From contig OU696582.1 in NCBI GenBank assembly GCA_916048095.2, positions 6,872,270-6,936,269 on the forward strand: 64,000 nucleotides of DNA, given 5' to 3'. Positions within the stretch are counted from its first letter, which is position 1; each line of letters starts with the position of its first letter. The position numbers and the translations under genes are program-made. The stretch is from Sacculina carcini (lineage: Eukaryota > Arthropoda > Thecostraca > Sacculinidae). The notes under the pieces were generated by a model. The model was given only the letters and a program-made list of their open reading frames with translations, had not been told where the DNA came from and did no database searches. Below, one piece after another: positions 1 through 64,000 of the stretch.

Positions 1-1239
1 GATTGCTGACGAATATATGGAAAGACGCTTTTTGCAATGTTGCGTTCAGTCGAAGTTTGGTACAGCCTGATCTCCTGCGTTAGCTTACAGAAACATCTCG
101 CGTTATCTATTTTGCCCTCCTTCTCCTTCATGATCGCTATCATGATCCGCCACTCATAAGGCACTCGTCCGTCTTCAATGCAACCAATCACTTCTTTCAC
201 CGACATGTTCTGTTCGCAAAGGTATTTGCTCAAGACACGGCTTTCTCTACCCTTGCGCAGAGGAGCCCTGACACCGTAGATTGCGAAATGGGCAAGCCGG
301 TCGAAATTTGTCACACAATCATCTCGGCCAGTACATATGGCCTTATCGGTCAGTAACTCTGCCATGTCAGCATTATAATCATAAGTCAAGTTTTGCTCCG
401 ATTACATACTCAAAATCCGCCGATGACCAGGCCCCCAGACCTGTTTCGAGCCACTTGTTCGTTATCACTGACCGCTCGATGTCGGACCGTACACCAGGGA
501 TCAACACACACCGAGGCCACCGATTGTGACGGGAAAAGAAGGCGCGGCAGAAGACCTTTCTGAACATGTTCCTTGTGTCGAGGGCAGCTCGTTCATCAAC
601 ATCAGGTGCCTCAGTCATGCGGAGGCGAAGATCGGCGGCGGTGCTGAGGGAGTTGACAACTGGAAATCCAAAGGACTTCCAGAGCCCGCTCACCTCCAGC
701 CGCAATTTCGCCTCGACATCTGTACTCACAGGTGCCATCATGTATCTAAACATATGGGTGTTGGTGATCCACTTCTCAACCCGCCGCATCTGACTGCTGA
801 AAGTTAGCTTCATAACCTTTTCATGGTTCTCGAGTACGATTCCGATAGCGAACGAGGGAACCATCTTCCAAACGTGGGCGAACCTGTTAGCATGCATGAT
901 GAGATCACGCCGACCGGCTTCTAGGAACCTCACGACTTCGGGGTACAGTTGATGAGTGCCGTACTTGTGGTACACATCCGCGATGCGGCTGTACAACAAT
1001 GAGCCCTCGTGACTTTCCACCATTGACAAAACACTGAGCCACATTGAGTATGTACCTAGGATCTTACGGGTGTGTGCACCTGTCTTCATCAACGAGACGA
1101 CTACAACATCGCCGTAAAACTCGGCTTGTATCTTTAGACCTGACACTTTCCGATATGCCCCGACTCGCGCGCCAACTCGTCGATAAACGGTCGAGAACCA
1201 CCGCTTCCAGCTGTTCCATCGTTCTATCTCGTCTGTCAT
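1..1239 (-). pseudogene. Array unit U0 (partial), L-fragment N-terminal part
   Basis: Cut by the window edge, so only the N-terminal-side third of the unit is visible. It carries the 2-bp deletion near 399 (gctccgattac instead of gctccaagattac), which shifts the frame and ends the reading frame at 379 in an aberrant tail. A private change gives Val where other copies have Ile (MVPSF, near 860). Confidence 0.9.
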
Positions 1240-4200
1240 CATCAAGCAGCCGATGCTGGACCGATCCACCTACCACTTTGCGAGTCACTTTCGTTAGGTC
1301 TGAAATGTCGACAGTCGTCTTCTCTGAACACATAGTCAAGAGGAGCTTGGCCAGATTTGAGTCATCGTCGGCGATGTCTGTGACAACATGTCTGTGATTT
1401 GTTTTAACGATGACACCATCGACGTGCTGTCGATGATGGCGAGGTTAGAACGTCGTGTACGCATGGCGGTCAATGATCCGACATACGGTTTGTGAGGTCC
1501 TCTGGTGCACAGTTTCTCTGCAGAGTTGGCGACAGTAATCAAGATCGACCTACTCGGGTCAATTGACTCCGAGTCCCACCGGCCGAGACAACATTGATCG
1601 ATAGTACAAGGCATGGTTATCCCTTCCATTACACGACCCCACGATGTCTCTCGAAGGGCGTGAGCAATGGTGTAGGAGCAACTAGAGGTAGGTGACAACA
1701 GCAGAGCTTCAATGCTCTGAGGGTTACTGTGGCTGAGTCGTGTCCTCATGTATGTCATGAGTCCGTCATCCATCGTGGCAACCATTTGACGGAAGTCGGT
1801 CTCAGACACCTCTGCTCCTTCACTCCGCTCGATCGTTTGGCGTACAGTACGTGAAGTACTGTACTGACCCACCACCTTATCACTGAGTGCCACGTTAGAC
1901 AGTTTAAAGAGGTGGGCCGCCACTCTTGGGTTGAACGGAGTGATGGAGAGAAGGTCACTGGTGAGCTCTTGGCGTTGGTGAGTCGACTGAATGGAGAATA
2001 GTCCTTTGATGTCTGGATTTTGGACGATGAGTGCAAGATCGTCTTTGACGCGACGCCGAATCACGTTCTCCGCAGTATGCGGAACATTGAGGTTTAACGC
2101 ATAAGGGTTTAGCAGTAACAATTCAAGGTCTCGTCTCGGTGAGGGTGTCAAGTCTATGAGTCTCGATATCGATGAAAACAGCTCTCTGTCCGTCAGGGAG
2201 ACAAAGGTTAACCACGAGACGGTGTCAGTCAGCGCATCCGTCTTGCCCCTGTAGCGGAAGTCACTCAGGAGCATGATCGGGAGCCCCCCGACACACGCTG
2301 GTACTGACATCAGTGCGCAGACGTCGCTTTCAGACCACGAACTGCAAAACTCATCGAACAATACATCAGCACACTCGATAAGTGTAAGCAAGTAGGCCGG
2401 ATTCGGGAAATAATCCACACCAGCAACTGTTGCGCCGGATGAAAACAGTGAAGATATGCGGTTAGAAAAAGTACGAATTCCGTCATTGCTCTCGGAATTC
2501 ACGCGAGAGGCCCGCTTTAACGCTGAGCTGACGGCGGCGCCCCTGAAATGGTAGGCTTTGCTGTATTCAAACAGCACCGTCGACAGCCAGGTCTCGTCGG
2601 GCTTCAGCGTCATTCCGAGAAGCGCCGAACGGTTCGACAGACTCAACACAAAGGCCGTGACAAAGTCCGACGCTGACTGGCCCAGGCGATCTAACACATG
2701 TGGCGCAGGAATTTCGATGACGATAACCTGGTTATCGCCCTGGCCCAGCAGCGTCGCTGTAGTACCTCGCTCCTCCGCGACGGCCAAGATGGTACACTGT
2801 GTGTGGAGAGTCCACCCCTTCTGCCGCATACCTTCCATCCACCGGGTAGGGGCTCTCCACACAACAGGACCATCTTCTGGCTCGTCTCCTCGAAACAATG
2901 GTGGCCTGAATCGATCCTGGAAGACGACCTTACAAAGGTAAGGAAAGAGTTGTGAAAACGCGAACACGCGGCGCAGTCCGAAAAGAGAGTCGAGCTCTGA
3001 GAATATCGCTGCACATGAATCATGCGACATCGACAAGCACCACCTCGAATAGTCCAGGCTGACGAACCCATATTTAGGCTCGTCAGCTCCGAAGGGTGCT
3101 GTCATCGTGCAGAGCGTGTCAAGTAAGACCTTCTCGGTCATCGTCATTGATTGCTGACGAATATATGGAAAGACGCTTTTTGCAATGTTGCGTTCAGTCG
3201 AAGTTTGGTACAGCCTGATCTCCTGCGTTAGCTTACATAAACATCTCGCGTTATCTATTTTGCCCTCCTTCTCCTTCATGATCGCTATCATGATCCGCCA
3301 CTCATAAGGCACTCGTCCGTCTTCAATGCAACCAATCACTTCTTTCACCGACATGTTCTGTTCGCAAAGGTATTTGCTTAAGACACGGCTTTCTCTACCC
3401 TTGCGCAGAGGAGCCCTGACACCGTAGATTGCGAAATGGGCAAGCCGGTCGAAATTTGTCACACAATCATCTCGGCCAGTACATATGGCCTTATCGGTCA
3501 GTAACTCTGCCATGTCAGCAGTATAATCATAAGTCAAGTTTTGCTCCAAGATTACATACTCAAAATCCGCCGATGACCAGGCCCCCAGACCTGTTTCGAG
3601 CCACTTGTTCGTTCTCACTGACCGCTCGATGTCGGACCGTACACCAGGGATCAACACACACCGAGGCCACCGATTGTGACGGGAAAAGAAGGCGCGGCAG
3701 AAGACCTTTCTGAACATGTTCCTTGTGTCGAGGGCAGCTCGTTCATCAACATCAGGTGCCTCAGTCATGCGGAGGCGAAGGTCGGCGGCGGTGCTGAGGG
3801 AGTTGACAACTGGAAATCCAAAGGACTTCCAGAGCCCGCTCACCTCCAGCCGCAATTTCGCCTCGACATCTGTACTCACAGGTGCCATCATGTATCTAAA
3901 CATATGGGTGTTGGTGATCCACTTCTCAACCCGCCGCATCTGACTGCTGAAAGTTAGCTTCATAACCTTTTCATGGTTCTCGAGTACGATTCCGATAGCG
4001 AACGAGGGAATCATCTTCCAAACGTGGGCGAACCTGTTAGCATGCATGATGAGATCACGCCGACCGGCTTCTAGGAACCTCACGACTTCGGGGTACAGTT
4101 GATGAGTGCCGTACTTGTGGTACACATCCGCGATGCGGCTGTACAACAATGAGCCCTCGTGACTTTCCACCATTGACAAAACACTGAGCCACATTGAGTA

Positions 4201-4389
4201 TGTACCTAGGATCTTACGGGTGTGTGCACCTGTCTTCATCAACGAGACGACTACAACATCGCCGTAAAACTCGGCTTGTATCTTTAGATCTGACACTTTC
4301 CGATATGCCCCGACTCGCGCGCCAACTCGTCGATAAACGGTCGAGAACCACCGCTTCCAGCTGTTCCATCGTTCTATCTCGTCTGTCAT
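1240..4389 (-). pseudogene. Array unit U1, L fragment with a long open frame (1336-4419)
   Basis: The frame is open for 1,027 codons from the junction (the nominal start at 4419 is a GTG created by the junction, not a native start). Trp is kept at the site that is a stop in ten other copies (about 2587). The usual bases near 1366-1380 are replaced by a different string 2 bp longer, which shifts the frame just before the HR motif. Markers: TADM, RTN, SDLK. Confidence 0.9.
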
Positions 4390-7300
4390 CATCAAGCAGC
4401 CGATGCTGGACCGATCCACCTACCACTTTGCGAGTCACTTTCGTTAGGTCTGAAATGTCGACAGTCGTCTTCTCTGAACACATAGTCAAGAGGAGCTTGG
4501 CCAGATTTGAGTCATCGCCGACGATCCACGACAACATGTCTGTGATTTGTTTTAACGATGACACCATCGACGTGCTGTCGATGAGGGCGAGGTTAGAACG
4601 TCGTGTACGCATGGCGGTCAATGATCCGATATACGGTTTGTGATGTCCTCTGGTGCACAGTTTCTCTGCAGAGTTGGCGACAGTAATCAAGATCGACCTA
4701 CTCGGGTCAATTGACTCCGAGTCCCACCGGCCGAGACAACATTGATCGATAGTACAAGGCATGGTTATCCCTTCCATTACACGACCCCACGATGTCTCTC
4801 GAAGGGCGTGAGCAATGGTGTAGGAGCAACTAGAGGTAGGTGACAACAGCAGAGCTTCAATGCTCTGAGGGTTACTGTGGCTGAGTCGTGTCCTCATGTA
4901 TGTCATGAGTCCGTCATCCATCGTGGCAACCATTTGACGGAAGTCGGTCTCAGACACCTCTGCTCCTTCACTCCGCTCGATCGTTTGGCGTACAGTACGT
5001 GAAGTACTGTACTGACCCACCACCTTATCACTGATTGCCACGTTAGACAGTTTAAAGAGGTGGGCCGCCACTCTTGGGTTGAACGGAGTGATGGAGAGAA
5101 GGTCACTGGTGAGCTCTTGGCGTTGGTGAGTCGACTGAATGGAGAATAGTCCTTTGATGTCTGGATTTTGAACGATGAGTGCAAGATCGTCTTTGACGCG
5201 ACGCCGAATCACGTTCTCCGCAGTATGCGGAACATTGAGGTTTAACGCATAAGGGTTTAGCAGTAACAATTCAAGGTCTCGTCTCGGTGAGGGTGTCAAG
5301 TCTATGAGTCTCGATATCGATGAAAACAGCTCTCTGTCCGTCAGGGAGACAAAGGTTAACCACGAGACGGTGTCAGTCAGCGCATCCGTCTTGCCCCTGT
5401 AGCGGAAGTCACTCAGGAGCATGATCGGGAGCCCCCCGACACACGCTGGTACTGACATCAGTGCGCAGACGTCGCTTTCAGACCACGAACTGCAAAACTC
5501 ATCGAACAATACATCAGCACACTCGATAAGTGTAAGCAAGTAGGCCGGATTCGGGAAATAATCCACACCAGCAACTGTTGCGCCGGATGAAAACAGTGAA
5601 GATATGCGGTTAGAAAAAGTACGAATTCCGTCATTGCTCTCGGAATTCACGCGAGAGGCCCGCTTTAACGCTGAGCTGACGGCGGCGCCCCTGAAATGGT
5701 AGGCTTTGCTGTATTCAAACAGCACCGTCGACAGTCAGGTCTCGTCGGGCTTCAGCGTCATTCCGAGAAGCGCCGAACGGTTCGACAGACTCAACACAAA
5801 GGCCGTGACAAAGTCCGACGCTGACTGGCCCAGGCGATCTAACACATGTGGCGCAGGAATTTCGATTACGATAACCTGGTTATCGCCCTGGCCCAGCAGC
5901 GTCGCTGTAGTACCTCGCTCCTCCGCGACGGCCAAGATGGTACACTGTGTGTGGAGAGTCCACCCCTTCTGCCGCATACCTTCCATCCACCGGGTAGGGG
6001 CTCTCCACACAACAGGACCATCTTCTGGCTCGTCTCCTCGAAACAATGGTGGCCTGAATCGATCCTGGAAGACGACCTTACAAAGGTAAGGAAAGAGCTG
6101 TGAAAACGCGAACACGCGGCGCAGTCCGAAAAGAGAGTCGAGCTCTGAGAATATCGCTGCACATGAATCATGCGACATCGACAAGCACCACCTCGAATAG
6201 TCCAGGCTGACGAACCCATATTTAGGCTCGTCAGCTCCGAAGGGTGCTGTCATCGTGCAGAGCGTGTCAAGTAAGACCTTCTCGGTCATCGTCATTGATT
6301 GCTGACGAATATATGGAAAGACGCTTTTTGCAATGTTGCGTTCAGTCGAAGTTTGGTACAGCCTGATCTCCTGCGTTAGCTTACAGAAACATCTCGCGTT
6401 ATCTATTTTGCCCTCCTTCTCCTTCATGATCGCTATCATGATCCGCCACTCATAAGGCACTCGTCCGTCTTCAATGCAACCAATCACTTCTTTCACCGAC
6501 ATGTTCTGTTCGCAAAGGTATTTGCTCAAGACACGGCTTTCTCTACCCTTGCGCAGAGGAGCCCTGACACCGTAGATTGCGAAATGGGCAAGCCGGTCGA
6601 AATTTGTCACACAATCATCTCGGCCAGTACATATGGCCTTATCGGTCAGTAACTCTGCTATGTCAGCATTATAATCATAAGTCAAGTTTTGCTCCAAGAT
6701 TACATACTCAAAATCCGCCCATGACCAGGCCCCCAGACCTGTTTCGAGCCACTTGTTCGTTATCACTGACCGCTCGATGTCGGACCGTACACCAGGGATC
6801 AACACACACCGAGGCCACCGATTGTGACGGGAAAAGAAGGCGCGGCAGAAGACCTTTCTGAACATGTTCCTTGTGTCGAGGGCAGCTCGTTCATCAACAT
6901 CAGGTGCCTCAGTCATGCGGAGGCGAAGGTCGGCGGCGGTGCTGAGGGAGTTGACAACTGGAAATCCAAAGGACTTCCAGAGCCCGCTCACCTCCAGCCG
7001 CAATTTCGCCTCGACATCTGTACTCACAGGTGCCATCATGTATCTAAACATATGGGTGTTGGTGATCCACTTCTCAACCCGCCGCATCTGACTGCTGAAA
7101 GTTAGCTTCATAACCTTTTCATGGTTCTCGAGTACGATTCCGATAGCGAACGAGGGAATCATCTTCCAAACGTGGGCGAACCTGTTAGCATGCATGATGA
7201 GATCACGCCGACCGGCTTCTAGGAACCTCACGACTTCGGGGTACAGTTGATGAGTGCCGTACTTGTGGTACACATCCGCGATGCGGCTGTACAACAATGA

Positions 7301-7537
7301 GCCCTCGTGACTTTCCACCATTGACAAAACACTGAGCCACATTGAGTATGTACCTAGGATCTTACGGGTGTGTGCACCTGTCTTCATCAACGAGACGACT
7401 ACAACATCGCCGTAAAACTCGGCTTGTATCTTTAGACCTGACACTTTCCGATATGCCCCGACTCGCGCGCCAACTCGTCGATAAACGGTCGAGAACCACC
7501 GCTTCCAGCTGTTCCATCGTTCTATCTCGTCTGTCAT
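4390..7537 (-). pseudogene. Array unit U2, L fragment split by TGA at 5735-5737
   Basis: A TGG-to-TGA change splits the fragment into a 610-codon frame (5735-7567) with the polymerase motifs and a 503-codon frame (4214-5725) with the capping-domain part. Private change: Ser to Trp (AWSWADF, near 6719). C-terminal markers are AISDK and GHHKPYIG, and ALIDS instead of AIIDS near 4583. Confidence 0.9.
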
Positions 7538-10500
7538 CATCAAGCAGCCGATGCTGGACCGATCCACCTACCACTTTGCGAGTCACTTTCGTTAGGTCTG
7601 AAATGTCGACAGTCGTCTTCTCTGAACACATAGTCAAGAGGAGCTTGGCCAGATTTGAGTCATCGCCGACGATCCACGACAACATGTCTGTGATTTGTTT
7701 TAACGATGACACCATCGACGTGCTGTCGATGATGGCGAGGTTAGAACGTCGTGTACGCATGGCGGTCAATGATCCGACATACGGTTTGTGAGGTCCTCTG
7801 GTGCACAGTTTCTCTGCAGAGTTGGCGACAGTAATCAAGATCGACCTACTCGGGTCAATTGACTCCGAGTCCCACCGGCCGAGACAACATTGATCGATAG
7901 TACAAGGCATGGTTATCCCTTCCACGACCCTTCCACGACCCTTCCACGACCCTTCCACGACATTACACGACCCCACGATGTCTCTCGAAGGGCGTGAGCA
8001 ATGGTGTAGGAGCAACTAGAGGTAGGTGACAACAGCAGAGCTTCAATGCTCTGAGGGTTACTGTGGCTGAGTCGTGTCCTCATGTATGTCATGAGTCCGT
8101 CATCCATCGTGGCAACCATTTGACGGAAGTCGGTCTCAGACACCTCTGCTCCTTCACTCCGCTCGATCGTTTGGCGTACAGTACGTGAAGTACTGTACTG
8201 ACCCACCACCTTATCACTGAGTGCCACGTTAGACAGTTTAAAGAGGTGGGCCGCCACTCTTGGGTTGAACGGAGTGATGGAGAGAAGGTCACTGGTGAGC
8301 TCTTGGCGTTGGTGAGTCGACTGAATGGAGAATAGTCCTTTGATGTCTGGATTTTGGACGATGAGTGCAAGATCGTCTTTGACGCGACGCCGAATCACGT
8401 TCTCCGCAGTATGCGGAACATTGAGGTTTAACGCATAAGGGTTTAGCAGTAACAATTCAAGGTCTCGTCTCGGTGAGGGTGTCAAGTCTATGAGTCTCGA
8501 TATCGATGAAAACAGCTCTCTGTCCGTCAGGGAGACAAAGGTTAACCACGAGACGGTGTCAGTCAGCGCATCCGTCTTGCCCCTGTAGCGGAAGTCACTC
8601 AGGAGCATGATCGGGAGCCCCCCGACACACGCTGGTACTGACATCAGTGCGCAGACGTCGCTTTCAGACCACGAACTGCAAAACTCATCGAACAATACAT
8701 CAGCACACTCGATAAGTGTAAGCAAGTAGGCCGGATTCGGGAAATAATCCACACCAGCAACTGTTGCGCCGGATGAAAACAGTGAAGATATGCGGTTAGA
8801 AAAAGTACGAATTCCGTCATTGCTCTCGGAATTCACGCGAGAGGCCCGCTTTAACGCTGAGCTGACGGCGGCGCCCCTGAAATGGTAGGCTTTGCTGTAT
8901 TCAAACAGCACCGTCGACAGCCAGGTCTCGTCGGGCTTCAGCGTCATTCCGAGAAGCGCCGAACGGTTCGACAGACTCAACACAAAGGCCGTGACAAAGT
9001 CCGACGCTGACTGGCCCAGGCGATCTAACACATGTGGCGCAGGAATTTCGATGACGATAACCTGGTTATCGCCCTGGCCCAGCAGCGTCGCTGTAGTACC
9101 TCGCTCCTCCGCGACGGCCAAGATGGTACACTGTGTGTGGAGAGTCCACCCCTTCTGCCGCATACCTTCCATCCACCGGGTAGGGGCTCTCCACACAACA
9201 GGACCATCTTCTGGCTCGTCTCCTCGAAACAATGGTGACCTGAATCGATCCTGGAAGACGACCTTACAAAGGTAAGGAAAGAGCTGTGAAAACGCGAACA
9301 CGCGGCGCAGTCCGAAAAGAGAGTCGAGCTCTGAGAATATCGCTGCACATGAATCATGCGACATCGACAAGCACCACCTCGAATAGTCCAGGCTGACGAA
9401 CCCATATTTAGGCTCGTCAGCTCCGAAGGGTGCTGTCATCGTGCAGAGCGTGTCAAGTAAGACCTTCTCGGTCATCGTCATTGATTGCTGACGAATATAT
9501 GGAAAGACGCTTTTTGCAATGTTGCGTTCAGTCGAAGTTTGGTACAGCCTGATTTCCTGCGTTAGCTTACAGAAACATCTCGCGTTATCTATTTTGCCCT
9601 CCTTCTCCTTCATGATCGCTATCATGATCCGCCACTCATAAGGCACTCGTCCGTCTTCAATGCAACCAATCACTTCTTTCACCGACATGTTCTGTTCGCA
9701 AAGGTATTTGCTCAAGGCACGGGTTTCTCTACCCTTGCGCAGAGGAGCCCTGACACCGTAGATTGCGAAATGGGCAAGCCGGTCGAAATTTGTCACACAA
9801 TCATCTCGGCCAGTACATATGGCCTTATCGGTCAGTAACTCTGCCATGTCAGCAGTATAATCATAAGTCAAGTTTTGCTCCAAGATTACATACTCAAAAT
9901 CCGCCGATGACCAGGCCCCCAGACCTGTTTCGAGCCACTTGTTCGTTCTCACTGACCGCTCGATGTCGGACCGTACACCAGGGATCAACACACACCGAGG
10001 CCACCGATTGTGACGGGAAAAGAAGGCGCGGCAGAAGACCTTTCTGAACATGTTCCTTGTGTCGAGGGCAGCTCGTTCATCAACATCAGGTGTCTCAGTC
10101 ATGCGGAGGCGAAGGTCGGCGGCGGTGCTGAGGGAGTTGACAACTGGAAATCCAAAGGACTTCCAGAGCCCGCTCACCTCCAGCCGCAATTTCGCCTCGA
10201 CATCTGTACTCACAGGTGCCATCATGTATCTAAACATATGGGTGTTGGTGATCCACTTCTCAACCCGCCGCATCTGACTGCTGAAAGTTAGCTTCATAAC
10301 CTTTTCATGGTTCTCGAGTACGATTCCGATAGCGAACGAGGGAATCATCTTCCAAACGTGGGCGAACCTGTTAGCATGCATGATGAGATCACGCCGACCG
10401 GCTTCTAGGAACCTCACGACTTCGGGGTACAGTTGATGAGTGCCGTACTTGTGGTACACATCCGCGATGCGGCTGTACAACAATGAGCCCTCGTGACTTT

Positions 10501-10723
10501 CCACCATTGACAAAACACTGAGCCACATTGAGTATGTACCTAGGATCTTACGGGTGTGTGCACCTGTCTTCATCAACGAGACGACTACAACATCGCCGTA
10601 AAACTCGGCTTGTATCTTTAGACCTGACACTTTCCGATATGCCCCGACTCGCGCGCCAACTCGTCGATAAACGGTCGAGAACCACCGCTTCCAGCTGTTC
10701 CATCGTTCTATCTCGTCTGTCAT
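7538..10723 (-). pseudogene. Array unit U3, L fragment with internal minisatellite
   Basis: Trp is kept at the common stop site, so the frame is open from 10753 to 7913 (946 codons). A 38-bp gain of an 11-bp repeat at 7920-7962 shifts the frame just after the capping GxxT region. The remaining C-terminal part is open in another frame (7362-8015). Private changes include TETPD for TEAPD near 10093 and RSPLF for RPPLF near 9237. Confidence 0.9.
7920..7962. repeat. 11-bp minisatellite, four copies (ccttccacgac)
   Basis: The single ccttcca of all other units is here followed by four near-perfect copies of ccttccacgac before the normal sequence resumes with attacacgacc. It accounts for the 38 extra bases of U3. 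The pattern suggests replication slippage between short cga/ccttcca direct repeats. Confidence 0.9.
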
Positions 10724-13700
10724 CATCAAGCAGCCGATGCTGGACCGATCCACCTACCACTTTGCGAGTCACTTTCGTTAGGTCTGAAATGTCGACAGTC
10801 GTCTTCTCTGAACACATAGTCAAGAGGAGCTTGGCCAGATTTGAGTCATCGCCGACGATCCACGACAACATGTCTGTGATTTGTTTTAACGATGACACCA
10901 TCGACGTGCTGTCGATGATGGCGAGGTTAGAACGTCGTGTACGCATGGCGGTCAATGATCCGACATACGGTTTGTGAGGTCCTCTGGTGCACAGTTTCTC
11001 TGCAGAGTTGGCGACAGTAATCAAGATCGACCTACTCGGGTCAATTGACTCCGAGTCCCACCGGCCGAGACAACATTGATCGATAGTACAAGGCATGGTT
11101 ATCCCTTCCATTACACGACCCCACGATGTCTCGAAGGGCGTGAGCAATGGTGTAGGAGCAACTAGAGGTAGGTGACAACAGCAGAGCTTCAATGCTCTGA
11201 GGGTTACTGTGGCTGAGTCGTGTCCTCATGTATGTCATGAGTCCGTCATCCATCGTGGCAACCATTTGACGGAAGTCGGTCTCAGACACCTCTGCTCCTT
11301 CACTCCGCTCGATCGTTTGGCGTACAGTACGTGAAGTACTGTACTGACCCACCACCTTATCACTGAGTGCCACGTTAGACAGTTTAAAGAGGTGGGCCGC
11401 CACTCTTGGGTTGAACGGAGTGATGGAGAGAAGGTCACTGGTGAGCTCTTGGCGTTGGTGAGTCGACTGAATGGAGAATAGTCCTTTGATGTCTGGATTT
11501 TGGACGATGAGTGCAAGATCGTCTTTGACGCGACGCCGAATCACGTTCTCCGCAGTATGCGGAACATTGAGGTTTAACGCATAAGGGTTTAGCAGTAACA
11601 ATTCAAGGTCTCGTCTCGGTGAGGGTGTCAAGTCTATGAGTCTCGATATCGATGAAAACAGCTCTCTGTCCGTCAGGGAGACAAAGGTTAACCACGAGAC
11701 GGTGTCAGTCAGCGCATCCGTCTTGCCCCTGTAGCGGAAGTCACTCAGGAGCATGATCGGGAGCCCCCCGACACACGCTGGTACTGACATCAGTGCGCAG
11801 ACGTCGCTTTCAGACCACGAACTGCAAAACTCATCGAACAATACATCAGCACACTCGATAAGTGTAAGCAAGTAGGCCGGATTCGGGAAATAATCCACAC
11901 CAGCAACTGTTGCGCCGGATGAAAACAGTGAAGATATGCGGTTAGAAAAAGTACGAATTCCGTCATTGCTCTCGGAATTCACGCGAGAGGCCCGCTTTAA
12001 CGCTGAGCTGACGGCGGCGCCCCTGAAATGGTAGGCTTTGCTGTATTCAAACAGCACCGTCGACAGTCAGGTCTCGTCGGGCTTCAGCGTCATTCCGAGA
12101 AGCGCCGAACGGTTCGACAGACTCAACACAAAGGCCGTGACAAAGTCCGACGCTGACTGGCCCAGGCGATCTAACACATGTGGCGCAGGAATTTCGATTA
12201 CGATAACCTGGTTATCGCCCTGGCCCAGCAGCGTCGCTGTAGTACCTCGCTCCTCCGCGACGGTCAAGATGGTACACTGTGTGTGGAGAGTCCACCCCTT
12301 CTGCCGCATACCTTCCATCCACCGGGTAGGGGCTCTCCACACAACAGGACCATCTTCTGGCTCGTCTCCTCGAAACAATGGTGGCCTGAATCGATCCTGG
12401 AAGACGACCTTACAAAGGTAAGGAAAGAGCTGTGAAAACGCGAACACGCGGCGCAGTCCGAAAAGAGAGTCGAGCTCTGAGAATATCGCTGCACATGAAT
12501 CATGCGACATCGACAAGCACCACCTCGAATAGTCCAGGCTGACGAACCCATATTTAGGCTCGTCAGCTCCGAAGGGTGCTGTCATTGTGCAGAGCGTGTC
12601 AAGTAAGACCTTCTCGGTCATCGTCATTGATTGCTGACGAATATATGGAAAGACGCTTTTTGCAATGTTGCGTTCAGTCGAAGTTTGGTACAGCCTGATC
12701 TCCTGCGTTAGCTTACAGAAACATCTCGCGTTATCTATTTTGCCCTCCTTCTCCTTCATGATCGCTATCATGATCCGCCACTCATAAGGCACTCGTCCGT
12801 CTTCAATGCAACCAATCACTTCTTTCACCGACATGTTCTGTTCGCAAAGGTATTTGCTCAAGACACGGCTTTCTCTACCCTTGCGCAGAGGAGCCCTGAC
12901 ACCGTAGATTGCGAAATGGGCAAGCCGGTCGAAATTTGTCACACAATCATCTCGGCCAGTACATATGGCCTTATCGGTCAGTAACTCTGCCATGTCAGCA
13001 TTATAATCATAAGTCAAGTTTTGCTCCGATTACATACTCAAAATCCGCCGATGACCAGGCCCCCAGACCTGTTTCGAGCCACTTGTTCGTTATCACTGAC
13101 CGCTCGATGTCGGACCGTACACCAGGGATCAACACACACCGAGGCCACCGATTGTGACGGGAAAAGAAGGCGCGGCAGAAGACCTTTCTGAACATGTTCC
13201 TTGTGTCGAGGGCAGCTCGTTCATCAACATCAGGTGCCTCAGTCATGCGGAGGCGAAGATCGGCGGCGGTGCTGAGGGAGTTGACAACTGGAAATCCAAA
13301 GGACTTCCAGAGCCCGCTCACCTCCAGCCGCAATTTCGCCTCGACATCTGTACTCACAGGTGCCATCATGTATCTAAACATATGGGTGTTGGTGATCCAC
13401 TTCTCAACCCGCCGCATCTGACTGCTGAAAGTTAGCTTCATAACCTTTTCATGGTTCTCGAGTACGATTCCGATAGCGAACGAGGGAATCATCTTCCAAA
13501 CGTGGGCGAACCTGTTAGCATGCATGATGAGATCACGCCGACCGGCTTCTAGGAACCTCACGACTTCGGGGTACAGTTGATGAGTGCCGTACTTGTGGTA
13601 CACATCCGCGATGCGGCTGTACAACAATGAGCCCTCGTGACTTTCCACCATTGACAAAACACTGAGCCACATTGAGTATGTACCTAGGATCTTACGGGTG

Positions 13701-13867
13701 TGTGCACCTGTCTTCATCAACGAGACGACTACAACATCGCCGTAAAACTCGGCTTGTATCTTTAGACCTGACACTTTCCGATATGCCCCGACTCGCGCGC
13801 CAACTCGTCGATAAACGGTCGAGAACCACCGCTTCCAGCTGTTCCATCGTTCTATCTCGTCTGTCAT
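10724..13867 (-). pseudogene. Array unit U4, L fragment with two 2-bp deletions and a stop
   Basis: Shortest unit (3,144 bp). It has the recurrent 2-bp deletion near 13027, the TGA at 12067-12069, and a private 2-bp loss at 11127-11130 (gatgtctcgaagg instead of gatgtctctcgaagg) that shifts the frame just before the capping GxxT motif. Markers: NADM, ITN, ALSDK, PHKPYVG. Confidence 0.9.
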
Positions 13868-14266
13868 CATCAAGCAGCCGATGCTGGACCGATCCACCTA
13901 CCACTTTGCGAGTCACTTTCGTTAGGTCTGAAATGTCGACAGTCGTCTTCTCTGAACACATAGTCAAGAGGAGCTTGGCCAGATTTGAGTCATCGCCGAC
14001 GATCCACGACAACATGTCTGTGATTTGTTTTAACGATGACACCATCGACGTGCTGTCGATGATGGCGAGGTTAGAACGTCGTGTACGCATGGCGGTCAAT
14101 GATCCGACATACGGTTTGTGAGGTCCTCTGGTGCACAGTTTCTCTGCAGAGTTGGCGACAGTAATCAAGATCGACCTACTCGGGTCAATTGACTCCGAGT
14201 CCCACCGGCCGAGACAACATTGATCGATAGTACAAGGCATGGTTATCCCTTCCATTACACGACCCC

Positions 14267-14277
14267 ACGATGTCTCT
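14267..14277. repeat. Target-site duplication, left copy (acgatgtctct)
   Basis: Matches 20640-20650 exactly and flanks the retrotransposon. The first three bases could also belong to the element's aacg tail on the right, so the true duplication is 8-11 bp. Confidence 0.9.
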
Positions 14278-15039
14278 GGGCCCCCCTGCGGTAGGGGGGT
14301 TAGAATTCTGCCGCCGTAGCTGCCGCGTGTCGTAAGAGGCGACTAAAGGCAGACATGTCTGGTCAGGTTTCGGCCTGCTACTGGTAACATGTAACCCGGT
14401 ACAACCAGCCGCATGGTCGGAATGTCGGCGACTAATCCGGCCCCCCACTGGCCTATGCCAGTGAGGAGGGTGGCCAGACACCCAGCAGGAAGAAAAACAA
14501 GACCTGTCAAAGGGCGGATGAGCTGGTTAGCAGCCAACGGCCATCTGGAAACCCTCCCCCGTCGGATCGGCAAACAGGATCCTGGCCGCTGAGTGTCACG
14601 TCACCCGGGGTATAGTGGTGGCGTGACGCAACACTCGTCTTTGGCCTGCGCGTCGAACCCCGACGGGGCCGCTGTTTGGCTCCTCGACAGTGGAGAGAAT
14701 GGTCCGACGCCGGCACGGGTGGCCGGATAGGGCTCAAGAGGGTCAAGGGTGAGGTGCCTGGTGCTCGAGGGGGGTCCCGCCCGGTGCAGTGTCCGCCGTT
14801 TGCAGTGGGGCTGCAGTTGCTGTGTCCAGATGGACCGGTGGGGGTCACTGGTCCGGGCCCGGTGCTGTAGCTCCCGCGGACTCGTACCGGGCGGAGCTCG
14901 CAGCGAGCTCAGGGGTATTCGGTGCCCGTACAGCGCGCACCACCACTGGCGTGGCATCCCATGCTGGCTCTGCCCGTCCCCCCAGTAGGGCCCCGTGCAG
15001 AGGAGGGTGGTCGTGCGCGCAGAGACAAACAAACAATTC
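14278..15039 (+). promoter_or_regulatory. 5' UTR / internal promoter region of the retrotransposon
   Basis: GC-rich, no convincing coding. It opens with a short palindrome (ccccccctgcggtagggggg) and contains a second small hairpin (gtcgtaagaggcgac, near 14330-14344). Non-LTR elements of this type carry an internal promoter near their 5' end; the placement here is inference. Frames on either strand in this stretch look incidental. Confidence 0.5.
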
Positions 15040-16677
15040 ATGGCTTCAAAAACTCCAACCACCCCACCTGCTGGTCGTCCATCGGGCGATCGGCCGCGGC
15101 CGCCGAAAGGTGGTCGTACTCTGAGCCACTTGCACGGCGACAGTCGTGCTGCACCTGTGCCGATGGTGCTGGTTTTTACCAGCACCAATGAACACGTGAA
15201 ATTGTCCTCGCTGAACCCATTCCGTCGTCTGGATGGTTTCAAGAACATCGGAGACGCGCCTGTCGAGGCCAGCCGACAGAGAGACGGTTCTCTGCTGGTT
15301 AAATACGGCAATGAGACGGCAGCATCCCGCGCGATGAAGGCCGACACATTCCGGTATCGCGTGGGTACGGGTGAAAACAAGCGTTGGGTGAGCACCCCCA
15401 TCTCGGTGTGTGCGCACTCGACATTGAACCACGCCAGAGGTGTTCTGTTCTGTCGTGCGCTGGAGGGTGTTGATAACGATGAAATCTGCGACGGTTTGTC
15501 ATCCCAGGGTGTCATCCGTGTGGAGCGCATCGTCCGACGGCGTGAGGGTAGCGAGGTGCCAACGCACTCTTTCTTCCTCACGTTTGACGGTGCTGTTCTG
15601 CCGGATGACATCAAGATCGGTGACATCCGTCAGCGTATCCGTGTCCGCCCCTACGTACCCAACCCAATGCGATGCTACAGGTGCCAACGTTTCGGGCATA
15701 CGAGCTCCCGCTGCAACCGTGCTGAGATCTGCGGACGCTGCTCATCCGAACGGCACACCGCTGCTGATTGCGACAATGAGTATTTCTGCGTCAATTGCAG
15801 GAGCAGCGGTCATGCGTCCTCGTCGCGTGACTGCCCGGAATGGCTGAAAGAAAAAGAAATTCTGGCTATCCGCGCTGCCCAGCGCTGCAGTTTCGGCGAG
15901 GCGCGTGCTGTATATCGCAGCTCGCATCCGTCGGGCCCGTCCTTTGCCGGCGTCGTCACGAAGTCGGCTCAGCCTCCACAGTCTGTCGACTCGTTTTTGG
16001 AGAAGCTGACTGTTGGAGACTTCTTGAAGCTGGCGGGACGAATGGGCTTGAAGCTGGTCGTACCTGGGGCTGATAAACATGAGCTTGAACCAACACCGGT
16101 TGATCGGCGGCCTGAGGAGGCTGCCGTGTCGCGGTCGCCAACGGCCGCACCCCAGCGGTCCCAGGCGTCCGCGACCCAGCGGTCCCAGACGGCCGCAACC
16201 CAGCGGCCCAAGGCGGCCGCTCCCCAGCAGCCTGAAAAGGCTGCTGAGCGGCGACCTCAGCGGGTCGCCGATCGGCCGGTCAGCCGGCCGATGGACCGCG
16301 CTGGCAAATCGGCAGCGATGCCGGTTAGTCAGGGCGGCAAAAAACCGGCCGCTCAGCAGGCTTCCAAGCCAGCAGAGCGGTCGTCTCCGAACCGGAGGAA
16401 ATCCGGAGACTGGACGGTGGTACAGCACAAGAGCCGCCGTTCGGTCAAGTCAGCCTCGCCGAGGAGTGACCGGCGAGCATCTCCCGGTCACAAAGCGAGC
16501 GCGGTCCCTGCATCTCCGCGCTCGGCGGTTGCTAGCGCACCGCCTTCCGCACACGACGGAGCGACTCCCACCACTGCCATGGAGGTGGAGAGTTCCTCTA
16601 AGCGGAAGCTCTCGGCCTCTCCAAGTGGGTCCCCACCTGACTCGGAGAGAGGACGATCGGCTAAGCGATGCGATTAG
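15040..16677 (+). CDS. Retrotransposon ORF1, Gag-like RNA-binding protein with zinc knuckles
   Basis: About 545 residues from the ATG at 15040 (context ttcATGG); an in-frame ATG at 14995 would add 15 residues and is less likely. Three consecutive CCHC-type knuckles lie at about residues 210-265 (CYRCQRFGHTSSRC, CGRCSSERHTAADC, and CVNCRSSGHASSSRDC with a slightly longer spacing). The C-terminal ~200 residues are low complexity, rich in Pro, Gln, Ala, Arg and Ser, and basic. Such proteins bind the element RNA to form the ribonucleoprotein used for target-primed reverse transcription. ORF2 starts 85 bp downstream. No frameshift or premature stop is present. Confidence 0.92.
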   Translation: MASKTPTTPPAGRPSGDRPRPPKGGRTLSHLHGDSRAAPVPMVLVFTSTNEHVKLSSLNPFRRLDGFKNIGDAPVEASRQRDGSLLVKYGNETAASRAMKADTFRYRVGTGENKRWVSTPISVCAHSTLNHARGVLFCRALEGVDNDEICDGLSSQGVIRVERIVRRREGSEVPTHSFFLTFDGAVLPDDIKIGDIRQRIRVRPYVPNPMRCYRCQRFGHTSSRCNRAEICGRCSSERHTAADCDNEYFCVNCRSSGHASSSRDCPEWLKEKEILAIRAAQRCSFGEARAVYRSSHPSGPSFAGVVTKSAQPPQSVDSFLEKLTVGDFLKLAGRMGLKLVVPGADKHELEPTPVDRRPEEAAVSRSPTAAPQRSQASATQRSQTAATQRPKAAAPQQPEKAAERRPQRVADRPVSRPMDRAGKSAAMPVSQGGKKPAAQQASKPAERSSPNRRKSGDWTVVQHKSRRSVKSASPRSDRRASPGHKASAVPASPRSAVASAPPSAHDGATPTTAMEVESSSKRKLSASPSGSPPDSERGRSAKRCD

Positions 16678-16762
16678 GTACCTGTGCTACCTGGTTGTTA
16701 GTGTATATGTGCCTTTTTAACGGGAGTATTTATATGTATTTTATTCTATTATATTTATTTTT

Positions 16763-19700
16763 ATGTCCATTTTACAATGGAATATTAGAGGTATTAGACC
16801 GAATTTTAATGATTTACTGCATATTTTACACTCCCGACAACCATCGATTTTAGCAATACAGGAGACTAAGCTTTTAACTTCTTCGTATTTTAGTATTCAG
16901 GATTTTAATGTTTTTAGATTTGATAATCCCAGCTCGACTATAGCCCATGGCGGGGTTATGCTGGCTGTTCGCACCAGTGTACCCTGTCGCCGCCTGCATA
17001 TTCAGTCAGATTTGCAGGTGGTTGCGGTTCGGTGCTGGCTCGGTGGTAGGGAGGTGAGTGTGTGCTCATTGTACCTGCCGCCTGGTCGCCCGTTCCCAAG
17101 GGCTGACGTCGAGTTTTTAATCAGTTCACTTTCACCCCCTTTTTATGTGTTAGGCGATTTTAATGCTCACAGCCCTTTTTGGGGTTGTGATGCATATTGT
17201 AGCCGTGGTTTTATTATGGAGGATATTTTAACTGTATTAGACATAGGTATTTTAAACACAGGCACATATACGCATTGTACCATGCCATCGGGAAGCATGT
17301 CCGCTCTGGACCTCAGTCTGTGCAGTCCCAGTCTGCAGGCATCCACGAGCTGGACCGTTGAGAACAGTCTGTATGGGAGTGACCACTTCCCTATATGGAT
17401 CTGTCTCAATGAGGTACCTAGGTTGGGAACACGACCACCGAGATGGAATTTCAAACGAGCTGATTGGGTCCGCTATGATTGCTTGACACTGGAAGCCATG
17501 GGCAACCCCACACTTCGACCCAGCGTCGAAGGTTTTGCTGAGGCCATTGTCACCTGTGCCAAACAGAGCATTCCGCGTACGGCATCGCGTCCCCGGCGGC
17601 GTCCTGTTCCTTGGTGGACAGACGCGTGTGCTACGGCGTTGCGAGAGCGACGTCGTTGCTGGGGTCGCTTCCGGCGCAACAGCACGTTGGCAAACATGCT
17701 TTGCTTCCGCCACGCTCGCGCAAAAGCTCGATGGACCTTTCGCGAGGCGAAGCGGGCCTCGTGGGTGTCCTATGTGTCCAGCATTAATCGGCATTGTCCT
17801 ATATCCACCATATGGGACCGTATAAAGCGCATCTCTGGTAAGTACCGTCCCAATCCACTGCCTTCTCTGAAGATCAGTGGCGTGGACGTGATTAATCCGG
17901 AGCATGTTGCTGACGAAATTGGCCGATATTTAGCGGAGCGCTGTCGTGCAAACGTAGACGACCCTGATTTTGCGGCGATCAAACAGCAGTGCGAGAGATC
18001 ACCCGTTGATTTCTCCACCAGCTGTCAGCTGCCAATCAACAGCGATTTTTCTGCATCTGAGCTGAGAACGGCCTTGCGATCGCTTCGCGATGTGGCTGAA
18101 GGCCCTGATGAGGTGCACAACCTCATGCTGAAACGTCTGTCGCCCGCAGTGCTGTCCACCTTGCTGCAGGTCTTCAATGATCTGTGGAGTGGTGGGCAGT
18201 TTCCGGCCTCCTGGCGACGGGCAATCGTGATACCCATCATGAAACAGGGCAAATCGGGCGATCACCCGTCTGACTATCGCCCGATATCGCTTACCTCCAG
18301 TCTCTGCAAACTGTTTGAGAAAATGGTTTGCAGACGGCTGGTATGGTTTCTGGAACGCGGTCGGCTGTTCAATGATGCTCAGTGCGGATTTCGCCAGGGT
18401 CGCTCAACGTTAGACCACTTGGTGACCATTGACTCTCGCGTACGTGAAAGTTTCACGCGAGGTCACCACGTCGGGGCGATATTCTTTGACATCGAAAAGG
18501 CATATGACACCACATGGCGACATGGTATTCTTCGCAAACTGCATCGCTGTGGTGTCAGAGGCAACATGGGGAGGTTCGTACACAATTTCCTTTTGCACCG
18601 CACATTCTGTGTGCGTGTGGGGAACTCCCTGTCTCGTTCGTTCGATCAGGCAGAAGGCGTTCCACAGGGTAGTGTGCTCAGCGTGGCCCTTTTTGCCATA
18701 ATGATCAACGACATTGACGATCATTTGCCTCCCTCGATTGGACGGTCTCTATTTGTGGACGACTTCGCCATATGGTGTTCTTCCCGCAGCACTGTTGCTG
18801 TCCAGCGTCAACTGCAGCTGGCGGTGAATAAAATAGAGACATGGGGAACGCGTAACGGCTTCCGCTTCTCGACGTCCAAAACGGTCGGTGTACACTTCTG
18901 CCGCCGTCGAGGTGCCTGCCCTGACATGGAAGTGGAATTGTACGGCAGTGCTGTCTCATTCCAACGCACGGTTCGGTTTTTAGGGGTCACGTTGGACTCG
19001 CGCTTGACCTACACCGACCATATTTCACAGCTGAGAATCACTTGTCTAAAGGCACTGAATGTGCTGAAGACTGTTTCCCGCATGCGGTATGGAGCAGATC
19101 GACAGTCCCTTCTCCTTCTGTACCGCTCGTTAGTCAGGTCGCGTCTCGATTACGCAAGCATCGTATATGATCTGGCTTCGGAGTCAGCAAAAGGCCGTTT
19201 GAATGTCGTACACCACGCAGGGATACGCATTGCCACCGGCGCGTTTCGCACGTCGCCAATCGTCAGCCTCCTTGTTGAGGCTGATGAGGCTCCGCTGGCG
19301 CTCCGTCGTCAAGAGCTGGTCATGCGTTATTCTTGCAAGCTGGCAAGCACCCATGAAAACCCCGCGTATGACGTGGTATTTTCCCAGCATGTGCCTGAGC
19401 AGCAGCACCTTCCAGGACCTCAGTGTTCTGTGCTGTTTTGCAGCAAAATGAGGGCACTGCTGGAGTCATGCGGGATGGGTGCTAACGACGTCCTCAGACA
19501 AGAATACACGGCGGAGTCACCCTGGGAATTGGTCACACCCGAGGTTGACGTCTCGCTAGCAGCTCTGCCGAAACACCGTACAGTGCCCAGTGTGCTTCGC
19601 TCAAACACACTGGAGCGAATTCATTCTTACGGACGGTATACTGCCGTGTACACTGATGGATCTAAGTCGGCCAGTGGTGTGGGTTGTGCGTTTGTAAGTG

Positions 19701-20464
19701 GAGGTATGTGCCGCTCGAGCACGCTGCCACCGAGCGCCTCCATTTACACGGCTGAACTTCACGCTATCCTGCTGGCCCTGGTTTTTATTCGCTCATCTTC
19801 TTTTTCATTGTTTTTAGTTTTATCTGATTCCCTTAGTGCTTTAACTTCATTATCGTCTTTCTCCTTACATCCTCTTATACAGAGGATTTTTATCTCTCTT
19901 GACATCATCCACCACCAGGGCAAGCGTGTAAAGTTCTGCTGGATTCCGGCCCATATTGGTATTTTGGGCAACGAGCGAGCTGACAGAGCCGCAAAAAGAG
20001 CTGCTGAACGAGACTTTTATTCATTTTATTTTAACTTTCCCATTCCGTATTCGGACTTTTATCCTATTATACATCGTTTTATCCGTTCTCGCTGGCAGCT
20101 CTCCTGGGACGAATGTGGTTCTAACAAATTAAAAGCTGTGAAGCCCGAAATCGGACATTGGATGTGCTCTTGTCGCCGGAAGAGGTCCGAGGAAGTGGCG
20201 CTCTGTCGTCTGCGTGTGGGTCACACGTACGATACGCATCGCCATCTTCTACTCGGACAACCTGAACCCACGTGCAGCGCATGTAATGTACGTCTCTCCG
20301 TGCAGCACATCCTGGTGGAATGCCCATCATTCTCAGAGGCGCGTCAACGTTTTCTTGGATCCGTTCGGACTATTCACGATGTTCTCGGACAGGAGCAATC
20401 GGCGGTCATTGAGGGCCGCATTTTTGAGTTTTTACGGCTTTTGCCTATTAGAATTATTTATTGA
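16763..20464 (+). CDS. Retrotransposon ORF2: endonuclease, reverse transcriptase, RNase H
   Basis: 1,233 residues, uninterrupted. An AP-type endonuclease lies at about residues 1-230 (LQWNIRG, IQETKL, LGDFNAHSPFWG, GSDHFPIW). The reverse transcriptase spans about 450-800, with DYRPISLTS, GFRQGRSTLDHL, the motif-A aspartate in [18 protein letters not shown], and the catalytic pair in FVDDFAIW at 666-667. RNase H lies at about 960-1100 (YTDGSKSASG with Asp965, AELHAIL, SDSLSAL, IPAHIGILGNERADRAAK). A Cys/His cluster (CSACNVRLSVQHILVEC) follows. The protein nicks target DNA, copies the element RNA at the nick and removes the RNA strand. All key residues are present, so it could be active. Confidence 0.95.
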   Translation: MSILQWNIRGIRPNFNDLLHILHSRQPSILAIQETKLLTSSYFSIQDFNVFRFDNPSSTIAHGGVMLAVRTSVPCRRLHIQSDLQVVAVRCWLGGREVSVCSLYLPPGRPFPRADVEFLISSLSPPFYVLGDFNAHSPFWGCDAYCSRGFIMEDILTVLDIGILNTGTYTHCTMPSGSMSALDLSLCSPSLQASTSWTVENSLYGSDHFPIWICLNEVPRLGTRPPRWNFKRADWVRYDCLTLEAMGNPTLRPSVEGFAEAIVTCAKQSIPRTASRPRRRPVPWWTDACATALRERRRCWGRFRRNSTLANMLCFRHARAKARWTFREAKRASWVSYVSSINRHCPISTIWDRIKRISGKYRPNPLPSLKISGVDVINPEHVADEIGRYLAERCRANVDDPDFAAIKQQCERSPVDFSTSCQLPINSDFSASELRTALRSLRDVAEGPDEVHNLMLKRLSPAVLSTLLQVFNDLWSGGQFPASWRRAIVIPIMKQGKSGDHPSDYRPISLTSSLCKLFEKMVCRRLVWFLERGRLFNDAQCGFRQGRSTLDHLVTIDSRVRESFTRGHHVGAIFFDIEKAYDTTWRHGILRKLHRCGVRGNMGRFVHNFLLHRTFCVRVGNSLSRSFDQAEGVPQGSVLSVALFAIMINDIDDHLPPSIGRSLFVDDFAIWCSSRSTVAVQRQLQLAVNKIETWGTRNGFRFSTSKTVGVHFCRRRGACPDMEVELYGSAVSFQRTVRFLGVTLDSRLTYTDHISQLRITCLKALNVLKTVSRMRYGADRQSLLLLYRSLVRSRLDYASIVYDLASESAKGRLNVVHHAGIRIATGAFRTSPIVSLLVEADEAPLALRRQELVMRYSCKLASTHENPAYDVVFSQHVPEQQHLPGPQCSVLFCSKMRALLESCGMGANDVLRQEYTAESPWELVTPEVDVSLAALPKHRTVPSVLRSNTLERIHSYGRYTAVYTDGSKSASGVGCAFVSGGMCRSSTLPPSASIYTAELHAILLALVFIRSSSFSLFLVLSDSLSALTSLSSFSLHPLIQRIFISLDIIHHQGKRVKFCWIPAHIGILGNERADRAAKRAAERDFYSFYFNFPIPYSDFYPIIHRFIRSRWQLSWDECGSNKLKAVKPEIGHWMCSCRRKRSEEVALCRLRVGHTYDTHRHLLLGQPEPTCSACNVRLSVQHILVECPSFSEARQRFLGSVRTIHDVLGQEQSAVIEGRIFEFLRLLPIRIIY

Positions 20465-20622
20465 GTTTTATTTCTTGACTTTCACATTCATTTTGTTCAC
20501 TATCACACTTATTTATTTCATCATTCCATTCCTCATGTCCATCATTTTTGGGTGTTTAGGCTGTGAATAGACTGGGGGGTGCCGTATGGTCCCAGAGGCC
20601 GGTGCACCCCATAAACACAAAT
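20465..20622 (+). other. 3' UTR of the I-like retrotransposon
   Basis: T-rich after the ORF2 stop, then ggtcccagaggccggtgcac just upstream of the tail. It probably holds the signal recognised by the element's own reverse transcriptase (inference). Confidence 0.6.
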
Positions 20623-20642
20623 AACGAACGAACGAACGAACG
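20623..20642 (+). repeat. (AACG)5 retrotransposon tail
   Basis: Five perfect aacg units at the 3' end, the last merging with the target-site duplication. Short tandem tails in place of poly(A) are usual for I-like elements. Confidence 0.9.
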
Positions 20643-20650
20643 ATGTCTCT
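20640..20650. repeat. Target-site duplication, right copy (acgatgtctct)
   Basis: Same 11 bases as 14267-14277; the viral unit continues with cgaaggg as in the uninterrupted copies. Confidence 0.9.
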
Positions 20651-23388
20651 CGAAGGGCGTGAGCAATGGTGTAGGAGCAACTAGAGGTAGGTGACAACAG
20701 CAGAGCTTCAATGCTCTGAGGGTTACTGTGGCTGAGTCGTGTCCTCATGTATGTCATGAGTCCGTCATCCATCGTGGCAACCATTTGACGGAAGTCGGTC
20801 TCAGACACCTCTGCTCCTTCACTCCGCTCGATCGTTTGGCGTACAGTACGTGAAGTACTGTACTGACCCACCACCTTATCACTGAGTGCCACGTTAGACA
20901 GTTTAAAGAGGTGGGCCGCCACTCTTGGGTTGAACGGAGTGATGGAGAGAAGGTCACTGGTGAGCTCTTGGCGTTGGTGAGTCGACTGAATGGAGAATAG
21001 TCCTTTGATGTCTGGATTTTGGACGATGAGTGCAAGATCGTCTTTGACGCGACGCCGAATCACGTTCTCCGCAGTATGCGGAACATTGAGGTTTAACGCA
21101 TAAGGGTTTAGCAGTAACAATTCAAGGTCTCGTCTCGGTGAGGGTGTCAAGTCTATGAGTCTCGATATCGATGAAAACAGCTCTCTGTCCGTCAGGGAGA
21201 CAAAGGTTAACCACGAGACGGTGTCAGTCAGCGCATCCGTCTTGCCCCTGTAGCGGAAGTCACTCAGGAGCATGATCGGGAGCCCCCCGACACACGCTGG
21301 TACTGACATCAGTGCGCAGACGTCGCTTTCAGACCACGAACTGCAAAACTCATCGAACAATACATCAGCACACTCGATAAGTGTAAGCAAGTAGGCCGGA
21401 TTCGGGAAATAATCCACACCAGCAACTGTTGCGCCGGATGAAAACAGTGAAGATATGCGGTTAGAAAAAGTACGAATTCCGTCATTGCTCTCGGAATTCA
21501 CGCGAGAGGCCCGCTTTAACGCTGAGCTGACGGCGGCGCCCCTGAAATGGTAGGCTTTGCTGTATTCAAACAGCACCGTCGACAGCCAGGTCTCGTCGGG
21601 CTTCAGCGTCATTCCGAGAAGCGCCGAACGGTTCGACAGACTCAACACAAAGGCCGTGACAAAGTCCGACGCTGACTGGCCCAGGCGATCTAACACATGT
21701 GGCGCAGGAATTTCGATGACGATAACCTGGTTATCGCCCTGGCCCAGCAGCGTCGCTGTAGTACCTCGCTCCTCCGCGACGGCCAAGATGGTACACTGTG
21801 TGTGGAGAGTCCACCCCTTCTGCCGCATACCTTCCATCCACCGGGTAGGGGCTCTCCACACAACAGGACCATCTTCTGGCTCGTCTCCTCGAAACAATGG
21901 TGGCCTGAATCGATCCTGGAAGACGACCTTACAAAGGTAAGGAAAGAGTTGTGAAAACGCGAACACGCGGCGCAGTCCGAAAAGAGAGTCGAGCTCTGAG
22001 AATATCGCTGCACATGAATCATGCGACATCGACAAGCACCACCTCGAATAGTCCAGGCTGACGAACCCATATTTAGGCTCGTCAGCTCCGAAGGGTGCTG
22101 TCATCGTGCAGAGCGTGTCAAGTAAGACCTTCTCGGTCATCGTCATTGATTGCTGACGAATATATGGAAAGACGCTTTTTGCAATGTTGCGTTCAGTCGA
22201 AGTTTGGTACAGCCTGATCTCCTGCGTTAGCTTACATAAACATCTCGCGTTATCTATTTTGCCCTCCTTCTCCTTCATGATCGCTATCATGATCCGCCAC
22301 TCATAAGGCACTCGTCCGTCTTCAATGCAACCAATCACTTCTTTCACCGACATGTTCTGTTCGCAAAGGTATTTGCTCAAGACACGGCTTTCTCTACCCT
22401 TGCGCAGAGGAGCCCTGACACCGTAGATTGCGAAATGGGCAAGCCGGTCGAAATTTGTCACACAATCATCTCGGCCAGTACATATGGCCTTATCGGTCAG
22501 TAACTCTGCCATGTCAGCAGTATAATCATAAGTCAAGTTTTGCTCCAAGATTACATACTCAAAATCCGCCGATGAACAGGCCCCCAGACCTGTTTCGAGC
22601 CACTTGTTCGTTCTCACTGACCGCTCGATGTCGGACCGTACACCAGGGATCAACACACACCGAGGCCACCGATTGTGACGGGAAAAGAAGGCGCGGCAGA
22701 AGACCTTTCTGAACATGTTCCTTGTGTCGAGGGCAGCTCGTTCATCAACATCAGGTGCCTCAGTCATGCGGAGGCGAAGGTCGGCGGCGGTGCTGAGGGA
22801 GTTGACAACTGGAAATCCAAAGGACTTCCAGAGCCCGCTCACCTCCAGCCGCAATTTCGCCTCGACATCTGTACTCACAGGTGCCATCATGTATCTAAAC
22901 ATATGGGTGTTGGTGATCCACTTCTCAACCCGCCGCATCTGACTGCTGAAAGTTAGCTTCATAACCTTTTCATGGTTCTCGAGTACGATTCCGATAGCGA
23001 ACGAGGGAATCATCTTCCAAACGTGGGCGAACCTGTTAGCATGCATGATGAGATCACGCCGACCGGCTTCTAGGAACCTCACGACTTCGGGGTACAGTTG
23101 ATGAGTGCCGTACTTGTGGTACACATCCGCGATGCGGCTGTACAACAATGAGCCCTCGTGACTTTCCACCATTGACAAAACACTGAGCCACATTGAGTAT
23201 GTACCTAGGATCTTACGGGTGTGTGCACCTGTCTTCATCAACGAGACGACTACAACATCGCCGTAAAACTCGGCTTGTATCTTTAGATCTGACACTTTCC
23301 GATATGCCCCGACTCGCGCGCCAACTCGTCGATAAACGGTCGAGAACCACCGCTTCCAGCTGTTCCATCGTTCTATCTCGTCTGTCAT

Positions 23389-26300
23389 CATCAAGCAGCC
23401 GATGCTGGACCGATCCACCTACCACTTTGCGAGTCACTTTCGTTAGGTCTGAAATGTCGACAGTCGTCTTCTCTGAACACATAGTCAAGAGGAGCTTGGC
23501 CAGATTTGAGTCATCGCCGACGATCCACGACAACATGTCTGTGATTTGTTTTAACGATGACACCATCGACGTGCTGTCGATGATGGCGAGGTTAGAACGT
23601 CGTGTACGCATGGCGGTCAATGATCCGACATACGGTTTGTGAGGTCCTCTGGTGCACAGTTTCTCTGCAGAGTTGGCGACAGTAATCAAGATCGACCTAC
23701 TCGGGTCAATTGACTCCGAGTCCCACCGGCCGAGACAACATTGATCGATAGTACAAGGCATGGTTATCCCTTCCATTACACGACCCCACGATGTCTCTCG
23801 AAGGGCGTGAGCAATGGTGTAGGAGCAACTAGAGGTAGGTGACAACAGCAGAGCTTCAATGCTCTGAGGGTTACTGTGGCTGAGTCGTGTCCTCATGTAT
23901 GTCATGAGTCCGTCATCCATCGTGGCAACCATTTGACGGAAGTCGGTCTCAGACACCTCTGCTCCTTCACTCCGCTCGATCGTTTGGCGTACAGTACGTG
24001 AAGTACTGTACTGACCCACCACCTTATCACTGAGTGCCACGTTAGACAGTTTAAAGAGGTGGGCCGCCACTCTTGGGTTGAACGGAGTGATGGAGAGAAG
24101 GTCACTGGTGAGCTCTTGGCGTTGGTGAGTCGACTGAATGGAGAATAGTCCTTTGATGTCTGGATTTTGGACGATGAGTGCAAGATCGTCTTTGACGCGA
24201 CGCCGAATCACGTTCTCCGCAGTATGCGGAACATTGAGGTTTAACGCATAAGGGTTTAGCAGTAACAATTCAAGGTCTCGTCTCGGTGAGGGTGTCAAGT
24301 CTATGAGTCTCGATATCGATGAAAACAGCTCTCTGTCCGTCAGGGAGACAAAGGTTAACCACGAGACGGTGTCAGTCAGCGCATCCGTCTTGCCCCTGTA
24401 GCGGAAGTCACTCAGGAGCATGATCGGGAGCCCCCCGACACACGCTGGTACTGACATCAGTGCGCAGACGTCGCTTTCAGACCACGAACTGCAAAACTCA
24501 TCGAACAATACATCAGCACACTCGATAAGTGTAAGCAAGTAGGCCGGATTCGGGAAATAATCCACACCAGCAACTGTTGCGCCGGATGAAAACAGTGAAG
24601 ATATGCGGTTAGAAAAAGTACGAATTCCGTCATTGCTCTCGGAATTCACGCGAGAGGCCCGCTTTAACGCTGAGCTGACGGCGGCGCCCCTGAAATGGTA
24701 GGCTTTGCTGTATTCAAACAGCACCGTCGACAGCCAGGTCTCGTCGGGCTTCAGCGTCATTCCGAGAAGCGCCGAACGGTTCGACAGACTCAACACAAAG
24801 GCCGTGACAAAGTCCGACGCTGACTGGCCCAGGCGATCTAACACATGTGGCGCAGGAATTTCGATGACGATAACCTGGTTATCGCCCTGGCCCAGCAGCG
24901 TCGCTGTAGTACCTCGCTCCTCCGCGACGGCCAAGATGGTACACTGTGTGTGGAGAGTCCACCCCTTCTGCCGCATACCTTCCATCCACCGGGTAGGGGC
25001 TCTCCACACAACAGGACCATCTTCTGGCTCGTCTCCTCGAAACAATGGTGGCCTGAATCGATCCTGGAAGACGACCTTACAAAGGTAAGGAAAGAGTTGT
25101 GAAAACGCGAACACGCGGCGCAGTCCGAAAAGAGAGTCGAGCTCTGAGAATATCGCTGCACATGAATCATGCGACATCGACAAGCACCACCTCGAATAGT
25201 CCAGGCTGACGAACCCATATTTAGGCTCGTCAGCTCCGAAGGGTGCTGTCATCGTGCAGAGCGTGTCAAGTAAGACCTTCTCGGTCATCGTCATTGATTG
25301 CTGACGAATATATGGAAAGACGCTTTTTGCAATGTTGCGTTCAGTCGAAGTTTGGTACAGCCTGATCTCCTGCGTTAGCTTACATAAACATCTCGCGTTA
25401 TCTATTTTGCCCTCCTTCTCCTTCATGATCGCTATCATGATCCGCCACTCATAAGGCACTCGTCCGTCTTCAATGCAACCAATCACTTCTTTCACCGACA
25501 TGTTCTGTTCGCAAAGGTATTTGCTCAAGACACGGCTTTCTCTACCCTTGCGCAGAGGAGCCCTGACACCGTAGATTGCGAAATGGGCAAGCCGGTCGAA
25601 ATTTGTCACACAATCATCTCGGCCAGTACATATGGCCTTATCGGTCAGTAACTCTGCCATGTCAGCAGTATAATCATAAGTCAAGTTTTGCTCCAAGATT
25701 ACATACTCAAAATCCGCCGATGAACAGGCCCCCAGACCTGTTTCGAGCCACTTGTTCGTTCTCACTGACCGCTCGATGTCGGACCGTACACCAGGGATCA
25801 ACACACACCGAGGCCACCGATTGTGACGGGAAAAGAAGGCGCGGCAGAAGACCTTTCTGAACATGTTCCTTGTGTCGAGGGCAGCTCGTTCATCAACATC
25901 AGGTGCCTCAGTCATGCGGAGGCGAAGGTCGGCGGCGGTGCTGAGGGAGTTGACAACTGGAAATCCAAAGGACTTCCAGAGCCCGCTCACCTCCAGCCGC
26001 AATTTCGCCTCGACATCTGTACTCACAGGTGCCATCATGTATCTAAACATATGGGTGTTGGTGATCCACTTCTCAACCCGCCGCATCTGACTGCTGAAAG
26101 TTAGCTTCATAACCTTTTCATGGTTCTCGAGTACGATTCCGATAGCGAACGAGGGAATCATCTTCCAAACGTGGGCGAACCTGTTAGCATGCATGATGAG
26201 ATCACGCCGACCGGCTTCTAGGAACCTCACGACTTCGGGGTACAGTTGATGAGTGCCGTACTTGTGGTACACATCCGCGATGCGGCTGTACAACAATGAG

Positions 26301-26536
26301 CCCTCGTGACTTTCCACCATTGACAAAACACTGAGCCACATTGAGTATGTACCTAGGATCTTACGGGTGTGTGCACCTGTCTTCATCAACGAGACGACTA
26401 CAACATCGCCGTAAAACTCGGCTTGTATCTTTAGATCTGACACTTTCCGATATGCCCCGACTCGCGCGCCAACTCGTCGATAAACGGTCGAGAACCACCG
26501 CTTCCAGCTGTTCCATCGTTCTATCTCGTCTGTCAT
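23389..26536 (-). pseudogene. Array unit U6, L fragment with the longest open frame (1,117 codons)
   Basis: The frame 23213-26566 crosses the whole unit without a stop. In its numbering: KEKEGKIDNARC at 382-393, the motif-A-like LDYSRWC with Asp456, motif B RWMEGMRQKGWT at 526-537, GDNQ at 561-564, the capping-domain SWGRVMEGITMPC with Gly933, and QHR with His1055-Arg1056. After the junction it runs out of frame into U5. The first ten codons come from the junction, so this is a fragment and not a complete polymerase: the native N-terminal ~135 residues and everything past the HR motif are missing. It shares GACSS with U5. Confidence 0.93.
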
Positions 26537-29500
26537 CATCAAGCAGCCGATGCTGGACCGATCCACCTACCACTTTGCGAGTCACTTTCGTTAGGTCTGA
26601 AATGTCGACAGTCGTCTTCTCTGAACACATAGTCAAGAGGAGCTTGGCCAGATTTGAGTCATCGCCGACGATCCACGACAACATGTCTGTGATTTGTTTT
26701 AACGATGACACCATCGACGTGCTGTCGATGATGGCGAGGTTAGAACGTCGTGTACGCATGGCGGTCAATGATCCGATATACGGTTTGTGATGTCCTCTGG
26801 TGCACAGTTTCTCTGCAGAGTTGGCGACAGTAATCAAGATCGACCTACTCGGGTCAATTGACTCCGAGTCCCACCGGCCGAGACAACATTGATCGATAGT
26901 ACAAGGCATGGTTATCCCTTCCATTACACGACCCCACGATGTCTCTCGAAGGGCGTGAGCAATGGTGTAGGAGCAACTAGAGGTAGGTGACAACAGCAGA
27001 GCTTCAATGCTCTGAGGGTTACTGTGGCTGAGTCGTGTCCTCATGTATGTCATGAGTCCGTCATCCATCGTGGCAACCATTTGACGGAAGTCGGTCTCAG
27101 ACACCTCTGCTCCTTCACTCCGCTCGATCGTTTGGCGTACAGTACGTGAAGTACTGTACTGACCCACCACCTTATCACTGATTGCCACGTTAGACAGTTT
27201 AAAGAGGTGGGCCGCCACTCTTGGGTTGAACGGAGTGATGGAGAGAAGGTCACTGGTGAGCTCTTGGCGTTGGTGAGTCGACTGAATGGAGAATAGTCCT
27301 TTGATGTCTGGATTTTGAACGATGAGTGCAAGATCGTCTTTGACGCGACGCCGAATCACGTTCTCCGCAGTATGCGGAACATTGAGGTTTAACGCATAAG
27401 GGTTTAGCAGTAACAATTCAAGGTCTCGTCTCGGTGAGGGTGTCAAGTCTATGAGTCTCGATATCGATGAAAACAGCTCTCTGTCCGTCAGGGAGACAAA
27501 GGTTAACCACGAGACGGTGTCAGTCAGCGCATCCGTCTTGCCCCTGTAGCGGAAGTCACTCAGGAGCATGATCGGGAGCCCCCCGACACACGCTGGTACT
27601 GACATCAGTGCGCAGACGTCGCTTTCAGACCACGAACTGCAAAACTCATCGAACAATACATCAGCACACTCGATAAGTGTAAGCAAGTAGGCCGGATTCG
27701 GGAAATAATCCACACCAGCAACTGTTGCGCCGGATGAAAACAGTGAAGATATGCGGTTAGAAAAAGTACGAATTCCGTCATTGCTCTCGGAATTCACGCG
27801 AGAGGCCCGCTTTAACGCTGAGCTGACGGCGGCGCCCCTGAAATGGTAGGCTTTGCTGTATTCAAACAGCACCGTCGACAGTCAGGTCTCGTCGGGCTTC
27901 AGCGTCATTCCGAGAAGCGCCGAACGGTTCGACAGACTCAACACAAAGGCCGTGACAAAGTCCGACGCTGACTGGCCCAGGCGATCTAACACATGTGGCG
28001 CAGGAATTTCGATTACGATAACCTGGTTATCGCCCTGGCCCAGCAGCGTCGCTGTAGTACCTCGCTCCTCCGCGACGGCCAAGATGGTACACTGTGTGTG
28101 GAGAGTCCACCCCTTCTGCCGCATACCTTCCATCCACCGGGTAGGGGCTCTCCACACAACAGGACCATCTTCTGGCTCGTCTCCTCGAAACAATGGTGGC
28201 CTGAATCGATCCTGGAAGACGACCTTACAAAGGTAAGGAAAGAGCTGTGAAAACGCGAACACGCGGCGCAGTCCGAAAAGAGAGTCGAGCTCTGAGAATA
28301 TCGCTGCACATGAATCATGCGACATCGACAAGCACCACCTCGAATAGTCCAGGCTGACGAACCCATATTTAGGCTCGTCAGCTCCGAAGGGTGCTGTCAT
28401 CGTGCAGAGCGTGTCAAGTAAGACCTTCTCGGTCATCGTCATTGATTGCTGACGAATATATGGAAAGACGCTTTTTGCAATGTTGCGTTCAGTCGAAGTT
28501 TGGTACAGCCTGATCTCCTGCGTTAGCTTACAGAAACATCTCGCGTTATCTATTTTGCCCTCCTTCTCCTTCATGATCGCTATCATGATCCGCCACTCAT
28601 AAGGCACTCGTCCGTCTTCAATGCAACCAATCACTTCTTTCACCGACATGTTCTGTTCGCAAAGGTATTTACTCAAGACACGGCTTTCTCTACCCTTGCG
28701 CAGAGGAGCCCTGACACCGTAGATTGCGAAATGGACAAGCCGGTCGAAATTTGTCACACAATCATCTCGGCCAGTACATATGGCCTTATCGGTCAGTAAC
28801 TCTGCTATGTCAGCATTATAATCATAAGTCAAGTTTTGCTCCAAGATTACATACTCAAAATCCGCCGATGACCAGGCCCCCAGACCTGTTTCGAGCCACT
28901 TGTTCGTTATCACTGACCGCTCGATGTCGGACCGTACACCAGGGATCAACACACACCGAGGCCACCGATTGTGACGGGAAAAGAAGGCGCGGCAGAAGAC
29001 CTTTCTGAACATGTTCCTTGTGTCGAGGGCAGCTCGTTCATCAACATCAGGTGCCTCAGTCATGCGGAGGCGAAGGTCGGCGGCGGTGCTGAGGGAGTTG
29101 ACAACTGGAAATCCAAAGGACTTCCAGAGCCCGCTCACCTCCAGCCGCAATTTCGCCTCGACATCTGTACTCACAGGTGCCATCATGTATCTAAACATAT
29201 GGGTGTTGGTGATCCACTTCTCAACCCGCCGCATCTGACTGCTGAAAGTTAGCTTCATAACCTTTTCATGGTTCTCGAGTACGATTCCGATAGCGAACGA
29301 GGGAATCATCTTCCAAACGTGGGCGAACCTGTTAGCATGCATGATGAGATCACGCCGACCGGCTTCTAGGAACCTCACGACTTCGGGGTACAGTTGATGA
29401 GTGTCGTACTTGTGGTACACATCCGCGATGCGGCTGTACAACAATGAGCCCTCGGGACTTTCCACCATTGACAAAACACTGAGCCACATTGAGTATGTAC

Positions 29501-29684
29501 CTAGGATCTTACGGGTGTGTGCACCTGTCTTCATCAACGAGACGACTACAACATCGCCGTAAAACTCGGCTTGTATCTTTAGACCTGACACTTTCCGATA
29601 TGCCCCGACTCGCGCGCCAACTCGTCGATAAACGGTCGAGAACCACCGCTTCCAGCTGTTCCATCGTTCTATCTCGTCTGTCAT
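26537..29684 (-). pseudogene. Array unit U7, L fragment split by TGA at 27882-27884
   Basis: Two frames (27882-29714, 610 codons; 26361-27872, 503 codons). It carries the ESP, KYDTHQ and RLVHF variants shared with U9 and U10, and C-terminal GHHKPYIG shared with U2 and U9. A private base at 28671 (atttactcaag) separates it from U9, so the two are not literal assembly copies. Confidence 0.9.
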
Positions 29685-32600
29685 CATCAAGCAGCCGATG
29701 CTGGACCGATCCACCTACCACTTTGCGAGTCACTTTCGTTAGGTCTGAAATGTCGACAGTCGTCTTCTCTGAACACATAGTCAAGAGGAGCTTGGCCAGA
29801 TTTGAGTCATCGCCGACGATCCACGACAACATGTCTGTGATTTGTTTTAACGATGACACCATCGACGTGCTGTCGATGATGGCGAGGTTAGAACGTCGTG
29901 TACGCATGGCGGTCAATGATCCGACATACGGTTTGTGAGGTCCTCTGGTGCACAGTTTCTCTGCAGAGTTGGCGACAGTAATCAAGATCGACCTACTCGG
30001 GTCAATTGACTCCGAGTCCCACCGGCCGAGACAACATTGATCGATAGTACAAGGCATGGTTATCCCTTCCATTACACGACCCCACGATGTCTCTCGAAGG
30101 GCGTGAGCAATGGTGTAGGAGCAACTAGAGGTAGGTGACAACAGCAGAGCTTCAATGCTCTGAGGGTTACTGTGGCTGAGTCGTGTCCTCATGTATGTCA
30201 TGAGTCCGTCATCCATCGTGGCAACCATTTGACGGAAGTCGGTCTCAGACACCTCTTCTCCTTCACTCCGCTCGATCGTTTGGCGTACAGTACGTGAAGT
30301 ACTGTACTGACCCACCACCTTATCACTGATTGCCACGTTAGACAGTTTAAAGAGGTGGGCCGCCACTCTTGGGTTGAACGGAGTGATGGAGAGAAGGTCA
30401 CTGGTGAGCTCTTGGCGTTGGTGAGTCGACTGAATGGAGAATAGTCCTTTGATGTCTGGATTTTGAACGATGAGTGCAAGATCGTCTTTGACGCGACGCC
30501 GAATCACGTTCTCCGCAGTATGCGGAACATTGAGGTTTAACGCATAAGGGTTTAGCAGTAACAATTCAAGGTCTCGTCTCGGTGAGGGTGTCAAGTCTAT
30601 GAGTCTCGATATCGATGAAAACAGCTCTCTGTCCGTCAGGGAGACAAAGGTTAACCACGAGACGGTGTCAGTCAGCGCATCCGTCTTGCCCCTGTAGCGG
30701 AAGTCACTCAGGAGCATGATCGGGAGCCCCCCGACACACGCTGGTACTGACATCAGTGCGCAGACGTCGCTTTCAGACCACGAACTGCAAAACTCATCGA
30801 ACAATACATCAGCACACTCGATAAGTGTAAGCAAGTAGGCCGGATTCGGGAAATAATCCACACCAGCAACTGTTGCGCCGGATGAAAACAGTGAAGATAT
30901 GCGGTTAGAAAAAGTACGAATTCCGTCATTGCTCTCGGAATTCACGCGAGAGGCCCGCTTTAACGCTGAGCTGACGGCGGCGCCCCTGAAATGGTAGGCT
31001 TTGCTGTATTCAAACAGCACCGTCGACAGTCAGGTCTCGTCGGGCTTCAGCGTCATTCCGAGAAGCGCCGAACGGTTCGACAGACTCAACACAAAGGCCG
31101 TGACAAAGTCCGACGCTGACTGGCCCAGGCGATCTAACACATGTGGCGCAGGAATTTCGATTACGATAACCTGGTTATCGCCCTGGCCCAGCAGCGTCGC
31201 TGTAGTACCTCGCTCCTCCGCGACGGCCAAGATGGTACACTGTGTGTGGAGAGTCCACCCCTTCTGCCGCATACCTTCCATCCACCGGGTAGGGGCTCTC
31301 CACACAACAGGACCATCTTCTGGCTCGTCTCCTCGAAACAATGGTGGCCTGAATCGATCCTGGAAGACGACCTTACAAAGGTAAGGAAAGAGCTGTGAAA
31401 ACGCGAACACGCGGCGCAGTCCGAAAAGAGAGTCGAGCTCTGAGAATATCGCTGCACATGAATCATGCGACATCGACAAGCACCACCTCGAATAGTCCAG
31501 GCTGACGAACCCATATTTAGGCTCGTCAGCTCCGAAGGGTGCTGTCATCGTGCAGAGCGTGTCAAGTAAGACCTTCTCGGTCATCGTCATTGATTGCTGA
31601 CGAATATATGGAAAGACGCTTTTTGCAATGTTGCGTTCAGTCGAAGTTTGGTACAGCCTGATCTCCTGCGTTAGCTTACAGAAACATCTCGCGTTATCTA
31701 TTTTGCCCTCCTTCTCCTTCATGATCGCTATCATGATCCGCCACTCATAAGGCACTCGTCCGTCTTCAATGCAACCAATCACTTCTTTCACCGACATGTT
31801 CTGTTCGCAAAGGTATTTGCTCAAGACACGGCTTTCTCTACCCTTGCGCAGAGGAGCCCTGACACCGTAGATTGCGAAATGGGCAAGCCGGTCGAAATTT
31901 GTCACACAATCATCTCGGCCAGTACATATGGCCTTATCGGTCAGTAACTCTGCCATGTCAGCATTATAATCATAAGTCAAGTTTTGCTCCGATTACATAC
32001 TCAAAATCCGCCGATGACCAGGCCCCCAGACCTGTTTCGAGCCACTTGTTCGTTATCACTGACCGCTCGATGTCGGACCGTACACCAGGGATCAACACAC
32101 ACCGAGGCCACCGATTGTGACGGGAAAAGAAGGCGCGGCAGAAGACCTTTCTGAACATGTTCCTTGTGTCGAGGGCAGCTCGTTCATCAACATCAGGTGC
32201 CTCAGTCATGCGGAGGCGAAGATCGGCGGCGGTGCTGAGGGAGTTGACAACTGGAAATCCAAAGGACTTCCAGAGCCCGCTCACCTCCAGCCGCAATTTC
32301 GCCTCGACATCTGTACTCACAGGTGCCATCATGTATCTAAACATATGGGTGTTGGTGATCCACTTCTCAACCCGCCGCATCTGACTGCTGAAAGTTAGCT
32401 TCATAACCTTTTCATGGTTCTCGAGTACGATTCCGATAGCGAACGAGGGAATCATCTTCCAAACGTGGGCGAACCTGTTAGCATGCATGATGAGATCACG
32501 CCGACCGGCTTCTAGGAACCTCACGACTTCGGGGTACAGTTGATGAGTGCCGTACTTGTGGTACACATCCGCGATGCGGCTGTACAACAATGAGCCCTCG

Positions 32601-32830
32601 TGACTTTCCACCATTGACAAAACACTGAGCCACATTGAGTATGTACCTAGGATCTTACGGGTGTGTGCACCTGTCTTCATCAACGAGACGACTACAACAT
32701 CGCCGTAAAACTCGGCTTGTATCTTTAGACCTGACACTTTCCGATATGCCCCGACTCGCGCGCCAACTCGTCGATAAACGGTCGAGAACCACCGCTTCCA
32801 GCTGTTCCATCGTTCTATCTCGTCTGTCAT
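29685..32830 (-). pseudogene. Array unit U8, L fragment with 2-bp deletion and TGA
   Basis: 2-bp deletion near 31990 and TGA at 31030-31032, leaving frames 31970-32860, 31030-31980 and 29509-31020. C-terminal markers are EGEEV and PHKPYVG, as in U10 and U11. Confidence 0.9.
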
Positions 32831-35800
32831 CATCAAGCAGCCGATGCTGGACCGATCCACCTACCACTTTGCGAGTCACTTTCGTTAGGTCTGAAATGTC
32901 GACAGTCGTCTTCTCTGAACACATAGTCAAGAGGAGCTTGGCCAGATTTGAGTCATCGCCGACGATCCACGACAACATGTCTGTGATTTGTTTTAACGAT
33001 GACACCATCGACGTGCTGTCGATGATGGCGAGGTTAGAACGTCGTGTACGCATGGCGGTCAATGATCCGATATACGGTTTGTGATGTCCTCTGGTGCACA
33101 GTTTCTCTGCAGAGTTGGCGACAGTAATCAAGATCGACCTACTCGGGTCAATTGACTCCGAGTCCCACCGGCCGAGACAACATTGATCGATAGTACAAGG
33201 CATGGTTATCCCTTCCATTACACGACCCCACGATGTCTCTCGAAGGGCGTGAGCAATGGTGTAGGAGCAACTAGAGGTAGGTGACAACAGCAGAGCTTCA
33301 ATGCTCTGAGGGTTACTGTGGCTGAGTCGTGTCCTCATGTATGTCATGAGTCCGTCATCCATCGTGGCAACCATTTGACGGAAGTCGGTCTCAGACACCT
33401 CTGCTCCTTCACTCCGCTCGATCGTTTGGCGTACAGTACGTGAAGTACTGTACTGACCCACCACCTTATCACTGATTGCCACGTTAGACAGTTTAAAGAG
33501 GTGGGCCGCCACTCTTGGGTTGAACGGAGTGATGGAGAGAAGGTCACTGGTGAGCTCTTGGCGTTGGTGAGTCGACTGAATGGAGAATAGTCCTTTGATG
33601 TCTGGATTTTGAACGATGAGTGCAAGATCGTCTTTGACGCGACGCCGAATCACGTTCTCCGCAGTATGCGGAACATTGAGGTTTAACGCATAAGGGTTTA
33701 GCAGTAACAATTCAAGGTCTCGTCTCGGTGAGGGTGTCAAGTCTATGAGTCTCGATATCGATGAAAACAGCTCTCTGTCCGTCAGGGAGACAAAGGTTAA
33801 CCACGAGACGGTGTCAGTCAGCGCATCCGTCTTGCCCCTGTAGCGGAAGTCACTCAGGAGCATGATCGGGAGCCCCCCGACACACGCTGGTACTGACATC
33901 AGTGCGCAGACGTCGCTTTCAGACCACGAACTGCAAAACTCATCGAACAATACATCAGCACACTCGATAAGTGTAAGCAAGTAGGCCGGATTCGGGAAAT
34001 AATCCACACCAGCAACTGTTGCGCCGGATGAAAACAGTGAAGATATGCGGTTAGAAAAAGTACGAATTCCGTCATTGCTCTCGGAATTCACGCGAGAGGC
34101 CCGCTTTAACGCTGAGCTGACGGCGGCGCCCCTGAAATGGTAGGCTTTGCTGTATTCAAACAGCACCGTCGACAGTCAGGTCTCGTCGGGCTTCAGCGTC
34201 ATTCCGAGAAGCGCCGAACGGTTCGACAGACTCAACACAAAGGCCGTGACAAAGTCCGACGCTGACTGGCCCAGGCGATCTAACACATGTGGCGCAGGAA
34301 TTTCGATTACGATAACCTGGTTATCGCCCTGGCCCAGCAGCGTCGCTGTAGTACCTCGCTCCTCCGCGACGGCCAAGATGGTACACTGTGTGTGGAGAGT
34401 CCACCCCTTCTGCCGCATACCTTCCATCCACCGGGTAGGGGCTCTCCACACAACAGGACCATCTTCTGGCTCGTCTCCTCGAAACAATGGTGGCCTGAAT
34501 CGATCCTGGAAGACGACCTTACAAAGGTAAGGAAAGAGCTGTGAAAACGCGAACACGCGGCGCAGTCCGAAAAGAGAGTCGAGCTCTGAGAATATCGCTG
34601 CACATGAATCATGCGACATCGACAAGCACCACCTCGAATAGTCCAGGCTGACGAACCCATATTTAGGCTCGTCAGCTCCGAAGGGTGCTGTCATCGTGCA
34701 GAGCGTGTCAAGTAAGACCTTCTCGGTCATCGTCATTGATTGCTGACGAATATATGGAAAGACGCTTTTTGCAATGTTGCGTTCAGTCGAAGTTTGGTAC
34801 AGCCTGATCTCCTGCGTTAGCTTACAGAAACATCTCGCGTTATCTATTTTGCCCTCCTTCTCCTTCATGATCGCTATCATGATCCGCCACTCATAAGGCA
34901 CTCGTCCGTCTTCAATGCAACCAATCACTTCTTTCACCGACATGTTCTGTTCGCAAAGGTATTTGCTCAAGACACGGCTTTCTCTACCCTTGCGCAGAGG
35001 AGCCCTGACACCGTAGATTGCGAAATGGACAAGCCGGTCGAAATTTGTCACACAATCATCTCGGCCAGTACATATGGCCTTATCGGTCAGTAACTCTGCT
35101 ATGTCAGCATTATAATCATAAGTCAAGTTTTGCTCCAAGATTACATACTCAAAATCCGCCGATGACCAGGCCCCCAGACCTGTTTCGAGCCACTTGTTCG
35201 TTATCACTGACCGCTCGATGTCGGACCGTACACCAGGGATCAACACACACCGAGGCCACCGATTGTGACGGGAAAAGAAGGCGCGGCAGAAGACCTTTCT
35301 GAACATGTTCCTTGTGTCGAGGGCAGCTCGTTCATCAACATCAGGTGCCTCAGTCATGCGGAGGCGAAGGTCGGCGGCGGTGCTGAGGGAGTTGACAACT
35401 GGAAATCCAAAGGACTTCCAGAGCCCGCTCACCTCCAGCCGCAATTTCGCCTCGACATCTGTACTCACAGGTGCCATCATGTATCTAAACATATGGGTGT
35501 TGGTGATCCACTTCTCAACCCGCCGCATCTGACTGCTGAAAGTTAGCTTCATAACCTTTTCATGGTTCTCGAGTACGATTCCGATAGCGAACGAGGGAAT
35601 CATCTTCCAAACGTGGGCGAACCTGTTAGCATGCATGATGAGATCACGCCGACCGGCTTCTAGGAACCTCACGACTTCGGGGTACAGTTGATGAGTGTCG
35701 TACTTGTGGTACACATCCGCGATGCGGCTGTACAACAATGAGCCCTCGGGACTTTCCACCATTGACAAAACACTGAGCCACATTGAGTATGTACCTAGGA

Positions 35801-35978
35801 TCTTACGGGTGTGTGCACCTGTCTTCATCAACGAGACGACTACAACATCGCCGTAAAACTCGGCTTGTATCTTTAGACCTGACACTTTCCGATATGCCCC
35901 GACTCGCGCGCCAACTCGTCGATAAACGGTCGAGAACCACCGCTTCCAGCTGTTCCATCGTTCTATCTCGTCTGTCAT
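32831..35978 (-). pseudogene. Array unit U9, L fragment split by TGA at 34176-34178
   Basis: Frames 34176-36008 and 32655-34166. ESP, KYDTHQ and RLVHF in the polymerase half and EGAEV/GHHKPYIG in the other half make it the closest relative of U7. Confidence 0.9.
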
Positions 35979-38900
35979 CATCAAGCAGCCGATGCTGGAC
36001 CGATCCACCTACCACTTTGCGAGTCACTTTCGTTAGGTCTGAAATGTCGACAGTCGTCTTCTCTGAACACATAGTCAAGAGGAGCTTGGCCAGATTTGAG
36101 TCATCGCCGACGATCCACGACAACATGTCTGTGATTTGTTTTAACGATGACACCATCGACGTGCTGTCGATGATGGCGAGGTTAGAACGTCGTGTACGCA
36201 TGGCGGTCAATGATCCGACATACGGTTTGTGAGGTCCTCTGGTGCACAGTTTCTCTGCAGAGTTGGCGACAGTAATCAAGATCGACCTACTCGGGTCAAT
36301 TGACTCCGAGTCCCACCGGCCGAGACAACATTGATCGATAGTACAAGGCATGGTTATCCCTTCCATTACACGACCCCACGATGTCTCTCGAAGGGCGTGA
36401 GCAATGGTGTAGGAGCAACTAGAGGTAGGTGACAACAGCAGAGCTTCAATGCTCTGAGGGTTACTGTGGCTGAGTCGTGTCCTCATGTATGTCATGAGTC
36501 CGTCATCCATCGTGGCAACCATTTGACGGAAGTCGGTCTCAGACACCTCTTCTCCTTCACTCCGCTCGATCGTTTGGCGTACAGTACGTGAAGTACTGTA
36601 CTGACCCACCACCTTATCACTGATTGCCACGTTAGACAGTTTAAAGAGGTGGGCCGCCACTCTTGGGTTGAACGGAGTGATGGAGAGAAGGTCACTGGTG
36701 AGCTCTTGGCGTTGGTGAGTCGACTGAATGGAGAATAGTCCTTTGATGTCTGGATTTTGAACGATGAGTGCAAGATCGTCTTTGACGCGACGCCGAATCA
36801 CGTTCTCCGCAGTATGCGGAACATTGAGGTTTAACGCATAAGGGTTTAGCAGTAACAATTCAAGGTCTCGTCTCGGTGAGGGTGTCAAGTCTATGAGTCT
36901 CGATATCGATGAAAACAGCTCTCTGTCCGTCAGGGAGACAAAGGTTAACCACGAGACGGTGTCAGTCAGCGCATCCGTCTTGCCCCTGTAGCGGAAGTCA
37001 CTCAGGAGCATGATCGGGAGCCCCCCGACACACGCTGGTACTGACATCAGTGCGCAGACGTCGCTTTCAGACCACGAACTGCAAAACTCATCGAACAATA
37101 CATCAGCACACTCGATAAGTGTAAGCAAGTAGGCCGGATTCGGGAAATAATCCACACCAGCAACTGTTGCGCCGGATGAAAACAGTGAAGATATGCGGTT
37201 AGAAAAAGTACGAATTCCGTCATTGCTCTCGGAATTCACGCGAGAGGCCCGCTTTAACGCTGAGCTGACGGCGGCGCCCCTGAAATGGTAGGCTTTGCTG
37301 TATTCAAACAGCACCGTCGACAGTCAGGTCTCGTCGGGCTTCAGCGTCATTCCGAGAAGCGCCGAACGGTTCGACAGACTCAACACAAAGGCCGTGACAA
37401 AGTCCGACGCTGACTGGCCCAGGCGATCTAACACATGTGGCGCAGGAATTTCGATTACGATAACCTGGTTATCGCCCTGGCCCAGCAGCGTCGCTGTAGT
37501 ACCTCGCTCCTCCGCGACGGCCAAGATGGTACACTGTGTGTGGAGAGTCCACCCCTTCTGCCGCATACCTTCCATCCACCGGGTAGGGGCTCTCCACACA
37601 ACAGGACCATCTTCTGGCTCGTCTCCTCGAAACAATGGTGGCCTGAATCGATCCTGGAAGACGACCTTACAAAGGTAAGGAAAGAGCTGTGAAAACGCGA
37701 ACACGCGGCGCAGTCCGAAAAGAGAGTCGAGCTCTGAGAATATCGCTGCACATGAATCATGCGACATCGACAAGCACCACCTCGAATAGTCCAGGCTGAC
37801 GAACCCATATTTAGGCTCGTCAGCTCCGAAGGGTGCTGTCATCGTGCAGAGCGTGTCAAGTAAGACCTTCTCGGTCATCGTCATTGATTGCTGACGAATA
37901 TATGGAAAGACGCTTTTTGCAATGTTGCGTTCAGTCGAAGTTTGGTACAGCCTGATCTCCTGCGTTAGCTTACAGAAACATCTCGCGTTATCTATTTTGC
38001 CCTCCTTCTCCTTCATGATCGCTATCATGATCCGCCACTCATAAGGCACTCGTCCGTCTTCAATGCAACCAATCACTTCTTTCACCGACATGTTCTGTTC
38101 GCAAAGGTATTTGCTCAAGACACGGCTTTCTCTACCCTTGCGCAGAGGAGCCCTGACACCGTAGATTGCGAAATGGACAAGCCGGTCGAAATTTGTCACA
38201 CAATCATCTCGGCCAGTACATATGGCCTTATCGGTCAGTAACTCTGCTATGTCAGCATTATAATCATAAGTCAAGTTTTGCTCCAAGATTACATACTCAA
38301 AATCCGCCGATGACCAGGCCCCCAGACCTGTTTCGAGCCACTTGTTCGTTATCACTGACCGCTCGATGTCGGACCGTACACCAGGGATCAACACACACCG
38401 AGGCCACCGATTGTGACGGGAAAAGAAGGCGCGGCAGAAGACCTTTCTGAACATGTTCCTTGTGTCGAGGGCAGCTCGTTCATCAACATCAGGTGCCTCA
38501 GTCATGCGGAGGCGAAGGTCGGCGGCGGTGCTGAGGGAGTTGACAACTGGAAATCCAAAGGACTTCCAGAGCCCGCTCACCTCCAGCCGCAATTTCGCCT
38601 CGACATCTGTACTCACAGGTGCCATCATGTATCTAAACATATGGGTGTTGGTGATCCACTTCTCAACCCGCCGCATCTGACTGCTGAAAGTTAGCTTCAT
38701 AACCTTTTCATGGTTCTCGAGTACGATTCCGATAGCGAACGAGGGAATCATCTTCCAAACGTGGGCGAACCTGTTAGCATGCATGATGAGATCACGCCGA
38801 CCGGCTTCTAGGAACCTCACGACTTCGGGGTACAGTTGATGAGTGTCGTACTTGTGGTACACATCCGCGATGCGGCTGTACAACAATGAGCCCTCGGGAC

Positions 38901-39126
38901 TTTCCACCATTGACAAAACACTGAGCCACATTGAGTATGTACCTAGGATCTTACGGGTGTGTGCACCTGTCTTCATCAACGAGACGACTACAACATCGCC
39001 GTAAAACTCGGCTTGTATCTTTAGACCTGACACTTTCCGATATGCCCCGACTCGCGCGCCAACTCGTCGATAAACGGTCGAGAACCACCGCTTCCAGCTG
39101 TTCCATCGTTCTATCTCGTCTGTCAT
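35979..39126 (-). pseudogene. Array unit U10, mosaic L fragment split by TGA at 37324-37326
   Basis: The polymerase half matches U7/U9 (ESP, KYDTHQ, RLVHF), while the capping half matches U8/U11 (EGEEV, PHKPYVG). The combination is what one crossover or conversion within the unit would make. Confidence 0.9.
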
Positions 39127-42100
39127 CATCAAGCAGCCGATGCTGGACCGATCCACCTACCACTTTGCGAGTCACTTTCGTTAGGTCTGAAATGTCGACA
39201 GTCGTCTTCTCTGAACACATAGTCAAGAGGAGCTTGGCCAGATTTGAGTCATCGCCGACGATCCACGACAACATGTCTGTGATTTGTTTTAACGATGACA
39301 CCATCGACGTGCTGTCGATGATGGCGAGGTTAGAACGTCGTGTACGCATGGCGGTCAATGATCCGACATACGGTTTGTGAGGTCCTCTGGTGCACAGTTT
39401 CTCTGCAGAGTTGGCGACAGTAATCAAGATCGACCTACTCGGGTCAATTGACTCCGAGTCCCACCGGCCGAGACAACATTGATCGATAGTACAAGGCATG
39501 GTTATCCCTTCCATTACACGACCCCACGATGTCTCTCGAAGGGCGTGAGCAATGGTGTAGGAGCAACTAGAGGTAGGTGACAACAGCAGAGCTTCAATGC
39601 TCTGAGGGTTACTGTGGCTGAGTCGTGTCCTCATGTATGTCATGAGTCCGTCATCCATCGTGGCAACCATTTGACGGAAGTCGGTCTCAGACACCTCTTC
39701 TCCTTCACTCCGCTCGATCGTTTGGCGTACAGTACGTGAAGTACTGTACTGACCCACCACCTTATCACTGATTGCCACGTTAGACAGTTTAAAGAGGTGG
39801 GCCGCCACTCTTGGGTTGAACGGAGTGATGGAGAGAAGGTCACTGGTGAGCTCTTGGCGTTGGTGAGTCGACTGAATGGAGAATAGTCCTTTGATGTCTG
39901 GATTTTGAACGATGAGTGCAAGATCGTCTTTGACGCGACGCCGAATCACGTTCTCCGCAGTATGCGGAACATTGAGGTTTAACGCATAAGGGTTTAGCAG
40001 TAACAATTCAAGGTCTCGTCTCGGTGAGGGTGTCAAGTCTATGAGTCTCGATATCGATGAAAACAGCTCTCTGTCCGTCAGGGAGACAAAGGTTAACCAC
40101 GAGACGGTGTCAGTCAGCGCATCCGTCTTGCCCCTGTAGCGGAAGTCACTCAGGAGCATGATCGGGAGCCCCCCGACACACGCTGGTACTGACATCAGTG
40201 CGCAGACGTCGCTTTCAGACCACGAACTGCAAAACTCATCGAACAATACATCAGCACACTCGATAAGTGTAAGCAAGTAGGCCGGATTCGGGAAATAATC
40301 CACACCAGCAACTGTTGCGCCGGATGAAAACAGTGAAGATATGCGGTTAGAAAAAGTACGAATTCCGTCATTGCTCTCGGAATTCACGCGAGAGGCCCGC
40401 TTTAACGCTGAGCTGACGGCGGCGCCCCTGAAATGGTAGGCTTTGCTGTATTCAAACAGCACCGTCGACAGTCAGGTCTCGTCGGGCTTCAGCGTCATTC
40501 CGAGAAGCGCCGAACGGTTCGACAGACTCAACACAAAGGCCGTGACAAAGTCCGACGCTGACTGGCCCAGGCGATCTAACACATGTGGCGCAGGAATTTC
40601 GATTACGATAACCTGGTTATCGCCCTGGCCCAGCAGCGTCGCTGTAGTACCTCGCTCCTCCGCGACGGCCAAGATGGTACACTGTGTGTGGAGAGTCCAC
40701 CCCTTCTGCCGCATACCTTCCATCCACCGGGTAGGGGCTCTCCACACAACAGGACCATCTTCTGGCTCGTCTCCTCGAAACAATGGTGGCCTGAATCGAT
40801 CCTGGAAGACGACCTTACAAAGGTAAGGAAAGAGCTGTGAAAACGCGAACACGCGGCGCAGTCCGAAAAGAGAGTCGAGCTCTGAGAATATCGCTGCACA
40901 TGAATCATGCGACATCGACAAGCACCACCTCGAATAGTCCAGGCTGACGAACCCATATTTAGGCTCGTCAGCTCCGAAGGGTGCTGTCATCGTGCAGAGC
41001 GTGTCAAGTAAGACCTTCTCGGTCATCGTCATTGATTGCTGACGAATATATGGAAAGACGCTTTTTGCAATGTTGCGTTCAGTCGAAGTTTGGTACAGCC
41101 TGATCTCCTGCGTTAGCTTACAGAAACATCTCGCGTTATCTATTTTGCCCTCCTTCTCCTTCATGATCGCTATCATGATCCGCCACTCATAAGGCACTCG
41201 TCCGTCTTCAATGCAACCAATCACTTCTTTCACCGACATGTTCTGTTCGCAAAGGTATTTGCTCAAGACACGGCTTTCTCTACCCTTGCGCAGAGGAGCC
41301 CTGACACCGTAGATTGCGAAATGGGCAAGCCGGTCGAAATTTGTCACACAATCATCTCGGCCAGTACATATGGCCTTATCGGTCAGTAACTCTGCTATGT
41401 CAGCATTATAATCATAAGTCAAGTTTTGCTCCAAGATTACATACTCAAAATCCGCCGATGACCAGGCCCCCAGACCTGTTTCGAGCCACTTGTTCGTTAT
41501 CACTGACCGCTCGATGTCGGACCGTACACCAGGGATCAACACACACCGAGGCCACCGATTGTGACGGGAAAATAAGGCGCGGCAGAAGACCTTTCTGAAC
41601 ATGTTCCTTGTGTCGAGGGCAGCTCGTTCATCAACATCAGGTGCCTCAGTCATGCGGAGGCGAAGATCGGCGGCGGTGCTGAGGGAGTTGACAACTGGAA
41701 ATCCAAAGGACTTCCAGAGCCCGCTCACCTCCAGCCGCAATTTCGCCTCGACATCTGTACTCACAGGTGCCATCATGTATCTAAACATATGGGTGTTGGT
41801 GATCCACTTCTCAACCCGCCGCATCTGACTGCTGAAAGTTAGCTTCATAACCTTTTCATGGTTCTCGAGTACGATTCCGATAGCGAACGAGGGAATCATC
41901 TTCCAAACGTGGGCGAACCTGTTAGCATGCATGATGAGATCACGCCGACCGGCTTCTAGGAACCTCACGACTTCGGGGTACAGTTGATGAGTGCCGTACT
42001 TGTGGTACACATCCGCGATGCGGCTGTACAACAATGAGCCCTCGTGACTTTCCACCATTGACAAAACACTGAGCCACATTGAGTATGTACCTAGGATCTT

Positions 42101-42274
42101 ACGGGTGTGTGCACCTGTCTTCATCAACGAGACGACTACAACATCGCCGTAAAACTCGGCTTGTATCTTTAGACCTGACACTTTCCGATATGCCCCGACT
42201 CGCGCGCCAACTCGTCGATAAACGGTCGAGAACCACCGCTTCCAGCTGTTCCATCGTTCTATCTCGTCTGTCAT
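39127..42274 (-). pseudogene. Array unit U11, L fragment split by TGA at 40472-40474
   Basis: Frames 40472-42304 and 38951-40462. A private change near 41572 gives CRALFSR for CRAFFSR. The polymerase half lacks the ESP/KYDTHQ/RLVHF set; the capping half has EGEEV. Confidence 0.9.
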
Positions 42275-45200
42275 CATCAAGCAGCCGATGCTGGACCGAT
42301 CCACCTACCACTTTGCGAGTCACTTTCGTTAGGTCTGAAATGTCGACAGTCGTCTTCTCTGAACACATAGTCAAGAGGAGCTTGGCCAGATTTGAGTCAT
42401 CGCCGACGATCCACGACAACATGTCTGTGATTTGTTTTAACGATGACACCATCGACGTGCTGTCGATGATGGCGAGGTTAGAACGTCGTGTACGCATGGC
42501 GGTCAATGATCCGACATACGGTTTGTGAGGTCCTCTGGTGCACAGTTTCTCTGCAGAGTTGGCGACAGTAATCAAGATCGACCTACTCGGGTCAATTGAC
42601 TCCGAGTCCCACCGGCCGAGACAACATTGATCGATAGTACAAGGCATGGTTATCCCTTCCATTACACGACCCCACGATGTCTCTCGAAGGGCGTGAGCAA
42701 TGGTGTAGGAGCAACTAGAGGTAGGTGACAACAGCAGAGCTTCAATGCTCTGAGGGTTACTGTGGCTGAGTCGTGTCCTCATGTATGTCATGAGTCCGTC
42801 ATCCATCGTGGCAACCATTTGACGGAAGTCGGTCTCAGACACCTCTGCTCCTTCACTCCGCTCGATCGTTTGGCGTACAGTACGTGAAGTACTGTACTGA
42901 CCCACCACCTTATCACTGAGTGCCACGTTAGACAGTTTAAAGAGGTGGGCCGCCACTCTTGGGTTGAACGGAGTGATGGAGAGAAGGTCACTGGTGAGCT
43001 CTTGGCGTTGGTGAGTCGACTGAATGGAGAATAGTCCTTTGATGTCTGGATTTTGGACGATGAGTGCAAGATCGTCTTTGACGCGACGCCGAATCACGTT
43101 CTCCGCAGTATGCGGAACATTGAGGTTTAACGCATAAGGGTTTAGCAGTAACAATTCAAGGTCTCGTCTCGGTGAGGGTGTCAAGTCTATGAGTCTCGAT
43201 ATCGATGAAAACAGCTCTCTGTCCGTCAGGGAGACAAAGGTTAACCACGAGACGGTGTCAGTCAGCGCATCCGTCTTGCCCCTGTAGCGGAAGTCACTCA
43301 GGAGCATGATCGGGAGCCCCCCGACACACGCTGGTACTGACATCAGTGCGCAGACGTCGCTTTCAGACCACGAACTGCAAAACTCATCGAACAATACATC
43401 AGCACACTCGATAAGTGTAAGCAAGTAGGCCGGATTCGGGAAATAATCCACACCAGCAACTGTTGCGCCGGATGAAAACAGTGAAGATATGCGGTTAGAA
43501 AAAGTACGAATTCCGTCATTGCTCTCGGAATTCACGCGAGAGGCCCGCTTTAACGCTGAGCTGACGGCGGCGCCCCTGAAATGGTAGGCTTTGCTGTATT
43601 CAAACAGCACCGTCGACAGTCAGGTCTCGTCGGGCTTCAGCGTCATTCCGAGAAGCGCCGAACGGTTCGACAGACTCAACACAAAGGCCGTGACAAAGTC
43701 CGACGCTGACTGGCCCAGGCGATCTAACACATGTGGCGCAGGAATTTCGATTACGATAACCTGGTTATCGCCCTGGCCCAGCAGCGTCGCTGTAGTACCT
43801 CGCTCCTCCGCGACGGCCAAGATGGTACACTGTGTGTGGAGAGTCCACCCCTTCTGCCGCATACCTTCCATCCACCGGGTAGGGGCTCTCCACACAACAG
43901 GACCATCTTCTGGCTCGTCTCCTCGAAACAATGGTGGCCTGAATCGATCCTGGAAGACGACCTTACAAAGGTAAGGAAAGAGCTGTGAAAACGCGAACAC
44001 GCGGCGCAGTCCGAAAAGAGAGTCGAGCTCTGAGAATATCGCTGCACATGAATCATGCGACATCGACAAGCACCACCTCGAATAGTCCAGGCTGACGAAC
44101 CCATATTTAGGCTCGTCAGCTCCGAAGGGTGCTGTCATCGTGCAGAGCGTGTCAAGTAAGACCTTCTCGGTCATCGTCATTGATTGCTGACGAATATATG
44201 GAAAGACGCTTTTTGCAATGTTGCGTTCAGTCGAAGTTTGGTACAGCCTGATCTCCTGCGTTAGCTTACAGAAACATCTCGCGTTATCTATTTTGCCCTC
44301 CTTCTCCTTCATGATCGCTATCATGATCCGCCACTCATAAGGCACTCGTCCGTCTTCAATGCAACCAATCACTTCTTTCACCGACATGTTCTGTTCGCAA
44401 AGGTATTTGCTCAAGACACGGCTTTCTCTACCCTTGCGCAGAGGAGCCCTGACACCGTAGATTGCGAAATGGGCAAGCCGGTCGAAATTTGTCACACAAT
44501 CATCTCGGCCAGTACATATGGCCTTATCGGTCAGTAACTCTGCCATGTCAGCATTATAATCATAAGTCAAGTTTTGCTCCGATTACATACTCAAAATCCG
44601 CCGATGACCAGGCCCCCAGACCTGTTTCGAGCCACTTGTTCGTTATCACTGACCGCTCGATGTCGGACCGTACACCAGGGATCAACACACACCGAGGCCA
44701 CCGATTGTGACGGGAAAAGAAGGCGCGGCAGAAGACCTTTCTGAACATGTTCCTTGTGTCGAGGGCAGCTCGTTCATCAACATCAGGTGCCTCAGTCATG
44801 CGGAGGCGAAGATCGGCGGCGGTGCTGAGGGAGTTGACAACTGGAAATCCAAAGGACTTCCAGAGCCCGCTCACCTCCAGCCGCAATTTCGCCTCGACAT
44901 CTGTACTCACAGGTGCCATCATGTATCTAAACATATGGGTGTTGGTGATCCACTTCTCAACCCGCCGCATCTGACTGCTGAAAGTTAGCTTCATAACCTT
45001 TTCATGGTTCTCGAGTACGATTCCGATAGCGAACGAGGGAATCATCTTCCAAACGTGGGCGAACCTGTTAGCATGCATGATGAGATCACGCCGACCGGCT
45101 TCTAGGAACCTCACGACTTCGGGGTACAGTTGATGAGTGCCGTACTTGTGGTACACATCCGCGATGCGGCTGTACAACAATGAGCCCTCGTGACTTTCCA

Positions 45201-45420
45201 CCATTGACAAAACACTGAGCCACATTGAGTATGTACCTAGGATCTTACGGGTGTGTGCACCTGTCTTCATCAACGAGACGACTACAACATCGCCGTAAAA
45301 CTCGGCTTGTATCTTTAGACCTGACACTTTCCGATATGCCCCGACTCGCGCGCCAACTCGTCGATAAACGGTCGAGAACCACCGCTTCCAGCTGTTCCAT
45401 CGTTCTATCTCGTCTGTCAT
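42275..45420 (-). pseudogene. Array unit U12, L fragment with 2-bp deletion and TGA
   Basis: 2-bp deletion at about 44580 and TGA at 43620-43622. Frames 44560-45450, 43620-44570 and 42099-43610. C-terminal markers ALSDK, EGAEV and PHKPYVG, as in U13. Confidence 0.9.
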
Positions 45421-48400
45421 CATCAAGCAGCCGATGCTGGACCGATCCACCTACCACTTTGCGAGTCACTTTCGTTAGGTCTGAAATGTCGACAGTCGTC
45501 TTCTCTGAACACATAGTCAAGAGGAGCTTGGCCAGATTTGAGTCATCGCCGACGATCCACGACAACATGTCTGTGATTTGTTTTAACGATGACACCATCG
45601 ACGTGCTGTCGATGATGGCGAGGTTAGAACGTCGTGTACGCATGGCGGTCAATGATCCGACATACGGTTTGTGAGGTCCTCTGGTGCACAGTTTCTCTGC
45701 AGAGTTGGCGACAGTAATCAAGATCGACCTACTCGGGTCAATTGACTCCGAGTCCCACCGGCCGAGACAACATTGATCGATAGTACAAGGCATGGTTATC
45801 CCTTCCATTACACGACCCCACGATGTCTCTCGAAGGGCGTGAGCAATGGTGTAGGAGCAACTAGAGGTAGGTGACAACAGCAGAGCTTCAATGCTCTGAG
45901 GGTTACTGTGGCTGAGTCGTGTCCTCATGTATGTCATGAGTCCGTCATCCATCGTGGCAACCATTTGACGGAAGTCGGTCTCAGACACCTCTGCTCCTTC
46001 ACTCCGCTCGATCGTTTGGCGTACAGTACGTGAAGTACTGTACTGACCCACCACCTTATCACTGAGTGCCACGTTAGACAGTTTAAAGAGGTGGGCCGCC
46101 ACTCTTGGGTTGAACGGAGTGATGGAGAGAAGGTCACTGGTGAGCTCTTGGCGTTGGTGAGTCGACTGAATGGAGAATAGTCCTTTGATGTCTGGATTTT
46201 GGACGATGAGTGCAAGATCGTCTTTGACGCGACGCCGAATCACGTTCTCCGCAGTATGCGGAACATTGAGGTTTAACGCATAAGGGTTTAGCAGTAACAA
46301 TTCAAGGTCTCGTCTCGGTGAGGGTGTCAAGTCTATGAGTCTCGATATCGATGAAAACAGCTCTCTGTCCGTCAGGGAGACAAAGGTTAACCACGAGACG
46401 GTGTCAGTCAGCGCATCCGTCTTGCCCCTGTAGCGGAAGTCACTCAGGAGCATGATCGGGAGCCCCCCGACACACGCTGGTACTGACATCAGTGCGCAGA
46501 CGTCGCTTTCAGACCACGAACTGCAAAACTCATCGAACAATACATCAGCACACTCGATAAGTGTAAGCAAGTAGGCCGGATTCGGGAAATAATCCACACC
46601 AGCAACTGTTGCGCCGGATGAAAACAGTGAAGATATGCGGTTAGAAAAAGTACGAATTCCGTCATTGCTCTCGGAATTCACGCGAGAGGCCCGCTTTAAC
46701 GCTGAGCTGACGGCGGCGCCCCTGAAATGGTAGGCTTTGCTGTATTCAAACAGCACCGTCGACAGTCAGGTCTCGTCGGGCTTCAGCGTCATTCCGAGAA
46801 GCGCCGAACGGTTCGACAGACTCAACACAAAGGCCGTGACAAAGTCCGACGCTGACTGGCCCAGGCGATCTAACACATGTGGCGCAGGAATTTCGATTAC
46901 GATAACCTGGTTATCGCCCTGGCCCAGCAGCGTCGCTGTAGTACCTCGCTCCTCCGCGACGGCCAAGATGGTACACTGTGTGTGGAGAGTCCACCCCTTC
47001 TGCCGCATACCTTCCATCCACCGGGTAGGGGCTCTCCACACAACAGGACCATCTTCTGGCTCGTCTCCTCGAAACAATGGTGGCCTGAATCGATCCTGGA
47101 AGACGACCTTACAAAGGTAAGGAAAGAGCTGTGAAAACGCGAACACGCGGCGCAGTCCGAAAAGAGAGTCGAGCTCTGAGAATATCGCTGCACATGAATC
47201 ATGCGACATCGACAAGCACCACCTCGAATAGTCCAGGCTGACGAACCCATATTTAGGCTCGTCAGCTCCGAAGGGTGCTGTCATCGTGCAGAGCGTGTCA
47301 AGTAAGACCTTCTCGGTCATCGTCATTGATTGCTGACGAATATATGGAAAGACGCTTTTTGCAATGTTGCGTTCAGTCGAAGTTTGGTACAGCCTGATCT
47401 CCTGCGTTAGCTTACAGAAACATCTCGCGTTATCTATTTTGCCCTCCTTCTCCTTCATGATCGCTATCATGATCCGCCACTCATAAGGCACTCGTCCGTC
47501 TTCAATGCAACCAATCACTTCTTTCACCGACATGTTCTGTTCGCAAAGGTATTTGCTCAAGACACGGCTTTCTCTACCCTTGCGCAGAGGAGCCCTGACA
47601 CCGTAGATTGCGAAATGGGCAAGCCGGTCGAAATTTGTCACACAATCATCTCGGCCAGTACATATGGCCTTATCGGTCAGTAACTCTGCCATGTCAGCAT
47701 TATAATCATAAGTCAAGTTTTGCTCCGATTACATACTCAAAATCCGCCGATGACCAGGCCCCCAGACCTGTTTCGAGCCACTTGTTCGTTATCACTGACC
47801 GCTCGATGTCGGACCGTACACCAGGGATCAACACACACCGAGGCCACCGATTGTGACGGGAAAAGAAGGCGCGGCAGAAGACCTTTCTGAACATGTTCCT
47901 TGTGTCGAGGGCAGCTCGTTCATCAACATCAGGTGCCTCAGTCATGCGGAGGCGAAGGTCGGCGGCGGTGCTGAGGGAGTTGACAACTGGAAATCCAAAG
48001 GACTTCCAGAGCCCGCTCACCTCCAGCCGCAATTTCGCCTCGACATCTGTACTCACAGGTGCCATCATGTATCTAAACATATGGGTGTTGGTGATCCACT
48101 TCTCAACCCGCCGCATCTGACTGCTGAAAGTTAGCTTCATAACCTTTTCATGGTTCTCGAGTACGATTCCGATAGCGAACGAGGGAATCATCTTCCAAAC
48201 GTGGGCGAACCTGTTAGCATGCATGATGAGATCACGCCGACCGGCTTCTAGGAACCTCACGACTTCGGGGTACAGTTGATGAGTGCCGTACTTGTGGTAC
48301 ACATCCGCGATGCGGCTGTACAACAATGAGCCCTCGTGACTTTCCACCATTGACAAAACACTGAGCCACATTGAGTATGTACCTAGGATCTTACGGGTGT

Positions 48401-48566
48401 GTGCACCTGTCTTCATCAACGAGACGACTACAACATCGCCGTAAAACTCGGCTTGTATCTTTAGACCTGACACTTTCCGATATGCCCCGACTCGCGCGCC
48501 AACTCGTCGATAAACGGTCGAGAACCACCGCTTCCAGCTGTTCCATCGTTCTATCTCGTCTGTCAT
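45421..48566 (-). pseudogene. Array unit U13, L fragment with 2-bp deletion and TGA
   Basis: Close match to U12, with the deletion near 47726 and TGA at 46766-46768. Frames 47706-48596, 46766-47716 and 45245-46756. It differs from U12 at a few bases (for example near 47958, gaaggtcgg versus gaagatcgg). Confidence 0.9.
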
Positions 48567-51500
48567 CATCAAGCAGCCGATGCTGGACCGATCCACCTAC
48601 CACTTTGCGAGTCACTTTCGTTAGGTCTGAAATGTCGACAGTCGTCTTCTCTGAACACATAGTCAAGAGGAGCTTGGCCAGATTTGAGTCATCGCCGACG
48701 ATCCACGACAACATGTCTGTGATTTGTTTTAACGATGACACCATCGACGTGCTGTCGATGATGGCGAGGTTAGAACGTCGTGTACGCATGGCGGTCAATG
48801 ATCCGACATACGGTTTGTGAGGTCCTCTGGTGCACAGTTTCTCTGCAGAGTTGGCGACAGTAATCAAGATCGACCTACTCGGGTCAATTGACTCCGAGTC
48901 CCACCGGCCGAGACAACATTGATCGATAGTACAAGGCATGGTTATCCCTTCCATTACACGACCCCACGATGTCTCTCGAAGGGCGTGAGCAATGGTGTAG
49001 GAGCAACTAGAGGTAGGTGACAACAGCAGAGCTTCAATGCTCTGAGGGTTACTGTGGCTGAGTCGTGTCCTCATGTATGTCATGAGTCCGTCATCCATCG
49101 TGGCAACCATTTGACGGAAGTCGGTCTCAGACACCTCTGCTCCTTCACTCCGCTCGATCGTTTGGCGTACAGTACGTGAAGTACTGTACTGACCCACCAC
49201 CTTATCACTGAGTGCCACGTTAGACAGTTTAAAGAGGTGGGCCGCCACTCTTGGGTTGAACGGAGTGATGGAGAGAAGGTCACTGGTGAGCTCTTGGCGT
49301 TGGTGAGTCGACTGAATGGAGAATAGTCCTTTGATGTCTGGATTTTGGACGATGAGTGCAAGATCGTCTTTGACGCGACGCCGAATCACGTTCTCCGCAG
49401 TATGCGGAACATGGAGGTTTAACGCATAAGGGTTTAGCAGTAACAATTCAAGGTCTCGTCTCGGTGAGGGTGTCAAGTCTATGAGTCTCGATATCGATGA
49501 AAACAGCTCTCTGTCCGTCAGGGAGACAAAGGTTAACCACGAGACGGTGTCAGTCAGCGCATCCGTCTTGCCCCTGTAGCGGAAGTCACTCAGGAGCATG
49601 ATCGGGAGCCCCCCGACACACGCTGGTACTGACATCAGTGCGCAGACGTCGCTTTCAGACCACGAACTGCAAAACTCATCGAACAATACATCAGCACACT
49701 CGATAAGTGTAAGCAAGTAGGCCGGATTCGGGAAATAATCCACACCAGCAACTGTTGCGCCGGATGAAAACAGTGAAGATATGCGGTTAGAAAAAGTACG
49801 AATTCCGTCATTGCTCTCGGAATTCACGCGAGAGGCCCGCTTTAACGCTGAGCTGACGGCGGCGCCCCTGAAATGGTAGGCTTTGCTGTATTCAAACAGC
49901 ACCGTCGACAGTCAGGTCTCGTCGGGCTTCAGCGTCATTCCGAGAAGCGCCGAACGGTTCGACAGACTCAACACAAAGGCCGTGACAAAGTCCGACGCTG
50001 ACTGGCCCAGGCGATCTAACACATGTGGCGCAGGAATTTCGATGACGATAACCTGGTTATCGCCCTGGCCCAGCAGCGTCGCTGTAGTACCTCGCTCCTC
50101 CGCGACGGCCAAGATGGTACACTGTGTGTGGAGAGTCCACCCCTTCTGCCGCATACCTTCCATCCACCGGGTAGGGGCTCTCCACACAACAGGACCATCT
50201 TCTGGCTCGTCTCCTCGAAACAATGGTGGCCTGAATCGATCCTGGAAGACGACCTTACAAAGGTAAGGAAAGAGCTGTGAAAACGCGAACACGCGGCGCA
50301 GTCCGAAAAGAGAGTCGAGCTCTGAGAATATCGCTGCACATGAATCATGCGACATCGACAAGCACCACCTCGAATAGTCCAGGCTGACGAACCCATATTT
50401 AGGCTCGTCAGCTCCGAAGGGTGCTGTCATCGTGCAGAGCGTGTCAAGTAAGACCTTCTCGGTCATCGTCATTGATTGTTGACGAATATATGGAAAGACG
50501 CTTTTTGCAATGTTGCGTTCAGTCGAAGTTTGGTACAGCCTGATCTCCTGCGTTAGCTTACAGAAACATCTCGCGTTATCTATTTTGCCCTCCTTCTCCT
50601 TCATGATCGCTATCATGATCCGCCACTCATAAGGCACTCGTCCGTCTTCAATGCAACCAATCACTTCTTTCACCGACATGTTCTGTTCGCAAAGGTATTT
50701 GCTCAAGACACGGCTTTCTCTACCCTTGCGCAGAGGAGCCCTGACACCGTAGATTGCGAAATGGGCAAGCCGGTCGAAATTTGTCACACAATCATCTCGG
50801 CCAGTACATATGGCCTTATCGGTCAGTAACTCTGCCATGTCAGCAGTATAATCATAAGTCAAGTTTTGCTCCAAGATTACATACTCAAAATCCGCCGATC
50901 ACCAGGCACCCAGACCTGTTTCGAGCCACTTGTTCGTTCTCACTGACCGCTCGATGTCGGACCGTACACCAGGGATCAACACACACCGAGGCCACCGATT
51001 GTGACGGGAAAAGAAGGCGCGGCAGAAGACCTTTCTGAACATGTTCCTTGTGTCGAGGGCAGCTCGTTCATCAACATCAGGTGCCTCAGTCATGCGGAGG
51101 CGAAGGTCGGCGGCGGTGCTGAGGGAGTTGACAACTGGAAATCCAAAGGACTTCCAGAGCCCGCTCACCTCCAGCCGCAATTTCGCCTCGACATCTGTAC
51201 TCACAGGTGCCATCATGTATCTAAACATATGGGTGTTGGTGATCCACTTCTCAACCCGCCGCATCTGACTGCTGAAAGTTAGCTTCATAACCTTTTCATG
51301 GTTCTCGAGTACGATTCCGATAGCGAACGAGGGAATCATCTTCCAAACGTGGGCGAACCTGTTAGCATGCATGATGAGATCACGCCGACCGGCTTCTAGG
51401 AACCTCACGACTTCGGGGTACAGTTGATGAGTGCCGTACTTGTGGTACACATCCGCGATGCGGCTGTACAACAATGAGCCCTCGTGACTTTCCACCATTG

Positions 51501-51714
51501 ACAAAACACTGAGCCACATTGAGTATGTACCTAGGATCTTACGGGTGTGTGCACCTGTCTTCATCAACGAGACGACTACAACATCGCCGTAAAACTCGGC
51601 TTGTATCTTTAGACCTGACACTTTCCGATATGCCCCGACTCGCGCGCCAACTCGTCGATAAACGGTCGAGAACCACCGCTTCCAGCTGTTACATCGTTCT
51701 ATCTCGTCTGTCAT
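48567..51714 (-). repeat. Array unit U14, proximal copy continuous with the native L 5' end
   Basis: The only unit whose right edge continues into authentic L sequence, so it marks where the array meets the original insertion. Its markers mix the two main lineages: TADM/RTN and the gatgacg variant of the TGG copies, yet TGA at 49912-49914. Private changes: stop at 50899-50901 and Asn to His (LHVPHT) near 49412. Confidence 0.93.
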
Positions 51715-52119
51715 GACAGCTGATGGAGTCACAGTGATGACACGCCTTCCAGCTGTCGTTGATAACGACCTATCCACACTCAGGTGGTACACTCGTAGTG
51801 CAGCGGCCACTGAACGACCCAGGCTCGGTCTATCTTTGCTCAAATACGGCGTATTGTGTTCCAAATGAGCGCAGAAGTCTGCCTGAAACTGCTTCCAGTC
51901 GTAGGATAGAAGAAGTTGTCGGTAGTCCTTGAGGAGGAGCCGATGCTCGTCCTTGAGTAGCTCTTGACGGTTCACATTTGCTCGTATGAACTCCAGTTCA
52001 CTGTCCACTATGGGAGAGGCGAGGTGTCGGTCGACCCGAAACACGCTCCCCATCCTCGACACCTTAAAATCTGTAAAGTGAGAAACACAATGGTCAAACA
52101 CATACACTATACAGCACAA
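48567..52119 (-). pseudogene. L: L protein (RNA-dependent RNA polymerase), original copy, truncated and interrupted
   Basis: Known role: L copies and transcribes the viral RNA and caps and methylates viral mRNA. Seen: about 1,184 codons from the ATG at 52119 (next in-frame ATG 52053) to the array junction, broken by two in-frame TGA codons, at 50899-50901 (Ser codon TCA to TGA) and 49912-49914 (Trp). Motifs by L numbering: KEKEGK about 507, Asp of motif A about 581, GDNQ about 686-689, capping GxxT about 1058, HR about 1180. Everything beyond the HR motif (rest of the capping domain, connector, methyltransferase) is absent here. The first 135 residues occur only in this copy. A start at 52119 lies 9 nt below the conserved motif; 52053 lies 75 nt below. 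Related to Mononegavirales, probably bornavirus-like. Confidence 0.9.
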
Positions 52120-52127
52120 GATTTATT

Positions 52128-52135
52128 ACTTTTGA
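52128..52135 (-). promoter_or_regulatory. Degenerate viral gene-junction motif before L
   Basis: Minus strand reads tcaaaagt, an imperfect match to the gaaaaagt found before the other three viral ORFs, 9 nt upstream of the first L ATG. Assigned by position and similarity. Confidence 0.5.
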
Positions 52136-52223
52136 TTAAACAAAGGTGCTGAAGTTGAGCGTCGCAAGTTCGCTCAGTACGGTCGGGATCGTCTGATGAG
52201 TCGGTTTCTGAGATTCGCTCCCT

Positions 52224-52511
52224 CTAACCCTTCCTGATGCTCCGTATCTCGATGTAGGACCGTCCTCCGTGAAACGAGATCGCTGGAATCCCTAAGACAA
52301 CAGGATCAGACTCTCCGACCTTCTGGACAGTGTCACCAGCCGTCATGAAGATCTCCACGAGTGGCTTAAGAGGTAACCCACTAAGCTCTGCTCTGCAGTT
52401 GTCAATCAGGACGCGAGGATTGATGACCTCCTCTTGCACACTAACGGGAATGTCCATCAGATATTCCTTTCTCTCTGGGTTAAAGATGGTGATTTTGACC
52501 TGAAGATACAT
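52224..52511 (-). CDS. 95-aa ORF in the matrix-gene position
   Basis: Open from ATG 52511 to the stop at 52224. It lies between the P-like ORF (125 nt upstream) and L (104 nt downstream), the place of the matrix gene in mononegaviruses, and has its own GAAAAAGT motif 21 nt before the ATG. The protein is rich in beta-branched and hydrophobic residues in alternating patterns (YLQVKITIF, VLGIPAISF, YIEIRSIRK), suggesting a small beta-rich fold. No signal peptide or membrane segment is seen. It is shorter than a typical bornavirus matrix protein, with no visible disablement. I do not recognise it by sequence; 'matrix-like' rests on position and character. Confidence 0.6.
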   Translation of the reverse strand: MYLQVKITIFNPERKEYLMDIPVSVQEEVINPRVLIDNCRAELSGLPLKPLVEIFMTAGDTVQKVGESDPVVLGIPAISFHGGRSYIEIRSIRKG

Positions 52512-52531
52512 GATTGTGTGGGGAGATAGTT

Positions 52532-52539
52532 ACTTTTTC
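52532..52539 (-). promoter_or_regulatory. Viral gene-junction motif before the M-like ORF
   Basis: Minus strand reads gaaaaagt within ttagaaaaagtaact, 21 nt upstream of the ATG at 52511. Confidence 0.65.
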
Positions 52540-52636
52540 TAAAAACGAGCAAACACGCGACTAGAGATTTTACAGTTTCTTGATTATTCCATGTCTTTTG
52601 TCAGATCTGTGGTTACTGCTGAGGCACCCACACAGA

Positions 52637-53143
52637 TCACTGGCCCCATATTCCGGTCCAGTTGTCGCTAGTCCGAGGTTGTGCGCGGCTGGACGTCTCA
52701 CCCTGCACTGTTGTCTTCGCGGGTACCGGTAGAACATTGAGGGCAACTCCCCTGGACAGTTGCAGGTCCCTGTCCCTATTCAGCATTGTCGCCACCTGGG
52801 CGGACAAACGCATCATCTGCGAGTTTCCCTCCGCTATGCTCCGCCCGCACTCGGCGACTCGAGCTGTTACCTCGCGCACAGATTTAAGTGTCTCTGACCT
52901 CACATCCTCTCGCTCCACAAGAGTATCGACACGTTCGTGGAGGCTCCTAACTTGCAAGGCAAGGTCTTCCATTGACTCCTGCAATGTTTCTCTCGTCCCT
53001 TCGATGATCGCTTGAAGCTTTACGAACCGATCGTCGGGCTCGGGGGGATTTGCCATGAGCGCTGAGCTTGGTATTTCGTCGCTTCGTCCCTCCTTGGCCG
53101 CGTTCTCCGGCTCTGGTGAGCGTTTGCGTTTGGGGCGAGGCAT
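52637..53143 (-). CDS. P: Phosphoprotein-like (P) ORF, 168 aa
   Basis: Known role: P bridges L and the nucleocapsid and oligomerises through a coiled coil. Seen: open from ATG 53143, beginning with a strongly basic stretch (MPRPKRKRSPEPE) that resembles a nuclear localisation signal. A long Lys/Arg/Glu/Leu-rich segment with heptad-like spacing follows at about residues 45-120 (FVKLQAIIEG, LALQVRSLHERVDTLVERED, VREVTARV), then a Pro/Ser/Thr-rich tail. Size, helical core and place second after N all fit a bornavirus-type P, and a nuclear signal fits a nuclear-replicating virus. No stop or shift. P proteins diverge fast, so the call rests on context and architecture. Confidence 0.7.
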   Translation of the reverse strand: MPRPKRKRSPEPENAAKEGRSDEIPSSALMANPPEPDDRFVKLQAIIEGTRETLQESMEDLALQVRSLHERVDTLVEREDVRSETLKSVREVTARVAECGRSIAEGNSQMMRLSAQVATMLNRDRDLQLSRGVALNVLPVPAKTTVQGETSSRAQPRTSDNWTGIWGQ

Positions 53144-53158
53144 CGTTGTCGGTTTTTT

Positions 53159-53166
53159 ACTTTTTC
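53159..53166 (-). promoter_or_regulatory. Viral gene-junction motif before P (proximal)
   Basis: Minus strand reads gaaaaagt within tttgaaaaagtaaaa, 16 nt upstream of the P ATG at 53143. Confidence 0.65.
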
Positions 53167-53177
53167 AAATAAGGAGT

Positions 53178-53185
53178 ACTTTTTC
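53178..53185 (-). promoter_or_regulatory. Second gene-junction motif in the N-P intergenic region
   Basis: Minus strand reads gaaaaagt within ttagaaaaagtactc, 19 nt upstream of the previous one. With two copies here, one may end the N transcript and the other start P, or this is a local duplication. Confidence 0.55.
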
Positions 53186-53294
53186 TAATCAGTACACATC
53201 AATACTAAACATAGTAGGCAGAAAACATTTCAAACGATGAACCAATACAAGAAGGAGCCTTGGGGAGGTGAGCCGTGGACCCTCGATGTCCAAG

Positions 53295-54470
53295 CTATCT
53301 CTTCCGGCGGGTCTCCCCTTCGGAGTCCGACTCTGACTCGGAAGACGAGTGCTCGTGGCGCCTCGAGCGTTTCTTGGATCGAGATGAGACCATGAAAGCC
53401 GTCGGATCAAGCCCGACCTTTTTCATCGCCTCGCTGAACTCCTCAGATCCGCCGGCCTGAACTTGAGTCACTCTCACGCGGATCAGGCGATCCATGGCGA
53501 GGCGACTATCGCCCTCACCGCGATCTGAGAGAACAAATTGCCTCGCGTCGAGCTGTCCTTCTCTCTTGGCGGTTTTTATGGCCGTGTAGTACAGATCCGG
53601 GAACTTTGATGCCGCAAGGGGAAGAAGCACGTCCTCGCACAGAGATCGAGCATAGATCCATCCGCCGGGGTACTTTGACTCCACACTCAGTCTCGCGCGC
53701 TTGTAGAGTTCTACGAACTCCACGACCTGAGTCCAGACGGCCCGGATCGTGATGGCGGCGTTAGCAGGAGCAGTGCAGTAGGCGTGCATAAACTCCACAG
53801 CAACCATTCCGGCGCGCTGAAAAACCAACACTAGCTGAGCGCGCATGGCTCGGCACAGAATGGGAAACACCTCAGGGATCTCTTTCAGCAGCTCTGTCAC
53901 AATCTCACGAGGGGAGACATGCTTGTGGAGTTCTGGGCAGCAGCTTGCGATCACTTCCTCTATCACCGGAGAGTTCTCAAACGGTGATATCAGGGTTTGC
54001 CCGCCAATCACACTCGCGATGCCCGCATTCCATCTCTTTGTAAGATACGGCCTATTCTCCGCAGTGATAGGCTTGACCAGATGGCACGCGGCGATGAACG
54101 CCATCTGGACCACCCGGCTACGAGATTTCACGCCCGCATCGGGGGTGTTAACGGGCAGGACAAATGCTGCGTTCCTCGGTATCAGCGCCGGGAACAGATA
54201 GCACAACCCCGTGAGCGTGCAGGACATGGCCGGCGTTGGATGATCGGCCCCCACCTCCGCTAGCAAATCGACCCAGTGGTGGATCGAGCGGTATACCAGG
54301 ATCTTCTCTGTGGAGACCGTCTCCACCCGATAGTCTGTTGTCGCATTCTCGGAGTTCGCTTCAACGACGATCCCCCAACGCGCAGGGTCCCTCACTATTG
54401 TTGAGCTAGAATCGCTTTCTTGAGACATGGCAGTTGGTGAACCTGAAACAGAGACAAATGTTATGAACAC
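53295..54470 (-). CDS. N: Nucleoprotein-like (N) ORF, 391 aa, bornavirus-like
   Basis: Known role: N coats genomic RNA to make the template for L. Seen: open from ATG 54470 (28 nt below the conserved motif) to 53295; an in-frame ATG at 54428 (MSQESDSSS) is the alternative start. The body (residues ~60-330) is mostly helical-looking, with features I associate with bornavirus-type N: a Leu-rich stretch ending LFPALIPRNAAFVLP near 90-110, a PGGWIYARSLCEDVLLP segment near 265, and a closing SEEFSEAMKKVGLDP near 345-360. The C-terminus adds a basic then acidic Ser-rich tail (SRSKKRSRRH, SSSESESDSEGE) resembling a nuclear signal with phospho-sites. Length is close to known bornavirus N. First gene of the series; fully open. 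Family call by resemblance only. Confidence 0.8.
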   Translation of the reverse strand: MFITFVSVSGSPTAMSQESDSSSTIVRDPARWGIVVEANSENATTDYRVETVSTEKILVYRSIHHWVDLLAEVGADHPTPAMSCTLTGLCYLFPALIPRNAAFVLPVNTPDAGVKSRSRVVQMAFIAACHLVKPITAENRPYLTKRWNAGIASVIGGQTLISPFENSPVIEEVIASCCPELHKHVSPREIVTELLKEIPEVFPILCRAMRAQLVLVFQRAGMVAVEFMHAYCTAPANAAITIRAVWTQVVEFVELYKRARLSVESKYPGGWIYARSLCEDVLLPLAASKFPDLYYTAIKTAKREGQLDARQFVLSDRGEGDSRLAMDRLIRVRVTQVQAGGSEEFSEAMKKVGLDPTAFMVSSRSKKRSRRHEHSSSESESDSEGETRRKR

Positions 54471-54497
54471 GAAAAAAATGGCACTGTGTAGTGATTC

Positions 54498-54505
54498 ACT
54501 TTTTC
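54498..54505 (-). promoter_or_regulatory. Viral gene-junction motif before N
   Basis: Minus strand reads gaaaaagt within tatgaaaaagtgaat, 28 nt upstream of the ATG at 54470. As the first gene, it has no upstream gene to end, so this copy argues for a gene-start role. Confidence 0.65.
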
Positions 54506-54595
54506 ATAGTTCCTACGAGGACAGCGCTGGTATTGAAAGAGTAGAGCTTGGAATGATGAACGAGTTTCGTATTTGTCGAGCGTATTTGTCGAGCT
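54506..54595 (-). other. Leader-like viral terminal region and host junction
   Basis: About 90 non-repetitive bases between the first viral motif and the host GT microsatellite. Its size suits a mononegavirus 3' leader, so the insertion may reach close to the genome end. The exact border is not defined: no target-site duplication or poly(A) is visible, and the left end is outside the window. Confidence 0.5.
54568..54593. repeat. 13-bp tandem duplication (cgtatttgtcgag, two copies) at the virus-host border
   Basis: Perfect head-to-tail copies at 54568-54580 and 54581-54593, immediately before the GT repeat. It may be leader sequence or a small duplication made at integration. Confidence 0.85.
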
Positions 54596-54741
54596 GTGTG
54601 TGTGTGTGTGTGTGTGTGTGTTCGTCTGTTTGTGTGTATGTGTGTTTTCGCGTGTGAGTGAGTTTCCGTTGTATGTGTGTTTATATGTGCATCTGTCTGT
54701 TTTATATGTTTGCACGTCTGTGTGTGTGTCTGAGTTATTCA

Positions 54742-54777
<36 letters not shown>

Positions 54778-54853
54778 GTTCTCATTCATTTCTGTACGTG
54801 TGTGTGTGTCGTTTTCATTCATTTCTGTATGTGTGTGTGTGTCTGAATTATTC

Positions 54854-54894
<41 letters not shown>

Positions 54895-55222
54895 CGTGTT
54901 TTTCATTCAGTTATGTGTGTGTGTGTGTGTCTTTTTCATTCATTTCTGTATTTGTGTGTGTGTGTGTGTCTTTTTCATTAATTTATGTGTGTGTGTGTGT
55001 GTGTGTGTCTTTTTCATTAATTTATGTGTGTGTGTGTGTGTTTTTCATTCATTTATGTGTGTGTGTGTGTTTTCCATTAATTGATGTGTGTGTGTGTGTT
55101 TTTTTCATTCATTTATGTGTGTGTGTGTGTCTTTTTCATTAATTTATGTGTGTGTGTGTCTTTTTTATTAATTTATGTGTGTGTGTGTGTTTGTTTTTCA
55201 TTAATTTATGTGTGTGTGTGTC
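54596..55222 (+). repeat. GT-rich microsatellite/minisatellite in a PEPD intron
   Basis: (GT)n runs of 8-28 bases alternate with a repeated spacer of the type cttttt-cattmattta at irregular 30-60-bp spacing, with one (TC)n run at about 54859-54884. Long open frames here only reflect repeat composition. The right end serves as the poly-pyrimidine-poor 3' end of the intron before exon 55233. Confidence 0.9.
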
Positions 55223-55232
55223 GCACGTGCAG

Positions 55233-55427
55233 GCCAATCTGGCGGCGACATTTCAGCCGCACGGACTTGGCCACTTGCTCGGCTGTGACGTACACGACGT
55301 GGGCGGCTACCTGGCCTCGTGTCCTCCGCGGCCCGCCACCGCCGGCCTCGCCAACCTGCGTACAGCACGACTACTGCGTGCCGGCATGGTGCTCACCGTC
55401 GAGCCAGGCTGCTACTTTATCGACCAC
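55233..55427 (+). CDS. PEPD: PEPD (Xaa-Pro dipeptidase) exon, third from last
   Basis: Prolidase cleaves dipeptides with C-terminal proline or hydroxyproline in the cytosol, using two metal ions in a creatinase/'pita-bread' fold (peptidase family M24). This exon is 65 codons in phase 0, bounded by gtgcag|gcc and gaccac|gtgcgt. It encodes [18 protein letters not shown], with the HGxGH metal ligand region, and [16 protein letters not shown], with the metal-binding Glu of the VEPG motif. Both are near-identical to vertebrate prolidase. The HDVGGY segment is specific to prolidase-type M24 proteins rather than methionine aminopeptidase. Upstream exons with the two Asp ligands are not in the window. 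Confidence 0.93.
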
Positions 55428-56084
55428 GTGCGTGTACTGTGTGTGTGTTTGTGTGTGTGTGTGTTCATCTATTTGTGCATTACGGGGTATGAGCTGTCCC
55501 GTCTCCAAATCATTATTTACCCAGGCTCTCCTTGAATTATTGAATTGATCTCGTGTTTACTGTTCTGATGTCTAAACTATTCCACTTGTCTATGCTGCTA
55601 CAAGGAAAACTGTCCTGTTTCTGATCTTCTGTCGGCATCTTGTTTTTTTCAATTCCACATCATCAGTGGCGGATTCAGAGTGAAATTTTGGGAGGGGCTG
55701 AAATAATTGGGGGGCTGTAATTTGGGGCGATTAGTCATGTACATGCATCATTATGCAACATCTTTGCGATAATCTTCAACTTCTATATGAAAAAACTATT
55801 TTTCCTAACCTCTTTTAGAGAACCTCTTGGTTATGAGGGGTTCATAGAACCATTTGTTCTCTGTGTGTGTTTGTGTCTGTGTGAGTGAGTGCGTATATGT
55901 GCTTGTGTTTTTGTTAGTTCTAGTGTGTTCACATGTCTGCTGACATTTCTTAGTTTGTTTTTAATACAGACACATTTACTCAGCACCATATACAATGTAC
56001 ACTCAAAACGCAAGCTCACACTCATTATTAATTTGAATTCATGTGTATTTGTGTGTGTATTTGTGTGTGCTTATGAGCGACCAG
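55428..56084 (+). other. PEPD intron, no further gene seen
   Basis: 657 bp, GT-type 5' site gtgcgtg and 3' site gcgaccag. It contains a short GT run at 55439-55465. The segment cagtggcggattcagagtg...gggaggggctgaaat near 55664-55725 resembles the end of a degenerate transposon, but no partner end was found. The rest is AT-rich with no coding signal. Confidence 0.6.
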
Positions 56085-56236
56085 TTATTGAATAAAGCGC
56101 GCGCTAGTGCCGATCTGGCCGGCTTTCTGGTGGCCGATGTGTTGTCGCAGTACGAGCACACGGGCGGCGTGCGCATCGAAGACGACATCGTCGTTACCGT
56201 CGACGGCGCCGACAATCTCACCGATGTGCCGCGCAC
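56085..56236 (+). CDS. PEPD: PEPD exon, second from last
   Basis: 152 bp, entering in phase 0 after gcgaccag| and leaving after two bases of a codon at cgcac|gtcaga. It encodes LLNKARASADLAGFLV and then TGGVRIEDDIVVTVDG, where the Glu of RIED is the last metal ligand of the M24 active site, ending DVPR. The sequence continues the preceding exon without gap when compared with known prolidases (FIDH followed by LL...). The 5' splice site (gtcaga) is weaker than usual. Confidence 0.9.
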
Positions 56237-56248
56237 GTCAGAAACCGC

Positions 56249-56480
56249 TCACACACAAACACACATACACACTCACACATACACTCACTCACTCACACAT
56301 ACACACACATGCATATACACACAAGCGCTCACGTGTACACACATACACATACGTACACATACTCACACACACGCGCATACACACACTCACTCACACACAC
56401 ACGCTCATAAACACACATGCACATACACACATACTCACACTGACGCACACACACATGCGTATATACATATGCATATAAAC
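56249..56480. repeat. CA-rich microsatellite
   Basis: Imperfect (CA)n mixed with cat, ctca and taca variants starting just after the PEPD exon; frames through it are low complexity. Confidence 0.85.
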
Positions 56481-56514
56481 ATTAAATTACATTACATTAG
56501 GTAGATATTTATAT

Positions 56515-56547
56515 AGCGCCCTACACCTAGAGGGTCTCTAGGGCGCT
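56515..56547 (-). other. 3'-end hairpin of the CR1/L2-like element
   Basis: The arms agcgcc...ctagag and ctctagggcgct pair over 12 bp, with a 6-base bulge (ctacac) and a 3-base loop (ggt). It is followed by atataaatatc and the taatg tail on the element strand. 3' stem-loops next to short tandem tails are recognised by RTs of the CR1/L2 group (family knowledge); the function here is inferred. Confidence 0.7.
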
Positions 56548-56731
56548 GCACACGCACACACACACACACACACAAACGCACACACACAGACACACTTACA
56601 CACACACACACACACATAGCCACACACACACACACACACACATGGCCACACACACACACACATAGCCACACACACACACACATAGCCACACACACACAGA
56701 AAGTGAAAGGTGAAGAAAGAAGAGAGATAAC

Positions 56732-58168
56732 TTACACCTTATAATCATCACTAATATAGACAATGTTCTCTAGAGTATAATACGATCTCACCATGAAAAA
56801 TTTCTTTGAATGTTTTTTGAAAACAGGGATAGAATTGATAGAACGTAGTGTTGGGGAGAGCTTATTGTAAATACGGGGTCCTAAGATAGAGAAACAGCGA
56901 TTATAGTGAGTATGTCTAGAAGCAAAAGCAGGTTCCAATAAGAGACGAGAATCATCAGTTGACCTAAGTGTACGAGTAGATTTCTTGAAGGATAGAAGTT
57001 CAAATAAGTACGATGGCTTACGGAGAATGAGAGTGGAATGGATGATCAAACAGATGCGGTAGTCAATAAGCGCCTTAATAGGAAGAAGTCCCAATTTTTG
57101 TAGATAGGGAGAGACATGAGAGCCAGCAGGGAGATTGTAGATCAGACGACAAGCTTTACTAATAACAGATTGAAGTTTGCGAAGCTGGCGGTGGTTCAGA
57201 GAAAGAAAGAGCGAGCAACAATATTGAATCCTACTGAGAATGAAAGAATTAGCCAGTTTGAAAGCAGCAGAGACAGTTAAATATCTACGGATAGAATAGA
57301 TTCGCCTAATGTGAAAGTTACATACCCTAATGATATCATAGATGTATGGTTCAAAAGAAAGAGAATCATCTAGCAAGACACCTAAGCTACGAACAGATTT
57401 AGATAGAGGAACAGATAGACAAGTTAAACTTTTAGAAGATTGAAAAAGGATAAATTTGGTCTTATCCGGATTGAGCTTGAGATGGTGGGACAAAGACCAG
57501 GTTTCAATGTCATCCAAGAGAGAAGAAACATAAGATTGGGAAATAGTATCAGACGAGAGAATAATTTGGATGTCATCCGCAAAGATTTGGAAAGTGACAT
57601 CATGACGATGAAGGATTTCACCTATGGAGGTTAAGTAAATATTAAAAAGGAGAGGGCCTAGGACGGACCCCTGTGGGACACCGTATGAGAGTGGGAAAGA
57701 CTCACTACAAGAATCACTGGTACAAACCAGCTGAGATCGTGAAAGAAGATAAGAGCGGAATGATAGTGCAGTGCCACTAATACCTAGGTTGGATAGAGTA
57801 TTGAGTAGAATTAGATGATCAACAGCGTCAAAAGCCGCAGAGAAGTCCAGTTGAATGAGAAGAACATCCTTAAAAGCAAGAGTAGATTTAAGAATAGAGT
57901 CATAGAGGAAGGGAAGCGAGGTTTCTGTTGAGTGAAAACTACGGAAGCCTGATTGTTCAGGGAGAAATAGATCATGGCGCTCAAGGTAGTCCGAAATCTG
58001 GACATAAGCGGCCATTTCAAGCGATTTGGATAGCCAAGGAATTCTAGAGATAGGACGATAGTTAGACAAACAATTGGGATCAAGGTTAGGTTTTTTCAGG
58101 ATAGGGGGAATACTTGCGCTTTTAGACGCAAGGAATTCACCGAGAGAGAAAGACGAATTGATAATATA
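56732..58168 (-). CDS. Reverse transcriptase fragment of the CR1/L2-like element
   Basis: About 478 residues of open frame belong to the element; the frame extends further upstream to 58363 only through CA-repeat codons. Motifs in order: [41 protein letters not shown] with the motif-A Asp, [17 protein letters not shown], and FADDIQI with the catalytic DD, then [12 protein letters not shown] and an [13 protein letters not shown] thumb region. It matches the CR1/L2/Rex1 side of non-LTR RTs; no RNase H. No internal stop, so the copy is fairly young, but without a promoter or endonuclease it cannot move by itself. Confidence 0.87.
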
Positions 58169-58196
58169 GGTGATGGATTGATAAAATAGGTGATGA

Positions 58197-58284
58197 AACA
58201 CACACACACACACACACACACACAGATAAACGCAGACAGACACCCATAAATACACACAAACACACACACACACACATATATATA
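58197..58284. repeat. CA microsatellite at the 5' edge of the truncated element
   Basis: (CA)n with interruptions, ending in a tatata run; it abuts the truncation point and may predate the insertion. Confidence 0.85.
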
Positions 58285-58747
58285 CACATGATCTAACATA
58301 CGCGGATGCAACCACTCGAATCTGATTGTATTCGTAGACTTGGTCTGTGTAATCGGGCGCCATAGAACGTACTGCAAAATCGCTTGTCGTTCCGTGATTT
58401 TGTCCTTCTCTGATTCTTTTTCATATCCTGTGTGGTATAATTGTGTTTTGACTGATGTAGCTTATGTCTGCACTGCATGTGTGGTGTACGTGTGTGTGTG
58501 TCGCGGCCAGATACAGTAGTCAAAATAAAACTTGTCTTAGGCTAGGTTAGTTAGAAAAGAGAAAGAAAGTCGGCAGTGAAGCGAGACCAGACCTACATGA
58601 GGCTCAATGGTTCCGTGCGTCAAGTGCAATTTCAGGTGGACGGCGGGGAAGATGCTAATTTATCGCTAAATCTAGCCTCATTTGGCCGACGTTGATTGTT
58701 CGCTTGCCGGGGATAGCCGCAGTGGCGTTACCTCTCGGCCTACCCAT

Positions 58748-59060
58748 GACCTGTGTGTGTAGTGGCTATATGTGTGTGTGTGTTTGTAGTAACTCTATGT
58801 GTGTGTGTGTTTGTGTAGTGACTATATGTGTGTGTGTGTAGTGACCCTATGTGTGTGTGTAGTGACCCTATGTGTGTGTGTAGTGACTATATGTGTGTGT
58901 GTGTTTGTGTAGTAACTATATGTGTGTATTTGTGTGTGTAGTGACTATATATGTGTGTGTGTGTGTAGTGACTATATGTGTGTGTGTGTGTGTGTGTAGT
59001 GACTCTGTGTGTGTGTTGTTTGTGTAGTGACTATATGTGTGTGTGTTTGTGTGTATTGCA
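58748..59060. repeat. GT minisatellite, unit about 25-35 bp
   Basis: Repeated module of (GT)4-9 followed by agtgactatat or agtgaccctat, about ten copies with variable GT length. Confidence 0.9.
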
Positions 59061-59762
59061 CACAAACACACACGAGTGTGCGCGCACGAAAACGTCGATA
59101 GTGCATTATACGTGCTTGCAACATTGTGCACGTGCTTGCAACGTTGTGCAGTTCGCAAAATTGTCTTGTGCAGTCGCGCACGTGTGTTTGTTGTTGCGTG
59201 AGAGACCCAGCGTGATTGTGACGTGAAAAGCGATTCTGATGGTTCAACTATCGTACAGTGACCTTATTCCGAATCTCGTAGAAAGGCAACACTCGTGCGC
59301 GCGCTAAAAATTTGGCTTTGTTTTAAAAAATGACCTTTTGATAGCATGACCTTTTTTAGGTCAGATGTTTCAATTGGCTTTTTGAGTCACGTACCAAACC
59401 ATTATAAACTCGCATTGCGAACATATCGAACTTAACTGCTCAATTCCACTATTTAAACCCGGGACATTTAAGGGATTTTACAGGTCGAACAGCCCCCAAA
59501 AAAGGATTGTTTCGGGGAGAAGAGGACGTATGGCCACGCCAAAATATCGCCATTTAAATCGACATTTTGTCTGCAATTATTCATTATTCAGAATATCTGG
59601 ACACACGGCTTGACTCAATGTATAAATATCACTTGACATAGAAGAACCAAGGCCGTTTCAGCGTATCTCAACCAGCGGTCATACAATTATACAGCCATTT
59701 CAATAATAGAATGCTTTGATCGTAATTTCTTGAGGACGTACGAATTTGTTAATGTATGTGTT

Positions 59763-60014
59763 CCTCATACTAATCTTGCATTTGTATTATTTCACATGTG
59801 TACCTCGTGACAGTGTATGAATAATACTTATAATAATAAGGAACGCCCAAGTATGACCCTGAGTCATTCAAAAAGGAACATACACATTCCTCATACAAAT
59901 CTAGCATTTGTATTATTTTACCGGTGTATCTCGTGACAGTGTACGAATAGTACTTATAATAATAAAGAACGCTCAATTATGACCTTGAGTCATTTATAAA
60001 GAAACATACACTTT
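59763..60014. repeat. 126-bp tandem duplication, two diverged copies
   Basis: The copies start with cctcatac at 59763 and 59889; a third start (cctctaat) is seen at 60015 before the GT tract. They share tgcatttgtattatttc, cgtgacagtgta, cttataataata and gagtcatt, with about one base in seven different. It lies directly upstream of the last PEPD exon. No ORF of note. Confidence 0.85.
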
Positions 60015-60054
60015 CCTCTAATGTATATATGCACGTGTGTGTGTGTGTGTGTAG

Positions 60055-60133
60055 AATTGATGATATTGAGGCTCTGATGGCTGAGGGACGCAAACAGGAG
60101 GTGCATGTTCCTCAGTTGCACGCCCCACAATGA
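60055..60133 (+). CDS. PEPD: PEPD last exon with stop codon
   Basis: It starts after gtgtgtgtag|; its first base completes a Thr codon (AC|A) from the previous exon. It then reads IDDIEALMAEGRKQEVHVP and ends HAPQ with TGA at 60131-60133. It corresponds to the short C-terminal tail of prolidases (VEEIEA-like segment after VPRT). With the two exons above it gives the last 141 residues of the enzyme. The 3' splice site lacks a strong poly-pyrimidine tract and is preceded by GT repeats. Confidence 0.88.
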
Positions 60134-60635
60134 TCGCTTCACTCAGCTTATTTACTGTCTGATTAGTCGCCTTGCTTTATTCATCTAATCTATTCGCTCG
60201 CTTCAGTATTCGTTTGGGCTATTAGCAATTGAGCAGTTGGGGTTTGTGACACTTGATTGCATAATGTTTCTTCCTGGCTTTCTTAAATGCTCACACATGC
60301 AGCTGATTTCACATAAGAAATCCACCTTGAAACACTGTGTGACTTGCGTTGTATGAATGCATATGCACAAATGTACACGCTTTTAGTGTTCGCTCCTATG
60401 AATTCATAATATATTTTACACAGTTTGCCATTTTACTGGTTAAATACATGTTTTTTATCGGTGTTATATATTTTATTTTATACATATTTTTTCACCTCAC
60501 AAAACCAGACAGCTATTCCTGACATATCTCATATAAAACACACACAAACACATATATTACAGTAAATTATACAAAAACATGAAAACACGACACATGTAAA
60601 TGAAAGTCGTATGTGTGTCTGTCTGTATGTGTGTT
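60134..60635 (+). other. PEPD 3' UTR / flank
   Basis: AT-rich and non-coding. No AATAAA was seen in the first ~400 bases; aatata near 60410 is the nearest variant signal. The polyadenylation site is therefore uncertain. Confidence 0.5.
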
Positions 60636-60794
60636 TGGGAGTACTACAATATTGCCCTATGAACATATTAGCCAAAAATGCCCGAGTACTCCCATACTCT
60701 GCAATAGGGCAATATGTTCACTTCGGCCAGCGTAGTGTCAAAGGCGTACCAAGTATGGTGAGTGCGACTGCGGCTTGTGGCCAATATGTTCACT
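60636..60794. repeat. Cluster of short inverted and direct repeats
   Basis: tgggagtac (60636-60644) pairs with gtactccca (60686-60694), and attgccctat (60651-60660) pairs with atagggcaat (60704-60713). The string caatatgttcactt occurs directly at about 60710 and 60782. It may be the remains of a fold-back transposon next to the element that follows. Confidence 0.6.
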
Positions 60795-60822
60795 TTTCAC
60801 CGTAGCGAAATTTTTGGAAAAT

Positions 60823-63138
60823 ATGGAGCTGAATGGATTGACGAATCATGTTAATAGTCCAACTCATGCTCATAATCACATACTAGACTTGCTTATCTCG
60901 CCCACAATTGATAGAAATGCATCGGACCACAGCCTCATCAGATTTAATTTAGCTATTCCTATTCCTCAGAAAATACGAAAAACAATATCTTTATATGACT
61001 ACGACCACATTGACACTGAAAATTTAACACACGGACTCTGTGAAAAAATTTCACCTTATCAACTACTGCTTCCTCCCAATAGATACATTGTTCACATACT
61101 TCTATCAAAACATTCGTGAAATTCGTGATCGATGTCTTCCATATATCTCAAAACATGTTAAACTACACGAATCTACTCCCTGGTTTAATGGCTCACTAAA
61201 CCAATTGAAGAGAGTGAAACGGCAATGTGAACGCCGCTGGCACCGCTCTCGTTCACTTGAACACTGGACCGAGTTTTGCAGCGCTAGGTCCAGCTACACT
61301 CATAAGATCACTGAGACCAAACAGGCGTACTACAACAAAAAAATCTTAGATTCGCAGCCGGATACACTCTGGAAAGTACTGAACAACCTACTTGGTAATA
61401 GGCCCAGTCCAAATCCGCATCCCGAGAATGAAGCTCACATGCCGGATAGTTTCCGTATTTTTCTTCAAGAAAAAATCATTAGATTGCATGGTTCTATCCA
61501 TGTTACGGACAACAAAAGATATGCAAGTATTACACCTGACTGCTCTCAGAGCCTCACTTGTTTCCAGCCAATTGATTACAACTCCTGTCTGCAACTAGTC
61601 AACAACACTGGTATGAAGGTCAATCTCTTGGATCAGATTAAATATAGCCGTATCAAATCGTTTGTAGTGCTCATTGTGCCGTTCATTGTCTATCTTGTAA
61701 ATACCAGCTTTGTTCATAATAAGTTTTTAGAATCGAAAGAAGCAATTATTACTCCTATTTTGAAACGAACTGGACTGGACGCGAAGTATTTGAACAATTA
61801 TTGGCCTGTGTCGCAAATTCCATGGGTATCAAAGCTCCTTGAATCGGCTATGTATGAGCAGTTGTCTTCCTTCCTGGAAGAAAATCATCTGTTTCTACCT
61901 CAGCAATCAGGGTTCAGAAAACATCACTCGTGTGCCAACTCGTTGTTGTGTACATACAATTATTCCCTCTCTGCGCTCCTACGTGGCCAGAATGTTATTC
62001 TTATGCAGCTTGATTTTTCGTCGGCTTTTGATACTGTGAGCCATTAATATTGCTGCAAGATTTATCAAACTGCGGTATATCTGGAGGTTCACTCTCGCTT
62101 CTTCGAGATTACCTCAAAGATCGCTCGCAAACAGTTATTGTGAATGCAGCCCAGAGCCAGAGTTTCCCTCTGATGTCTGGTGTTCCGCAGGGCTCAGTTC
62201 TTGGTCCCCTTCTCTATAATGTGTATATATTATCAATAAAACAAGTTCTCGACAGATATAATGTGCAATACCAGATTTTCGCTGATGATATCCTTGTATA
62301 TTTTGAGTTTGACGATCTTCAACAAGCTCATTCAGGTGTCAGCAAAATACTGCATGACATAACAACCTGGGCAGCGACCAAATGCCTGAAATTGAACAAG
62401 GAAAATACTAAATTCATGGTTTAAACAAAAAACGAGCTGGCAATCCCCGCTAGTAATGACTTTGATGTTGTACATAAAAGCAGACTTCTGGGTGTTACAA
62501 TTGATAGTCGCCTAACGTTTGAGGCTCATGTGTCTGAACTTTTGAGAACCTGTAATTATCATCTGCGCCGTGTGTATTTTATAAGGAAGAATTTAACTAT
62601 TGGAGCCACTAAAAAACTTGTAGATTCTCTTATCATATCTAGACTGCAATATTGTTCTGTTTTGTTCTTCAATATCAATCACCGTATTCTACGGAAACTT
62701 CAGAGCATTGTAAATAAATCCTGTCGCCTTATATTCAATGTCCCTAGACGAACTTCTGTAGTGGAATATCTTATCACACTAGCCTGGCTACCGGTCAAGG
62801 CTGACATTGAATACAACCTACTGTGTATGGTACATTCTGTCCTTGTATATGAATCACCGCTTTATCTAAGAAATATGTTGTCTTATAAACAAGTTTCTGT
62901 AGATTATGATTTTCGTCGAAACCATCAGCATCTACTTCATGAGCCAGCGTTTCCCATCCGCCACACCCATTATAATCGATGTTTTAGTTACATGGCTCCC
63001 AGATTATATAACAAATTACCAGTCTCCATACGATCGTCCCGATCTGTGGATGTCTTCAAGAACAGGTTGAAAAAACACTTGCTTCAACAATCTTATGATC
63101 GTGTAAATTCCTGCATAAAGCCGGAGTATTCGCTGTGA
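60823..63138 (+). pseudogene. Endonuclease C-terminus and reverse transcriptase, frame-broken
   Basis: Coding similarity moves between three open pieces. The endonuclease tail lies in 60823-61119. After a frameshift at about 61040-61119, the linker and first RT motifs (QSGFRKHHSCANS, LMQLDFSSAFDTVSH) lie in 61040-62047. A stop and shift at about 62045 leads to 62050-62424 with [16 protein letters not shown] and FADDILVYF, and an in-frame TAA at 62422-62424 is followed by the thumb and C-terminus to 63138 (LLGVTIDSRLTF, RLQYCSVLF). Catalytic residues are still recognisable, but the protein cannot be made in one piece. Confidence 0.85.
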
Positions 63139-63793
63139 ATGAAATCATTTTGAATGTGTATGTTACAATTGTTGTAAATAATTACTATCATTCCATATAA
63201 CTTGAATTGTCGGATTCGATGCATGTGTATTGTCTTGCTTTTACTTTGACCAATGTTTATTTATTTCGCTTTTCATTTCTAAATGTCGTTTACTTTCGCG
63301 CGCTAACATGTTATCATGTTGTATCGCTGCTGTGACTGGCCTTTGTGCATGTGCTACCAGTGTGTATGTATGTATGTATGTGTGTGTGTGTGTTTGTGAG
63401 TGTTGGTTTTATGCTTGTGGGTGCTTGTGTGTGTGTGTGTATGGGTGCGTTGGTGTGATGTTTTGGTCATGCATGGTGTAAATAACACCTGTTTTGAAAC
63501 GAAGAAGGATTAGTGGCTGTCAGCGATGTTTTTCCACCTGTCTGTCCGCTTATACCTGTATATATGTGCGTGTGGTCCTTTTGCCCATACATCATGTTCA
63601 CCTGCCGGAATGCCGAAGAATGCGAGCTGACCTGTCGGTGACAGTGATATATCCGCATTTCCGCTGAATGTATGTGTGTGTCTGTGCCCTTGTGAATATT
63701 TGTACATGTATGTGTCTGTACAATGCCTCATTGTTAATATTGTACTGTCTGCGCATCTGAGACATTGTGTAGAGATTGCGCAATATAAATGTT
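63139..63793 (+). other. 3' region of the decayed element with GT repeats
   Basis: Non-coding. It holds a GT/GTAT tract at about 63358-63450 and a closing segment (gcctcattgttaatattgtactgtctgcgc ... attgcgcaatataaatg) of the kind found at CR1/L2 3' ends. Confidence 0.55.
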
Positions 63794-63815
63794 TCAATAA
63801 ATGAAAAAATAATGA

Positions 63816-64000
63816 AATGTGTGTGTGTGTGTGTGTCAGTGTGTGTGTCAGTGTGTGTGTGTGCGTGTGTGTTTGTCAGTATGTGTGTGTTGAGCTCTCA
63901 CAAGTGTAGACAGTTTTTCCAGCGATATTTTCGGTCTTATATGGACGGCCAGCAGAACGCTGCAACATTCAATTCCATTTGCAATTGCAAATCGAAGTTT
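63816..64000. repeat. GT microsatellite and unassigned right edge
   Basis: (GT)n with interspersed cagt to about 63889; the last ~110 bases are unique with no feature that I can support. Confidence 0.75.

Follow-up and report, generated by a model that had tools for sequence, protein, structure and literature searches.

A tandem array of 67,462 bp, built from one internal piece of a mononegavirus polymerase (L) gene, was found in the 264-Mb, 43-contig genome of Sacculina carcini, where it lies antisense within a single intron of a prolidase gene. The array covers C16:6856522–6923983 and is composed of 19 unit copies (c02–c20) and, at its left end, a partial copy of 1254 bp (c01). In the explanation that we favour, with a probability of roughly one in two, a viral cDNA landed in the intron, a segment of L was duplicated in place and the array then grew by unequal exchange. 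The window, which is the whole stretch of 64,000 nucleotides analysed (C16:6872270–6936269, contig OU696582.1), holds the features listed in Table 1.

Table 1. Features of the array locus, in window positions except where a neighbouring read stretch (L017) is named.
Feature	Position	Strand	Basis or remark
Array copy c06, part	1–1239	-	Cut by the left edge of the window; array runs 15,748 bp further left
Array copies c07–c20 (n = 14), L nt 340–3487	1240–51714	-	Self-match, Pfam; first bases of c07–c13: 1240, 4390, 7538, 10724, 13868, 23389, 26537; of c14–c20: 29685, 32831, 35979, 39127, 42275, 45421, 48567
Non-LTR retrotransposon in copy c11	14278–20639	+	Domains, tail, direct repeat
Native 5′ start of L (nt 1–339)	51715–52053	-	Continuous with c20; open frame runs on to 50899
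Small ORF, about 100 aa, between the P-position ORF and L	52224–52529	-	Matrix protein by position only; no Pfam family
P-position ORF, 168 aa	52637–53143	-	Phosphoprotein by position only; no Pfam family at cutoff
Nucleoprotein-like ORF	53295–54425	-	Weak BDV_P40 match, 21.8 bits, below the cutoff of 26.3
Prolidase exon before the array-bearing intron	L017:1410–1508	+	Its match to 5mc5 stops at 351
Prolidase exon after the array-bearing intron	55233–55430	+	Aligns to 352–416 of 5mc5

Self-comparison of the window gave a main spacing of 3148 bases. The unit length was 3144–3150 in most copies and 3132–3186 overall, the split copy excluded. Matches to one reference copy were 98.46–100% identical, all in the same head-to-tail orientation, and were found throughout positions 1–51714 outside the inserted element. 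A chance origin of such a pattern is excluded. The unit junction showed a microhomology of about 3 bp, as judged from related loci, and the one 201-base junction stretch that was folded as DNA formed no hairpin (z 0.27). The array is real in the assembly, with no N in the window or in the read stretches L009–L020, and it is larger than the first-pass annotation of the window had stated. The 14 full copies and one partial copy in one orientation, which that annotation had counted, were recovered by unit matching within the window, but the array does not stop at the window edge, to the left of which are found four more full copies, the remainder of c06 and the 1254 bp partial copy. Nor is the array uninterrupted: the copy at 13868–23388 is split by a retrotransposon that the annotation had not mentioned.

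The unit corresponds to nt 340–3487 of a borna-like L gene, counted from the start codon at position 52053 on the minus strand. One minus-strand open reading frame of the array matched the Pfam families Mononeg_RNA_pol (E 2.9e-101) and Mononeg_mRNAcap (E 9.4e-11), and covered most of the polymerase domain and the beginning of the capping domain. As first annotated, the last copy is continuous with the native 5′ end of L, c20 meeting it between positions 51714 and 51715. The best solved chains for the L piece were polymerases of 1711–1756 aa, which we take to be bornavirus L (E 1.8e-37 to 4.7e-37; the next match was at 8e-21), and the gene appears most like bornavirus L. In bornaviruses, the M and G genes are located between P and L. 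The window has no room for a G gene between N and L, and a 100-aa ORF is the only one between the P-position ORF and L. Since the M and G arrangement of bornaviruses was not found here, we use the name “borna-like” rather than bornavirus. Matches to the P-position ORF and to the small ORF were also observed directly before L in the read stretches L026, L030 and L034. No Rfam family at the gathering score and no tRNA was found in the window.

On the plus strand, matches to metallopeptidase M24 are located on both sides of the array and in the right order, with Pfam positions 2–49 in L016, 78–130 in L017 and 147–194 in the window. Compared with the solved Xaa-Pro dipeptidase chain 5mc5, presumably human, the exons cover chain positions 270–317 and 321–351, then 352–416 after the array. 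The predicted intron ends carry GT and AG, both on codon boundaries. With the exons in order on both sides and GT/AG at its ends, the array and its viral flank are contained in one prolidase intron of 73,724 bp (C16:6853778–6927501), antisense to the gene. These exons, together with the Pfam L domains, bear out the earlier view of the element as an endogenous mononegavirus-like L fragment in an animal chromosome. A further C-terminal prolidase exon was recognised near 56.1–56.2 kb, by eye only.

Copies c02–c20 differed at 53 variable single-base columns, some of which adjoin indels and probably belong to single complex changes; the mean pairwise difference was 11.85, or about 0.38%. Six indels separate the copies. 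A 19-bp insert in c11, which would have been a seventh, was rejected as retrotransposon tail left over from trimming. The blocks c01–c04 and c05–c08 showed 0 (c01, over 1254 bp), 1, 2 and 3 differences, forming a four-unit block repeat, for which the c01–c05 match alone is weak support, c01 being also just one difference away from c03. In copy c16, parts resembling c14/c17 are combined in a mosaic with parts resembling c13/c15, and all four combinations of variants were present at 20 of 406 informative-site pairs. Growth of the array by unequal exchange is well supported by these copy patterns. The single-base changes comprised 37 nonsynonymous, 12 synonymous and 4 stop changes, for a neutral expectation of 36.8, 14.3 and 2.0, respectively. 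The changes among copies are neutral, without protein constraint; the L frame is stop-free in at least one of the 19 units, and the other units carry stops or frame shifts. Satellite DNA and tandem gene arrays are shaped by unequal exchange, which produces near-identical units, block repeats and mosaic copies. All three satellite-like features were found here, with the units head to tail; in contrast to satellite DNA, the array is one known locus, is intronic and has a unit derived from an RNA virus polymerase gene.

The 6.4-kb retrotransposon inside copy c11 has an ORF1 (14995–16677) with a weak zinc knuckle below the Pfam cutoff, and an ORF2 (16763–20464) with Pfam endonuclease, reverse transcriptase and RNase H domains. 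Among the 120 of 586 relatives of ORF2 that were listed, the best stood at 71%; for a kinesin-like ORF, the named relatives among the 120 of 7971 listed were all distant. The retrotransposon ends in an AACG tail and is bordered by an 11-bp direct repeat (14267–14277 and 20640–20650). Apart from this element, there are no single-base differences between c11 and c12, so that it would most simply be a recent insertion, younger than the duplication that gave rise to these two copies.

The genome contains many other L sequences. Outside the window's own array, which the search did not list, 44 other L matches with identities of 65–82% were obtained, a lower bound from a search that skips very common words; the best other match to the array unit was 82% identical. 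Grouped by hand, these matches correspond to 26 loci on 18 contigs, or about 27 loci with the window, whereas single, short insertions had been given as the usual state of such sequences. We read 17 of the 27 loci, C12 incompletely and several with a flank of only 1.5 kb. Six of these 17 loci, a proportion possibly too high (the loci read were mostly the best matches) or too low (short flanks), carry direct duplications that contain L, are 1 kb or longer and are at least 95% identical. They are the window, C7 (98.5%), C10 (98.9%), C29:4.37M (95.7%), C16:8.86M (99.6%) and C20:2.32M (96.8%). A shorter pair, 558 bp at 90%, was present at C36:1.84M. At the ten other loci (C3, two on C21, C15, C26, C12, C29:1.14M, C29:5.14M, C36:4.31M and C6), no pair of at least 1 kb and at least 95% identity was found; a 466-bp pair (95.5%) borders L on either side at C29:5.14M, and a 70% overlap is present at C29:1.14M. 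A small control, 113 kb of flank, was free of direct duplications of this length and identity (1 kb or more, 95%); it held a 1.5-kb pair at 86.6% and shorter ones of up to 96%. A short-period array was noticed in the flank at L019:4634–7306. An apparent common breakpoint at unit position 418–420 in other loci was discarded, as it is merely where the unit itself ends in L.

The codon positions of the differences suggest when they arose. Between the L of the window and all seven loci compared, differences fall mainly at third codon positions, with first-to-third position counts of 38:15:195 for C3, 199:99:601 for C21:5.08M and 304:186:643 for C26. Such an excess between loci points to separate captures of related viruses. 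The duplicates within loci gave 29:24:36 at C29:4.37M, 7:10:11 and 26:14:24 at C10, 9:5:11 and 3:1:6 at C7, zero differences in 403 codons at C16:8.86M, and 26:23:47 at C20, with a mild third-position lean. The differences from locus to locus thus look viral, and those between duplicates look post-integration. C29:1.14M (60:31:173) departs from this pattern, as a pair of distinct viral L sequences is joined head to tail there.

Two other loci suggest how the viral sequences were captured. At C29:1.14M, L can be matched up to about L025:9853. From 9857 on, the sequence corresponds to the final 90 bp of the array's retrotransposon, including the AACG tail, in the same sense and at 94% identity. 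At C36:1.84M, the L stretch ends near 8047, and an internal part of the same retrotransposon starts at 8056, again in the same sense (93.8% identical). Such same-sense joins are expected from a retrotransposon switching to viral RNA during copying, and they point to capture by the array's retrotransposon family. At C16:8.86M and C29:5.14M, matches to this retrotransposon are antisense to L. At the left end of the array itself, L nt 1593 is joined to a retrotransposon-like piece that runs in the same sense and was recognised by eye, for which no Pfam or solved-structure match was found. A retrotransposon-like piece beside L at C7 is 47–48% identical to the piece left of the array; at C7, it is best read as flank joined to L by tandem duplication. 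A search for a target duplication at the array locus (L017:1509–2080 against window positions 54401–55240) showed only TG repeats and three 9-base words in common, and later insertions could mask such a duplication.

We propose the following course of events. A DNA copy of an RNA virus from a borna-like mononegavirus lineage, made probably by a non-LTR retrotransposon, would have been inserted antisense within the prolidase intron. The segment L nt 340–3487 would then have been duplicated head to tail on the chromosome. Through repeated unequal exchange and conversion between units, the array would have expanded to about 20 copies that stayed similar to each other, and the original element would have lost its outer 3′ part. 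Four of these points we infer: that the first duplication happened in place, that the 3′ part was lost, that a retrotransposon acted at this locus and that the array lacks a protein function. Other loci favour duplication on the chromosome in their own case, as their duplicated blocks include extra DNA: 1.9 kb at C16:8.86M (99.6% between copies) and 0.7 kb at C10 (99.5%), both without recognisable viral match beyond one 18-residue end, and a retrotransposon-like piece at C7. The duplications at these three loci therefore did not begin from purely viral circles.

The first step at the array locus may have been different. Circular viral DNA is known from insects, though our literature search turned up no paper on it, and the first-pass annotation had offered, as origins of the array, either unequal exchange after an initial duplication or a circular DNA intermediate; unequal exchange fits the copy pattern, and for the circle there is evidence on both sides. 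Less probably than duplication in place, circular or other donor DNA with L nt 340–3487 would have come from a defective viral genome, or been excised from a different element, and would have recombined into an existing element that already stopped at nt 1593. This end would have been joined to the retrotransposon at capture, and a tandem array would have formed at once, with unequal exchange later. No L beyond nt 3487 was found in the window and L009–L020 (the only matches are to retrotransposon DNA carried by the queries), and such sequence occurs at 12 of the other 16 loci that we read; its absence here favours a circle or other donor for the first step. The unit junction is also identical in the five copies compared and present at all 19 unit starts, with at most three mismatches allowed. 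Finally, the outer copy stops at nt 1593 beside its same-sense retrotransposon-like piece and, given the same-sense joins at C29:1.14M and C36:1.84M, this position may be the original end of the array element. If so, the remaining part of the unit had another source, circular L DNA for example, and duplication in place does not account for it. These joins lowered our confidence in duplication in place and raised that in a circle or other donor. Against a circle stands the DNA not recognisably viral in the duplicated blocks at C16:8.86M, C10 and C7.

Whichever the first step, the copy number could partly be an assembly artefact, units more than 99% alike having been miscounted, and the 200-base N gap at the duplicated L region of C7 indicates that such regions are hard to assemble in this genome. 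This appears improbable, as the concern is reduced by the variable columns and indels that tell the copies apart and by the 6.4-kb retrotransposon with its direct repeat in one copy; the prolidase exons are correctly ordered on both sides, and there is no N. That selection maintains the array because it supplies antisense RNA directed at related viruses would agree with its antisense position in the prolidase intron, the many related elements in the genome and the neutral change of the protein frame, which fits an RNA role, but drift and unequal exchange account for the array without function, and we consider such selection very unlikely.

IHHNV is a parvovirus and has single-stranded DNA. A jumbled element of Penaeus monodon holds repeated pieces of this virus at one locus, with repeat units; the element measures 9 kb and its fragments are inverted and reordered (PMC8982415), whereas the present array derives from an RNA virus, extends over 67 kb and has one orientation. 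Endogenous bornavirus-like elements (EBLN and EBLL) are, like the array, mononegavirus gene fragments within animal chromosomes, some of them produced via the LINE machinery, and those of afrotherians (EBLNs) are reported to be tandemly duplicated (PMC4982594). They differ in that they are described there as duplicated loci with some frames kept (PMC4982594), whereas the prolidase intron holds an internal piece of L in about 20 neutral copies, with no G gene between N and L. The satellite piRNA loci of mosquitoes resemble the array as tandem repeats in a genic locus, with 33 and 27 alternating repeats in about 5.6 kb (PMC7919454). Their small RNAs were measured and no viral origin is stated for them in the part of the source consulted (PMC7919454), whereas the array is known from sequence alone. 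In our literature search, made by titles and the starts of abstracts, no array of satellite type derived from the polymerase gene of an RNA virus came up.

The array shows that the DNA copy of an RNA virus gene can develop into satellite-like tandem repeats within a host gene that is conserved, and a single genome shows duplication after capture at several of its loci. Should the array have no function at all, it would still call for caution when the copy number or expression of captured viral genes is studied. A wider reading, that captured L genes are repeatedly amplified and that the array is an amplified source of antiviral RNA, an immune memory built via unequal exchange, we regard as speculative and unlikely. 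If such arrays yield antisense small RNAs, the copy number of captured viral DNA would be a selectable quantity, and this genome, with its many loci and duplications of differing size, would be suited to testing selection on copy number.

Two of the other captured viral polymerase (L) loci join viral sequence to the retrotransposon family found in the array. In L025 (C29:1.14M) and in L029 (C36:1.84M), viral L continues into part of an element of this family; both parts are in the same sense as L, at 94% identity. Same-sense joins are what captures made by this family would give.

L025 also contains a head-to-tail join of two different L sequences (junction at 5880), 70% identical over their overlapping part, with differences rich in third codon positions. 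In L031, L nt 394–972 directly abut nt 2440–3417, an internal deletion that may have arisen later or else resembles that of a defective genome. One L copy in L035 is interrupted near L nt 1672. The duplicated L region of C7 (L021) begins at an assembly gap, and a short-period tandem array lies in L019, right of the window.

Positions of the features in the stretches read
Stretch	Position	Feature
L025	9857–9945	Retrotransposon part
L029	8056–9000	Retrotransposon part following L
L025	4805–8467	Two joined L sequences
L031	3779–5328	Deleted L
L035	810–6661	L with about 2.4 kb of other DNA
L021	3703–3902	N gap, 200 bases
L019	4634–7306	Tandem array, period about 405 bp
Window	56732–58363; 61040–63138	Pieces of other elements, along with reverse-transcriptase ORFs, past the prolidase exons
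Window	52053–54425	ORFs preceding L

The P-position and small ORFs immediately precede L in the window, L026, L030 and L034, with the nucleoprotein-like N additionally present before L in the window and L030. Because these ORFs leave no space for a G gene before L at the four loci, the virus lineage may, judging from this gene order, be one without G at that position.
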